Assembly: GCA_031213475.1 (NCBI GenBank) | Contig: JARUPZ010000015.1 | Location: 10,134,528-10,198,527, forward strand | DNA: 64,000 nucleotides | DNA from: Nereocystis luetkeana | Taxonomy: Eukaryota; Sar; Phaeophyceae; Laminariales; Laminariaceae | Direction: 5' to 3' | Shown: one piece after another, positions 1-64,000 of the stretch | How the letters are laid out: each line of letters begins with the position of its first letter | How positions within the stretch are numbered: position 1 is the first letter of the stretch | The notes under the pieces: model-generated | The model's input: only the letters and a program-made list of their open reading frames with translations | What the model was told of the DNA's origin: nothing | Databases searched by the model: none | Translations under genes and position numbers: made by a program

Positions 1-354
1 TCTTCGGGCGGATTGGTAAACTTAAAGCACCACACTTCTACGTTCGTCCTCGTATCGTGTGTCAATTTAACCTATTATAGCTCCAGTTACAACATTAGCA
101 CAGGCTGCTGTTGCTACTGGCGCTTGGGCACGTTGACCCGACCTGATCCCCGAGAAGGGCAGGTGCGGTGGAGAGAGCAGAGCCACCCTGAAGAGTCATC
201 TCTCCCGGGTAGTGTGGGACTTGCGCGAGCTCACCCACTAACAAAAACCGAGGCTATGAGGCCTTCCCGCCGGACTTGGTCCAGTTACGGTCCACCCTAC
301 CAGTTGGGGCGTTGGTCCTCAGAACTCCAATATCGGTCATTGTCGGTTATTTTC

Positions 355-550
355 CTTGCAGACGCACCGACCGATATGCTCGAATTTCAAACCGATACAC
401 GCTTGACTAAACCAACTGATGCGCTTGACTTCGTACAGACGCGCTCGACTCTCGATTGATACGCTAGAATGTTTTTACCGATGATGGTGCTTAACTTCTG
501 ACCGACATGCTTGAAAGCAGATGGACACGCTCGACTACCGACCGATGCGT
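355..550 (+). repeat. Degenerate minisatellite, ~20-24 bp unit
   Basis: Repeated variants of a unit containing CTCGACTACCGACCGAT, for example near 395, 430 and 525. The mirror copy is at 50,774-50,969, and a longer run of the same family lies at 51,386-51,710. Confidence 0.6.
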
Positions 551-589
551 CCTGTGCTGTGTGTACCACGTCCTCAAGACCACTACCTT

Positions 590-732
590 TCACGATATAG
601 TTGACTTCATCGATCATACGGTGATCACCATCACCAATCATGAATATCGTTGTCCTCACCGATAATGACTATCGTCATCAATCCTGGTGATCGTCATCAC
701 CGATCATGATGATCGTCATCATCAATCATATG
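590..732 (+). repeat. ATC-rich minisatellite
   Basis: Short tandem variants of GATCGTCATCATCAATCAT. The array continues after the LINE insertion at 2,063-2,110, so the truncated LINE at 733-2,062 landed inside it. The mirror is at 50,592-50,734 and 49,209-49,256. Confidence 0.65.
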
Positions 733-2062
733 ACGAAAGATGGGGGGAACGTGCCGTTCACCGTCACCGCAGCCGGCCAAGTGTACAAACAAACTACCGA
801 GTTTGTGTATCTGGGCGGGGCTATCAGCGCAGATTGGACGGGCAGAAGAGTCGAGGTAACGCGCCGACTCCAGACGGTATGGGCATGCTTCGGACAGTAT
901 AAGATAGAAATCTATGACCGCCCGGGTGTGCGCCTACGCCTGAAGGTGCAAATGCTGAGAGCCGAGGTGATCGAAACGTCGCTCTACGGTTGCGTTACTT
1001 GGAGCCCGAGTAAGACTGATTACGGTAGGCTACGGGAGGTCCACCACAAGATGCTCCTCCGATGCATCGGCTGGCGAAAACGAAAGCGCGAAGACCACAT
1101 TCTATCCTATGCTAGCGCGCTTCTCAGGACAAAATATGAGAGCGTTGAGACGACGGTACGCAGACGTAGGCTCTTGTTTTCGGGCTTTGTGACACGCATG
1201 GGATAGGAGAGTCTGCCGAAGAGGGTGATGTTTGGGGAGATGGTTGGGGGTAAGGGTTACTCCGGAGGGCAAGAGTGGGACTGGATGAGGCACCTTGAGG
1301 AGGATCTCAAGGAGTTCGGCATCAAGCCCGAAGGGTGGTGCGAGGCAGCACAGAAAGCCGGCAGATGGTTCCGACGGGTCGAGGAAGGGGCGGAGGCCTT
1401 CATGCGAAAAAAACATAGAGATGAGAAGGAGGCATCGGCAGAACGGCATAGAATAGCTGAAACCACGACCGAAACCGTTGACACCAACGCGCCTGCGCAG
1501 AATGGCAGGGAAGAGGAGGGGAGGCGAAAGGGGGACGAGGGGGAGTTGGGGGGGGAGGCGGTCTGCCCAACAGACTGAAGCCTGGTTATGGCCACCATCG
1601 TCATGATGCACTCTCTTCTTTGGGACCCAAGTAACTAGCATGGCGCCACCTGGGCAACTTTGCGTGTCTGTATGCTCCAGCGCCTGCCATTCGTATTTTC
1701 TTTCCCCCCCGCCCGTGTTTGTCCCTTTTTGTTCCTTCTTTTATCTTTCTTTCTTTCCCGTTCGTACCTCTTTGTGTCTCTGATAGTATGGTCCGTTTTG
1801 CCTTTTTTTTGCGTTTTGCTATCTGCGTTTGTTTTTGTTTTGATTGTTTTTCGCTTCGCTTCATCTTTTTTAGGTTTTTGTCGGCTAAGTTCCCTTTTTG
1901 CTTCCCTGGTATCCGTAGTGGTGGAGTGCGTATGCTGTTTTTTTGTTTTTGCCTCTGTTTTACTATTATCGAGGTATTTCTTCCACTCCAGAGTTATTGG
2001 AGCCTGCCCTGCGACCACGGACTGCATTGTATTGTGACTTAATGTGATAACAACAACAACTA
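733..2062 (+). mobile_element. LINE-A, 5'-truncated copy (left arm)
   Basis: It matches the 3' 1.3 kb of the full-length LINE at 3,390-7,769. Its reading frame encodes the part of the polyprotein downstream of the catalytic RT box, including VYKQTTEFVYLGG and the C-terminal WRKRKREDH and RRRRLLFSGFV stretches. The frame is closed at 1,204-1,206 by TAG, where the full-length copy has CAG. A pyrimidine-rich 3' region follows. The copy ends in TTAATGTGATAACAACAAC. The same insertion is in the right arm (49,257-50,591), so it is older than the palindrome. Confidence 0.9.
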
Positions 2063-2116
2063 CAAGCGATCATCATCGCCAATCATGACATTGATCGTCA
2101 TCATCAATCACCACCG

Positions 2117-2404
2117 TACGCGTACTGACCGCACAATCGAAAAACAAACGAAAGACCACGCGACAAATCGGCCAGGAACCAAGCAATAACCTATCTGGAG
2201 ACCGTTCGGGAAGGAACCATTCCAGAAATTGTCAGGAAGATCATTCTGGCGACCGAAACCCCATCCGAGCGCTGTCCATCCCCCCCGACCCTCTGCCGCT
2301 GCGCCAACTACTTCGCAGTCGATCACAAAAAATACCAGAGGCCTGAGCTTACTGCAGCAATGTTTCGCGTCCAAGCGAAACGCAAGCTATACATATACCA
2401 GGTA
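2117..2404 (+). pseudogene. Open stretch with protein-like composition, unrecognised
   Basis: From about 2,157 the frame reads KSARNQAITYLETVREG, then IPEIVRKIILATE and later HKKYQRPEL and MFRVQAKRKLYIYQ. The mix of charged and hydrophobic residues looks more like coding sequence than its surroundings. The left arm has TGA near 2,125 where the right arm has CGA. The stretch ends at CAG-GTACTC, which could be a splice donor but is also one of the TACCAGGTA motifs. I do not recognise a family, so this could be chance. The mirror is at 48,741-49,253. Confidence 0.3.
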
Positions 2405-3384
2405 CTCGTCGGCGATCCCTTCCCCGAACGATCCCTCGATCCCCATGCGTGTATGCCTGTATCTACCCCTCACTCTCCCCCCGTTGCTTCAACTGAGTTC
2501 CTCTACCCGGAAACAAACCACACACATCAGGAAGGAGAAAAGGAAGGAAGCAAGGAAGCAAGGATGGAGGGAACATAGCGAAGCCAACTGCCCGCACTAC
2601 GCCGCAACTCACCACACCGCTCAGCACAACCCCAAAAACAGAGCAATTACGCGCACATCACACACCATTACGAAACGAAACTCACTAAAGACGCACAGAT
2701 TTGGACAACAACAACCCAGCGACGGTCGTGGTGCCACGATAGTGCGGTACCCTTGAGTCCGCGCCCCCGAGACAGTGCGGCGATAATCGCTTGTCGCCAC
2801 CTCGTCCCACAGCAGTACCACACTAGACCGGCGAGATGCTTCGGGACAGTGCGCGTATCGTCTTTGCGCGATGCACCACACTACCACACTACAGAGGGAC
2901 CACGGCAACAATATTTACAGGAGTATTTGCGTATTTGCTCTCTATGTAGTATGCCGGCATCTTTCGCTACGGACAACAAAGGAGGTGACGGTGATGCTCA
3001 TTACAGAAATACACCAAGAACACCGCCTAGAGGTACACCCCCCCCCATTCACGTTGAACCCTTTGGAAAAACAACACCAACGGCCGTATCGTCTACCAAG
3101 AACAACAGTCATTCATGCAAGGTTCCACTGTCCTCCCTCCTTACCACCTGGTGGTAGTATCGTCCTCGTGCCTACAGTTCAGTAGTTTGCCGTGGGAGAA
3201 AACGATATTACGACACTTGGCAGGTGAATTGCGGAAGCTCTCTTCGGTTTCGCTTTTAACAGACCGATAAGAGGTTCACCCATCCGCCAAGCCCCCAAAC
3301 AAAACACAGGTTTGTTGCATATATCTTTCGAGAGGTACCAGCAAGACTATCCAGTGGCGCTGCACACCTGTTAAATAGAACTTA
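2405..3384. other. No recognisable feature
   Basis: Low-complexity C- and A-rich DNA shared with the right arm (47,935-48,740). Open frames here are short and overlap in several phases, with no recognisable motif. Confidence 0.6.
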
Positions 3385-3389
3385 CACGT
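3385..3389. repeat. Target-site duplication, 3' side of LINE-A
   Basis: CACGT abutting the CAA-type tail. Its partner is at 7,771-7,775. Confidence 0.85.
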
Positions 3390-3897
3390 TGTTGTTATTG
3401 TTGTTGTTGATGTTGTTGTTGTTATCACATTAAGTCACAATACAATGCAGTCCGTGGTCGCAGGGCAGGCTCCAATAACTCTGGAGTGGAAGAAATACCT
3501 CGATAGTAAAACAGAGGCAAAAACAAAAAAACAGTATACGCACTCCACCACTACGGATACCAGAGAAGCAAAAAGGGAACTTAGAAGACAAAAACCAAAA
3601 AAGAAGATGAAGCGAAGCAAAAAACAATCAAAACAAAAACAAACGCAGATAGCAAAACGCAAAAAAAAGGCAAAACGGACCATACTATCAGAGACACAAA
3701 GAGGTACAAGCGGGAATGAAAGAAGAATGAAAATAAGAGGGGACAAAAAAGCGATAATCACGGGCGGAGGGGAAAGAAAATACGAATGGCAGGCGCTGGA
3801 GCATACAGACACGCAAAGTTGCCCAGGTGGCGCCATGCTAGTTACTTGGGTCCCAAAGAAGAGAGTGCATCATGACGATGATGGCCATAACCAGGCT

Positions 3898-5139
3898 TCA
3901 GTCTGTTGGGCAGACCGCCTCCCCCCCCAACTCCCCCTCGTCCCCCTTTCGCCTCCCCTCCTCTTCCCTGCCATTCTGCGCAGGCGCGTTGGTGTCAACG
4001 GTTTCGGTCGTGGTTTCAGCTATTCTATGCCGTTCTGCCGATGCCTCCTTCTCATCTCTATGTTTTTTCCGCATGAAGGCCTCCGCCCCTTCCTCGACCC
4101 GTCGGAACCATCTGCCGGCTTTCTGTGCTGCCTCGCACCACCCTTCGGGCTTGATGCCGAACTCCTTGAGATCCTCCTCAAGGTACCTCATCCAGTCCCA
4201 CTCCTGTCCTCCGGAGTAACCCTTACCCCCAACTATCTCCCCAAACATCACCCTCTTCGGCAGACTCTCCTGTCCCATGCGTGTCACAAAGCCCGAAAAC
4301 AAGAGCCTACGTCTGCGTACCGTCGTCTCAACGCTCTCATATTTTGTCCTGAGAAGCGCGCTAGCATAGGATAGAATGTGGTCTTCACGCCTTCGTTTTC
4401 GCCAGCCGATGCATCGGAGGAGCATCTTGTGGTGGGCCTCCCGTAGCCTACCGTAATCAGTCTTACTCGGGCTCCAAGTAACGCAACCGTGGAGCAATGT
4501 TTCGATCACCTCGGCTCTCAGCATTCACACCTTCAGGCGTAGGCGCACACCCGGGCGGTAATAGATTTCCATCTTACACCGTCCGAAGCATGCCCATACC
4601 GTCTGTAGTCGACGCGTTACCTCGACTCTTCTGCCCGTCCAATCTGCGCTGATAGCCCCGCCCAGATACACAAACTCGGTAGTTTGTTTGTACACTTGGC
4701 CGGCTGCGGTGACGGTGAACGGCACGTTCCCCTCATCTTTCGTTTGCAGACACATTATCTCCGTCCTGGACTCCGAGACCGTCAGGCCGAAAGCGGCACA
4801 TGCAGACACGATCACCGTCATCATCCTCTCCAGGCCGTTGGATGATCTCGGTACTTTGCCTGCATTGTCAGCCTAGAGCATAGCCCACAGTGTCTGGGCC
4901 TCTTTATCATTCCCCTGTCCGTCGGCGTGCCCGACCCGTGCCTTCCCCCTCTTCTTTTTTTTCTTCTCCTGCTTTTGTTGGAGTTGCACCAAGCTGTCCG
5001 TGATGGCGTTATCAGCAGCGAAACGTTTCCCCGCCACACGCAGCACCGCTGTAAAAAACATGTTGAACAACAATGGCGCGAGCACACACCCTTGCCGTAG
5101 GCCCTGACTCACGTCGAAACGTCGAACATATCTGAGCAC
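3898..5139 (-). pseudogene. LINE-A reverse transcriptase, catalytic box and C-terminal region
   Basis: Starts with [19 protein letters not shown]. The catalytic motif, YADD in active relatives, reads stop-ADN near 4,865-4,876: the Tyr codon is TAG and the second Asp is Asn. Downstream are VYKQTTEFVYLGG, a further TGA at about 4,522-4,524 where the right-arm LINE-A copy has CGA, then GWRKRRREDH, RRRRLLFSGFVTRM and an acidic, Lys-rich tail ending VCPTD. This C-terminal block is also what the truncated LINE-A and LINE-B copies retain. Confidence 0.9.
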
Positions 5140-5794
5140 TCGCCGTCATCCAGCCGCACGCATGCTCGCATGCCGTCGTGAAATTGGCGGATAACGGTGA
5201 GCATTCTAGGTGGCACGCCAAAGCGAGCCAAGACAACCCACAGGAGGGTTCGGTCGACGGAGTTATAGGCTTTGGTGAGGTCGACAAAGCACATGAACAG
5301 CGGAGTGTCCTTCTTCCTTGCCAATTCCTGCAAGCGTCGCACCACGAACATCATGTCGACCGTCGATCGTTCGGGCCTAAAGCCACACTGCTCCTCTGGC
5401 AGGATGCCTTCCCGTACACAGTAGTCGCTGAGTCGACGCGCGATGACTTTGAGGAGTACTTTGCCGGCATGCGCGACAGGGGAAATGCCACGATAGTCAC
5501 CACACTCCGTCCTGTCTTTCTTCTTGTGCAGCACCTTAATCGTTGCATCCTTCCATTGCTGCGGCACGACCCCTCCCCTCCACACAGCGACGATAATCTC
5601 GTAGAAGCTTCCCAAGGTGTCCGAGTCTCCCTCGTCGGCCAGGACCTTCAGAAGTTCAGCTGGGAGACCATCAGGCCCAACCGCCTTGCGGTTCGCCATC
5701 GCCCTGATCGCGTCTTCCACCTCGTATCTAGACGGGACGTCGTCCAGTGGACTGCACGAGGGCCAGACCTTGAGCTCATCGACGATAGTCGGGT
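5109..5794 (-). pseudogene. LINE-A reverse transcriptase, fingers/palm part
   Basis: Continues the polyprotein in a different phase from the endonuclease. Visible RT blocks in order: [60 protein letters not shown] and [14 protein letters not shown], which carries the first catalytic Asp. The frame ends at FDVST because an 8-bp tandem duplication (TTCGACGT twice) near 5,120 shifts phase. The following block GLRQGCVLAPLLFN continues in the segment at 3,898-5,139. Without a working RT this copy could move only with proteins supplied by another copy. Confidence 0.9.
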
Positions 5795-7648
5795 CTAGGG
5801 TCGATGACTGGTGCTTAGCAGCTTATGGAACCACCTTACCCATCGTTCCCGGATGAGGCCAATGTCTCGTAGTAATCTACCTTCCTCGTCCCTGATGTAC
5901 TGCGAATGGAAAGTCCTCTTTCCTTCCACATTCATCCCCTTAAGGTGCTTGTAGAACCCAAACTGATCGCCTTTTTGGATACACCTTTCGAGTTGACGGA
6001 CGTATTCCTCGAAGAACTTCTGCACTCCGTTCGTCCTCGTACGTTTGAGCTGTTTAGTGGCAATCTTCACAGCTTTTCGCAGATTTTTGTCTTCCGGGTT
6101 AGCACGTAGTTGCGTCCTCGCATTTTCCCTCTCCTGCCATCGTGAGTGCACCTCTGCTTTTACCTCGTCGGGCGTACACCAGCCCAGCGGCCCTTGTTTT
6201 CGACTGGTATGAGGTGCTAGTTTAGCAGCAGTCGAGAGCACGGTCTCCACCAGAGCAGTTGCCTTATCATCGACACTCCCAATTGTACCAGGCGGTGGGG
6301 GGTTAAGTTTGGTTATCTCCCTATTGAGGTCCGCTCGGAGACCGGGGTCTGCCATCAACCGTTGTAGATCAATAGCTCGTTTTCCGCTGCCTGCTTTTAC
6401 CCTCCGATTCGGCGCGAACCGACCCAAGAGGCGAATATTGCAGACCACGAGGTTGTGGTCAGATTCATGCCGATCTTCTGGTGGTTTCCGTACTGTCATG
6501 TTGCGGACCAGGCGTCGATCAACTTGCCGAGTAAGCATGTAGTCTAGCCTACACTGACCCCTCCCGGAGTTTGGAGATTGGAAAGTGTACGACGCTCCGC
6601 GAGTAGGTGTGGCAAAGAACGTGTTGAGGAGCGCAAGCCTGTTGTCAGCTGCGTGGGGGAGTAGTCGCTCTCCGCTGTTGTTCAATTCATCCCGCCCGCA
6701 TTTACCCATCACCTCACTGCCGGCACATCCGCTCTCTCGCTTGCCGGTGCGAGCATTTGCATCCAAGAGCACAACTAGGTGATCCCCACTTGGGACCCCC
6801 GAGACGACTTTGTTTAGTTCGTTCCAGAGGTGGTCTTTCTCGCGAACGGGTGCATCCAGTATCGGCGCATAGCCGACAACAAAATAAACAGCAATTGATT
6901 TGCCCTCACCTTGAGTGCGAACTTTCATCAGCCTGGCCCTAACGCACTCCACCTCGAGACCATCCTTGCCCACACCTGCCACAATAGACTCCCTGACAGC
7001 TAGTTCTACACCATGGGTGCCCTTCCTCTCGTATTTGCTGCCGTCTGCTCCAGAGCCAAAACTCGTGTATCCAGCTGCTGTGAACGTGCTATGCCCGTCT
7101 CGCCTAGTCTCTTGGAGACCTACGACATCGCATCCTAGTTCCTGGCATACCTTCATGATGACCTCGCTGTGGCCGATGCCATTTTTGCCGTTGAAGGCGA
7201 GTGTGCGAACATTGAACGTACCCACGACGACTTTCCCAGCTCTGTACCTAGCCCTAGCATCTGAGCTTAACCTTCGAGCTTCTCTGCGACCTTTCCGACC
7301 TTGCCTCCTCTTCTTCCGTGCTGCGTGTTTTTTCTCCTCTACCCTCCGCTTTTCCCAGGCGGTGGATTTTTTCCGTTCCGTGTTTTTTCGCCCGGCCCGG
7401 TTCGGGCCGAGGTTCCGACGTGCTGGGGGCAGCAATCCCGACGCGCCTCGACGCCCATCATCTCCTAGATGACGTCGAATGGGGTGCTTACTCACGTGGA
7501 TCCTAGCCTCTCTTCTCCGTTCACTACGAGTTCCACGCTTTCCGCGACGGTGATGCGACACGGCTACCGCAGGCAATACTGCCGCGTGGAAAAAATCCGC
7601 GAGGAAAATTTCCGCCATATCGCTGGCCATCACCGCCGGCTCGACCAT
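5795..7648 (-). CDS. LINE-A polyprotein, N-terminal part: basic region plus APE endonuclease
   Basis: 617 codons. Residues 1-135 are very rich in Arg and Lys, probably nucleic-acid binding. Residues ~139-405 form an endonuclease/exonuclease/phosphatase-type domain: N146 in FNVRTL, E180 in GLQETR, Y260 in GYAP, D296 and N298 in LLDANA, D369 in RLDYML, and S396-D397-H398 in SDHNLVV. All expected active-site residues are visible. In this family the enzyme nicks target DNA to prime reverse transcription. The remainder links to the RT. The frame ends early at TAG (5,795) because one base is missing near 5,812. In another phase the expected linker ([14 protein letters not shown]) continues into the RT. 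The Met at 7,648 is the first in frame, and the true start is unknown. Confidence 0.9.
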
Positions 7649-7770
7649 GCTCGAACGCTAGTTAGACGCGCAAGCAAGGTCAAGGCCGCGCTCCACTGGG
7701 AGCTCTAGCACGTGTTGGGGAAGCCGCAGGCCGGAGCTCCACCCCGGCCGGGGAGCAGCCGAGGGAGGAA

Positions 7771-7775
7771 CACGT
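7771..7775. repeat. Target-site duplication, 5' side of LINE-A
   Basis: CACGT next to the 5' end of the LINE. The uninterrupted site in the right arm, read on its minus strand, is AACTTGCACGTAGTGCTG. Confidence 0.85.
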
Positions 7776-9664
7776 ACTGCTGTCCAGCAGACAAAGAATA
7801 TCATATATTCTAAAAAATATTCTGCACCCCATCGCAAACGCACGAGATGAAACTTACAAGAAAATACAGCAGTGCCCTATATCCAGCCGCATTTATTTTG
7901 CGCTGTAAGAAGTTTTTGTTGTCCTGCCGCAACCTGTGGATTATGCCACACGCTTTCCTCCAACAAGACACAATTTCTGCCCTTGTAGTTGACTGTCTAC
8001 AAGTATCCGCGCTCACGACCTCTCGAGTGTTTGGCTGTGAAGGTTCTCTCTTACCCAACAATGCGCGTGGGGAGGCACTCGATCAGCGTGCCATATTACA
8101 TACTTGTATTTACCCAGAACCGAGTCGATCGCTTGGCTGTGAATATTATCTCCCACCCAGTAGTCCGCGTGGGGAATCACTCATTCAGTGTGCCATATTA
8201 CATACTTGGCTGTACGAACTACCTGGTCCAGCGAGCAACCGCTGTCCAGCTGCAAGCAGCAGCACTGTCTGTTCGCATGTTCTACAAGTCTGCCAGCACC
8301 GTTCCGTGCGAAGTCCATTTGGCAATCCCACAAGTGCGATCAACCAAACAGCAACTGCTGCGGTCAAAGTGACGTACTTACTACCAATACGTACTCAGCC
8401 AAATAATATGAACCATAACGATTTATTCTCTCCACGATAACAATAATCATATCGGTTCCCGATCTCTAGTGGTCATTTCCTTTTCATGGTGATACTCCTT
8501 TCGGAATGAACCAATAACGCCGCCTAGGGTTACGCCTCCCGCTGACGATGGCTCACCAACAGGGACCGCAGGCTTCGTGGTACAATGGCCAGACTGTGCA
8601 TGAACTTGGGCAGAGTGTGAGCGTGGCATGTATACCCAGCTTAGAGCGGACTAGAACCATCGGAAATAAAGCACACGATGGTGTGAAAACAGGCGTTTGT
8701 TACATGGTGCCGAAAGGACCCCGGAGTGGTAGCTCCTATCATGAACGTTTTGCATGCAGGAATTGTGACTGGTCCCCCTGAATTGATGCATGCACGCCAC
8801 GAGACTGTAACACAACCTCTTGCTACAACGGGATACACGAGGTCACAAAACATTAGCACACGCGGCAGTTGAGCACAAGTGTTTTAGCATCTCTACAACC
8901 ACCCGCTCGAACACACAGGGCAACGTACACGGCACCGTGGGCGTAGCAGTTCTTTGCGCCAAACATTCACATTCGCTGGCGACCTCATATATTTGCTAGA
9001 ACGGTTTAGAAAGCAGACCCACTCTCAAGACAGTAGCCCCAGTCTATGGTTACGGCATTAGACTACAGTACTGCTGCCGAATTTCTACAACTGCTTTATC
9101 TCTCCAGTCTACTGCCACGACATTTGTTTCCGTTTACCTAACAATACAGTCTTCAATGACGGAACGTCTTCAGTCCAAACGTGTCCGATCGATCCTGAAG
9201 CTCGCAACCTACGCATCTATATTTTCCAAATGGTCGCACAGCGGAAGTCGATAGGTGAAACACATAATCGCCTCGCCCCAACCTCCTGCCTCTCCAGTAC
9301 CCTGTGCCTTGACGCCGGCGACCCATTTGAACACCGTTGTACGCACAACAACCGCTCGAGCAAGAATTAGTACGAGTATCGTTCGTAGACCCCAAACAGA
9401 TGACCAATCACAGAGAGTGCGGGTTCGATCGGTGTAGACAGGCTTCTGCCGCCCTGTGGCATTGTTTCACCGCGTCGTTCAGGTCCGCGCCCGCCGCTTA
9501 ACGTACGAGGAACCGCGCAAGCTGGCTTCAGGATCAGGTTGCAAGGATACGAGTCGATTGGTGTCGCGGCGTATTTTTGGGCATGTTTTACCCGGGCCGC
9601 CACTACTTTACCTGGTAGCTACTATTTACTCCAGGTACGCACCAGCTACAGCGACCAGATCCAC
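7776..9664. other. No gene recognised; contains a two-copy ~102-bp tandem
   Basis: Shared with 46,039-47,927. Between about 8,027 and 8,215 a unit of ~102 bp occurs twice, recognisable by GTGCCATATTACATACTTG at 8,089 and 8,191. From 8,450 onward the two arms are almost identical. Open frames are present in several phases but none has a recognisable motif. Confidence 0.6.
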
Positions 9665-10045
9665 ACAGCAGTAGTTACGAACGTGTTCACCCCCGTCTCT
9701 GGCCTGGGCAGTTTGAATGTTGTGCTGCAGCTGCTTCTGCTGGTGACGAGGTGCTGCTGCAGTGATCTTGCCTCTCTCTCCGTGATGCTCGCCGAGATGC
9801 GGCAATACTAACTATTCGTAGTGAGCACTGATGTATTAATATTTTCCAAAGTGCTGAACTATTGGACAACAAAATACATCAGTGCTCACTACGAATAGTT
9901 TGTATTGCTGCACCTCGACGAGCATCAAGGAAAGAGAGGCAATATCACTGCAGCAGCACCTCGTCACCAGCAGAAGCAGCAGCAGCACAGCATTCAAACT
10001 GCCCAGGCCAGAGACGGGGGTGCACACATTCTGAACTGCTGTAGA
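9665..10045. repeat. Long hairpin (inverted repeat, ~170-bp arms, 35-bp loop)
   Basis: 9,667-9,837 and 9,873-10,043 are inverted copies (pairing positions sum to 19,710) with scattered mismatches. The loop is 9,838-9,872. Arms include CCCCCGTCTCTGGCCTGGGC and a CAGCAG-rich stretch. It could be a fold-back element or a hairpin-RNA source. The mirror is at 45,658-46,038. Confidence 0.85.
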
Positions 10046-11029
10046 CCACAGATGCATCAACAACACCATGTGACTTCAAGTATATCCGCAAATACAAGAT
10101 GTATTTCCCTTCGCCTCTGTCTCCGCCGCCTCTCTGCGTTCCAAGTCCTCCGCCGCTTCGTCCAAAAACCTTGACATGGGTAAAAACCAAATAAACACTT
10201 TCTGGCGCCGGAAGTCCAGACCACCAACGATCGTCGCCATTTCTGTCACAAACACACAATAGAACAACGAAGTGAAACGCGCGTTCAGACATCGTAGCAT
10301 AGGACATTATAGGACGGGATACGACATACCAGGTAATATAAAATACAAGGTCCCCCTTCGGGATGTAGGTAACGTGAAATCCTGGGGCGTCGCAAGGCGA
10401 AAAGGGAGTCATTCAGCGGTTGCAAAACGTTTTTTGTTTTAATCGTCACTTTCACTTTTCAGCTTTACTTGTAGGAGGGGTTTTACCCTCAGCGGTCTTC
10501 TGGACAAACCGTGGTCACAGGTATCGTCCCCCCCCCCCCCCCTCCCCCCGGTAGATGCCTTCATTTTTTGCCACGCAGAGGGTTCAGCATTCCCACTGGT
10601 CGTCAATTTCATTGAATGTAGCTGACTCACGCTTTCGCGCTTTACGCTAATCCTGTTTCTTGCATGAAAAAGTCCTCACGAGTATGCTCTCGGTGAGACT
10701 TGAACCCATGAAAGTGATCTTAGTAGGCACGCGGACCACCTAATAACCCACCGGGGACGCTGGCTATTCTTGGCGGAAACGTGAGCCATGGGTAAGCGTA
10801 TTGCTCGAGGGAATAGAGATGATAGCAGCGAAGGTGACTCCCGTGGCACCGAGAGCATGCACTCTACAAAATACTACCTTGTACACTATATTATACCACT
10901 ACGACTACTAACTGTACCAACACTAAGTACTAGCTGCTAGAGCATGACCAATCGCTCATACAATACAGACAACCTCATGGTAAACAGAGAGGTCAAATAT
11001 CCACGCGGTATCATGGGTTGGGGCGACTA
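10046..11029. other. No gene recognised; poly-C tract
   Basis: A run of C broken by one T lies at about 10,530-10,547. It differs in length from its mirror at 45,157-45,174, as expected for a homopolymer. A GGTTCAAGTCTC box on the minus strand near 10,700 resembles a Pol III B box, but no tRNA fold could be made. Confidence 0.5.
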
Positions 11030-12060
11030 CTATGCTGCTATACTATACACCACCGCCAGTAATACGTAAACGCAGCAGAGGTAGAAGCAGCATGATTAGA
11101 TGCTACACCACTTATTACGACTACAACTCCTACTGTTACTATTAGAGTACTAACTTTCATACAACGGCAGCGTTGCACGCAAGCGGTACCATGGATCGGG
11201 TGCATGACTACTATACTGTTACTCTTAACATACACCACTACCACTACGACGCAGATGAATGTACTGCAGTAAAGTTAGAATCAGCATGCACGCTACAAAG
11301 TACTATACTACTATTACACGACTACTACTGAATTTTTATATATGTACAGGCGAGGTATTATATACGGTTGAGGACATCTACTGCATTCACTGCTGTTGAC
11401 CAGGTAGAAGCAACATGCAGACGGCAACAACAGCAATAGCGGACACCACAACGACTGCGACTATTGCTACTACTGATAGTACAGGTACTACTAGTGATAT
11501 TGGACAGGCCTTAATAGAAGCAGCATACATTCGGGACCATGGGCTATTATTAATACAAATACACTAACGACAACTATTATATACTATACTATCTACTTGT
11601 GAATAAGTTATTATAGTCGTTTATTAGAACAACACTACACATTGATTGTCGGATGGCAAGCATAATAATAATATACACCTAGTGCGAGTAAAAAAATACG
11701 CAAAGAACAAATACCCCAAAATATCACTATTAGTAGAAAGCAGCTTCTCCGTACTTATTAATATACAGGTAAACGTACGGCTGGGGCATGATGAAAAAGT
11801 TATCTGCATATATTTCTACTGCCAAAAAATCTAATGACTGTCGAATAAGCACTCACGGCAACAGCAGCTGACTCTTGGCATCTGCAGTAGTAGAACTCTA
11901 ACATCACTCCTAACAGAAACAGGCAGCAACCGGTCTACATACGATTGAGGGCATCAAAACGGTATCTGCACTTGTGATGAAATGTTTCTCTCTACGTTTC
12001 AATTAATGACTGCCAAACGCAGTGTAAAGTCATCGTTACAGCAGACTCGTGGCAACGACA
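11030..12060. repeat. Triplet-rich degenerate tandem region
   Basis: Variants of GTAGAAGCAGCATG recur at about 11,083, 11,270, 11,404 and 11,515, separated by TAC/TAT-rich sequence. No coding potential was recognised. The mirror is at about 43,640-44,670. Confidence 0.45.
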
Positions 12061-12101
12061 GCCCTTCTACTTAATAGTATCATCAATACTGCTATTATTA
12101 A

Positions 12102-12104
12102 TAT

Positions 12105-12161
<57 letters not shown>

Positions 12162-12180
12162 CACTCCTACTACTACTGCT
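12102..12180 (+). repeat. (TAC)n microsatellite
   Basis: About 57 bp of uninterrupted TAC followed by imperfect units. The right-arm partner is shorter, and the 18-bp difference accounts for the change in pairing sum from 55,697 to 55,715 here. Confidence 0.9.
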
Positions 12181-12299
12181 ACTATGACTTCTCCTTCTTC
12201 TACTATTACGGGGGAATATAGTTAATAGGACCAAATATTGTTAGTAGAAATGGTATAATATATACCTGGTAGTTTTTTATGTATACCACAGGCCCTATT

Positions 12300-12725
12300 A
12301 ACTATGGCCCCCCGTAATAGTACTACACTGCTGCTAATACTGCTACTACTGCTGCTACTATGCCAGATGCACACCGAGACAGGGGGGTTAGAGAAAGACG
12401 GGCGGCAGAACCAGTCTGACACTGCTGTGGCTTTGCCCCTGTTCGATTACCTGCTGCTGAGAGCGTGCGACTGGACAAGTCGCTATTATTAGGTATGATA
12501 CCTATACATACCAGGTACCCGTATACAGTAGATATCTAGTGGCAATTTCGCAAAGGTAGATGGACCGAGGAAGGCAGCTTTGTGGTCACGTACTTGATCG
12601 GTGTAAGGTGTGGGGTGCACGTCTAAGGGCTAGATGATTGTTATATGACTCTCGACAGGCGTGTTCTGGTGCTGCTGTACCTGCTACTACTGCGGCGCTG
12701 CTGCTGCTGCTGCTGAGGTTGAAAA
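12300..12725 (-). repeat. Interspersed repeat E, partial copy
   Basis: Shares with the copies at 13,480-14,155 and 52,365-53,245 the order (minus strand): TTTTTCAACCTCAGC, a CAG run, a GTGCAC/ACACC segment, GTGACCACAAAGCTGCC, then a region ending at TGTCTCGGTGTGC. Class unknown. Confidence 0.5.
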
Positions 12726-13479
12726 ACAAACAAGACAGAAAAAAGGCGGGGGATTAAAATGTTACTGAGATTTTATATAATTATGAAATACGCGAGCTAG
12801 CTGTGAGTTCGACTGATTACATAGTTGATACTCAACTTTGCAAGCTAGCTGCGTAATATGTCTCGTCTATATCCCATTTTTACTGAATTTCAAAATTTAT
12901 GATGAGCCGTTCGCGCATATTCCATACCAGGTATGTATTTCCTTGTCAAGGATATAGACCAGTGACTCCCCTGGATACTGCCCGGGTCAACAGGACAAAA
13001 TATATAATCATTCTGCGCACTGATACTATACAACCCAGATAAGGGAGGGTAATATGACTTTGCAACATGTTGAAATCTTTTCATTTTACAATTAATTATT
13101 GATTAACCTTTTGACTTTTTGTATGGGATGGTTCTAACTGCGAATATTTTTTACGTAGTCGTTGCTGCTGCTGTGATGCTCGGATTGTACAGTGTATTAT
13201 ATATGGCTCAAGGTGGCCGCACCTAAATCAGGCAGCATCGGTACTCCCGAAATTATGTCGGGTGGAGTTTTTCGAGAAAATGAGCTGCTGCTGCTGTTGC
13301 TATCACTGATGATGTGATGTTTAAACAGATTGTTCGTACTACAGTATGCATAATAAAGTCATGATGAGATAAACGACAAGACTATCGTCTTCCTGTTTGT
13401 CTGAGATTTTCAACGAAGACAAAATGATCAGAACAAAACTCTTCGTTTTTGAAAGTAAGTGCACACAGCTCGTCGTATC
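12726..13479. other. No gene recognised
   Basis: AT-rich DNA with one TACCAGGTA motif (12,925-12,933). Contains two related short segments around AAGCTAGCTG (12,790-12,860). The right-arm counterpart (42,216-42,980) differs by several small indels. Confidence 0.5.
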
Positions 13480-14155
13480 AGCAGTGGAGCAATGTGGGCT
13501 GTACGCGATGCCGCACCGAGACAGGAGGCAGTACGGCGAGACGGGAGACAGTAATGGTCTTGTCCGGTGCGATTACCTGCTAACCAGCTGCTGATAGCGT
13601 GCGACTGGTCAACTGGCTGGGTGTGACACCAACACATAGATACCCGGGCACGATGCCTCCCAGGTAGGCGAACCGAGGGAGGCAGTTTTGTGGTCACGAA
13701 GGTGCTCGGTGTTAGGTGTACACTTTCCATCAAAGGGGTTGGGTGCAACAGATACGACGGCCGACAGATGGGTACTGCTGTTGCTGCTGTAGGTCCGCTG
13801 TTGTTGTTGCTGCTGTAGATCCGCTGTTGCCGCTACTGCTACTTTTGCTGAGGTTGAAAACGTATGTATAGCTGAGGGGGCTTCAAAACGTGTTCGAGGG
13901 TGGCGGGCTATCAACTTCGCTCTGAAAAAAAAACAAAAAAATGTGGGGTTTTCCATGTCACCTACTCGGCTCGGCGAGGCGGAAAGCAACCCCTTGTTTT
14001 TTAGAGCCGGCTCAGCGACATGAAATGCCCGGAGTGCCGGCACGGTGCTCGGCCGGGATCCAAACAAACGTCGTCATGTGCCCACAGCCCGCTTGCTTGC
14101 CCCGTAGTGAAAAGTGCGAGAAAGAACCCTCCGCCGCCGGAGAGCAGCATGCATA
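13480..14155 (-). repeat. Interspersed repeat E, longer copy
   Basis: Closely resembles 52,365-53,245 in opposite orientation: GGGTTCTTTCTCGCACTTTT, GGATCCCGGCCGAGCACC, a stretch near GGAAAACCCCACAT, then TTTTCAACCTCAGC and a CAG/CAA tract. The frames 13,609-14,067 and 13,941-14,156 are by-products of low complexity. The mirror is at 41,497-42,172. Confidence 0.6.
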
Positions 14156-14454
14156 GAACATAATGTGCGTCGGTTTAGCTAGAGGTCAGAGTTGCCCCTC
14201 GAAAAGCCTTTATACTTTAGCTTCAAGGTGCGCTGGAAAAAGAATGCTCTGCTGCGCGTCAGTAACAAACAGTTTGAAACTAGTAGTTTCAGGTGCAGCT
14301 GTTGGAACCACACCTGTCAAAGGTCGTTGCTCCAATTAATTGGTTGGCTGTTGGTTTTACTGTGCGTCGTAGGTACCGGGTACGCTTCAATCTATATATA
14401 ATATATATATCAATAGTACGATCCAATCGACATCGGAATCGTAAATTGGAATTT

Positions 14455-14849
14455 AACAGACTAATCGGAACAATGGGAACGAAACAAAAAATGAGAACGG
14501 ACGTTTTTTTTTTGAAAGCAAACCAATTGTGTACAACTCCAAGAAAAAAAGTTGACAGTCCTGTGGCGCTGTACAGCAGCCTTCGAATGAGCTGTCGCTC
14601 AGGCTGGAAGTCCTCGGCATCGCCGCGGTAGCCAGCATCTAGAGAAATCACAATAGAGCCAGCGTATATCGCTTTTTGCGCCCACCCGAAGGCACGAGAT
14701 GGAGCATGACCGTTCTGACGAGCTCCTCTCACAGGGCTGGCCAAGGGGTTTCGCAGGATCATTTTGGGGTTCTGATATACCACATGGTTCTGGAGATACG
14801 GCTTGGTTATCATTTTAGGCTTCGTTCCCATTTTTCCGATTTGTCTGTT
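14455..14849 (+). mobile_element. MITE-1, left-arm-only copy
   Basis: 395 bp with imperfect terminal inverted repeats (AACAGACTAATCGGAAC... and the complement of AACAGACAAATCGGAAA...). It is flanked by ATTT at 14,451-14,454 and 14,850-14,853. The right arm has the uninterrupted site with a single ATTT at 41,209-41,212. A near-identical copy is at 36,154-36,543. The minus strand is open across almost the whole element and includes VISLDAGYRGDAEDFQPE, which may be a captured coding fragment; family not recognised. Confidence 0.9.
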
Positions 14850-14853
14850 ATTT

Positions 14854-15259
14854 CCTGAAAAATCGCGATTCAAAATTTCTAAAATGGCTGCGATAGTTCA
14901 GCGATTCGCGCAAAAACACCTTTTACCCGATACGATGTATTGACCCCCCCTCACCATCCAGGAGGAGATTATTGGAGCTCGAATCGCTCGTGCGATTCAA
15001 GTCTAAACGCAAGCGGAACCGATGTGTTTACTAAACTACTGCTGTGCCCCTGTAGAGTAACGTAACCCCCGCTGCGATTCACCTCCCGTAGGCAAAGTAC
15101 ATGCCAACTCTGTTGCAATTCCCCCCTAGACCATATCAGTCGCACTCCCACATAGAGGTCATGTGTCGTGTGTGTCAATTTAAATAGGTACACAACCGTT
15201 GTTGTGGTATCACCTCCGATGCCCATGCCGCGCTCGACTGAATCTTCCTTCTCGTCCCC
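14854..15259. other. No gene recognised
   Basis: Sequence shared by both arms, including a segment around 15,175-15,230 just downstream of the minus-strand 75-codon frame. It includes GACACACACGACACATGAC. Confidence 0.5.
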
Positions 15260-15487
15260 TCATTTAGCGTCTACCTCGTCAAAGCACGCTGCCTTCTTCT
15301 TCATGAGTGCTAACAACCCATCCAGGTCGTCCGCCGCCGCCACCTTCGGGGAGTCCAGAGCATCGGAAATCTGCCGATCACGCCACTCCTCCGTGAAGGC
15401 GTCCTTGTCTGCGCCGGAGGCTTCGGGGGGGAAGTTGTCTGCTCCCGAGACCGTGGGGGGGAAGGTGGGGGTACTTGTGTCATGCAT
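15260..15487 (-). CDS. Small acidic 75-codon open frame kept in both arms
   Basis: Encodes a Pro/Thr/Ser-rich start (MHDTSTPTFPPTVSGAD), then KDAFTEEWRDRQISDAL, DDLDGLLALMKKKAACFDE and stop. The second half looks helical. The right-arm copy (40,569-40,796) has the same length and stop. I count six nucleotide differences, all transitions, five changing an amino acid, which does not argue for strong purifying selection. No family recognised. It may be a terminal exon, a fragment of an element's protein, or chance. Confidence 0.35.
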   Translation of the reverse strand: MHDTSTPTFPPTVSGADNFPPEASGADKDAFTEEWRDRQISDALDSPKVAAADDLDGLLALMKKKAACFDEVDAK

Positions 15488-15689
15488 GGCCGTAGTCGTA
15501 CGACCATAGATTCTCGCATCCCTACACTTCGGGGACGGGGCACGTCTAGTTTACACGTACCAGGCAGATGTTGCTTGCACCAACCACGACGCGCTGTGAG
15601 GTGTTGGTGGAGTCGCACGAAGGGTGAGGTGCATCCTACCTGATACAAAGAAGCACTTTTGAGGCGAATTTTCTTGCATATATATATAT

Positions 15690-15800
15690 GGATACTAATA
15701 ACGGTTGAACGCAGCCTTGCAGCAGCCCCTACGTGACATCACCATCATCCGTACGCACGCGAGCCCGCATGCCGTCGTAGAAATTGCGCGAAATTGAACT
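15690..15800 (-). pseudogene. Fossil reverse-transcriptase fragment (RTE-like)
   Basis: The minus strand near 15,720-15,800 gives, across phases, FYDGMRARVRTDDGDVT followed by GLLQGCVQPLL. This matches [16 protein letters not shown] and GLRQGCVLAPLL of LINE-A. It is a short, decayed remnant that is not part of the intact LINE. The mirror is at 40,264-40,374. Confidence 0.65.
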
Positions 15801-16167
15801 GGATTGGCCAGGACGAAATAGGAGCGAAATATTAATGGCGGAACGGGGTTTCCGGCGCGGTTATCACGGATTTTGACGTGAACGTTTGACACGTGATTTC
15901 CATGAGTATTTTTCAATTTTTGAATTTCAAATTTCATCCCTGCTACTCGTACAGTTTTTTTTCTACAGAGTTACAGGTAGTAGACAGATCAGATATTAAT
16001 GAACGCAGAAATATTTGTTTTGTGATTAGGTGATGCCAAAAATGAAAACAAAAAAATCTGTACCAGGGGTAGTAGGGAATGTATTTGAAATACTCACACT
16101 CATACGAGGTAAATTTTTGTGGTCTAAACTCGCAAGGTTGGACGCGGAATCGCAGAAAAACACACTG

Positions 16168-16425
16168 TTAATCGTAATTACTCGTGTTGTGTGTGGCATT
16201 CTTGTTTCGGCGATATCTCTTAATGGGTGGGGAATTAGGCACTGAAACAAATAATATTGGTCTTTTCTTAGGGCCTCCAGCTACGAAGTCTTCATTATTA
16301 ATTATCGCCTGTATATATATCGGGAACGACGGCGACTTTACTACGGTATTTTGTTGAAAAGTTGGTATTTTTGAGTCTTCGTCGATATCTTGTCGAGATC
16401 GAGTCCAATTATTAACCCGTCTCAT
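16168..16425 (-). pseudogene. Protein-like open stretch, unrecognised
   Basis: Reads VNNWTRSRQDIDEDSKIP, TFQQNTVVKSPSFP and FVAGGPKKRPILFVSVPNS, then PPIKRYRRNK. The right-arm copy (37,393-37,635) keeps the frame over this region, including across a net 9-bp length difference. Composition is plausible for a coding exon, but no family or splice context is recognised. Confidence 0.3.
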
Positions 16426-16429
16426 TTTT

Positions 16430-17500
16430 TAATACTTTTCTTAATGCACATACATGCAGTGTTGTGTCACGGTTGGACCTATCTATGCCAATGGAAACGC
16501 AAAGTTCAAAAGTTGTTTTTCAAATATATTGCCTTCAAAAAGCAGCCGAAACAATTCTCGTACCGCCGCTGTGGGAAAAAAAGAGAAAAATGTTTTGTTT
16601 AGTTTTTTTTTTTCCCCAACGGCTGCAGGCGGCGCAATTTGTTTTTTCCTGGTTGCAAATTGTCAACACGGTGACCGAAACCAGCTCGTGCGACGATCGA
16701 CGCTCGATCTCGACATAGACTCAGCCCACGGCCAACCCGCTCCGTATCTGACAAGGCCAATGAATGTAGAGATGACGGCCTCGAAGATATCAGGTGGATC
16801 CATGGTCAAGGGGGCGAGAGCTTGTGCCCGTGGCGTCCTACGGTATCCTCCCAAACCAGGAAAAAAGTCTATTTTTTGCCATTCGAGACGGGTGGAGAAG
16901 TTTCGTCTTCTGTTTCGTGCTAACCAGCGGCCAAATGTGTTTTATCATACGCCTGGTCAGCTCCCGCCACATGACACCGGCCATGGTGTGAAGACGGTCA
17001 CCCTAGGGTGGGTCGGAGCCCCTAACGAGCGCACTCCGTTTAGAATTCATGACGCAATCGTTGGTTTTGTTGATCGATGTCTGTCGAGGACTCGGAATCT
17101 CGCCGCTTCGAACCAAAGATCGGCCTGAGTTTTTCTCAAGCCGATGTTGCAGATTTGTTTTTTTCGGGCTCTTCCAACACAGTTAGGAACTTTTTTGTTT
17201 TTACGTGTCCCATAGGAAGCAGCACAGAAGAGCCGGCTGCGCCATGCAGCAGAGGACGCCAAGAACGGCGACAAGGAAGGGGAGGGGAGGAGGGGCAGCT
17301 GTACTGATACAGCTTCCTGTCGGTGAATGAATGCAGAAACGAAATGATAGATCGGGTGGCTAGGTATCGGGTCGACTAGCTCTTGCAGACTTTTTTTACC
17401 TGTATCTCCCTCTCTTTCGTGTTGCTTCGTCCGCGCAGCAGATAGCAGCAGATACCCGACCTTCCTGAGTTCGTATGCTTTCCGTCTATTAATTATTAAT
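16430..17500. other. No gene recognised
   Basis: Shared with 36,546-37,390. Long overlapping frames run on both strands (for example 16,454-17,128 plus and 16,663-16,854 minus), and the two arms differ by substitutions and a ~77-bp gap near 16,440-16,520. The uninterrupted site for the right-arm MITE-1 is at about 17,341-17,352. Confidence 0.5.
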
Positions 17501-17504
17501 AGCA

Positions 17505-17808
17505 GCCTTTATGCGTCGTTTGTATCATGTTTCATCTGAGATTTTTGTTTTCGTTTTATTGTCTTTTTGTTTTTATTTGTCCGGTCTTCTTGCTTGTGTT
17601 GTTGTGTTCTCGTACCCGGTAGGCTGACATTTCGCTTGCTGACACCTGACACTTGAATTTGCGATTTAGTTTTATGTTTTTGGTCTTCCTCTGGCTCACA
17701 GTCTGCGACCACATAATCAGGATGTATGTGTCTAGAATAAGGGAATCAGGACGGACACTGGGTGTACTGATGAAGCTGGGTAGAAAGGTTGATTTAATGT
17801 GAAGACAA
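17505..17808 (+). mobile_element. LINE-C 3' end (non-autonomous or truncated)
   Basis: A T-rich stretch, then GACCACATAATCAGGATG, GGACGGACACTGGGTGTAC and GGTAGAAAGGTTGATTTAA with TGTGAAGACAAC. This is the LINE-B 3' end in a diverged form. Present in both arms. Confidence 0.65.
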
Positions 17809-17974
17809 CATGTCGATCAGCATAGGAAGCGTGTTCTAAACCAAATGGCAGGTACCTTGAAAATTCAAACTTTTTACTGAAACTTCGAGGTTAACCCCTG
17901 GAACCACCGGAACGCCGGAGTAGGAAGGAGAAAGAGAAGAAGATGTGCGAAGATAGTAAATGGGATGAACAACA

Positions 17975-18165
17975 AAAATACTAAAAAACGACAGGCACGA
18001 CATATACATTCTATGAAATCGAGAAACGCAAGAAAACAATCAAAGAGAAAATAAAAACAAAGAAGACAAATCGAAAGAGAAAAAAAATATATATACAAGC
18101 AAAAACTATAAGAACTATCTGTCGTGCCCCCCCCCCCCGCAGGTGAGGCCCGTAATAAATAACCC
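17975..18165 (-). mobile_element. LINE-B internal fragment
   Basis: A-rich on the plus strand, with ACGACAGGCACGACATA at one end and CTGTCGTGCCCCCCC near the other, as in the LINE-B 3' UTR. The mirror is at 35,215-35,405. Confidence 0.65.
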
Positions 18166-18293
18166 CCAAAAACAGCATTTTGTTCATCTCGGAACAACTG
18201 TTTTGGGCCCAAAGTATTACCTCTTTTTATGACGAAACGTGTACGTATGCATCTTGACTTATTTTCGACCACTCTGACACACAGAGCAAAACC

Positions 18294-19066
18294 ATGTGTG
18301 TGTTCTTCACAATAAACCGTTCTTTTTACCCGTCGACATCCAGCACAACCAGTGTCCGTGCCGATTCTCCAATCCTAGAAAAGATACGAGTTATGGGGTC
18401 ACAAAGCTACGCCACAGAGACACTACGTTGCCACGTGTGCAGTGTGCACTGCAGTGGGCAACGCAAAGCCATGTGATCATACTAGATACGACAGGCACGA
18501 CATACGCAATCTATGAAATAGTGAAACGAAAAGAAACAATCAAAGAGAAAACAAAAACAAGGTGGACAAATCGAAAGAGAAAAAGAAGAAAAATGAAAGC
18601 AAAATGTAAGAGAAACACAATCTGTCGTGCCCCCTCCCCCAGGCGAGGTGGCCAACACTTGAAAAAGAACGAGCTGGAAAAAAGAAGAAATAACAACAAA
18701 CACCACTGCTTGTGAACAGAGTAAGACAAAGAACCAAGGAGAAAGTAACAAGGAAAAATAACAAAGGGGAAATAACAGGCAGACCAAAGCCCAAAGCACC
18801 TTCCAGGTGGCGGCAGCAGCTTGTGGTACGAGTAGTATAGCCAGGTTCTCCCAGCTAATCCGCCTGGTACCTTGCTACCCAGACTGTCGTCTCCGCCCTG
18901 CGTTCGTCAACTATGCCCAGCCCCTTGGCGTCAGACAATACGAAACGAGCAGAGCAGGTTCGTCTTCCAACCACGCCACACGGCTCCTTTAGTACGGCTT
19001 ATCAATCAGAAAAGGAAGAGGAAGAGAAAAAATAATATGAAAATCACGGAGAGTCAGCGCAAGAAA
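18294..19066 (-). mobile_element. LINE-B1, 5'-truncated copy (left arm)
   Basis: The 3' end (TTTATTGTGAAGAACACACA) is at 18,294, with the characteristic GCACGGACACTGGTTGTGCT block and a pyrimidine-rich body. It extends to GCGCTGACTCTCCGTGATT near 19,050. The right arm has the same insertion but lost ~410 bp of its 5' half. No protein-coding part remains. Confidence 0.8.
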
Positions 19067-19935
19067 GGTAGGTTTGATGGAAGGATGAAGATATCAGCTT
19101 TCCAACTGTTCTACGTGTAGCCGAATTATACGGTTCTGGGTGAGGAGGAGATGAGTAAATATGAGTCCTCAAAAACATACCAGGTACTAATTTTCAACAG
19201 GAGAGGAGCCCCCAACCAACTTTGTCCTGGGGATCACCGGAAAGCTCACGATTTGGACCGTGCAGCGCTCCGATTAGTTTTGCAAGAACCGCGGTCGTTC
19301 CTGAGCTATAAGCGTTCAAAGAAGGGAACCTCAATCCCCCTCGATCACCTCTGCCTCATCTGTAGCCCCATGCTTTCGCTTTACAAGTAGCACCGTTGGA
19401 AAGTTCGAATCCTCAGCTAGCTTTCCGTGTAACCTGACCAAGGGTTTTAATGTCCCCCCGTGTGTGTCTGTGCTCGAGTTAATTTGTCTGGATGCCCATA
19501 TTTTCTGGCATTATATTTCAATGAAAAGGGACAAATGATAGCCAACCAAACAAATTATCTTGGAAGATGCAAACAAAAAGTAAGTGAACTCGCACGGGGT
19601 CATTTATTATGGGTGACCGTAGAAATAGTTTTAGCCTCCCCTTGGCCCGTCTCCCTCTGTCATTTTTGCGTCGGTTGTGTCGTCCTTGACCCACCACTTG
19701 GACATATATATATGCGTGTGTAGGACTGCTCCTTTTTTGTTTGTTGGTATTAAGAGCTCTTTGTCTCTTCCCTCTTCTTGTCGGGATGGTATACCACAGC
19801 TCGTTAGTACGGTTTCCCGTTTGAACTGGTATACTGCCGTTCGCATTGTTTTTTCCCATCGAAACGCATTTTGTTATACAGCCTGTTTTGTGGCCACACA
19901 GCAGTACAGGCAAAATTACAGGGAAGTGAGCTAAT
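19067..19935. other. No gene recognised
   Basis: Almost identical to 33,857-34,650. Frames such as 19,460-19,723 show no motif. One TACCAGGTA lies at 19,178-19,186. Confidence 0.5.
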
Positions 19936-19939
19936 AATG

Positions 19940-20360
19940 AGAGAACAACAACGAACACGGGATTTTCCTCCATCGTCCGAGCTCCTACAACCGGCGCACG
20001 AAGAACAACATACAATACTAACCAATCGTAGATCGTGCGGGGCGGAAGTCGCGGTGTTCCTCCGGGAGTAATCACTCGGTCCTGCAGTAGTAGTTAGTTG
20101 CTAAATAAGGCTGGACGCGACGATTTCCAACCTCACCTTGCCTGCGTAGGCAACAAGTGAAATCCCTCTCACTCTGTAGTTGTTGCAATCTGCTCGATCC
20201 TTCGTTTTGTGAACGACCTTGACGATCGCATCATCCCATTACTGGGGGACTTTTATCCTGTTACCCAGACATTGATATGGTGGTGTGGAAGCACTGGGCG
20301 AATGCGGGGTGGTCGAGTTTAAGAGGTTCGGCCGGGAGGCCATCTGGTCCCAGGTTGTAT
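19940..20360 (-). pseudogene. Fossil RTE-like reverse transcriptase fragment
   Basis: Minus strand, across phases: [66 protein letters not shown] and MLFFVRRL. Each aligns in order with the LINE-A RT blocks ([72 protein letters not shown]). It is heavily broken by stops and phase changes. An old insertion, since both arms have it (mirror 33,432-33,852). The unbroken 185-codon frame at 19,518-20,075 is in the wrong phase for the RT. Confidence 0.8.
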
Positions 20361-20983
20361 GGGTTATTATGGTGAGGAGAGAAGAAACACAGCGACTACG
20401 AGTATAAATTCTGCACTTCCTTGTTGCCACGAGAGCGGATCTTGTCAGAGAGCACACCCACCGCCCTGTTGTTTGGAGTGTGTCCCGTGACAAAATGGAG
20501 ACACGTGATGCAATCCTGACTCGATGCAACGCGAAACGCAACCCGCCCGTTGGCACCAATTATTTATGTTGAAAAAGTATCCTGATATCGAGCAGAGGGA
20601 TCACTGGGGGTCTGAACGTCTAATCGACAGCTGGGAGTTGGGGAGTATGCGCACAACAACAGACAGCAGTGAGTGGCAGTTATTGCAAGATTAAAATAGT
20701 CACCTGGTAGTTGTTTCCCGGTGACCGGTCGCCGACTACTGCTTGCTGATCGACAACATGCAAACGTCGCATCCGACACACAACAAGCAACCGGCGGACG
20801 TTTGGCATGGCAGAAGGAAGCAGAGAATACTAAGCAAGAGGATAAGAAAGAGGACACTCACCAACAACGGGATGAATTGCCACTTGTCACCCCTGCCATC
20901 CTGTGTTCGAGGGTGGACCTCTGCCGGTGTAGATCGTGAGTTCACCTCGTCGACGCAGACCAAGTGCGTGGCAGCTCACAAGT
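20361..20983. other. No gene recognised
   Basis: Near-identical in both arms. Short frames on both strands without recognisable motifs. Confidence 0.5.
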
Positions 20984-21165
20984 AAGGGTCTTTCTTGTCG
21001 GAGAGCTTTTTTTGTCCGATAATTTCAATAATTTTTTCGTGCATATATATATATGTGAACTCTAGCTTTCCTGATGTTCTAGCTTCAGAATAATTTCACA
21101 TGTTGTGACAGGACGCCTCCATCTCTTGACGCATATATCTATTCATTCCAAACTATAAATATAGT
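20984..21165 (+). mobile_element. MITE-2 family, diverged copy
   Basis: Begins TAAGGGTCTTTCTTGTCGG and shares with 24,788-25,034 the segments GGAGAGCTTTT and GACGCCTCC near the far end, followed by a TCCAAACT segment. Also in the right arm at 32,640-32,812. Confidence 0.6.
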
Positions 21166-21184
21166 TGCAACTTGTCTGACTGAT

Positions 21185-21720
21185 TACCGCGTACCCGGTG
21201 GCGGGTACCCGGGACCGTCGGAGCCGGAACTGTCCCGGTCCAACTCACGGAATCGCGGGTATTCGTACCTCGGGTACTCGTGAATTGTTCGAGACCGAGC
21301 CCCCAAGACCAGTGTATATGTTGATTTGTACATGCACTGCAGCGGCTGTCCCCCTAGCTTTTTGCATCTCGCCCCTGCAGACTACACACTTGCACAGTCG
21401 GATCGAGAATAAATAGAGAATACTCCTACCCGCCATTGCACAACACGCTAGACACTAGAGTTGCACAACGGCCTCACAATTAAGAACCGGGACGGTGCGG
21501 GGCGATTAAGGCGGGACCAGAACCAGATACACGGGTCAGGCAGACACGGGTACCCGGGTACCCGGGTACACGGGTACCCGGGATACAACGCACTATGTAT
21601 TCCCGGGTACACGGGTACCCGGGATATAACGCACTATTTTCGACACTTTTAGCGCCTGAGCGGCGGCGGGCAAAAGGCGGACACGGGTAATCGGATACCC
21701 GGGTGCCCGGGTACCCGGTT
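21185..21720. repeat. GGGTACCC-rich minisatellite region
   Basis: Many copies of the palindromic word GGGTACCC/CGGGTACCCG, densest at 21,540-21,640 and 21,690-21,720. Copy number differs in the right arm (32,130-32,615). Confidence 0.8.
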
Positions 21721-21969
21721 TACAATATATATATATATATACTATTTTTGCTCCCCTCCCTGTGGCGATTGAGGGGCGGCGTGGTAAGCGGACACGGGTA
21801 CTTGGGTTAACATATATTATTTTCTCCCCGTGTAGCTTTTGAGAGGCGGCGTGGTAAGACGAAAGGGTGGGAAATCATGACTTCAGTTCGCGACTCTCGA
21901 CGAATGCAGGCAACTAGGTAGGGGTATTTTCTGTGGGATCGAGTAGAGAGGTGGGGAGTGGGGAGTTGA

Positions 21970-22262
21970 AATAAGAGCGTGAAACATGTAATACTCATTA
22001 TTTTCCAAAGTTTAGAAATAGTTGAACATGTATATTAATACGAAGTATACGTAGTAGGCGTTTGAAAATAGTTGGAGATATGTATCAATATACGGAGGCG
22101 TTCTGTAACTATTCGTGAAATTCTCCACAAGCAAAAAATCAGGTTTGTTAACTTTCTCGTATTTGAAAAAAAACCCAGGAAAATCAGGAAGATTGAAACA
22201 TTGCGCGAACAAAACATCGAAATTATGGAAAAGGCTCTCCCATGAGAAAACCCCTAAAACCC
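21970..22262 (-). mobile_element. MITE-2 family, diverged copy
   Basis: Inverted relative to 24,788-25,034, sharing the GGAGAGCC terminus, TTTCCTGGGTTTTTTTTC, the TTCACGAATA area, CCGTATATTGATACATAT and a CTTTGGAAAATA end. The mirror is at 31,597-31,890. Confidence 0.6.
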
Positions 22263-22346
22263 CCGACCGATATCCCTCCAATCATCTCATCAAACATCCA
22301 ATATATCAACCCCGTACCCCGTATGGAAACCATGGTGAACCACAAC

Positions 22347-22694
22347 TGTAACAAACGAGTAGGTTTAGCAGTCTGGGAGAAGGGATCTTTAGGGATTTTT
22401 TTAACCTTACAAATGTGTAGCGTGGTTTGCACTTCGGAATCGTCGTCCGCATCTGAGAAATTTCCTGGTTCGATGCAAACTCGGCGTAGCCGCGTTTAGT
22501 TTATGGCGAGTTTTGTCCCATTTTGGCTGCGGTTTGGGGTCAGGGTTAGGGTTAGGGTTAGGGTTGGGGTTAGGGTTAGAGTCAGGGGTTGGGTTGGGTC
22601 TTCGCTTGTACCTTGATCTCAACAGGAACCAAAACATCCGAACAGCCTACCAACCCAAAGATCCCTTCTCCCAGATTGTTAAAGGTCCTCCAAC
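22347..22694 (+). mobile_element. Left-arm-only 348-bp insertion with internal inverted repeats
   Basis: Absent from the right arm, where CAAC is single (complement at 31,513-31,516). In the left arm CAAC lies at 22,343-22,346 and 22,691-22,694. Near the two ends CTGGGAGAAGGGATCTTT (about 22,373) and its complement (about 22,657) face each other, as in a MITE. The alternative is a right-arm deletion at 4-bp microhomology. Confidence 0.65.
22543..22580 (+). repeat. Interstitial telomere-type repeat (GGGTTA)n
   Basis: About six units with one GGGTTGGGG variant. It lies inside the left-arm-only insertion, so it is more likely part of that element than a relic of a chromosome end. Confidence 0.85.
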
Positions 22695-22781
22695 AAACAT
22701 CGAAACGTTGGGGCTTCTTGAGATTCGTCTATCTCCTGGTTCTTGCTATAGTAGGCATATTTAGGCTGGCTGAGGGATATA

Positions 22782-22925
22782 GTGTGTGTATGTCTGTCTG
22801 TCTGTATGTCTGTCTGTGTGTGTATTTTTGTCTGTCTGTGTGTGCGTGTGTGTATGTGTGTGTCTGTCTGTGTGTGTGCGTGTGTGTGTATGTCTGTGTG
22901 TGCGCGTGTGTGCGTGCGTGTACCC
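22782..22925 (+). repeat. TG/TGTC compound microsatellite
   Basis: Runs of TGTC, TG and TGCG. It sits about 65 bp inside the palindrome spacer. Confidence 0.9.
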
Positions 22926-23544
22926 GTTGCAGCGCTACGGGCTCCAGAAGTCGTCCAGGAGGGCGACACGATACTCTGTGATGTACGCCGACTGACCTGA
23001 CTAGTGACGTATGGAGGGTGCATCGTGTAAGACAGCGATAAGGCCGAAGGATAGCTCGCTGTCATATCGATGTAGGGATACAATGGAGTGTCCCCGGCGG
23101 GGGAGGCCATTGTCTGGGTCATGGAAACCCCGTATCGGGTGTAGTGGTCGATACGGGTGCTTTGTTGCGCTACCTGGGGTTTAGTTAATCCCACCAAAGT
23201 GAAGAAATAAACAAGTCAAACCACATACCGTTCACACGCAGTGCATGAGTATGGCCCATCACGTGCCTGTCCGTTAATCACACTTCGTATTTGCTGAGCA
23301 ATACCAACGCCCGACTCCGTGACGTCTGGCCACGTGTCCAGAGAGGATTTAGGAGAGAGGTACGGAGAGAATCCCCATAAGGACTCTCTCTACGAACGAC
23401 AACAGCTGGCTATCGACGTGAGACCGAGCCGATAGCGGCCCAAGAGGAGGCCAAGCTGTAACATGGTGAACCCAGATGATGACAGAGAGGGGAGGAGATT
23501 GGAGCTCAAGGGCATGAGCTCTGGCGGGGACACGGGAGATTGAT
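22926..23544. other. No gene recognised
   Basis: The minus strand has a fairly protein-like open stretch (MTQTMASPAGDTPLYPY, then TASYPSALSLSY) at 22,990-23,197 that runs into the microsatellite. No family was recognised. Confidence 0.4.
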
Positions 23545-23775
23545 ACCCAGGGAATTTGGCCCCGGGCACCTGGGCCTGAGGTTTTTCCCGGGCGGAACCT
23601 GGGCCCGATACCTGGGCCCGAGTATCCTCCTGGGCGGAATGAGGCCCAAGCATCGTGGCCGGAGTTTTTCCCTAGGTGGGATCTGTGTCTGGGCCCGAGC
23701 ATTTCCTTGATGGAATCTGATGAGTGGCCAAGTATCGGGGCCCGAGTTTTTTTTCCCGGGTGGAATCTGATGGAT
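23545..23775. repeat. GGGCCC-rich minisatellite, ~60-bp unit
   Basis: About four diverged units containing GTTTTTCCCGGGCGGAA and CCTGGGCCCGA. A separate 27-bp tandem pair (GATGAAGGTGAGCATCTCGC) follows at 23,801-23,850. Confidence 0.7.
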
Positions 23776-24787
23776 TGCTAATTTTATCGAGCGCAGAGAG
23801 ATGAAGGTGAGCATCTCGCGTAGGGAGATGAAGGTGAGCATCTCGCGTAGATGTTTTGAAAAATAGGTCCTGCCGATGCGCATGGACAGTGGAGGTAAGC
23901 ACTGTCCAGGATCAGCAGGACGGAGAGGCGGAGGTAGGCGCATCTCCTTTGCGCGGGCATTTGGAGGTTCGAGGGATTGCAAGGGCTGGGATGAGTAGAG
24001 GCCCAGGGCCAGCAGCGAGAGATATACGTAGAAACTACGATAGAGTACATGTATTTAGGTAGCACTACTGCTGTTTACAGTATGAACCATGCATAACTTA
24101 CAGGATACAGCAGACATGGATTGCAGTATGTAGGGCGGGCGAGCGCGGCATTTTAACACGGAACATAACTTAGCAGGAAACAGGCACGGCCGGTAGCCAC
24201 AAACTCGGCACCCCAGACGGGCGATAGAGCAGGACCAGAAAATCACGACCGTACATAGAGCGAAGCAGAGCCACCAGAAACTCACCCCTGCGCAGATCGG
24301 TCGAGAAATATAAGCACAGATCACAACCTTACGGCAGTCACCTGGTGCAGTTAGAAGCACACCTTCGCCAGGACGGCAGGTCATGATGTCCGGTCATCTC
24401 AATTATAGTCGGCCGTCACTTACCTCAACCGGGACGCTAGATTTTTGCAGTGGATAATAAGGATATTTTTCTTGCTGTGCGGTACTCCTCGAGCAAACAA
24501 ATGAGGGGGATAGGCTGGGTCGCCCTGATTGACTTCTAATTTAAGTCACACTTTCCAACGATAGAAAACACGCGCAGCGCATGCCGTAATAGGGAGGACT
24601 ACCGATCGATTAAATAACTTGGACATGGACCCAACGGGCTACCGGTAGCAAGTAAGTGTAACAAGACACATATACCAGTGACGAGCTGCCCGGGGCGTTC
24701 GGAAAGGCATGGAATCTGATTATTGTAGTAAATTGTGGCCTCGGCTGTATTCATTTAGATTACCATTGCAACACGTATGTGTAAGAC
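23776..24787. other. No gene recognised
   Basis: Apart from the 27-bp tandem pair, I see no repeat or coding signal. Confidence 0.5.
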
Positions 24788-25034
24788 TGTAAGGGTCATT
24801 CTTATCGGAGAGCTTTTCTTCCAATGTTTCGACATTTTTTACACGCAATTTTTCATTCTTCCATATTTTCCTGGTTTTTTTTCTCCAATTATTGGAATGT
24901 TAACGAACTTGATATTTTTGGTTTTGGAAAAATTCACGAATAGTGAAAGAACGCCTCCGCATATTGATACATATTTGCAATTTTTTCCAAACTTTGGAAA
25001 TTATGGTGAAAACGCTCTCCGCTAAGAATGAACC
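24788..25034 (+). mobile_element. MITE-2, best-preserved copy
   Basis: About 247 bp with terminal inverted repeats: AGGGTCATTCTTATCGGAGA at the left end and the complement of AGGTTCATTCTTAGCGGAGA at the right. The interior is AT-rich without an open frame. TAA flanks both ends. It belongs to the family of the copies at 20,984 and 21,970. Confidence 0.8.
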
Positions 25035-26399
25035 TAACAATCTCAGCCCAACCTGAGCGACAGCAAGCAGTATTTTCGTGGTCACATGTCACATGTAACT
25101 GCTGTTGTTGTTGTTGAAGTATACCTAGCTGCTGGTATCGAAACAGGGAGTATGTTTGAATACCGATGCGGGAGGAGAACCTCCTCGATAAGAATGACGC
25201 TTAGATGATTTGATTCTGAGTTTGAAGTTGTACGTAGTAACCGATAACCTACCATGCCCCGAGCACTATTAATAGCTGCCTGGAGCAAAGGCGCCTCAAC
25301 TTGAAAATTACACAGAAAAGCCGTATGCCCGTCTACAATACCATCAGTAGTCTATACAGTACGCAGGTTCACACGATGCTCGAAAAGATGAGAAGATGGT
25401 ACGACGACCTGCATTACTGTACACGACTAATAATATCAATATTAATGATAGTACACGTAATAATTTGGAAAAAAAACAGGGAGGACCCATATATTGCAAC
25501 TGCTACTACCCTGTACCTGCGTTTTCTTTTTCTTTTTCCCCGAACAGGGTGAGTTCTTGATACCTGGTACACGGTTAAGCATGCAGGGGGGGTGGCTCGC
25601 AGTATGTATGCTTTTTACCACATCACTAAAGGACGTATGTAGGCTATCTGCTATCTATAATACTACACACTCCCGTAAAACTGTACCTGGTAGGCCGTAT
25701 ATATATGGCAAGATCCCTCATCCACAGCAGTATATACGGTATTAATACTAGATACTATCAATATAACCGTTCATGGGACTGAAGGTCGTACGGCAAGAGT
25801 ACTCTACATCCTTGGGTCTACCGTCCCTCTTGCTTCCACAAGGGGGGAGACGGTTAACTTTGGCCCCACACGCCCCTACACAGGTACGGGACTAGTGTCC
25901 CCTACTATCGCAGCAAAATATCGGCCCGGCATGAAGTAAGTACTGTTGTCTTCAAGCCGTTCAGCTGTGCAGTGTACCGCAGGTTATTTTTCGGGGGTGA
26001 GCACCGCATGAAAGCTGCTCTGTAACATTATTATTCGGGTGAAGGCGCGGAATGAAAGCTATACGGTGAAATAACTGAGAACCACACAACAACGAGAGTC
26101 ATGTATCATAGCGGGTTATTCTGGTCTTGTCGTACCCGATACGTTGCGATATCACTTGTTTCACCCGCTAGGGTCATACCCGGTACGTTGGCCGTTAACT
26201 GGCTTTCTCTGCTATGGTATTTTGACCCGGTGCGTTGCAATGTGAAACAACCTCATTCATTAGCTTCCGCGCACATAATTAGTCCGTCAATTATAAGAAA
26301 TAAGCACGGACAACCCAGGCGATGGGGATGTTTGCAAAACTGTGATATGGTGTGAACGTGTTTGTATAACCCAACGTTCTATCTTGCATAATATGTTAT
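25035..26399. other. No gene recognised; one MITE-2 terminus fragment
   Basis: CGATAAGAATGACGCTTAG at about 25,188-25,206 resembles a lone MITE-2 end. Two TACCTGGTA motifs lie 115 bp apart at 25,561 and 25,684. The rest is unremarkable. Confidence 0.5.
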
Positions 26400-26731
26400 G
26401 GGATACTCGATATATATGGATGGACACCCTGGACAACCGACAGTGGCCCTTGCAATAGCAGCAATAGAATATATATGGTGCAATGGACGGGTCTATTGTC
26501 GTCGGCGATGTCTGTCGATTGGCACGTTCCTCGATCCATTGTTGTCGACTATGTCTATCGATAGGTTACGTCCCCAACATATTGTTCAGGCAGGAGGAGT
26601 GTGCTGAAGACCTGGGTTGAAAGCTATTACTGTCTTCGGCACGGATTATCGCCGGATAGCTTGAAAAATCTATTGCGGTCGACAGCGGCTACCGATCAAA
26701 ACATTTCTTGATCTATTGTGGCCGGCAGTGG
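26400..26731. repeat. TATCGAT-rich minisatellite, left part
   Basis: Degenerate units of about 50-60 bp containing CTATTGTGG and CAGTGGCTACCGAT. The array resumes at 30,101-31,290 after the LINE-B cluster. Confidence 0.55.
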
Positions 26732-27152
26732 CCACCGAAGGGTCAACGGAAGTTGCCCCCTTGGTGTTTGGAGTTGAGACCGCGTTGTGGTCCACAGCAG
26801 CCAAAAAGGCGGGGAAGTGGTACCGGGGGATCCTTGAAGCAGCCGAACGGTTCATGGTGAGGTGGCACGAGGCTGAGGCTGAGATGAGTAGACAGCGCCA
26901 CGCATCCGCCGTGGATGGTGCCCAAAGGAACGGGGGGGGAGGGGGCAACAGGAGAAGTGGCATAAAGCCCGACCGAGTGAATGCGGAGAGGGGGGGGAAC
27001 AGGAGGGGTAGAAGGGAAACGGCGGTAGACGAAAGTAGGAAGGAGATGGCAGACAGGGTAGCAAGGCACCAAGTCGACTAGGAAGTAGAATATGACCATA
27101 CTACTAGTGCTACCAACTGGTGCAGCTGGCTCGAACGTGGTCTTCCCTTGTC

Positions 27153-27193
<41 letters not shown>

Positions 27194-27972
27194 CTCTCTT
27201 GCGCTGACTCTCCGTGATTTTCATTTCATTTTTTCTCTTCCTCTTCCTTTTCTGATTGATAAGCCGTACTCAAGGAGCCGTGTGGCGTGGTTGGAAGACG
27301 AACCTGCTCTGCTCGGCTCGTATTGTCTGACGCCAAGGGGCTGGGCATAGTTGACGAACGCAGGGCGGAGACGGCAGTCTGGGTAGCAAGGTACCAGGCG
27401 GATTAGCAGGGAGAACCTGGCTATACTACTCGTACCACAAGCTGCTGCCGCCACCTAGAAGGTGCTTTGGGCTTTGGTCTGCCTGTTATTTCCCCTTTGT
27501 TATTTTTCCTTGTTACTTTCTCCTTGGTTCTTTGTCTTACTCTGTTCACAAGCAGTGGTGTCTTTTGTTATTTCTTCTTTTTTCCAGCTCGTTCTTTTTC
27601 AAGTGTAGGCCACCTCGCCTGCGGGGGGGGGGGCACGACAGATTGTTTCTCTTAGATTTTGCTTTCATTTTTCTTCTTTTTCTTTTTCGACTTGTCTACC
27701 TTGTTTTGTTTTCTCTTTGATTGTTTCTTTTCGTTTCACTATTTCATAGATTGCGTATGTCGTGCCTGTCGTATCTAGTATGATGACATGGCTTTGCATT
27801 GCCCACTGCAGTTCACACTGCACACGTGGCAACGTAGTATCTCTGTGGCGTAGCTTTGTGACCACAGAACTTGTATCTCTTCTAGGATGGAAGAATCGGC
27901 ACGGACACTGGTTGTGCTGGATGTCGACGGGTAGAAAGAACGGTTTAATGTGAAGAACACACACACACACAC
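26732..27972 (+). mobile_element. LINE-B2, 5'-truncated copy
   Basis: Starts in the C-terminal part of the LINE polyprotein: AAKKAGKWYRGILEAAERF and MVRWHEAEAEMSRQR match AAQKAGRWFRRVEEGAEAF and the following residues of LINE-A. The frame ends at 27,079-27,081. Then come a T tract of about 35-45, a pyrimidine-rich 3' UTR with a G run, and the GCACGGACACTGGTTGTGCT block, ending GGTTTAATGTGAAGAAC with (AC)n. Confidence 0.85.
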
Positions 27973-28002
27973 ATCGATAGATGCAGTCCTTAATCTATTG
28001 TG
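27973..28002. repeat. 30-bp flank copy shared with 30,101-30,130
   Basis: The two copies differ at one base and bracket LINE-B3, so they look like its target-site duplication. The upstream 15 bp (TGTGGCCGGCAGTGGC) is also shared, at about 26,717 and 30,084, but is split from this copy by LINE-B2. Confidence 0.7.
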
Positions 28003-28190
28003 TGTGTGTGTGTTCTTCACATTAAACCGTTCTTTCTACCCGTCGACATCCAGCACAACCAGTGTCCGTGCCGATTCTTCAATCCTAGGAGAGATACAAG
28101 TTCTGTGGTCACAAAGCTACGCCACAGAGATACTACGTTGCCACGTGTGCAGTGTGAACTGCAGTGGGCAATGCAAAGCCATGTCATCAT

Positions 28191-28193
28191 ACT

Positions 28194-28195
<2 letters not shown>
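28191..28195. repeat. ACTAG target duplication, left of LINE-B4
   Basis: Partner at 29,001-29,005. Removing the insert leaves the LINE-B sequence CATACTAGATACGAC intact. Confidence 0.85.
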
Positions 28196-28225
<30 letters not shown>

Positions 28226-29000
28226 CTCTCTTGCGCTGACTCTCCGTGATTTTCATTTCATTTTTTCTCTTCCTCTTCCTTTTCTGATTGATAAGCCGTA
28301 CTCAAGGAGCCGTGTGGCGTGGTTGGAAGACGAACCTGCTCTGCTCGGCTCGTATTGTCTGACGCCAAGGGGCTGGGCATAGTTGACGAACGCAGGGCGG
28401 AGACGGCAGTCTGGGTAGCAAGGTACCAGGCGGATTAGCAGGGAGAACCTGGCTATACTACTCGTACCACAAGCTGCTGCCGCCACCTAGAAGGTGCTTT
28501 GGGCTTTGGTCTGCCTGTTATTTCCCCTTTGTTATTTTTCCTTGTTACTTTCTCCTTGGTTCTTTGTCTTACTCTGTTCACAAGCAGTGGTGTCTTTTGT
28601 TATTTCTTCTTTTTTCCAGCTCGTTCTTTTTCAAGTGTAGGCCACCTCGCCTGCGGGGGGGGGGGCACGACAGATTGTTTCTCTTAGATTTTGCTTTCAT
28701 TTTTCTTCTTTTTCTTTTTCGACTTGTCTACCTTGTTTTGTTTTCTCTTTGATTGTTTCTTTTCGTTTCACTATTTCATAGATTGCGTATGTCGTGCCTG
28801 TCGTATCTAGTATGATGACATGGCTTTGCATTGCCCACTGCAGTTCACACTGCACACGTGGCAACGTAGTATCTCTGTGGCGTAGCTTTGTGACCACAGA
28901 ACTTGTATCTCTTCTAGGATGGAAGAATCGGCACGGACACTGGTTGTGCTGGATGTCGACGGGTAGAAAGAACGGTTTAATGTGAAGAACACACACACAC
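28196..29000 (+). mobile_element. LINE-B4, nested 3' UTR copy
   Basis: Begins directly in a run of about 30 T and continues to the (AC)n end. It nearly matches 27,194-27,972 at an offset of 1,032 bp. Flanked by ACTAG on both sides, it is a clean insertion into LINE-B3. Confidence 0.9.
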
Positions 29001-29005
29001 ACTAG
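29001..29005. repeat. ACTAG target duplication, right of LINE-B4
   Basis: Follows the (AC)n tail of LINE-B4. Confidence 0.85.
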
Positions 29006-30100
29006 ATACGACAGGCACGACATACGCAATCTATGAAATAGTGAAACGAAAAGAAACAATCAAAGAGAAAACAAAAACAAGGTAGACAAATCGAAAAAGA
29101 AAAAGAAGAAAAATGAAACCAAAATGTAAGAGAAACAATCTGTCGTGCCCCCCCCCCCGCAGGCGAGGTGGCCAACACTTGAAAAAGAACGAGCTGGAAA
29201 AAAGAAGAAATAACAACAAACACCACTGCTTGTGAACAGAGTAAGACAAAGAACCAAGGAGAAAAGTAACAAGGAAAAATAACAAAGGGGAAATAACAGG
29301 CAGACCAAAGCCCAAAGCACCTTCCAGGTGGCGGCAGCAGCTTGTGGTACGAGTAGTATAGCCAGGTTCTCCCTGCTAATCCGCCTGGTACCTTGCTACC
29401 CAGACTGCCGTCTCCGCCCTGCGTTCGTCAACTATGCCCAGCCCCTTGGCGTCAGACAATACGAGCCGAGCAGAGCAGGTTCGTCTTCCAACCACGCCAC
29501 ACGGTTCCTTGAGTACGGCTTATCAATCAGAAAAGGAAGAGGAAGAGAAAAAATGAAATGAAAATCACGGAGAGTCAGCGCAAGAAAGAAAAAAAACAAA
29601 ACTAAAAGAGAAGACAAGGGAAGACCACGTTCGAGCCAGCTGCACCAGTTGGTAGCGCTAGTAGTATGGTCATATTCTACTTCCTAGTCGACTTGGTGCC
29701 TTGCTACCCTGTCTGCCATCTCCTTCCTACTTTCGTCTACCGCCGTTTCCCTTCTACCCCTCCTGTCCCCCCCCCTCTCCGCATTCCCTCGGTCGGGCTT
29801 TATGCCACTTCTCCTGTTGCCCCCTCCCCCCCCGTTCCCTTGGGCACCATCCACGGCGGATGCGCGGCGCTGTCTACTCATCTCAGCCTCAGCCTCGTGC
29901 CACCTCACCATGAACCGTTCGGCTGCTTCAAGGATCCCCCGGTACCACTTCCCCACCTTTTTGGCTGCAGTGGGCCACAACGCGGTCTCAACTCCAAACA
30001 CCAAGGGGGCAACTTCCGTTGACCCTTCGGTGGCTCGGAACTCCCTAAGGTCTTCGACTATGTATCTATGCCAAGTCTTACACTGTGGCCGGCAGTGGCT

Positions 30101-30130
30101 ATCGATAGATGCAGTCCTCAATCTATTGTG
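30101..30130. repeat. 30-bp flank copy, 5' side of LINE-B3
   Basis: One mismatch to 27,973-28,002. Confidence 0.7.
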
Positions 30131-31290
30131 ACGGCAATGAATGGCTTTCGATATACGTTTCTGAATATCTTGTGACCTGCAATTGCTATCGATAAACACC
30201 GATGATAATCTATTGTGGTGGACAATGTCTACCGATTGACACCATCAATTACCCGCCTATTAGCACACCAGCAATGAACTCTGATTTAGTAAGCACTGCA
30301 ATAGATTTATTAAGCACTGCAATATTTTGGGCCGCAGAAATGTCGTAATTTCATCTGGTGATCACCACCAGTCAGTGCTGGTGTATGGTGATGAGCAGCA
30401 ATCAATGTGGGTACATGGCATAGCGTGAAGGAGGACTGCAACGTTGTGTGTCTCAACAAGACAGTGGGCATCATGGGGGTTAAGTGTGTTGCATTGTCGG
30501 CTGTGTTGTTGTGATTGGTCCTCGGTGATGCTAATAATATATTACAGTGATCCCTTGGGATAGATAGGTGAGGTAGTAATTTCCATATAACCTGGACAAT
30601 AGAAAGGAAATAGAACATTGCCGCTACAGTGGCCCCGAAAAAGCGTGTATCAATGAATGAATATTGTTAACGACAACAGACTGGCAACACTGGGTCACGA
30701 TAGACATTGCGAACCAAAATAGACTAGCAGCCCTGTCTATCGATAGACACTGTTAACGACAATAAACTAGCAACGCTGTCTATCGATACATACATATATA
30801 TGTCATGTTGTTAACGACATTAGACTGGAAACGTTGTATATCGATAGATTTTGTCGGGGAGCAATATACTTTCGGCTATAATAGTCTATGGACACAATAT
30901 ATATGCCTTTGCCCTAACAAGGGAGTCACAAGGTTGTTCGTAGATGGCGATTGTCCTGAACAAAATATGCTGGAATAGCAACCGCGATAGATATTGTCAG
31001 AACAATAAACCAAAACGTTCGCCTATCTATGGCTATTGCCGCCATAGATAGGTATATATGCACGCAATCGTATCCATCAATAATAATAGCCATCGCCCAC
31101 CACAATAGACTGTTGGGCGTGATTTCGCAATTATTATAATAACTAAACCTACCTGGTATTATATACCGTGGAATGATGCATGTCGATGGCCATCTTTGAC
31201 GACCGCCGAAGCTTCTAGTGCCGCAAACAATAGGGACGCGGACGCGGTTGTGTCCAACGATAACCATCGCCACCCACAATAGATTGTGAA
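30131..31290. repeat. TATCGATAGA minisatellite, right part
   Basis: Diverged units of roughly 50 bp with CTATCGATAGACA, GTTAACGACA and AATAAACTAGCAAC, clearest at 30,660-30,860. No gene is seen in it. One TACCTGGTA lies at 31,150. Confidence 0.6.
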
Positions 31291-31596
31291 TCTGACTTAC
31301 TTCATTTGAGGCACACAAAAACTCAAGTTAAGAAACAGAAAACTGAGGACTTTCTTGTAAAGTTGAACGGCATCCGAAAAAACAGACTTACTTCAGTTCG
31401 GTATGGGAGAAAAAACTCGGGTTAAGAAAAGGAAAGCGGATCATTTTGTTGCCAATATGGTTCTATTTTTAATATCCATAATATTTTTGAAAGCCCCAAC
31501 GTTTCGATGTTTGTTGTGGTTCACCATGGTTTCCATACGGGGTACGGGGTTGCTATATTGGATGTTTGATGAGATGATTGGGGGGACATCGGTCGG

Positions 31597-31890
31597 GGGT
31601 TTTAGGGTTTTTCTCATGGGAGAGCCTTTTCCATAATTTCGATGTTTTGTTCGCGCAATGTTTCAATCTTCCTGATTTTCCTGGGTTTTTTTTCAAATAC
31701 GAGAAAGTTAACAAACCTGATTTTTTGCTTGTTTGTGGAGAATTTCACGAATAATAGTTACAGAACGCCCCCGTATATTGATACATATCTCCAACTGTTT
31801 TCAAACGCCTACTACGTATACTTCGTATTAATATACACGTTCAACTATTTCTCAACTTTGGAAAATAATGAGTATTACATGTTCCACGCT
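31597..31890 (+). mobile_element. MITE-2 family, right-arm copy of 21,970-22,262
   Basis: Same insertion as in the left arm, with small indels. Confidence 0.6.
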
Positions 31891-32129
31891 CTTATTTCAA
31901 CTCCCCACTCCCCACCTCTCTACTCGATCCCAAAGAAAATACCCCTACCTAGTTGCCTGCATTCGTCGAGAGTCGCGAACTGATGATGTCATGATTTCCC
32001 ACCCTTTCGTCTTACCACGCCGCCTCTCAAAAGCTACAAGGGGAGAAAATAATATATGTTAACCCAAGTACCCGTGTCCGCTTACCACGCCGCCCCTCAA
32101 TCGACACAGGGGGAGCAAAAATAGTGTAT

Positions 32130-32615
32130 ATGGTAAACCGGGTACCCGGGCACCCGGGTATCCGATTACCCGTGTCCGCCTTTTGCCCGCCGCCGCTCAG
32201 GCGCTAAAAGTGTCGAAAATAGTGCGTTCTATCCCGGGTACCCGTGTACCCGGGTACCCGGGTACCCGTGTCTGCCTGACCCGGGTATCTGCTTCCGGTT
32301 CCGCCTTAATCGCCCCGCATCGTCCCGGTTCTAAATTGTGAGGCCGTTGTGCAACTCTAGTGTCTAGCGTGTTATGCAATGCATTATGGCGGGTAGGAGT
32401 ATTCTCTATTCTCAATCAGACTGTGTAGTCTGCAGGGGCGAGATGCAAAAAGCTAGGGGGACAGCCGCTGCAGTGCATGTACAAATCAACATATACACTG
32501 GTCTTGGGGGCTCGGTCTCGAACAATTCACGAGTACCCGAGGTACGAATACCCGCGATTCCGTGAGTTGGACCGGGACAGTTCCGGCTCCGACGGTCCCG
32601 GGTACCCGCCACCGG
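32130..32615. repeat. GGGTACCC-rich minisatellite, right arm
   Basis: Mirror of 21,185-21,720 with fewer units. Confidence 0.8.
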
Positions 32616-32639
32616 GTACGCGGTAATCAGTCAGACAAG

Positions 32640-32812
32640 TTGCAACTATATTAATATATGCGTCAAGAGATGGAGGCGTCCTGTCACAACATGTGAAATT
32701 ATTCTGAAGCTAGAACATCAGGAAAGCTAGAGTTCACATATATATATATATGCACGAAACAATTATTGAAATTATCGGACAAAAAAAGCTCTCCGACAAG
32801 AAAGACCCTTAC
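32640..32812 (-). mobile_element. MITE-2 family, right-arm copy of 20,984-21,165
   Basis: Ends GCTCTCCGACAAGAAAGACC at about 32,788-32,808, the MITE-2 terminus. Confidence 0.6.
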
Positions 32813-33431
32813 TTGTGAGCTGCCACGCACTTGGTCTGCGTCGACGAGGTGAACTCACGATCTACACCGGCAGAGGTCCACCCTCGAACACAGGATGGCA
32901 GGGGTGACAAGTGGCAATTCATCCCGTTGTTGGTGAGTGTCCTCTTATCCTCTTGCTTAGTATTCTCTGCTTTTCCTTCTGCCATGCCAAACGTCCGCCG
33001 GTTGCTTGTTGTGTGTCGGATGCGACGTTTGCATGTTGTCGATCAGCAAGCAGTAGTCGGCGACCGGTCACCGGGAAACAACTACCAGGTGACTATTTTA
33101 ATCTTGCAATAACTGCCACTCACTGCTGTCTGTTGTTGTGCGCATACTCCCCAACTCCCAGCTGTCGATTAGACGTTCAGACCCCCAGTGATCCCTCTGC
33201 TCGATATCAGGATACTTTTTCAACATAAATAATTGGTGCCAACGGGCGGGTTGCGTTTCGCGTTGCATCGAGTCAGGATTGCATCACGTGTCTCCATTTT
33301 GTCAAGGGACACACTCCAAACAACAGGGCGGTGGGTGTGCTCTCTGACAAGATCCGCTCTCGTGGCAACAAGGAAGTGCAGAATTTATACTCGTAGTCGC
33401 TGTGTTTCTTCTCTCCTCACCATAATAACCC

Positions 33432-33852
33432 ATACAACCTGGGACCAGATGGCCTCCCGGCCGAACCTCTTAAACTCGACCACCCCGCATTCGCCCAGTG
33501 CTTCCACACCACCATATCAATGTCTGGGTAACAGGATAAAAGTCCCCCAGTAATGGGATGATGCGATCGTCAAGGTCGTTCACAAAACGAAGGATCGAGC
33601 AGATTGCAACAACTACAGAGTGAGAGGGATTTCACTTGTTGCCTACGCAGGCAAGGTGAGGTTGGAAATCGTCGCGTCCAGCCTTATTTAGCAACTAACT
33701 ACTACTGCAGGACCGAGTGATTACTCCCGGAGGAACACCGCGACTTCCGCCCCGCACGATCTACGATTGGTTAGTATTGTATGTTGTTCTTCGTGCGCCG
33801 GTTGTAGGAGCTCGGACGATGGAGGAAAATCCCGTGTTCGTTGTTGTTCTCT
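33432..33852 (+). pseudogene. Fossil RTE-like reverse transcriptase, right-arm copy
   Basis: Mirror of 19,940-20,360 with almost no differences. Blocks [29 protein letters not shown] and LLPEEHRDFRPARSTI are seen in plus-strand frames. Confidence 0.8.
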
Positions 33853-34680
33853 CATTATTAGCTCACTTCCCTGTAATTTTGCCTGTACTGCTGTGTGGCC
33901 ACAAAACAGGCTGTATAACAAAATGCGTTTCGATGGGAAAAAACAATGCGAACGGCAGTATACCAGTTCAAACGGGAAACCGTACTAACGAGCTGTGGTA
34001 TACCATCCCGACAAGAAGAGGGAAGAGACAAAGAGCTCTTAATACCAACAAACAAAAAAGGAGCAGTCCTACACACGCATATATATATGTCCAAGTGGTG
34101 GGTCAAGGACGACACAACCGACGCAAAAATGACAGAGGGAGACGGGCCAAGGGGAGGCTAAAACTATTTCTACGGTCACCCATAATAAATGACCCCGTGC
34201 GAGTTCACTTACTTTTTGTTTGCATCTTCCAAGATAATTTGTTTGGTTGGCTATCATTTGTCCCTTTTCATTGAAATATAATGCCAGAAAATATGGGCAT
34301 CCGGACAAATTAACTCGAGCACAGACACACACGGGGGGACATTAAAATCCTTGGTCAGGTTACACGGAAAGCTAGCTGAGGATTCGAACTTTCCAACGGT
34401 GCTACTTGTAAAGCGAAAGCATAGGGCTACAGATGAGGCAGATGTGATCGAGGGGGATTGAGGTTCCCTTCTTTGAACGCTTATAGCTCAGGAACGACCG
34501 CGGTTCTTGCAAAACTAATCGGAGCGTTACACGGCCCAAATCGTGAGCTTTCCGGTGATGCCCAGGACAAAGTGGGTTGAGGGCTTCTCCCCCGTTGAAA
34601 ATTAGTACCTGGTATGTTTTTGAGGACTCATATTTACTCATCTCCTCCTCACCCAAAACCGTATAATTCGGCTACACGTT
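33853..34680. other. No gene recognised (mirror of 19,112-19,939)
   Basis: Near-identical to the left arm. TACCTGGTA at 34,606-34,614. Confidence 0.5.
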
Positions 34681-35093
34681 TTTTTTTTTTTTTCTTTATT
34701 CCAGCTCGTTCTTTTTCAAGTGTTGGCCACCTCGCCTGCGGGGGGGGGGGGGCTCGACAGATTGTTTCTCCTAGTTTTTTCTTTTCTTTTTTTTCTTTTT
34801 CTCTTTCGATTTGTCTACTTTGTTTTTGTGTTCTCTTTGATTGTTTCCTTTCGTTTCTTTATGTCATAGATTGTGTATGTCGTGCCTGTCGTATCTAGTA
34901 TGATCACATGGCTTTGCATTGACCACTGCAGTGCATACTGCACACGTGGCAACGTAGTATCTCTGTGGCGTAGCTTTGTGACCACATAACTTGTATCTCT
35001 TCTAGGATTGGAGATTCGGCACGGACACTGGTTGTGCTGGATGCCGACGGGTAAAAAGAACGGTTTAATGTGAAGAACACACACATGGTTTTG
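34681..35093 (+). mobile_element. LINE-B1, right-arm copy with internal loss
   Basis: A T run joins the flank directly to TCCAGCTCGTTCTTTTTCAA, skipping about 410 bp kept in the left arm (about 18,690-19,110). The 3' end at about 35,080 is intact. Confidence 0.75.
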
Positions 35094-35214
35094 CTCTGTG
35101 TGTCAGAGTAGTCGAAAATAAGTCAAGATGCATACGTACACGTTTCGTCATAAAAAGAGGTAATACTTTGGGCCCAAAACAGTTGTTCCGAGATGAACAA
35201 AATGCTGTTTTTGG

Positions 35215-35405
35215 GGGTTATTTATTACGGGCCTCACCTGCGGGGGGGGGGGGCACGACAGATAGTTCTTATAGTTTTTGCTTGTATATATTTTTTTTTT
35301 CTCTTTCGATTTGTCTTCTTTGTTTTTATTTTCTCTTTGATTGTTTTCTTGCGTTTCTCGATTTCATAGAATGTATATGTCGTGCCTGTCGTTTTTTAGT
35401 ATTTT
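35215..35405 (+). mobile_element. LINE-B internal fragment, right arm
   Basis: Mirror of 17,975-18,165. Confidence 0.65.
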
Positions 35406-35571
35406 TGTTGTTCATCCCATTTACTATCTTCGCACATCTTCTTCTCTTTCTCCTTCCTACTCCGGCGTTCCGGTGGTTCCAGGGGTTAACCTCGAAGTTT
35501 CAGTAAAAAGTTTGAATTTTCAAGGCACCTGCCATTTGTTTTAGAACACGCTTCCTATGCTGACATGTTGT

Positions 35572-35985
35572 CTTCACATTAAATCAACCTTTCTACCCAG
35601 CTTCATCAGTACACCCAGTGTCCGTCCTGATTCCCTTATTCTAGACACATACATCCTGATTATGTGGTCACAGACTGTGAGACAGAGGAAGACCAAAAAC
35701 ATAAAAGTAAATCGCAAACCCAGTGTCCGTCCTGATTCCCTTATTCTAGACACATACATCCTGATTATGTGGTCACAGACTGTGAGACAGAGGAAGACCA
35801 AAAACATAAAACTAAATCGCAAATTCAAGTGTCAGGTGTCAGCAAGCGAAATGTCAGCGTACCGGGTACGAGAACACAACAACACAAGCAAGAAGACCGG
35901 ACAAATAAAAACAAAAAGACAATAAAACGAAAACAAAAATCTGAGATGAAGCATGATCCAAACGACGCAAGTACTTCAGAAAGGC
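35572..35985 (-). mobile_element. LINE-C 3' end, right arm
   Basis: Mirror of 17,505-17,808, lengthened by a tandem duplication. Confidence 0.65.
35614..35823. repeat. 105-bp tandem duplication, right arm only
   Basis: Two adjacent copies (35,614-35,718 and 35,719-35,823) with about one difference. The left arm has a single copy. Confidence 0.9.
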
Positions 35986-35993
35986 TGCTATTA

Positions 35994-36013
35994 TCTCCGA
36001 TAAGAATGAGCCT
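35994..36013 (-). mobile_element. Solo MITE-2 terminus, right arm only
   Basis: CTCCGATAAGAATGAGCC sits between CTATTAT and TAATAGACGG. The left arm has only AATAATTAATAGACGG here, so a MITE-2 end was gained or left behind. Confidence 0.55.
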
Positions 36014-36153
36014 AATAGACGGAAAGCATACGAACTCAGGAAGGTCGGGTATCTGCTGCTATCTGCTGCGCGGACGAAAAAGACGAAAGAGAGGGAGATA
36101 CAGGTAAAAGTCTGTAAGAGCTAGTCGACCCGATACCTAGCCACCCGATCTAA

Positions 36154-36543
36154 CAGACAAAACGGAAAAATGAGAACGAAACAAAAAATGGGAACGGACG
36201 GTTTTTTTTAGAAAGCAAACCAATTGTGTACAACTCCAAGAAAAAAAGTTGACAGTCCTGTGGGGCTGTACAGCAGCCTTCGAATGAGCTGTCGCTCAGG
36301 CTGGAAGTCCTCGGCATCGCCGCGGTAGCCAGCATCTAGAGAAATCACAATAGAGCCAGCGTATATCGCTTTTTGCGCCCACCCGAAGGCACGAGATGGA
36401 GCATGACCGTTCTGACGAGCTCCTCTCACAGGGCTGGCCAAGGGGTTTCGCAGGATCATTTTGGTTCTCTGATACACCACATGGTTCTGGAGATACGGCT
36501 TGGTTCTCATTTTAGGCTTCGTTCCCATTTTTCAGATTTGTCT
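36154..36543 (+). mobile_element. MITE-1, right-arm-only copy
   Basis: About 390 bp, nearly identical to 14,455-14,849 but at a non-homologous place. The left arm is uninterrupted here (about 17,341-17,352). The right terminal repeat is slightly altered (TTTGTCTATC rather than TTTGTCTGTT). The minus strand carries a 106-codon open frame. Confidence 0.85.
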
Positions 36544-36545
36544 AT

Positions 36546-37390
36546 CATTTCGTTTCCGGATCCACCGACAGGAAGCTGTATCAGTACAGCTGCCCCTCCT
36601 CCCTCCTCCCCTCCCCTTGTCGCCGTTCTTGGCGTCCTCGGCTGCATGGCGCAGCCGGCTCTTCTGTGCTGCTTCCTATGGGCCACGTAAAAACAAAAAA
36701 GTTCCTTATAACTGTTAGAAAAGCCCGGCAAAGACAAATCTGCAACATCGGCTTGAGAAAAACTCAGGCCGATCTTTGGTTCGAAGCGGCGAGATTCCGA
36801 GTCCTCGACAGACATCGATCAACAAAACCAACGATTGCGTCATGAATTCTAAACGGAGTGCGCTCGTTAGGGGCTCCCCGACCCACCCTAGGGTGACCGT
36901 CTTCACACCATGGCCGGTGTCATGTGGCGGGAGCTGACCAGGCGTATGATAAAGAAACATTTGGCCACTGGTTAGCACGAAACAGAAGACGAAACTTTTC
37001 CACCCGTCTCGAATGGCAAAAAATAGACTTTTTTCCAGGTTTGGGAGGATACCGTAGGACGCCGCGGGCACAAGCTCTCGCCCCCTTGACCATGGATCCA
37101 CCTGATATCTTCGAGGCCGTCATCTCTACATTCGTTGGCCTTGTCAGATACGGAGCGGGTTGGCCGTGGGCTGAGTCTATGTCGAGATCGAGTGTCGATC
37201 GTCGCACGAGCTGGTTTCGGTCACCGTGTTGACAATTTGCAACCAGAAAAAACAAATTGCGCCGCCTGCAGCCGTTGGGGGGGAAAAATAAAAATAAAAA
37301 ATAAACATTTTTATCTTTTTTCCCCACAGCGGCGGTACGAGATTTTTTTCGGCTGCTTTTTGAAGGCAATATATTTGAAAAAGTATTAAA
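36546..37390. other. No gene recognised (mirror of 16,430-17,340)
   Basis: Overlapping open frames on both strands without recognisable motifs. Moderately diverged from the left arm. Confidence 0.5.
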
Positions 37391-37392
37391 AA

Positions 37393-37635
37393 ATGAGACA
37401 GGTTAATAATTGGACTCGATCTCGACGAGATATCGGCGAAGACTCAAAAATACCAACTTTTCAACAAAATACCGTAGTAAAGTCGCCGTCGTTCCCGATA
37501 AAGGCGATAATTAATGAAGACTTCGTAGCTGGAGGCCCTAAGAAAAGGCCAATATTATTTGTTTCAGTGCCTAATTCCCCACCCATTAAGAGATACCGCC
37601 GAAACAAAAGAATGCCACACACAACACGAGTGTAA
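37393..37635 (+). pseudogene. Protein-like open stretch, right-arm copy
   Basis: Counterpart of 16,168-16,425. Contains DSKIPTFQQNTVVKSPSFP and AGGPKKRPILFVSVPNS. Confidence 0.3.
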
Positions 37636-37746
37636 TTACGATTAACGATGTGTTTTTCTGCGATTCCGCTTCCAACCTTGCGAGTGTAGACCACAAAAAT
37701 TAACTTCGTGTGAGTATGAGTATTTCAAATACATTCCCTACTATAC

Positions 37747-38911
37747 TGGGGAAGTGGTACCGGGGGGTCCTTGAAGCAGCCGAACGGTTCATGGTGAGGT
37801 GGCACGAGGCTGAGGCTGAGATGAGTAGGCAGCGCCGTGCATCCGCCGTGGATGGTGCCCAAGGGAACGGGGGGGGAGGGGGCAACAGGAGAAGTGGCAG
37901 AAAGCCCGACCGAGGGAATGCGGAGAGGGGGGGGAACAGGAGGGGTAGAAGGGAAACGGCGGTAGACGAAAGTAGGAAGGAGATGGCAGACAGGGTAGCA
38001 AGGCACCAAGTCGACTAGGAAGTAGAACATGACCATACTACTAGTGCTACCAACCGGTGTAGCTGGTTCGAACGTGGTCTTCCCTTGTCTTCTCTTCTTG
38101 TTTTTATTTTCTTTTTCTTTCTTGCGCTGACTCTCCGTGATTTTCATGTTATTTTTTTCTCTTCGTCTTCCTTTTCTGATTGATAAGCCGTACTGAAGGA
38201 GCCGTGTGGCGTGGTGGTTGGAAGACGAATCTGCTCTGCTCGTTTCGTAATGTCTGACGCCAAGGGGCTGGGCATAGTTGACGAACGCAGGGCGGAGACG
38301 GCAGTCTGGGTAGCAAGGTACCAGGCGGATTAGCAAGGAGAACCTGGCTAACTTACTCGTACCACAAGCTGCTGCCGTCACCTGGAAGGTGCTTTGGGCT
38401 TTGGTCTGCCTGTTAATTCCCCTTTGTTATTTTTCCTTGTTACTTTTTCCCTTGGTTCTTTGTCTTACTCTGTTTCCAAGCAGTGGTGTTTTTTCCTATT
38501 TTATTTTATTTTCCTTCTTTTCTCCAGCTCGTTCTTTTTCAAGTGTTGGCCACCTCGCCTGCGGGGGGGGGGCACGACAGATTGTTTCTCTTAGATTTTG
38601 CTTTCATTTTTCTTCTTTTTCTCTTTCGATTTGTCTACCTTGTTTTTGTTTTCTCTTTGATTGTTTCTTTTCGTTTCACTATTTCATAGATTGCGTATGT
38701 CGTGCCTGTCGTATATAGTATGATGACATGGCTTTGCATTGCCCACTGCAGTGCACACTGCACACGTGGCAACGTAGTATCTCTGTGGCGTAGCTTTGTG
38801 GCCCCATAACTTGTATCTCTTCTAGGATTGAAGAATCGGCACGGACACTGGTTGTGCTGGATGTCGACGGGTAGAAAGAACGGTTTAATGTGAAGAACAC
38901 ACACACACACT
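37747..38911 (+). mobile_element. LINE-B5, 5'-truncated, right-arm-only
   Basis: About 1.17 kb from GGGGAAGTGGTACCGGGG to the (AC)n tail. The coding remnant GKWYRGVLEAAERF...MADRVARHQVD ends at 38,016-38,018. The left arm is continuous here (about 16,050-16,080), and no clear target duplication is visible, perhaps because about 10 bp of target was lost. Confidence 0.85.
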
Positions 38912-39013
38912 GCAGATTTTTTGTTTTCATTTTTGGCATCACCTAATTTAATCGCAAAACAAATATTTCTGCATTCATTAATATATGTCTACTACCTGTA
39001 ACTCTGTAGAAAA

Positions 39014-40113
39014 AAGAACCTGTTGTTGTTGTTCTCACATTAATAACTCTCTGACGAAGGAGTCCGTGGTCACACAAAGGTGCTGGAGCCCTAGGAAGAT
39101 CCGAAAAACAAAAATAAAATCGAACATTCGGCTGCCTCAAAATACACGAGACGAAAAAAGCGTACACAAGATAAAACCAATGTGCAAAACTGAACTAACA
39201 TGGCCGCGGGTATATCCTCTCGACTATAACATAGAAGAGTACCCCCGTTCCCACCACTAACCAACTCGTGGCTGCTGACTACAGCGGATGCTGTCTGAAG
39301 TGCTGCCTGCACCGTACGAAACGCACGGTAGTCGTGAAAACGAAAGAGGAACACACCTGCCTGCTATCTGGGGTGCTGTCAGAGTGAAGACTCGCGGATA
39401 TGCAGTCAAAAAAGGAGCAATCGAACCTTGCTACCACACGAATATCAACGATCGCCATAATCTCTTCCTGGACTGTCTGACACAAAAAAGTGCAGCACAG
39501 TTATGATACCACGTCCCTGATAATTGCGTAGGTTATTCCCCATGAAGGGTATACAACTCGTTAAACTACAAAGACCAGTCAGTGACGACGTTTATAGCAA
39601 GTACCGGTAGATACTATTCTGCCTCGTGAAAAACAATACCAGGAACAAACAAATTATGACTGCTTCTCTCGTGATGATAGTGTGCGCGCAGATCATGGGT
39701 CTCCATGCACTGTCTTCCTGCTGCTCTTCATGGCCGCATCATCGCCTTGGCCCAATCCACCCGCTCCTTTGCGCATGCACTCGTTGCCATTCCCTTCCAG
39801 TCGTTTCCCTTTCTCCGTCATCCTGAAAAACAAAATGCTCCTCGCACTTGCGGTTATGATCTGGAAAATAAACATTCTCGCGCAGGGGGAGGTCAATCCG
39901 TCTCTTCCCCGCACGTCGACGCTCAGTCTCCCTCCTCCCTCGTCGTCGAATCCAGCCTCCTACCGGCGCAATAGACTGTGCCGTAGTGTGGCCTGTGGTG
40001 GCGCCTGCCTCCGCGCACGGACACCCCGATTGAGCATTGCTGCTCTGCCGCAGCTGCCTAAAAAAGACGGGCGAATCGTGCGTCTCCGTGCCTGACGCAC
40101 CACGTACGACCGT
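39014..40113 (-). mobile_element. Insertion D with CAA-type 3' tail, right-arm-only
   Basis: About 1.1 kb missing from the left arm (junction near 15,960). The 3' end on the minus strand reads GACCACGGACTCCTTCG, then TTATTAATGTGAGAACAACA, sharing the LINE-A terminus. No RT or endonuclease motif was recognised, so it may be a non-autonomous partner. Boundaries are approximate. Confidence 0.65.
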
Positions 40114-40263
40114 ACGAGTAGCAGGGATGAAATTTGAAATTCAAAAATTGGAAAATACTCATGGAAATCACGTGTCAAACGTTCACGTCAAAATCCGTGA
40201 TAACCGCGCCGGAAATCCCGTTCCGCCATTAATATTTCGCTCCTATTTCGTCCTGGCCAATCC

Positions 40264-40374
40264 AGTTCAATTTCGCGCAATTTCTACGACGGCATGCGGG
40301 CTCGCGTGCGTACGGATGATGTTGATGTCACGTAGGGGCTGCTGCAAGGCTGCGTTCAACCGTTATTAGTATCC
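40264..40374 (+). pseudogene. Fossil RT fragment, right-arm copy
   Basis: FYDGMRARVRTDDVDVT then GLLQGCVQPLL in plus-strand frames. Counterpart of 15,690-15,800. Confidence 0.65.
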
Positions 40375-40568
40375 ATATGCAAGAAAATTCGCCTCAAAAG
40401 TGCTTCTTTGTATCAGGTAGGATGCACCTCACCCTTCGTGCGACTCCACCAACACCTCACAGCGCGTCGTGGTTGGTGCAAGCAACATCTGCCTGGTACG
40501 TGTAAACTAGACGTGCCCCGTCCCCGAAGTGTAGGGATGCGAGAATCTATGGTCGTACGACTACGGCC

Positions 40569-40796
40569 ATGCATGACATAAGTACCCCCACCTTCCCCCC
40601 CACGGTCTCGGGAGCAGACAACCTCCCCCCCGAAGCCTCCGACGCAGATAAGGACGCCTTCACGGAGGAGTGGCGTGATCGGCAGATTTCCGATGCTCTG
40701 AACTCCCTGAAGGTGGCGGCGGCGGACGACCTGGATGGGTTGTTAGCACTCATGAAGAAGAAGGCAGCGTGCTTTGACGAGGTAGACGCTAAATGA
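40569..40796 (+). CDS. Small acidic 75-codon open frame, right-arm copy
   Basis: Same length and stop as 15,260-15,487. Five residues differ (T4I, F19L, G25D and two near residues 45-47). Function unknown. Confidence 0.35.
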   Translation: MHDISTPTFPPTVSGADNLPPEASDADKDAFTEEWRDRQISDALNSLKVAAADDLDGLLALMKKKAACFDEVDAK

Positions 40797-41496
40797 GGGG
40801 ACGAGAAGGAAGATTCAGTCGAGCGCGGCATGGGCATCGGAGGTGATACCACAACAACGGTTGTGTACCTATTTAAATTGACACACACGACACATGACCT
40901 CTATGTGGGAGTGCGACTGATATGGTCTATTAATAGGGGGGAATTGCAACAGAGATGGCATGTACTTTGCCTACGGGAGGTGAATCGCAGCGGGGGTTAC
41001 GTTACTCTACAGGGGCACAGCAGTAGTTTAGTAAACATATCGGTTCCACTTGCGTTTAGACTTGAATCGCACGAGCGATTCGAGCTCCAATAATCTTCTC
41101 CTGGATGGTGAGGGGGGGTCAATACATCGTATCGGGTAAAATATGTTTTTGCGCGAATCGCTGAACTATCGCAGCCATTTTAGAAATTTTGAATCGCGAT
41201 TTTTCAGGAAATTCCAAATTACGATTCCGATGTCGATCGGATCGTACTATTGATATATATATATAGATTGAAGCGAACCCGGTACCTACGACGCACAGTA
41301 AGACCAACAGCCAACCAATTAATTAGAGCAACGACCTTTGACAGGTGTGGTTCCAACAGCTGCACCTGAAACTACTAAACTGTTTGTTACTGACGCGCAG
41401 CAGAGCATTCTTTTTCCAGCGCACCTTGAAGCTGAAGCATAGAGGCTTTTCGAGGGGCAACTCTGACCTCTAGCTAAACCGACGCACATTATGTTT
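40797..41496. other. No gene recognised (mirror of 14,156-15,259)
   Basis: Contains the empty MITE-1 site (single ATTT, read as AAAT at 41,209-41,212). Confidence 0.55.
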
Positions 41497-42172
41497 TATG
41501 CATGCTGCTCTCCGGCGGCGGAGGGTTCTTTCTCGCACTTTTCACTGCGGGGCAAGCAAGCGGGCTGTGGGCACATGACGACGTTTGTTTGGATCCCGGC
41601 CGAGCACCGTGTCGGCACTCCGGGCATCTCATGTCGCTGAGCCGGCTCTAAAAAACAAGGGGTTGCTTTCCGCCTCGCCGAGCCGAGTAGGTGACATGGA
41701 AAACCCCACATTTTTTTGTTTTTTAGTCAGAGCAAAGTTGATAGCCCGCCACCCTCGAACACGTTTTGAAGCCCCCTCAGCTGTACATACGTTTTCAACC
41801 TCAGCAAAAAAAAGAAGTAGCAGTAGCAGCAACAGCGGATCTACAGCAGCAACATGTTACAGCGGACCTACAGCAGCAACAGCAGTACCCATCAGATGCT
41901 ATCTGTCGGCCGTCGTATCTGTTGCACCCAACCCCTTTGATGGAAGGTGTACACCTAACAACGAGCACCTTCGTGACCACAAAACTGCCTCCCTCGGTTC
42001 GCCTACCTGAGAGGCATTGAGCCCGGGTGTCTATGTGTTTGTGTGACACCCAACCAGTTGACCAGTCGCACGCTATCAGCAGCAGGTAATCGCACCGGAC
42101 ACGACCCACACAGCCAGGCCCATTACTGTCTCCCGTCTCGCCGTACTGCCTCCTGTCTCGGTGCGGCATCGC
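41497..42172 (+). repeat. Interspersed repeat E, right-arm copy
   Basis: Mirror of 13,480-14,155. Its CAG/CAA tract differs in length from the left arm. Confidence 0.6.
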
Positions 42173-42980
42173 GTACAGCCCACATTGCTCGACTGCTGAT
42201 ACGACGAGCTGTGTGCACTTCCAAAAACGAAGAGTTTTGTTCTGATCATTTTGTCTTCGTTGAAAATCTCAAACAGGAAGACGATAGTCCTTGTCGTGTA
42301 TCTCATCATGGCTTTATTATGCATACTGTAGTACGAACAATATGTTTTAACCTCAAATCATCAGTGATAGCAACAACAGTTAAACAGCAGCAGCAGCAGC
42401 TCATTTCCTCGGAAAACTCCACCCGACATAATTTCGGGAGTAGTACCGATGCTGCCTGATTTAGGTGCGGCCACCTTGAGCCATATATAATACACTGTAC
42501 AATCCGAGCATCACAGCAGCAGCAACGACTACGTAAAAAATATTCGCAGTTAGAACCATCCCATACAAAAAGTCAAAAGGTTAATCAATATTTGTAAAAT
42601 GAAAAGATTTCAACATGTTGCAAAGTCGTATTACCCTCCCTTATCTGGGTTATATAGTATCAGTGCGCAGAATGATTATATATATTGTCCTGTTGACCCG
42701 GGCAGCATCCAGGGGAATCACTGTCCTATATCCTTGACAAGGAAATACATACCTGGTATAATAGAATAATATATATGCGCGAGCGGCTTATTTATCATAA
42801 ATTTTGAAATTCAGTAAAACTGGGATATAGACGAGACATATTACGCAGCTAGCTTGCAAAGTTGAGTATCAACTATGTAAGCAGTCGAACTCACAGCTGA
42901 CGTATTTCATTCAATACTCAACTTCGCAAGCTGCGTAATATATAAAATCTCAATAACTTTTTAATCCCCCGCCTTTTTTC
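42173..42980. other. No gene recognised (mirror of 12,726-13,479)
   Basis: AT-rich, with several indels against the left arm. TACCTGGTA at 42,750. Confidence 0.5.
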
Positions 42981-42989
42981 TGTCTTGTT

Positions 42990-43415
42990 TTTTTTCAACC
43001 TCAGCAGCAGCAGCAGCGCCGCAATAAATAGCAGGTACAGCAGCACCAGAACACGCCTGTCGAGAGTCATGTAACAATCACCCAGCCCTTTGGCGTGCAC
43101 CACACACCTTACACCGAGCAAGTACGTGACCACAAAGCTGCCTTCCTCGGTCCATCTACCTTTGCGAAATTGCCACCAGATATCTACTCTATACGAGTAC
43201 CTGGTATGTATAGGTATCATACCTAAAAATAGCGACTTGTCCAGTCGCACGCTCTAAGCAGCAGGTAATCGAACCGGGGCAAAGCCACAGCAGTGTCAGA
43301 CTGGTTCTGCCGCCCGTCTTTCTCTAACCCCCCTGTCTCGGTGTGCATCTGGCATAGTAGCAGCAGTAGTAGCAGTATTAGCAGCAGTGTAGTACTATTA
43401 CGGGGGGCCATAGTT
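42990..43415 (+). repeat. Interspersed repeat E, partial, right arm
   Basis: Mirror of 12,300-12,725. Confidence 0.5.
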
Positions 43416-43553
43416 AATAGGGCCTGTGGTATACATAAAAAACTACCAGGTATATATTATACCATTTCTACTAACAATATTTGGTCCTATTAGCTATATT
43501 CCCCCGTAATAGTAGAAGAAGGAGAAGTCATAATAGCAGTAGTAGTAGGAGTG

Positions 43554-43592
<39 letters not shown>
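43554..43592 (+). repeat. (GTA)n microsatellite, right arm
   Basis: About 39 bp, shorter than the left-arm (TAC)n. Confidence 0.9.
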
Positions 43593-45657
43593 ATATTAAT
43601 AATAGCAGTATTGATGATACTATTAAGTAGAAGGGCTGTCGTTGCCACGAGTCTGCTGTAACGATGACTTTACACTGCGTTTGGCAGTCATTAATTGAAA
43701 CGTAGAGAGAAACATTTCATCACAAGTGCAGATACCGTTTTGATGCCCTCAATCGTATGTAGACCGGTTGCTGCCTGTTTCTGTTAGGAGTGATGTTAGA
43801 GTTCTACTACGGCAGATGCCAAGAGTCAGCTGCTGTTGCCGTGAGTGCTTATTCGACAGTCATTAGATTTTTTGGCAGTAGAAATATATGCAGATAACTT
43901 TTTCATCATGCCCCAGCCGTACGTTTACCTGTATATTAATAAGTACGGAGAAGCTGCTTTCTACTAATAGTGATATTTTGGGGTATTTGTTCTTTGCGTA
44001 TTTTTTTACACGCACTAGGTGTATATTATTATTATGCTTGCCATCCGACAATCAATGTGTAGTGTTGTTCTAATAAACGACTATAATAACTTATTCACAA
44101 GTAGATAGTATAGTATATAATAGTTGTCGTTAGTGTATTTGTATTAATAATAGCCCATGGTCCCGAATGTATGCTGCTTCTATTAAGGCCTGTCCAATAT
44201 CACTAGTAGTACCTGTACTATCAGTAGTAGCAATAGTCGCAGTCGTTGTGGTGTCCGCTATTGCTGTTGTTGCCGTCTGCATGTTGCTTCTACCTGGTCA
44301 ACAGCAGTGAATGCAGTATTAATAGATGTCCTCAACCGTATATAATACCTCGCCTGTACATATATAAAAATTCAGTAGTAGTCGTGTAATAGTAGTATAG
44401 TACTTTGTAGCGTGCATGCTGCTTCTAACTTTACTGCAGTACATTCATCTGCGTCGTAGTGGTAGTGGTGTATGTTAAGAGTAACAGTATAGTAGTCATG
44501 CACCCGATCCATGGTACCGCTTGCGTGCAACGCTGCCGTTGTATGAAAGTTAGTACTCTAATAGTAACAGTAGGAGTTGTAGTCGTAATAAGTGGTGTAG
44601 CATCTAATCATGCTGCTTCTACCTCTGCTGCGTTTACGTATTACTGGCGGTGGTGTATAGTATAGCAGCATAGTAGTCGCCCCAACCCATGATACCGCGT
44701 GGATATTTGACCTCTCTGTTTACCATGAGGTTGTCTGTATTGTATGAGCGATTGGTCATGCTCTAGCAGCTAGTACTTAGTGTTGGTACAGTTAGTAGTC
44801 GTAGTGGTATAATATAGTGTACAAGGTAGTATTTTGTAGAGTGCATGCTCTCGGTGCCACGGGAGTCACCTTCGCTGCTATCATCTCTATTCCCTCGAGC
44901 AATACGCTTACCCATGGCTCACGTTTCCGCCAAGAATAGCCAGCGTCCCCGGTGGGTTATTAGGTGGTCCGCGTGCCTACTAAGATCACTTTCATGGGTT
45001 CAAGTCTCACCGAGAGCATACTCGTGAGGACTTTTTCATGCAAGAAACAGGATTAGCGTAAAGCGCGAAAGCGTGAGTCAGCTACATTCAATGAAATTGA
45101 CGACCAGTGGGAATGCTGAACCCTCTGCGTGGCAAAAAATGAAGGCATCTACCGGGGGGAGGGGGGGGGGGGGGGACGATACCTGTGACCACGGTTTGTC
45201 CAGAAGACCGCTGAGGGTAAAACCCCTCCTACAAGTATAGCTGAAAAGTGAAAGTGACGATTAAAACAAAAAACGTTTTGCAACCGCTGAATGACTCCCT
45301 TTTCGCCTTGCGACGCCCCAGGATTTCACGTTACCTACATCCCGAAGGGGGACCTTGTATTTTATATTACCTGGTATGTCGTATCCCGTCCTATAATGTC
45401 CTATGCTACGATGTCTGAACGCGCGTTTCACTTCGTTGTTCTATTGTGTGTTTGTGACAGAAATGGCGACGATCGTTGGTGGTCTGGACTTCCGGCGCCA
45501 GAAAGTGTTTATTTGGTTTTTACCCATGTCAAGGTTTTTGGACGAAGCGGCGGAGGACTTGGAACGCAGAGAGGCGGCGGAGACAGAGGCGAAGGGAAAT
45601 ACATCTTGTATTTGCGGATATACTTGAAGTCACATGGTGTTGTTGATGCATCTGTGG
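43593..45657. other. No gene recognised (mirror of 10,046-12,100)
   Basis: Triplet-rich degenerate repeats, and a G run at about 45,157-45,174. Almost identical to the left arm. Confidence 0.5.
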
Positions 45658-46038
45658 TCTACAGCAGTTCAGAATGTGTGCACCCCCGTCTCTGGCCTGG
45701 TCAGTTTGAAATCTGTGCTGCTGCTGCTTCTGCTGGTGACGAGGTGCTGCTGCAGTGATATTGCCTCTCTTTCCTTGATGCTCGTCGAGGTGCAGCAATA
45801 CAAACTATTCGTAGTGAGCACTGATGTATTTTGTTGTCCAATAGTTCAGCACTTTGGAAAATATTAATACATCAGTGCTCACTACGAATAGTTAGTATTG
45901 CCGCATCTCGGCGAGCATCACGGAGAGAGAGGCAAGATCACTGCAGCAGCACCTCGTCACCAGCAGAAGCAGCTGCAGCACAACATTCAAACTGCCCAGG
46001 CCAGAGACGGGGGTGAACACGTTCGTAACTACTGCTGT
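45658..46038. repeat. Long hairpin, right-arm copy
   Basis: Mirror of 9,665-10,045, with a few differences clustered at about 45,700-45,715. Confidence 0.85.
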
Positions 46039-47929
46039 GTGGATCTGGTCGCTGTAGCTGGTGCGTACCTGGAGTAAATAGTAGCTACCAGGTAAAGTAG
46101 TGGCGGCCCGGGTAAAACATGCCCAAAAATACGCCGCGACACCAATCGACTCGTATCCTTGCAACCTGATCCTGAAGCCAGCTTGCGCGGTTCCTCGTAC
46201 GTTAAGCGGCGGGCGCGGACCTGAACGACGCGGTGAAACAATGCCACAGGGCGGCAGAAGCCTGTCTACACCGATCGAACCCGCACTCTCTGTGATTGGT
46301 CATCTGTTTGGGGTCTACGAACGATACTCGTACTAATTCTTGCTCGAGCGGTTGTTGTGCGTACAACGGTGTTCAAATGGGTCGCCGGCGTCAAGGCACA
46401 GGGTACTGGAGAGGCAGGAGGTTGGGGCGAGGCGATTATGTGTTTCACCTATCGACTTCCGCTGTGCGACCATTTGGAAAATATAGATGCGTAGGTTGCG
46501 AGCTTCAGGATCGATCGGACACGTTTGGACTGAAGACGTTCCGTCATTGAAGACTGTATTGTTAGGTAAACGGAAACAAATGTCGTGGCAGTAGACTGGA
46601 GAGATAAAGCAGTTGTAGAAATTCGGCAGCAGTACTGTAGTCTAATGCCGTAACCATAGACTGGGGCTACTGTCTTGAGAGTGGGTCTGCTTTCTAAACC
46701 GTTCTAGCAAATATATGAGGTCGCCAGCGAATGTGAATGTTTGGCGCAAAGAACTGCTACGCCCACGGTGCCGTGTACGTTGCCCTGTGTGTTCGAGCGG
46801 GTGGTTGTAGAGATGCTAAAACACTTGTGCTCAACTGCCGCGTGTGCTAATGTTTTGTGACCTCGTGTATCCCGTTGTAGCAAGAGGTTGTGTTACAGTC
46901 TCGTGGCGTGCATGCATCAATTCAGGGGGACCAGTCACAATTCCTGCATGCAAAACGTTCATGATAGGAGCTACCACTCCGGGGTCCTTTCGGCACCATG
47001 TAACAAACGCCTGTTTTCACACCATCGTGTGCTTTATTTCCGATGGTTCTAGTCCGCTCTAAGCTGGGTATACATGCCACGCTCACACTCTGCCCAAGTT
47101 CATGCACAGTCTGGCCATTGTACCACGAAGCCTGCGGTCCCTGTTGGTGAGCCATCGTCAGCGGGAGGCGTAACCCTAGGCGGCGTTATTGGTTCATTCC
47201 GAAAGGAGTATCACCATGAAAAGGAGAAGATCATTAGAGATCGGGAACCGATATGATTATTGTTATCGTGGAGAGAATAAATCGTTATGGTTCATATTAT
47301 TTGGCTGAGTACGTATTGGTAGTACGTACGTCACTTTGACCGCAGCAGTTGCTGTTTGGTTGATCGCGCTTGTGGGATTACCAAATGGATTTCGCACGGA
47401 ACGGTGCTGGCAGACTTGTAGAACATGCGAACAGACAGTGCTGCTGCTTGCAGCTGGACAGCGGTTGCTCGCTGGACCAGGTAGTTCGTGCAGCCAAGTA
47501 TGTAATATGGCACACTGAATGAGTGATTCCTCACGCGGACTACTGGGTGGGAGATAATATTCACAGCCAAGCGATCGACTCGGTTCTGGGCAAATACAAG
47601 TATGTAATATGGCACGCTGATCGAGTGACTCCCCACGCGCATTGTTGGGTAAGAGAGAACCTTCACAGCCAAACACTCGAGAGGTCGTGAGCGCGGATAC
47701 TTGTAGACAGTCAACTACAAGGGCAGAAATTGTGTCTTGTTGGGGGAAAGCGTGTGGCATAATCCACAGGTTGCGGCAGGACAACAAAAACTTCTTACAG
47801 CGCAAAATAAATGCGGCTGGATATAGGGCACTGCTGTATTTTCTTGAAAGTTACATCTCGTGCGTTTGCGATGGGGTGCAGAATATATGTTTTAGAATAT
47901 ATGATATTCTTTGTCTGCTGGACAGCACT
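46039..47929. other. No gene recognised (mirror of 7,776-9,664)
   Basis: The ~102-bp two-copy tandem lies at about 47,488-47,676. More substitutions lie in 47,260-47,800 than in 46,040-47,250. Confidence 0.55.
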
Positions 47930-47934
47930 ACGTG
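47930..47934. other. Empty target site of the full-length LINE-A
   Basis: ACGTG in an uninterrupted context. The left arm has 4.38 kb of LINE here. Confidence 0.9.
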
Positions 47935-48740
47935 CAAGTTCTATTTAACAGGTGTGCAGCGCCACTGGATAGTCTTGCTGGTACCTCTCGAAAGATATAT
48001 GCAACAAACCTGTTTTCTGTTTGGGGGGTTGGCGGATGGGTGAACCTCTTATCGGTCTGTTAAAAGCGAAACCGAAGAGAGCTTCCGCAATTCACCTGCC
48101 AAGTGTCGTAATATCGTTTTTTCCCCCGGCAAACTACTGAACTGGAGGCACGAGGACGATACTACCACCAGGTGGTAAGGAGGGAGGACAGTGGAACCTT
48201 GCATGAATGACTGTTGTTCTTGGTAGACGATACGGCCGTTGGTGTTGTTTTTCCAAAGGGTTCAACGTGAATGGGGGGGGGGTGTACCTCTAGGCGGTGT
48301 TCTTGGTGTATTTCTGTAATGAGCATCACCGTCACCTCCTTTGTTGTCCGTAGCGAAAGATGCCGGCATACTACATAGAGAGCAAATACGCAAATACTCC
48401 TGTAAATATTGTTGCCGTGGTCCCACTGTAGTGTGGTAGTGTGGTGCATCGCACAAAGACGATACGCGCACTGTCCCGAAGCATGTCGCCGGTCTAGTGT
48501 GGTACTGCTGTGGGACGAGGTGGCGACAAGCGCTATCGCCGCACTGTCTCGGGGGCGCGGACTCAAGGGTACCACACTATCGTGGCACCACGACCGTCGC
48601 TGGGTTGCTGTTGTCCAAATCTGTGCGTCTTTAGTGAGTTTCGTTTCGTAATGGTGTGTGATGTGCGCGTAATTGCTCTGTTTTTGGGGTTGTGCTGAGC
48701 GGTGTGGTGAGTTGCGGCGTAGTGCGGGCAGTTGGCTTCG
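47935..48740. other. No gene recognised (mirror of 2,580-3,384)
   Basis: No repeat or coding motif was recognised. Confidence 0.5.
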
Positions 48741-49253
48741 CTATGTTCCCTCCATCCTTGCTTCCTTGCTTCCTTCCTTTTCTCCTTCCTGATGTGTGTG
48801 GTTTGTTTCCGGGTAGAGGAACTCAGTTGAAGCAACGGGGGGAGAGTGAGGGGTAGATACAGGCATACACGCATGGGGATCGAGGGATCGTTCGGGGAAG
48901 GGATCGCCGATGAGTACCTGGTATATGTATAGCTTGCGTTTCGCTTGGACGCGAAACATTGCTGCAATAAGCTCAGGCCTCTGGTATTTTTTGTGATCGA
49001 CTGCGAAGTAGTTGGCGCAGCGGCAGAGGGTCAGGGGGGATGGACAGCGCTCGGATGGGGTTTCGGTCGCCAGAATGATCTTCCTGACAATTTCTGGAAT
49101 GGTTCCTTCCCGAACGGTCTCCAGATAGGTTATTGCTTGGTTCCTGGCCGATTTGTCGCGCGGTCTTTCGTTTGTTTTTCGATTGTGCGGTCGGTACGCG
49201 TACGGTGGTGATTGATGATGACGATCAATGTCATGATTGGCGATGATGATCAC
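48741..49253 (-). pseudogene. 170-codon open frame, unrecognised
   Basis: The right-arm version is open where the left arm has TGA. The protein-like part is about 48,915-49,165 (RNQAITYLETVREG, IPEIVRKIILATE, HKKYQRPELIAAMFRVQAK). The N-terminal part runs through the ATC minisatellite and is surely not authentic. The tail after TACCTGGTA is low-complexity, consistent with an exon ending there, if it is coding at all. Confidence 0.3.
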
Positions 49254-49256
49254 TTG

Positions 49257-50591
49257 TAGTTGTTGTTGTTATCACATTAAGTCACAATACAATGCAGTCC
49301 GTGGTCGCAGGGCAGGCTCCAATAACTCTGGAGTGGAAGAAATACCTCGATAATAGTAAAACAGAGGCAAAAACAAGAACACAGCATACGCACTCCACCA
49401 CTACGGATACCAGGGAAGCAAAAAGGGAACTTAGCAGACAAGAACCTAAAACAGAAGATGAAGCGAAGCAAAAAACAATCAAAACAAGAACAAACGCAGA
49501 TAGCAAAAAAACGCAAAAAAAGGCAAAACGGGCCATACTAACAGAGACACAAAGAGGTACAAACGGGGAAGAAAGAAAGACAAAAGAAGGAACAAAAAGG
49601 GACAAACACGGGCGGGGGGGAAAGAAAATACGAAAGGCAGGCACTGGAGCATACAGACACGCAAAGTTGCCCAGGTGGCACCATGCTAGTTTCTTGGGTC
49701 CCAAAGAAGAGAGTGCATCATGACGATGATGGCCATAACCAGGCTTCGGTCTGTTGGGCAGACCGCCTCCCCCCCCAGTTCCCCCTCGTCCCCCTTTCGC
49801 CTCCCCCCCTCTTCCCTGCCATTCTGCGCAGGCGCGTTGGTGTCAACGGTTTCGGTCGTGGTTTCAGCTATTCTATGCCGTTCTGCCGATGCCTCCTTCT
49901 CATCTCTATGTTTTTTTCGCATGAAGGCCTCCGCCCCTTCCTCGACCCGTCGGAACCATCTGCCGGCTTTCTGTGCTGCCTCGCACCACCCTTCGGGCTT
50001 GATGCCGAACTCCTTGAGATCCTCCTCAAGGTGCCTCATCCAGTCCCACTCTTGCCCTCCGGAGTAACCCTTACCCCCAACCATCTCCCCAAACATCACC
50101 CTCTTCGGCAGACTCTCCTGTCCCATGCGTGTCACAAAGCCCGAAAACAAGAGCCTACGCCTGCGTACCGTCGTCTCAACGCTCTCATATTTTGTCCTGA
50201 GAAGCGCGCTAGCATAGGATAGAATGTCGTCTTCGCGCTTTCGTTTTCGCCAGCCGATGCATCGGAGGAGCATCTTGTGGTGGGCCTCCCGTAGCCTACC
50301 GTAATCAGTCTTACTCGGGCTCCAAGTAACGCAACCGTGGAGCGACGTTTCGATCACCTTGGCTCTCAGCATTCGCACCTTCAGGCGTAGGCGCACACCC
50401 GGGCGGTCATAGATTTCCATCTTATACTGTCCGAAGCATGCCCATACCGTCTGGAGTCGACGCGTTACCTCGACTCTTCTGCCCGTCCAATCTGCGCTGA
50501 TAACCCCGCCCAGATACACAAACTCGGTAGTTTGTTTGTACACTTGGCCGGCTGCGGTGACGGTGAACGGCACGTTCCCCCCATCTTTCGT
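49257..50591 (-). mobile_element. LINE-A, 5'-truncated copy (right arm)
   Basis: Mirror of 733-2,062, the same ancestral insertion. Ends in the CAA-type tail at 49,257. Confidence 0.9.
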
Positions 50592-50618
50592 ATTATGATT
50601 GATGATGACGATCATCAT
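49686..50618 (-). pseudogene. LINE-A polyprotein C-terminal fragment, open for 310 codons
   Basis: The part after the catalytic RT box: VYKQTTEFVYLGGVISAD, MLRAKVIETSLHGCVTWSP, GWRKRKREDDILSY, RRRRLLFSGFVTRMGQES and the acidic tail. The first ~9 codons come from the flanking minisatellite. The stop after VCPTD seen in LINE-A is CGA here, so the frame runs 23 codons further. The left-arm copy is interrupted, so this arm is better preserved. It has no catalytic domain. Confidence 0.9.
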
Positions 50619-50773
50619 GATCGGTGATGACGATCACCAGGATTGATGACGATAGTCATTATCGGTGAGGACAACGATATTCATGATTGGTGATGGTGAT
50701 CACCCTATGATCGATGAAGTCAACTATATCGTGAAAGGTAGTGGTCTTGAGGACGTGGTACACACAGCACAGG

Positions 50774-50969
50774 ACGCATCGGTCGGTAGTCGAGCGTGTC
50801 CATCTGCTTTCAAGCATGTCGGTCAGAAGTTAAGCACCATCATCGGTAAAAACATTCTAGCGTATCAATCGAGAGTCGAGCGCGTCTGTACGAAGTCAAG
50901 CGCATCAGTTGGTTTAGTCAAGCGTGTATCGGTTTGAAACTCGAGCATATCGGTCGGTGCGTCTGCAAG
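50774..50969 (-). repeat. Degenerate minisatellite, right arm
   Basis: Mirror of 355-550. Confidence 0.6.
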
Positions 50970-51385
50970 GAAAATAACCGACAATGACCGATATTGGAGT
51001 TCTGAGGACCAACGCCCCAAATGGTAGGGTGGACCGTAACTGGACCAAGTCCGGCGGGAAGGCCTCATAGCCTCGGTTTTTGTTAGTGGGTGAGCTCGCG
51101 CAAGTCCCACACTACCCGGGAGAGATGACTCTTCAGGGTGGCTCTCTCCACCGCACCTCCCCTTCTCGGGGATCAGGTCGGGTCAACGTGCCCAAGCGCC
51201 AGTAGCAACAGCAGCCTGCGCTAATGTTGTAACTGGAGCTATAATAGGTTAAATTGACACACGATACGAGAACGAACGTAGAAGTGTGGTGCTTTAAGTT
51301 TACCAATCCACCCGAAGATTATTGATATTTAGTAACAATGGAGTTCCAATGAATTTAAGCCTTCTGGTGCGGGTAATGTTTGTAT

Positions 51386-51710
51386 GTTGACCAAATGCAG
51401 AGGTCGATAGTCAAGCGTGGTCCAAGCATGCCGGTTAGTAGTCGAGCGCGCCGGTCAGTAGTCGAAGCTATCCGTCGTTCACGTAGCGTATCAGCCGGCA
51501 GTCGAGCGTAGCGGTCGGTAGTCAATCACACAGGTCGAAATTCGAGATTATCGAGCGGTAGTCGAGCGCACCAATCGGAAATCCATACAGATAACAAAAA
51601 ATGGAGTAGTTCCAGTGACGTTGTCGCGTTCTGGTTTGGATCGTTTTTGTTTCTACATAAACGAAGCGCACAGGCAGTCAACGCTGCCGATCGGTACCCG
51701 AGCAGGGTTC
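51386..51710 (+). repeat. Minisatellite with GGTCGGTAGTCGAGCG unit
   Basis: About a dozen diverged 20-26 bp units. It lies outside the mirrored part seen in this window; its partner, if any, is before base 1. Confidence 0.65.
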
Positions 51711-52340
51711 TACATTATTTGAATTTTCGTGGCATGGTCATGGTACCACCCATGGCAAACCATGGCATCCGTGGTGCCACGGCATGCCACGGCATGTATG
51801 TCGCGAAAAACGACGATGCCTGAAAGCAGGCGAAATCATGCTAGGGGTTACTATCCTCTTGTTACGAAAGAAATGGGCATGCTTGTCCCTCTGCCTGTCT
51901 GCTCATTCATGTCAATTGTGGTTGAGTTTTCTCTGGTGCTGGAGTGAGGAGCGTATGTACCAGCATGCATCAGGCCTAGGTTGGCATCATTCAGCAGTAA
52001 TAACTCCAGTCGACGTCAGTTCGCCCCCCTCTAACCTGGATGGCCAATCTGGCGCCTTTTTTTTTTTTTCGGGAAACAACATTAGACATTTCGGGGAGGG
52101 TGTCGCGATGCAACTCCCAGCTATGGGGGTGTCAGGAATCGAGAAGGGGCAGGATGATGGCATACCCACACCGATGGCGTGGGGATGGAGAGCGTGGATG
52201 TGGCTTAGGTTTCAAGAATAGAAAGTAACTAATACCTAGTACATTTTACTGAGATGGGGGAGGGAGCAAAGACAAAAAATAGAGTATCGTAGATTAAGCA
52301 TAGAGGGAAGTAGACATATTATATGTAAACGGCGTATGTA
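51711..52340. other. No gene recognised
   Basis: Begins with overlapping short palindromes built on CATGGCA and GCCACGGCATG (51,730-51,800). A T run lies at about 52,056-52,069. No coding signal. Confidence 0.5.
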
Positions 52341-52364
52341 TATTACCAGGTATGCATTTTATTT

Positions 52365-52777
52365 TTTTGGCATGCTGCTCTTCGGCGGCCAAGGGTTCTT
52401 TCTCGCACTTTCGGCAGCGGGGCAAGCAAGGGGGCCGTGGGTACATTACGACGCATGTCTGGATCCCTGCCGAGCACGGTGGCGGTGCTCTGTGTATTGA
52501 ACGTCCCTGAACTGGTCCCAAATAACAAGGGATTCCTTTCCGCCTCGCCGAGCCGAGTAGTTGACATGGAAAAACCCACATTTGTTTTTCCTGTTTCGCA
52601 AATAACCCGCCACCAATGGGATAGGTGTTCCCGTTGCTCGCCGCCGTCTGCTGTACCCTGGTACATATGTTTTCAACCTCAGCAAAAGAAGATGCAGCAG
52701 CAGCACAGCATCAGCAGCAACAACAACAACACTAACAACAACAATAACAGCAACAACCACAACAACAATAACAACAA

Positions 52778-52808
<31 letters not shown>

Positions 52809-53245
52809 AATAACAACAACAACAGCAACAACCACAACAACAACAACAACAAAAGCAGCAACAACAACAACATACAGCAGCAAGATAACACATCTGTCGG
52901 CCGTTGTATATTTTGCACCAAGCCTTTTCACGGGTGGTGTACACCTACAGTATAACACCGAGCACATGCATTCGTGATCACAACAAAACGGCCATATTTT
53001 GATCCGTCTACTGTACCTTGGATGATTTGCTTGCACCAGGTATTGTCATACCGAGCTACGGTAGTTGTCCAGTCGCACGCTCTCAGCAGCAGCTAGCAGG
53101 TAATCGCAACGGGAAAACGCAACAGAGCCAGGCCCATACTGCCTCCGGCCTCGCTGTAATATTTCTCGGTAAGGCACCTACGGTAAGACGACCCACACTG
53201 CTCGACTGCCTGGCCAATATCCTATGTGTACGCCTGGAATGCCAA
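52365..53245 (+). repeat. Interspersed repeat E, third locus
   Basis: Opposite orientation to 13,480-14,155 and the most complete copy, about 880 bp. Shares GGGTTCTTTCTCGCACTTTC, the GGATCCCTGCCGAGCAC area, TTTTCAACCTCAGCAAAAG and, after the CAA/CAG tract, CTGTCGGCCGT and CAGTCGCACGCTCTCAGCAG. Confidence 0.6.
52683..52880 (+). repeat. (CAA/CAG)n microsatellite inside repeat E
   Basis: About 200 bp of AAC/CAG triplets, much longer than in the other E copies. Open frames through it are artefacts of the triplet period. Confidence 0.9.
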
Positions 53246-53280
53246 TACACGCGTGATACGACAGGCATGTTGCGAGTTAG

Positions 53281-54290
53281 GGGACCCCCCTAGTTCGGGG
53301 GTCCCTTTCGCCTCACAGGATCCCCTCTTACCTTAGCGGATCTCCTCTTACCTTCGGGGATCCCCACTCAACTAAGAGGATCCCCACTTATGTTAGGGGA
53401 TCCCCAACCGGCTTAGGTGATCCCCAACAGGGTTAGGGGACTCTCAACCGACTTAGGGGGCCCTTACCATGTGTGTATTGTATGTGTATTGTATGTGCAC
53501 CCAACATGTACGAATCGTATGTGATAAAGTGTCTATGTTCAGTTTCTTCTTTGGAAGTTATGGTAATCATTGACGGACCCCCTAACACCATTTATTTGGG
53601 TGATATTGTACTATCATATAATGATATTAAATATCACAGAATGATATTCCAATATCACATAATGATATTGGGAAATCACCGGAATGTAATGTTGGAAAAC
53701 CATGTTGCATGTAGTTGAGTAGGCGAGAGGGGATATCCCCTAAGCCTGTTGGGGATCCCGCAAGCTAATACGATCCCCTCGTAATATCAAGGACTTTGAC
53801 CCAACTTCACGCTGAATATCATGTGGTTATTATGGGGGATACCCTAACTCGCAACAGGGGGTCCCCTAAAGTAAAAGGGATCCCCTGACTCGCGACAGGT
53901 AACAGGTGTTCCTGGTGGAAGCAGGCATCGTGCCCATCATCGCTCCGATCGAAGTGGGCGAGACGGGGCAGACAAACAAAACTGTAACGCCGACACTGCC
54001 GCAGGGGCTATCGCAGGGGCTTTGAAAGCACACCGCCTGCTGCTGCTCAAGGGGATCCCGTAAGGCAAAAGGCATCACCTACCTAGGGGGATCCCCTAAC
54101 TCGCAACAGGGGATCCCCCAATCCTGTTGTGGACCCCGCAAGGCAGAAAGGGTCACCTCACTATAGTAGGGACTTGGGCCCTAATTTCATGCTCAATACC
54201 ATGTTGATAGTATGTAATTCACCTAGTAGCGAGTTTGGGGATGCATGTCAAGGCGGGAGGAGGTCCCCTAACAAGCTGCCCGTGTACAGT
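53281..54290. repeat. GGGGATCCCC-rich block
   Basis: Dozens of GGATCCCC or GGGGTCCCC words, often as CTTAGGGGATCCCC, in diverged units. It includes an AT-rich fold-back around 53,600-53,695 (GGTGATATT...AATATCAC). A related block in inverted order is at 57,646-58,370. Confidence 0.85.
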
Positions 54291-56080
54291 ACCCCTGCCA
54301 CTCATTGCTCCCTTCCGTGTCTCCCCTACCACAGGAACCACCAACTCACCCGCTCCTCTTCCAGAACAATGGCCATTTCGCGGATTGCTGCAATGCTAAC
54401 CCAGCACAATGTCGAGGTTTGAATTCCCCGCCCTCGCCCGACTCCTACGGGCTGCCTATGTTCAAGCCCTCCCCGTTTCAATGCTACTTCTTGCGCTTGA
54501 GCTCCCGACCACATGAAAACCCAACCCGCTCACTCCCCTTCCTGAACCATGATAATTTGCGGAATGCTGCAATGAGGACTTCGCAGAATGTCTAGGTGTT
54601 TGAATACCCCTCCAACGCCCGACCCCTGCGCGCTGCCCGTGTCTGGCACATTCGCCACCGGTCCCTGCGGAAGTCTTCCCGACCACAGGAGAAACCAACC
54701 CACCCATTCCCCTACCTGACCAAAGCGATATTTCCGGATTACTGTCGCGTGATAACCCACCAAAGCGTTTTCCTCGGGTTGGTTGTCCAACGTTACCCTC
54801 GCCTAATCCCTACGCGCTGTCCGCGTCTATTACCTCCACCACTCATAGGTCCCATCCTCTTCTTCCCGACCACACGAATAACCAACTCACGCATGCCCTA
54901 CCTGAACAATGCTCATTTTTTCACGGATTGCTGCAATGAAAACCCAGCAAAATATCCACGTTCGAATACCTCACCCTCACCCGAACCCTAAACGCTGTCT
55001 GTCTCCAGTATCTCGGCAGTCTATTCGCCGTTTATTGCTACCTGCGCCTGTCCTCTCCACCACATGAACATCAAACCAACCCGCCCCCGTACCGGAACAT
55101 TGCTCGTTTCGCGGAATGCTGCAAAGCGAACCTCGTACCATAACTTCCAGGTTGGAATACCCCACCATCCTCGAACCCCGACGACCTGTCCGTATACAGT
55201 GCCTCCGCCACTTATCGCTCCCTTCCGTGTCTTCCCGATCACACGAACAACCAACTCGCCCTTCCCCTTCCTAAAAAAGGTTCACGTTTTTACGGATCGC
55301 TGCATGAAAAAAAAACAGCATAATAACTACGTTCGAATACCCCACCCTCGCCTGAACCCTACGAGCTGTCCGTCTCCAGTACCTCGGCCGCTCATTCGCC
55401 ATTCATTGCTACCTGCGCCTGTCTTCTTCCGGACTACAGGAACAGCATACCCACCCGCTCCCGGACCGGAGCAATGCCCATTTCGCATATTGCTGCAAAG
55501 AGAACCCAGCATAATATCTAGGTGGGAATATCCCATCCTTGCCGGACCCCTACAAGCTTCCTTCGTACAGTACTCCCACCGCTCATTGCTCCATTATGTG
55601 TCTTCCCGAACACCGGGAGAACCAACCCACCCGCTCCCTATCCTGAAAAATGCCGAGTTTGGGGGCTTCTTCCAAGGAGAAATCTGTATAAAATCTCGAT
55701 TGGTATACTCCGCCCTCGCCCGCCCCCCAACGAGGTGATTTAACCAGGGAAATAGGTTGGTCAGAAAACACCTCCCTCGCCCGATCCCCTACGAGCTTCC
55801 CGTGTGTAGTACATCCGATACGCATTGGTCCTTTCCCCGTCCTCCCGACCACGCGAACAACAAACTCACCTGCCCCGCTTCGTGAACCACGATAATTCTT
55901 GAGACCGCTGCATTAAGCACGCCGCGTAATATTCGGGTGGGTATGCTCCACCCTCGCCCGGCCCCTATTGACCTCCCGATGTCTAACGCCTCCACCATTC
56001 ATTGATCCCTTCCGTGTCTCCCCGACCACCGGAACAAGCGGCCCACCGACTCCACTTCCTGAGGGATGTTTATTTTGCGG
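54290..56080 (+). repeat. Degenerate ~180-bp satellite, forward block
   Basis: About ten units. Landmarks recurring every ~170-195 bp are CTTCCCGACCACA, AACCAACCCACCCGCTCCC, TTGCTGCAATGAAAACCCAG and GAATACCCCACCCTCGCC. The proline-rich frames here are by-products. Confidence 0.85.
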
Positions 56081-56274
56081 ATAGCGCTCGTGGTGGCTGT
56101 GCGAGAGGATGTCATTCATAGTGCAGGAGGAATCATATTTGTAGCGGATGCAATATATATTGGGCCCACGTTTGCGTTTTTTGTAGGGAGGACGGCTATC
56201 ATTTGAGTGAACTCGACCATTGGGTGGAGAGTTCGTCGACCATATACGGCGATCCTACACATGGCAAAAATTCT

Positions 56275-57645
56275 AGAGGAAGGGCAGTGGGTGGCCCTGT
56301 TGTTCGGTGGTCTGGGAGACTGGGAAGGGAGCTATGAGTTTGCGGAGGTACTGCATACAGGCAGATCGTAGAGGTCGAGCGAGAATGGGGTATTCAAGCC
56401 CTGAGTTTTCATTGCAGCATTGCTTGAAACCATCATTGTCCAGGAACGGGAGCGGGTGGGTTGGTTGTTCCTGTGTTCGGGAAGACACGGAAGGGAGTAA
56501 TGAGTGGTGGATGTACTGTACACGGGCAGCTCGAAGGAGTCCGGCGAGAGTGTTGTATTCCAACCAAAATATTCATCCAGAGTTTCTCATTCCAGCATTC
56601 CGCAAAATTATCAAAGTTCAGGGATGGGAATGGGCGGGTTTGCTTTAGACGTGGTCGGAAGGACAGTCGCGGGGGATAATTAATTATGAGGGTTTTGTAC
56701 AGGGGCAACTTGCAGGGGTCGGACGAGAAAGGGGTATCCCAACCTACATATCACGCTGGGTTTTCATTGCAGCGATCCCCTATTAGTAATCAAGGGGAGT
56801 GGGTGGGTTGGTTCTTCGTGTGGTCGGGAAGACGAGAATGAATGGTGACATGCAGGCGAGGGTAAGGTATTACAGGCTACCATTGGACGCGTTCTAAGAT
56901 AGAGGTAGCACATTTCCGCTCAAATGTTTTCTGGATGACGGGTTCCTTAACCCAGAATAGTCGGACTGCCAATGTTGTTTCGAAAAAATGACATTTTTGT
57001 TTGCTTGGGCAATGGGTCTATTCATCGGGATGCAATTTGATTTTTGCTGAAGTCAGTTTTCGGGTGAGGTATGGAGCTCCTAAAGTGAGGAGCCCCAGAA
57101 AAAGTAGGGTGAACCTCTATCGTAGAACGCCTCATTGGTAGGAACTATGCTGGGTTATCATGCGACAGTAAACCGGAAAAATATCATTGTTCAGCCAGGG
57201 GAATGGATGGGATGGTTGTTCCTGTGGTTGGTAAGACTTCCGGAGGGGGCAGTGGCCGATGTGCCAGACACGGACAGCGCGCAGGGGTCGGGTGTGGGTG
57301 GGGTGTTCCGACCTAGATTATCTGCTAGCTTCTAATTGCAGAATTCCGCGAAATTCGTATTGTTCAGGAAGGGGAGTGAGCGGATTGGGTTTTCATGTGG
57401 TCGGGAGGACAGGAGCAGGCAGAAAATAAAACGGGGAGGGCTTGGACATAGGCAGCCCGTAGGAGTCAGGCGAGGGCAGGGTATTCCAAACTACATACGA
57501 TCCTGGGTTTTCACTGAAAAAATCACAAAAATCGGCATTGTTGAGGAAGGGGAGCGGGCGGGTTGGGTGCTGTCGTAGTCAGGGAGGCACAGAAGGGACC
57601 AATGAGTGGCAGAGGTATTGTACACGGGCAGCTCGTTAGGGGACC
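56275..57645 (-). repeat. ~180-bp satellite, inverted block
   Basis: The same unit as 54,290-56,080 on the other strand: GTGGGTTGGTTGTTC, GTGTTCGGGAAGACAC and the rest. About seven units, with a different stretch at 56,900-57,130. The ~200 bp between the two blocks (56,081-56,274) is unique within the arm. Confidence 0.8.
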
Positions 57646-58370
57646 CCCTCCCGCCTTGACTGGGCGCACTACGTGATATATATCTACATGGTATTCTGCG
57701 TGAAATTAGGGTCCCAGTCCTTATTCAAATCAGAGCGTCCTATTTCCCTTGTGGGGTCCCCAACAGGCTTAGGGGACCCCCTGTTGCGAGTTAGGGGATC
57801 TCCTTAATTAGCTTGTTTCTTTTGTCTTACGGGATCCCCATTTGCCTTAGGGGACCCCCCATAAGAACTACTGCAGAGGGTATTCAGCGTGAAATTGGGT
57901 CCTAGTCCCTAATAATGTAGTGAGGGGATCCTATTGGCTTGCGGGATCCCCAACAGGCTTAGGGGGTATCCCCTCTCGCCTCGAGTGTATAACACTTCAA
58001 CACAACATCGTTCGAAACAGGATCCCCTAACACCATCTGGGTGATTTTCCAATATAATTGTGTGATACTGGAATATCACCCAAAACAGTGTTAGGGGATC
58101 CCCCAATGATGACGATACTTTCGATAGAAGAAACTGAATAGAGACGCTACGTCACATACGGATCGTACATGTTGGGTGCGCACACAATACACACATGGTG
58201 GGGATCCCCTCACCCGGTTGAGGATCCCCTAAGCCTGTTCGGTGATTTCCCAACATCATTGCGTGATATTGGAATATCACCCAAATGGTGTTAGGAGGCC
58301 CCCCAATGATGACGATGAATTGAAAAGAAGAAACTGAACACAGACGCTATAGAACTGCTTACTTAGATAT
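57646..58370. repeat. GGGGATCCCC-rich block, inverted relative to 53,281-54,290
   Basis: Shares with the first block, on the other strand, the GGGTCCCAGTCC segment, the fold-back GGTGATATTCC...AATATCACC and the CATGTTGGGTGC.CA segment. Confidence 0.8.
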
Positions 58371-59177
58371 AAATCCCTGTGCGTGCTCGGTTGGTACATC
58401 CCTGGCGAAACCGCCTCCTCTTATTACTTGCCGGACCTTTCCAGCGGTTCTTTGTTTCTCCATTTCTCTTGGCACTCTCAGTCCTTTCTCCCTTTTTCAT
58501 ATTTCGTTTCATGCGCGTGCGTGTACTCCGAGCACGGTACGGCGGGAGAGCCCGGCGCCGTCGCGGGTGTCAGCGGGTGCTGACGGGTAGAGGGGGGGTT
58601 GCAAGGAGCGCGGTCGCCTCTTTCGTGTCTAAGCGTCGCGTGTGCCTCGAGACACGAGGGGTGCATGATCGGGCTCTGTCTGGCCTGAAAATGCGATTTT
58701 GGATAGAGTGTGTACGAGATATAAGGGTCGTTCGGAATTGCAAGATAACATTAAAGCGGTGCTTATTTTAGCGACCACGCTGAAGTTGAAAGAGGGAGCT
58801 ACCAGTCTGAGTACCAATACTGTCGAGCTGGCGAACGACGGCCTCGGTGAGCACCGGACTTCACGCGAGGCGGGCGACGGGGCTGACTGTGGCAGAGAGT
58901 GAGGAAAGCTTACTCGGACCGAATCGGTGGCGAGGTGGTCGCGAGAGGGGCGGGCGGCGTACGAGGCTGAGAGAGAACTTCTGCTGTTCTTTTTTCTTTT
59001 TCTTTTTTGACCGGTGCAAGGTGTTTCAATCAGGCAGAAAATTATTTCAGGAGAGGGACGGGGATTTTTTCCTTCCCGGATTTTTCGGTTTCATTTTTCA
59101 TTGTTTTTGCGGTGCTGCTGTGCCGTTGTGCCCTGCTGTGCTTTCTCTTTTTTCGTACATACAGCATATCAAAGGAA
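58371..59177. other. Single-copy core of palindrome 2 arm, no gene recognised
   Basis: Not satellite. A plus-strand frame of 130 codons (58,379-58,771) starts with a hydrophobic stretch (NRLLLLLAGPFQRFF...LLALSVLSPFFIF) and continues Arg-rich. No family was recognised, and overlapping frames exist. Treated as unsupported. Confidence 0.4.
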
Positions 59178-59427
59178 CACCAAATTACTACGCCAAAAGG
59201 AAAAGTACACCAAATTACTACGCGAAGCGGACAGAGGTCCATTATTGAATATACCAGGTATGTAGTTTTTTATTATGATCGCACTGTTGCACACTGACTG
59301 GCGACTTGATAATGCCAAGAGTCCCGCCGCCATGCTTCTGGGGAAAACAGCTCAGACGCCACATACCCTTCGCTTCGCGGACGGTTGCCGCACGTACGTA
59401 CATACCCCAGGTAGCGTACTTAATTTA
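59178..59427. other. Palindrome 2 spacer (250 bp)
   Basis: Not mirrored. Contains ACACCAAATTACTACGC twice about 29 bp apart, one TACCAGGTA at 59,252-59,260, and short GCGAAGCG words facing each other. Confidence 0.9.
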
Positions 59428-60234
59428 TTCCTTTGATATGCTGTATGTACGAAAAAAGAGAAAGCACAGCAGGGCACAACGGCACAGCAGCACCGCAAAA
59501 ACAATGAAAAATGAAACCGAAAAATCCGGGAAGGAAAAAATCCCCGTCCCTCTCCTGAAATAATTTTCTGCCTGATTGAAACACCTTGCACCGGTCAAAA
59601 AAGAAAAAGAAAAAAGAACAGCAGAAGTTCTCTCTCAGCCTCGTACGCCGCCCGCCCCTCTCGCGACCACCTCGCCACCGATTCGGTCCGAGTAAGCTTT
59701 CCTCACTCTCTGCCACAGTCAGCCCCGTCGCCCGCCTCGCGTGAAGTCCGGTGCTCACCGAGGCCGTCGTTCGCCAGCTCGACAGTATTGGTACTCAGAC
59801 TGGTAGCTCCCTCTTTCAACTTCAGCGTGGTCGCTAAAATAAGCACCGCTTTAATGTTATCTTGCAATTCCGAACGACCCTTATATCTCGTACACACTCT
59901 ATCCAAAATCGCATTTTCAGGCCAGACAGAGCCCGATCATGCACCCCTCGTGTCTCGAGGCACACGCGACGCTTAGACACGAAAGAGGCGACCGCGCTCC
60001 TTGCAACCCCCCCTCTACCCGTCAGCACCCGCTGACACCCGCGACGGCGCCGGGCTCTCCCGCCGTACCGTGCTCGGAGTACACGCACGCGCATGAAACG
60101 AAATATGAAAAAGGGAGAAAGGACTGAGAGTGCCAAGAGAAATGGAGAAACAAAGAACCGCTGGAAAGGTCCGGCAAGTAATAAGAGGAGGCGGTTTCGC
60201 CAGGGATGTACCAACCGAGCACGCACAGGGATTT
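59428..60234. other. Single-copy core, mirror of 58,371-59,177
   Basis: Same content on the other strand. No gene recognised. Confidence 0.4.
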
Positions 60235-60960
60235 ATATCTAAGTAAGCAGTTCTATAGCGTCTGTGTTCAGTTTCTTCTTTTCAATTCATCGTCATCATT
60301 GGGGGGCCTCCTAACACCATTTGGGTGATATTCCAATATCACGCAATGATGTTGGGAAATCACCGAACAGGCTTAGGGGATCCTCAACCGGGTGAGGGGA
60401 TCCCCACCATGTGTGTATTGTGTGCGCACCCAACATGTACGATCCGTATGTGACGTAGCGTCTCTATTCAGTTTCTTCTATCGAAAGTATCGTCATCATT
60501 GGGGGATCCCCTAACACTGTTTTGGGTGATATTCCAGTATCACACAATTATATTGGAAAATCACCCAGATGGTGTTAGGGGATCCTGTTTCGAACGATGT
60601 TGTGTTGAAGTGTTATACACTCGAGGCGAGAGGGGATACCCCCTAAGCCTGTTGGGGATCCCGCAAGCCAATAGGATCCCCTCACTACATTATTAGGGAC
60701 TAGGACCCAATTTCACGCTGAATACCCTCTGCAGTAGTTCTTATGGGGGGTCCCCTAAGGCAAATGGGGATCCCGTAAGACAAAAGAAACAAGCTAATTA
60801 AGGAGATCCCCTAACTCGCAACAGGGGGTCCCCTAAGCCTGTTGGGGACCCCACAAGGGAAATAGGACGCTCTGATTTGAATAAGGACTGGGACCCTAAT
60901 TTCACGCAGAATACCATGTAGATATATATCACGTAGTGCGCCCAGTCAAGGCGGGAGGGG
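60235..60960. repeat. GGGGATCCCC-rich block, mirror copy
   Basis: Mirror of 57,646-58,370. Confidence 0.8.
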
Positions 60961-62335
60961 GTCCCCTAACGAGCTGCCCGTGTACAATACCTCTGCCACT
61001 CATTGGTCCCTTCTGTGCCTCCCTGACTACGACAGCACCCAACCCGCCCGCTCCCCTTCCTCAACAATGCCGATTTTTGTGATTTTTTCAGTGAAAACCC
61101 AGGATCGTATGTAGTTTGGAATACCCTGCCCTCGCCTGACTCCTACGGGCTGCCTATGTCCAAGCCCTCCCCGTTTTATTTTCTGCCTGCTCCTGTCCTC
61201 CCGACCACATGAAAACCCAATCCGCTCACTCCCCTTCCTGAACAATACGAATTTCGCGGAATTCTGCAATTAGAAGCTAGCAGATAATCTAGGTCGGAAC
61301 ACCCCACCCACACCCGACCCCTGCGCGCTGTCCGTGTCTGGCACATCGGCCACTGCCCCCTCCGGAAGTCTTACCAACCACAGGAACAACCATCCCATCC
61401 ATTCCCCTGGCTGAACAATGATATTTTTCCGGTTTACTGTCGCATGATAACCCAGCATAGTTCCTACCAATGAGGCGTTCTACGATAGAGGTTCACCCTA
61501 CTTTTTCTGGGGCTCCTCACTTTAGGAGCTCCATACCTCACCCGAAAACTGACTTCAGCAAAAATCAAATTGCATCCCGATGAATAGTCCCATTGCCCAA
61601 GCAAACAAAAATGTCATTTTTTCGAAACAACATTGGCAGTCCGACTATTCTGGGTTAAGGAACCCGTCATCCAGAAAACATTTGAGCGGAAATGTGCTAC
61701 CTCTATCTTAGAACGCGTCCAATGGTAGCCTGTAATACCTTACCCTCGCCTGCATGTCACCATTCATTCTCGTCTTCCCGACCACACGAAGAACCAACCC
61801 ACCCACTCCCCTTGATTACTAATAGGGGATCGCTGCAATGAAAACCCAGCGTGATATGTAGGTTGGGATACCCCTTTCTCGTCCGACCCCTGCAAGTTGC
61901 CCCTGTACAAAACCCTCATAATTAATTATCCCCCGCGACTGTCCTTCCGACCACGTCTAAAGCAAACCCGCCCATTCCCATCCCTGAACTTTGATAATTT
62001 TGCGGAATGCTGGAATGAGAAACTCTGGATGAATATTTTGGTTGGAATACAACACTCTCGCCGGACTCCTTCGAGCTGCCCGTGTACAGTACATCCACCA
62101 CTCATTACTCCCTTCCGTGTCTTCCCGAACACAGGAACAACCAACCCACCCGCTCCCGTTCCTGGACAATGATGGTTTCAAGCAATGCTGCAATGAAAAC
62201 TCAGGGCTTGAATACCCCATTCTCGCTCGACCTCTACGATCTGCCTGTATGCAGTACCTCCGCAAACTCATAGCTCCCTTCCCAGTCTCCCAGACCACCG
62301 AACAACAGGGCCACCCACTGCCCTTCCTCTAGAAT
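60960..62335 (+). repeat. ~180-bp satellite, mirror of 56,275-57,645
   Basis: Same units in forward orientation. Confidence 0.8.
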
Positions 62336-62524
62336 TTTTGCCATGTGTAGGATCGCCGTATATGGTCGACGAACTCTCCACCCAATGGTCGAGTTCACTC
62401 AAATGATAGCCGTCCTCCCTACAAAAAACGCAAACGTGGGCCCAATATATATTGCATCCGCTACAAATATGATTCCTCCTGCACTATGAATGACATCCTC
62501 TCGCACAGCCACCACGAGCGCTAT

Positions 62525-64000
62525 CCGCAAAATAAACATCCCTCAGGAAGTGGAGTCGGTGGGCCGCTTGTTCCGGTGGTCGGGGAGACACGGAAGGGAT
62601 CAATGAATGGTGGAGGCGTTAGACATCGGGAGGTCAATAGGGGCCGGGCGAGGGTGGAGCATACCCACCCGAATATTACGCGGCGTGCTTAATGCAGCGG
62701 TCTCAAGAATTATCGTGGTTCACGAAGCGGGGCAGGTGAGTTTGTTGTTCGCGTGGTCGGGAGGACGGGGAAAGGACCAATGCGTATCGGATGTACTACA
62801 CACGGGAAGCTCGTAGGGGATCGGGCGAGGGAGGTGTTTTCTGACCAACCTATTTCCCTGGTTAAATCACCTCGTTGGGGGGCGGGCGAGGGCGGAGTAT
62901 ACCAATCGAGATTTTATACAGATTTCTCCTTGGAAGAAGCCCCCAAACTCGGCATTTTTCAGGATAGGGAGCGGGTGGGTTGGTTCTCCCGGTGTTCGGG
63001 AAGACACATAATGGAGCAATGAGCGGTGGGAGTACTGTACGAAGGAAGCTTGTAGGGGTCCGGCAAGGATGGGATATTCCCACCTAGATATTATGCTGGG
63101 TTCTCTTTGCAGCAATATGCGAAATGGGCATTGCTCCGGTCCGGGAGCGGGTGGGTATGCTGTTCCTGTAGTCCGGAAGAAGACAGGCGCAGGTAGCAAT
63201 GAATGGCGAATGAGCGGCCGAGGTACTGGAGACGGACAGCTCGTAGGGTTCAGGCGAGGGTGGGGTATTCGAACGTAGTTATTATGCTGTTTTTTTTTCA
63301 TGCAGCGATCCGTAAAAACGTGAACCTTTTTTAGGAAGGGGAAGGGCGAGTTGGTTGTTCGTGTGATCGGGAAGACACGGAAGGGAGCGATAAGTGGCGG
63401 AGGCACTGTATACGGACAGGTCGTCGGGGTTCGAGGATGGTGGGGTATTCCAACCTGGAAGTTATGGTACGAGGTTCGCTTTGCAGCATTCCGCGAAACG
63501 AGCAATGTTCCGGTACGGGGGCGGGTTGGTTTGATGTTCATGTGGTGGAGAGGACAGGCGCAGGTAGCAATAAACGGCGAATAGACTGCCGAGATACTGG
63601 AGACAGACAGCGTTTAGGGTTCGGGTGAGGGTGAGGTATTCGAACGTGGATATTTTGCTGGGTTTTCATTGCAGCAATCCGTGAAAAAATGAGCATTGTT
63701 CAGGTAGGGCATGCGTGAGTTGGTTATTCGTGTGGTCGGGAAGAAGAGGATGGGACCTATGAGTGGTGGAGGTAATAGACGCGGACAGCGCGTAGGGATT
63801 AGGCGAGGGTAACGTTGGACAACCAACCCGAGGAAAACGCTTTGGTGGGTTATCACGCGACAGTAATCCGGAAATATCGCTTTGGTCAGGTAGGGGAATG
63901 GGTGGGTTGGTTTCTCCTGTGGTCGGGAAGACTTCCGCAGGGACCGGTGGCGAATGTGCCAGACACGGGCAGCGCGCAGGGGTCGGGCGTTGGAGGGGTA
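62525..64000 (-). repeat. ~180-bp satellite, mirror of 54,605-56,080
   Basis: Same units, inverted; continues to the window end. Confidence 0.85.

Follow-up and report, generated by a model that had tools for sequence, protein, structure and literature searches.

How does a giant palindrome come to lie in a stretch of the Nereocystis luetkeana genome without recognised host genes, and what keeps it there? The window analysed here is a stretch of 64,000 nucleotides (contig C15 of the 465-Mb genome, positions 10,134,528-10,198,527, forward strand), for which an earlier note had reported one palindrome with arms of ~20 kb. The inverted repeat is real. Self-blastn yields colinear inverted blocks from 1-3,392 with 51,318-47,927 (97.9% identity) to 19,113-22,346 with 34,679-31,513 (95.4%), and as a chance control the longest inverted match was at most 23 bp in five of five first-order Markov resamples. 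The left arm, X1 (1-22,717, forward), and the right arm, Y1 (31,491-59,177, reverse), enclose a spacer of 8.8 kb (22,718-31,490), the fold point C1, that consists mostly of dispersed repeats. The inner ends of the arms had been placed correctly, as ~25 bp of homology resume past an insert of about 348 bp (22,347-22,694) which carries TTAGGG-like repeats and inverted ends and is absent from Y1. Contig G000:C1 starts with TTAGGG repeats. An origin of C1 from telomere repeats was considered and rejected, since the degenerate, short TTAGGG-like stretch at 22,537-22,599 sits within the X1 insert and thus gives no sign of an end fusion.

The outer ends of the arms were set by the window and not by biology: the right arm reaches 59,177, and the partner of its outer part lies left of the window. 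Here a second palindrome, absent from the earlier note, pairs 54,605-59,177 with 64,000-59,428 at 99.98% identity and passes the window end. Its 250-bp spacer (59,178-59,427) is a fold-back junction inside a dispersed repeat, named C2, and the following arm, Y2 (59,428-64,000, forward), starts an inverted unit that runs on right of the window. Along C15, the unit X-spacer-Y is present in three copies of alternating orientation, U1, U2 (inverted) and U3, in an array of ~214 kb after an assembly correction. X1 continues leftward beyond the window to at least -9,075 within the array and then passes into older inverted homology. The assembly holds six arm copies (X1-X3, Y1-Y3) instead of the two copies per haploid genome that had been expected, the arms exceed the window in length, and a single palindrome with ~20-kb arms is ruled out. 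The original coordinates cover part of a structure that is at least four times their size. The view that it is long-standing and not a joining error is borne out: the spacer is found at three places on C15, each time with differences of its own, and for the most part U1 and U2 are in separate contigs.

Judged from sequence homology, the array is underlain by an older palindrome, because the outer flanks of X1 and Y3 are still inverted homologues beyond it, with gaps, over 78 kb leftward and to the end of the right flank examined. Around the C1 spacer the older arms match over roughly 50 kb, a lower bound, as their outer ends lie beyond the sequence examined, which extended from 10,034,528 to 10,378,527 of C15.

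In agreement with the earlier note, the arms differ by insertions with intact empty sites. A LINE (3,393-7,770, reverse strand) with endonuclease (PF03372) and reverse transcriptase (PF00078) domains is present in three of three X arms and in none of the three Y arms, where Y1, Y2 and Y3 have the empty site; in X3 the alignment covered the first ~1.1 kb of the LINE. Relatives of this LINE were searched for in viral contigs and none were found. A LINE-related fragment (733-2,060, forward) occurs in both arms and is dispersed in the genome at about 91-92%. A 404-bp element with terminal inverted repeats (14,451-14,854) is shared by X1 and X2 and absent from Y1 and Y2. A further copy (36,148-36,551) is private to Y1, with the site empty in Y2, X1 and Y3, so that it was either inserted after U1 and U2 separated or lost elsewhere by conversion. 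The spacer of U1 contains a tandem repeat (27,164-29,002) with a period of 1,032 bp and identical overlapping parts, of which there are two copies in U1 and three in U2, and a nested inverted repeat (26,731-27,782 with 28,998-30,034). Rfam and tRNA scans were empty.

The copies have diverged unevenly. X1 and Y1 differ at 377 of 23,785 aligned bases (1.59%), by block from 0.48% to 4.3%, the first block lying left of the window. Overall the divergence is ~1.5% between X and Y, 0.07-0.2% between U1 and U2 (21 differences in 31,617 bases in Y), and 0.2-0.6% to U3, with 0.29% between X2 and X3. In the inner arms U1 and U2 differ by 0.03-0.09% compared with 0.2-0.6% to U3, while over the outer 6 kb Y1 groups with Y2 and X2 with X3, X1 and Y3 falling outside; this pairing shifts over a distance of about 1 kb to the left of -1,807. 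X1 and Y1 share a mismatch-free run of 1,513 bp, compared with at most 614 bp in 2,000 random placements, a weak null for conversion, as the mutation rate may vary along the arm. The spacer of U3 is inverted relative to its arms, opposite to that of U1, which rules out U3 as a plain forward copy. Taken as sequence patterns, the patchy identity and the inverted spacer suggest conversion and a crossover between arms. A position of this crossover within 16.5-20.3 kb of the arm was rejected; because 96 of the 101 diagnostic sites in that interval are of the Y type, it should fall in the innermost ~2.5 kb.

The two additional junctions differ in make-up. C2 consists of a 19-nt insert, 16 nt of which match a nearby stretch, and a 231-bp loop, and has a 6-bp inverted microhomology (AAGGAA) with a gap of 225 bp between the pair. 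C2', outside the window near position 10,288,900 of C15, is a blunt fold-back of ~1.2 kb; when read, the junction showed no microhomology or inverted repeat, and it could be a secondary junction. A reading that put C2 within a transposon bounded by 78-bp terminal inverted repeats was dropped, as the reverse matches were one stretch read from the other strand.

We consider it likely that the locus is an inverted triplication formed by fold-back template switching on the old palindrome, the copies of which were later partly homogenised by conversion. Amplification of an old large palindrome would have given U1-U2(inverted)-U3. On reaching the outer end of one arm, replication or break repair would have folded back (C2), the whole unit would then have been copied in reverse, and a second fold-back would have followed at the opposite end (C2'). 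Stretches of the six arms may later have been made alike by conversion between neighbours, and a crossover between arms may have inverted the spacer of one unit relative to the others. This explanation is supported by the map of the array and its junctions, by the phase of the LINE and by the inverted outer flanks. The inverted microhomology and the short insert matching nearby sequence at C2, together with the blunt fold-back at C2', support it too, as do the divergence of U1 and U2 from U3, the pairing in the outer 6 kb, the 1,513-bp run and the flipped U3 spacer. Published inverted triplications and fold-back junctions, in the parts cited here, resemble the present ones (PMC10766186, PMC4352052, PMC3907307). 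Against it stand the missing microhomology at C2' and, at C2, a gap exceeding the ~100 bp of one model and a loop shorter than those of sequenced human cases. A plain one-event triplication would predict that, in the outer 6 kb, X1 groups with X2 and X3, and Y3 with Y1 and Y2, which is not what is seen. Under the favoured explanation the locus is structurally self-renewing and gene-poor, and no product is needed. A doubtful extension is that the outer arm ends are a repeated fold-back site, where one inverted copy after another is added, made alike by conversion across the 250-bp fold and turned round by crossover between arms; palindromes would in that case persist through their own instability, without selection on genes.

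As U3 is several-fold more diverged in the inner arms, two separate fold-back steps fit as well as one event followed by conversion. A stepwise, breakage-fusion-bridge-like course, with the duplication at C2' first (about 0.5% ago) and that at C2 much later (about 0.05% ago), is thus possible, though not what we expect. It would agree with the low inner-arm divergence of U1 and U2 compared with U3 and with the 99.97% identity of the C2 arms. However, low divergence of U1 and U2 is also obtainable by conversion across the 250-bp C2 loop, and outer flanks that are mutually inverted homologues would not be readily expected after two independent fold-backs that each lost terminal sequence. It is highly improbable that the units are alleles or chimeric joins instead of physical copies. 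The assembly did fail right of the window, where an exact 16,316-bp duplicate adjoins a 100-N gap (C15:10,203,757-10,203,856), and gaps between duplicated pairs are named as a mark of false duplications in the cited part of PMC9516828. This error, however, is a simple overlap between the ends of two contigs, and the array stays after dropping one copy. DNA amplification can produce inverted chimeras that fold back over short loops, and the near-identical C2 arms, taken alone, are compatible with such a chimera; yet every junction joins non-identical copies (X-Y 1.5%, X2-X3 0.29%), Y1 and Y2 differ by a private element, the spacers differ in tandem number, and three copies of the unit are more than two alleles. 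Nor do the loops at C2 (250 bp) and C2' (1.2 kb) fit missed-adapter reads.

It is unlikely that this is a selected palindrome like those of sex chromosomes, in which gene conversion would preserve genes that act in reproduction. The large size, the several arms and the conversion-like tracts would fit, and the willow W, as far as described in the cited part of PMC7023750, has four arms in a related layout. However, as the earlier note had held, the arms contain no recognised host gene: scanning 94 of the 137 window ORFs of at least 100 aa returned only two LINE domains, although short-exon genes could have escaped detection, and 84 of 186 ORFs scanned in the flanks gave retroelements, a weak lipoxygenase match and one penicillin-binding match. 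The latter was not among the 50 of 74 members of set A2 that were scanned singly while tracing the lipoxygenase. Nothing seen here supports a link to a sex chromosome: none of 15 HMG-box matches lies on C15, a weak test, as the HMG marker presumes a lineage.

Most descriptions of inverted triplications concern fresh events, in disease or in the laboratory. Here, a reference chromosome appears to have retained one, its two junctions are both sequenced and its copies have diverged by different amounts, although such junctions are regarded as unstable in the section cited of PMC10766186. The structure is probably of a known kind (TRP/INV), with one segment present three times and inverted in its middle copy, much of U3, within 10,303,000-10,328,527 of C15, being seen through matches only, and two fold-back (palindromic) junctions; its nesting is unusual. 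For such events, the cited parts of PMC4352052 and PMC10766186 report microhomology and templated insertions, and 1.1-34.9 kb between the arms at rearranged yeast junctions. The present case differs in that it lies in a photosynthetic eukaryote, as 68 chlorophyll-binding matches in the genome show, its units are themselves palindromes, its copies have diverged and no selected gene is seen. With ODIRA it shares the inverted triplication and, at C2, a short interrupted inverted repeat. That model, in the passage cited of PMC10766183, places the repeat arms within about 100 bp instead of the 225 bp of C2, and it has short interrupted inverted repeats at both junctions, whereas C2 has its 6-bp pair and C2' none. 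The model also calls for a replication origin within the unit. With human fold-back inverted duplications, for which the cited part of PMC3907307 gives inverted microhomology of 2-8 bp at 13 junctions and insertions at some, it shares a single-copy loop between inverted arms. Those cases lie next to terminal deletions, translocations or rings, and their loops measure 766-70,466 bp, whereas the present junction is internal, keeps both flanks and has a loop of 231 bp at C2. The multi-arm palindromes of the willow W and mammalian Y, in the same excerpt of PMC7023750, are alike in several arms of ~20 kb or longer and probably in their arm-to-arm conversion; the present arms are without recognised genes, and those around C1 are mostly 91-98% identical. 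No algal palindrome of a like kind was found among the papers listed, judged by title and abstract, and PMC12867755 had no bearing on the question.

The locus lends itself to questions about the lifetime of inverted triplications, about a possible preference of arm conversion for short loops and about the ability of palindromes to last when they carry no genes. The analysis also flags the assembly duplication beside the array. Left of the window lies a Ty3 element flanked by LTR-like 190-bp repeats.

In agreement with the giant palindrome proposed in the earlier note, self-comparison of the window shows colinear inverted blocks, 1-22,346 against 51,318-31,513, which are 91-98% identical. The inner arm ends given there, 22,717 and 31,491, are correct, given an insert of ~348 bp in the left arm (X1) near the inner arm end. 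In an alignment that extends 6 kb beyond the left end of the window, X1 and the right arm (Y1) have 377 mismatches over 23,785 aligned bases, and inverted matches longer than 23 bp were absent from all five Markov resamples of the window. The structure as a whole is read as an inverted triplication placed on an older palindrome.

In the 465 Mb genome assembly (1,987 contigs), the window occupies C15:10,134,528-10,198,527, and its positions 1-3,000 have seven matches on this contig at 10.13-10.35 Mb, in the order + - + + - + -, six full-length, the other truncated by a gap. A gap of 100 N (window 69,230-69,329; C15:10,203,757-10,203,856) lies a little beyond the right end of the window, with an identical stretch of 16,316 bases directly on either side of it. 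PMC9516828 names gaps between duplicated pairs as a known sign of false duplication; this exact direct duplicate represents overlapping contig ends left unmerged. The array map uses one copy, with positions right of the gap corrected by 16,416. As two of the seven matches are the doubled stretch, six arms remain.

These arms form three palindromic units of alternating orientation: U1 (X1-spacer-Y1), the inverted U2 (Y2-spacer-X2), and U3 (X3-spacer-Y3). The array extends from ~-9,075 (left of the window) to C15:10,355,739, ~214 kb after correction; the sequence compared was C15:10,034,528-10,298,527, which includes the window, 10,328,528-10,338,527, and 10,348,528-10,378,527. U1 and U2 are mirror images about their junction C2 (midpoint 59,302) for >60 kb, with 99.2-99.9% identity in five blocks, and U2 and U3 about C2' (137,363) across the 9.6 kb fetched and compared. 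A LINE at 3,393-7,770 is present in X1, X2, and X3 (in X3 the first ~1.1 kb was aligned), and its site is empty in Y1, Y2, and Y3, so each of the six arms has retained its identity.

Private differences between arms and units further indicate separate copies. X2 carries a ~9.3 kb insert relative to X1, U2 has 369 extra bases, and a spacer repeat with a period of 1,032 bp (27,164-29,002, with poly-T and identical overlapping parts) has two copies in U1 versus three in U2. A 404-bp element with terminal inverted repeats has copies at 36,148-36,551, at 14,451-14,854, and at flank piece L035:5,330-5,742. The first of these sites is occupied in Y1 only; a related copy lies elsewhere in Y3, where Y1 and Y2 lack it. 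The insertion private to Y1 and the one that, of the Y arms, Y3 alone carries share 99.5% identity; the element was probably mobile recently. The spacer half 22,350-26,700 is on the (+) strand in U1 and on the (-) strand in U2 and U3 (C15:10,322,618-10,326,977), its remaining matches being dispersed repeats. Since the U3 arms follow the U1 order, the U3 spacer is inverted relative to its arms. At 96 of 101 diagnostic sites Y3 is Y-like (four X-like, one neither), the innermost at ~20.3 kb, hence a crossover would fall in the innermost arm.

At C2 (59,178-59,427), the outward-running arm ends at AAGGAA (59,172-59,177), followed by 19 nt, 16 of which match a nearby stretch, and the return starts from a second AAGGAA (59,197) via a 231-bp loop. 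In the uninterrupted X1 arm, both AAGGAA words lie 225 bp from each other, as an inverted pair. The loop belongs to a dispersed repeat, of which at least 35 further copies, with 85-89% identity, emerged when the best 40 candidates were scored. At C2', the outward-running arm reaches the counterpart of -9,075, and the return starts from -7,820; no microhomology was seen on reading this junction.

Y1 and Y2 differ at 21 of 31,617 bases, and X1 and X2 at 73 of 35,696, mostly in the outer part. X-Y pairs are 1.4-1.5% different; for U3 against U1 and U2, the figure is 0.2-0.6% across the stretches examined. Between -7,820 and -1,808 the arms form two pairs, Y1/Y2 and X2/X3, and seven sites set all four apart from X1 and Y3; at three consecutive sites X2 instead goes with Y3, and three further sites conflict. 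Right of -1,807, almost no differences separate X1 from X2; the grouping shifts within ~1 kb left of this position, itself the edge of a block chosen by us. Within the inner part of the alignment (17,748 bases), X1 and Y1 share a mismatch-free run of 1,513 bp (longest in 2,000 random placements, 614) and a 3-kb stretch with five mismatches (fewest in 300 random placements, 33). Arm-to-arm conversion is the best explanation of this patchy identity, though local differences in mutation rate may also produce it. The array may have arisen by one event plus conversion or by two fold-back steps. Its layout is like that of an inverted triplication with fold-back junctions (PMC10766186, PMC4352052), its fold-back loops resemble the cases of PMC3907307, and in having many arms it resembles the palindromes of the willow W (PMC7023750). 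Of the ODIRA features given in PMC10766183 it lacks the spacing and the two repeats, although C2' may be a later junction.

The flank right of Y3 is the inverted homologue of that left of X1, with 0.2-1.7% mismatch per kb out to ~-9.8 kb, 2.8-13% and some large gaps from there to -20,951, over a Ty3-type element, and, between -69,330 and -77,984, where the right flank compared ends, 0.6-2.3% per kb. A 48,378-bp block in between (-69,329 to -20,952; L012-L016) is without a partner on the right. The palindrome centred on C1, the unit spacer, is thus older and longer than the array; its outer limits lie beyond the sequence compared, making its extent a lower bound. The left flank also holds a degenerate, GC-rich direct-repeat array (-99,985 to -81,804; L009-L010) whose internal matches are 1.5-6.8 kb long at 73-96% identity, and its singly scanned ORFs gave no Pfam matches.

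Of 137 window ORFs of ≥100 aa starting before 59,178, 94 were scanned and showed no domains other than the two of the LINE; short-exon genes could be missed. In the flanks, which have 186 ORFs of ≥135 aa, 84 were scanned (ten of the longest separately, 74 as one set), yielding, with the same possible loss of short-exon genes, Ty3 domains, a NADAR domain, and one penicillin-binding match. One lipoxygenase match, below its cut-off, lies in the left-only block. The Ty3-type retroelement (integrase, reverse transcriptase; 190-bp LTR-like repeats) is present in both flanks (L034 right, L017 left), with the NADAR domain in a neighbouring frame. The nesting of a palindrome inside an inverted triplication inside an older palindrome, without recognised genes in the ORFs scanned, is unusual.

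Elsewhere in the genome, TTAGGG arrays stand at the start of contig G000:C1, and 68 matches to chlorophyll-binding proteins identify the source as a photosynthetic eukaryote. None of the 15 HMG-box matches in the genome is on C15. On another contig, the strongest HMG-box match (3,386,501) stands amid six matches to chlorophyll-binding exons (G000:C31:3,294,234-4,024,918) with almost equal scores of 37.4-38 bits, possibly marking an amplified stretch close to a candidate sex locus.
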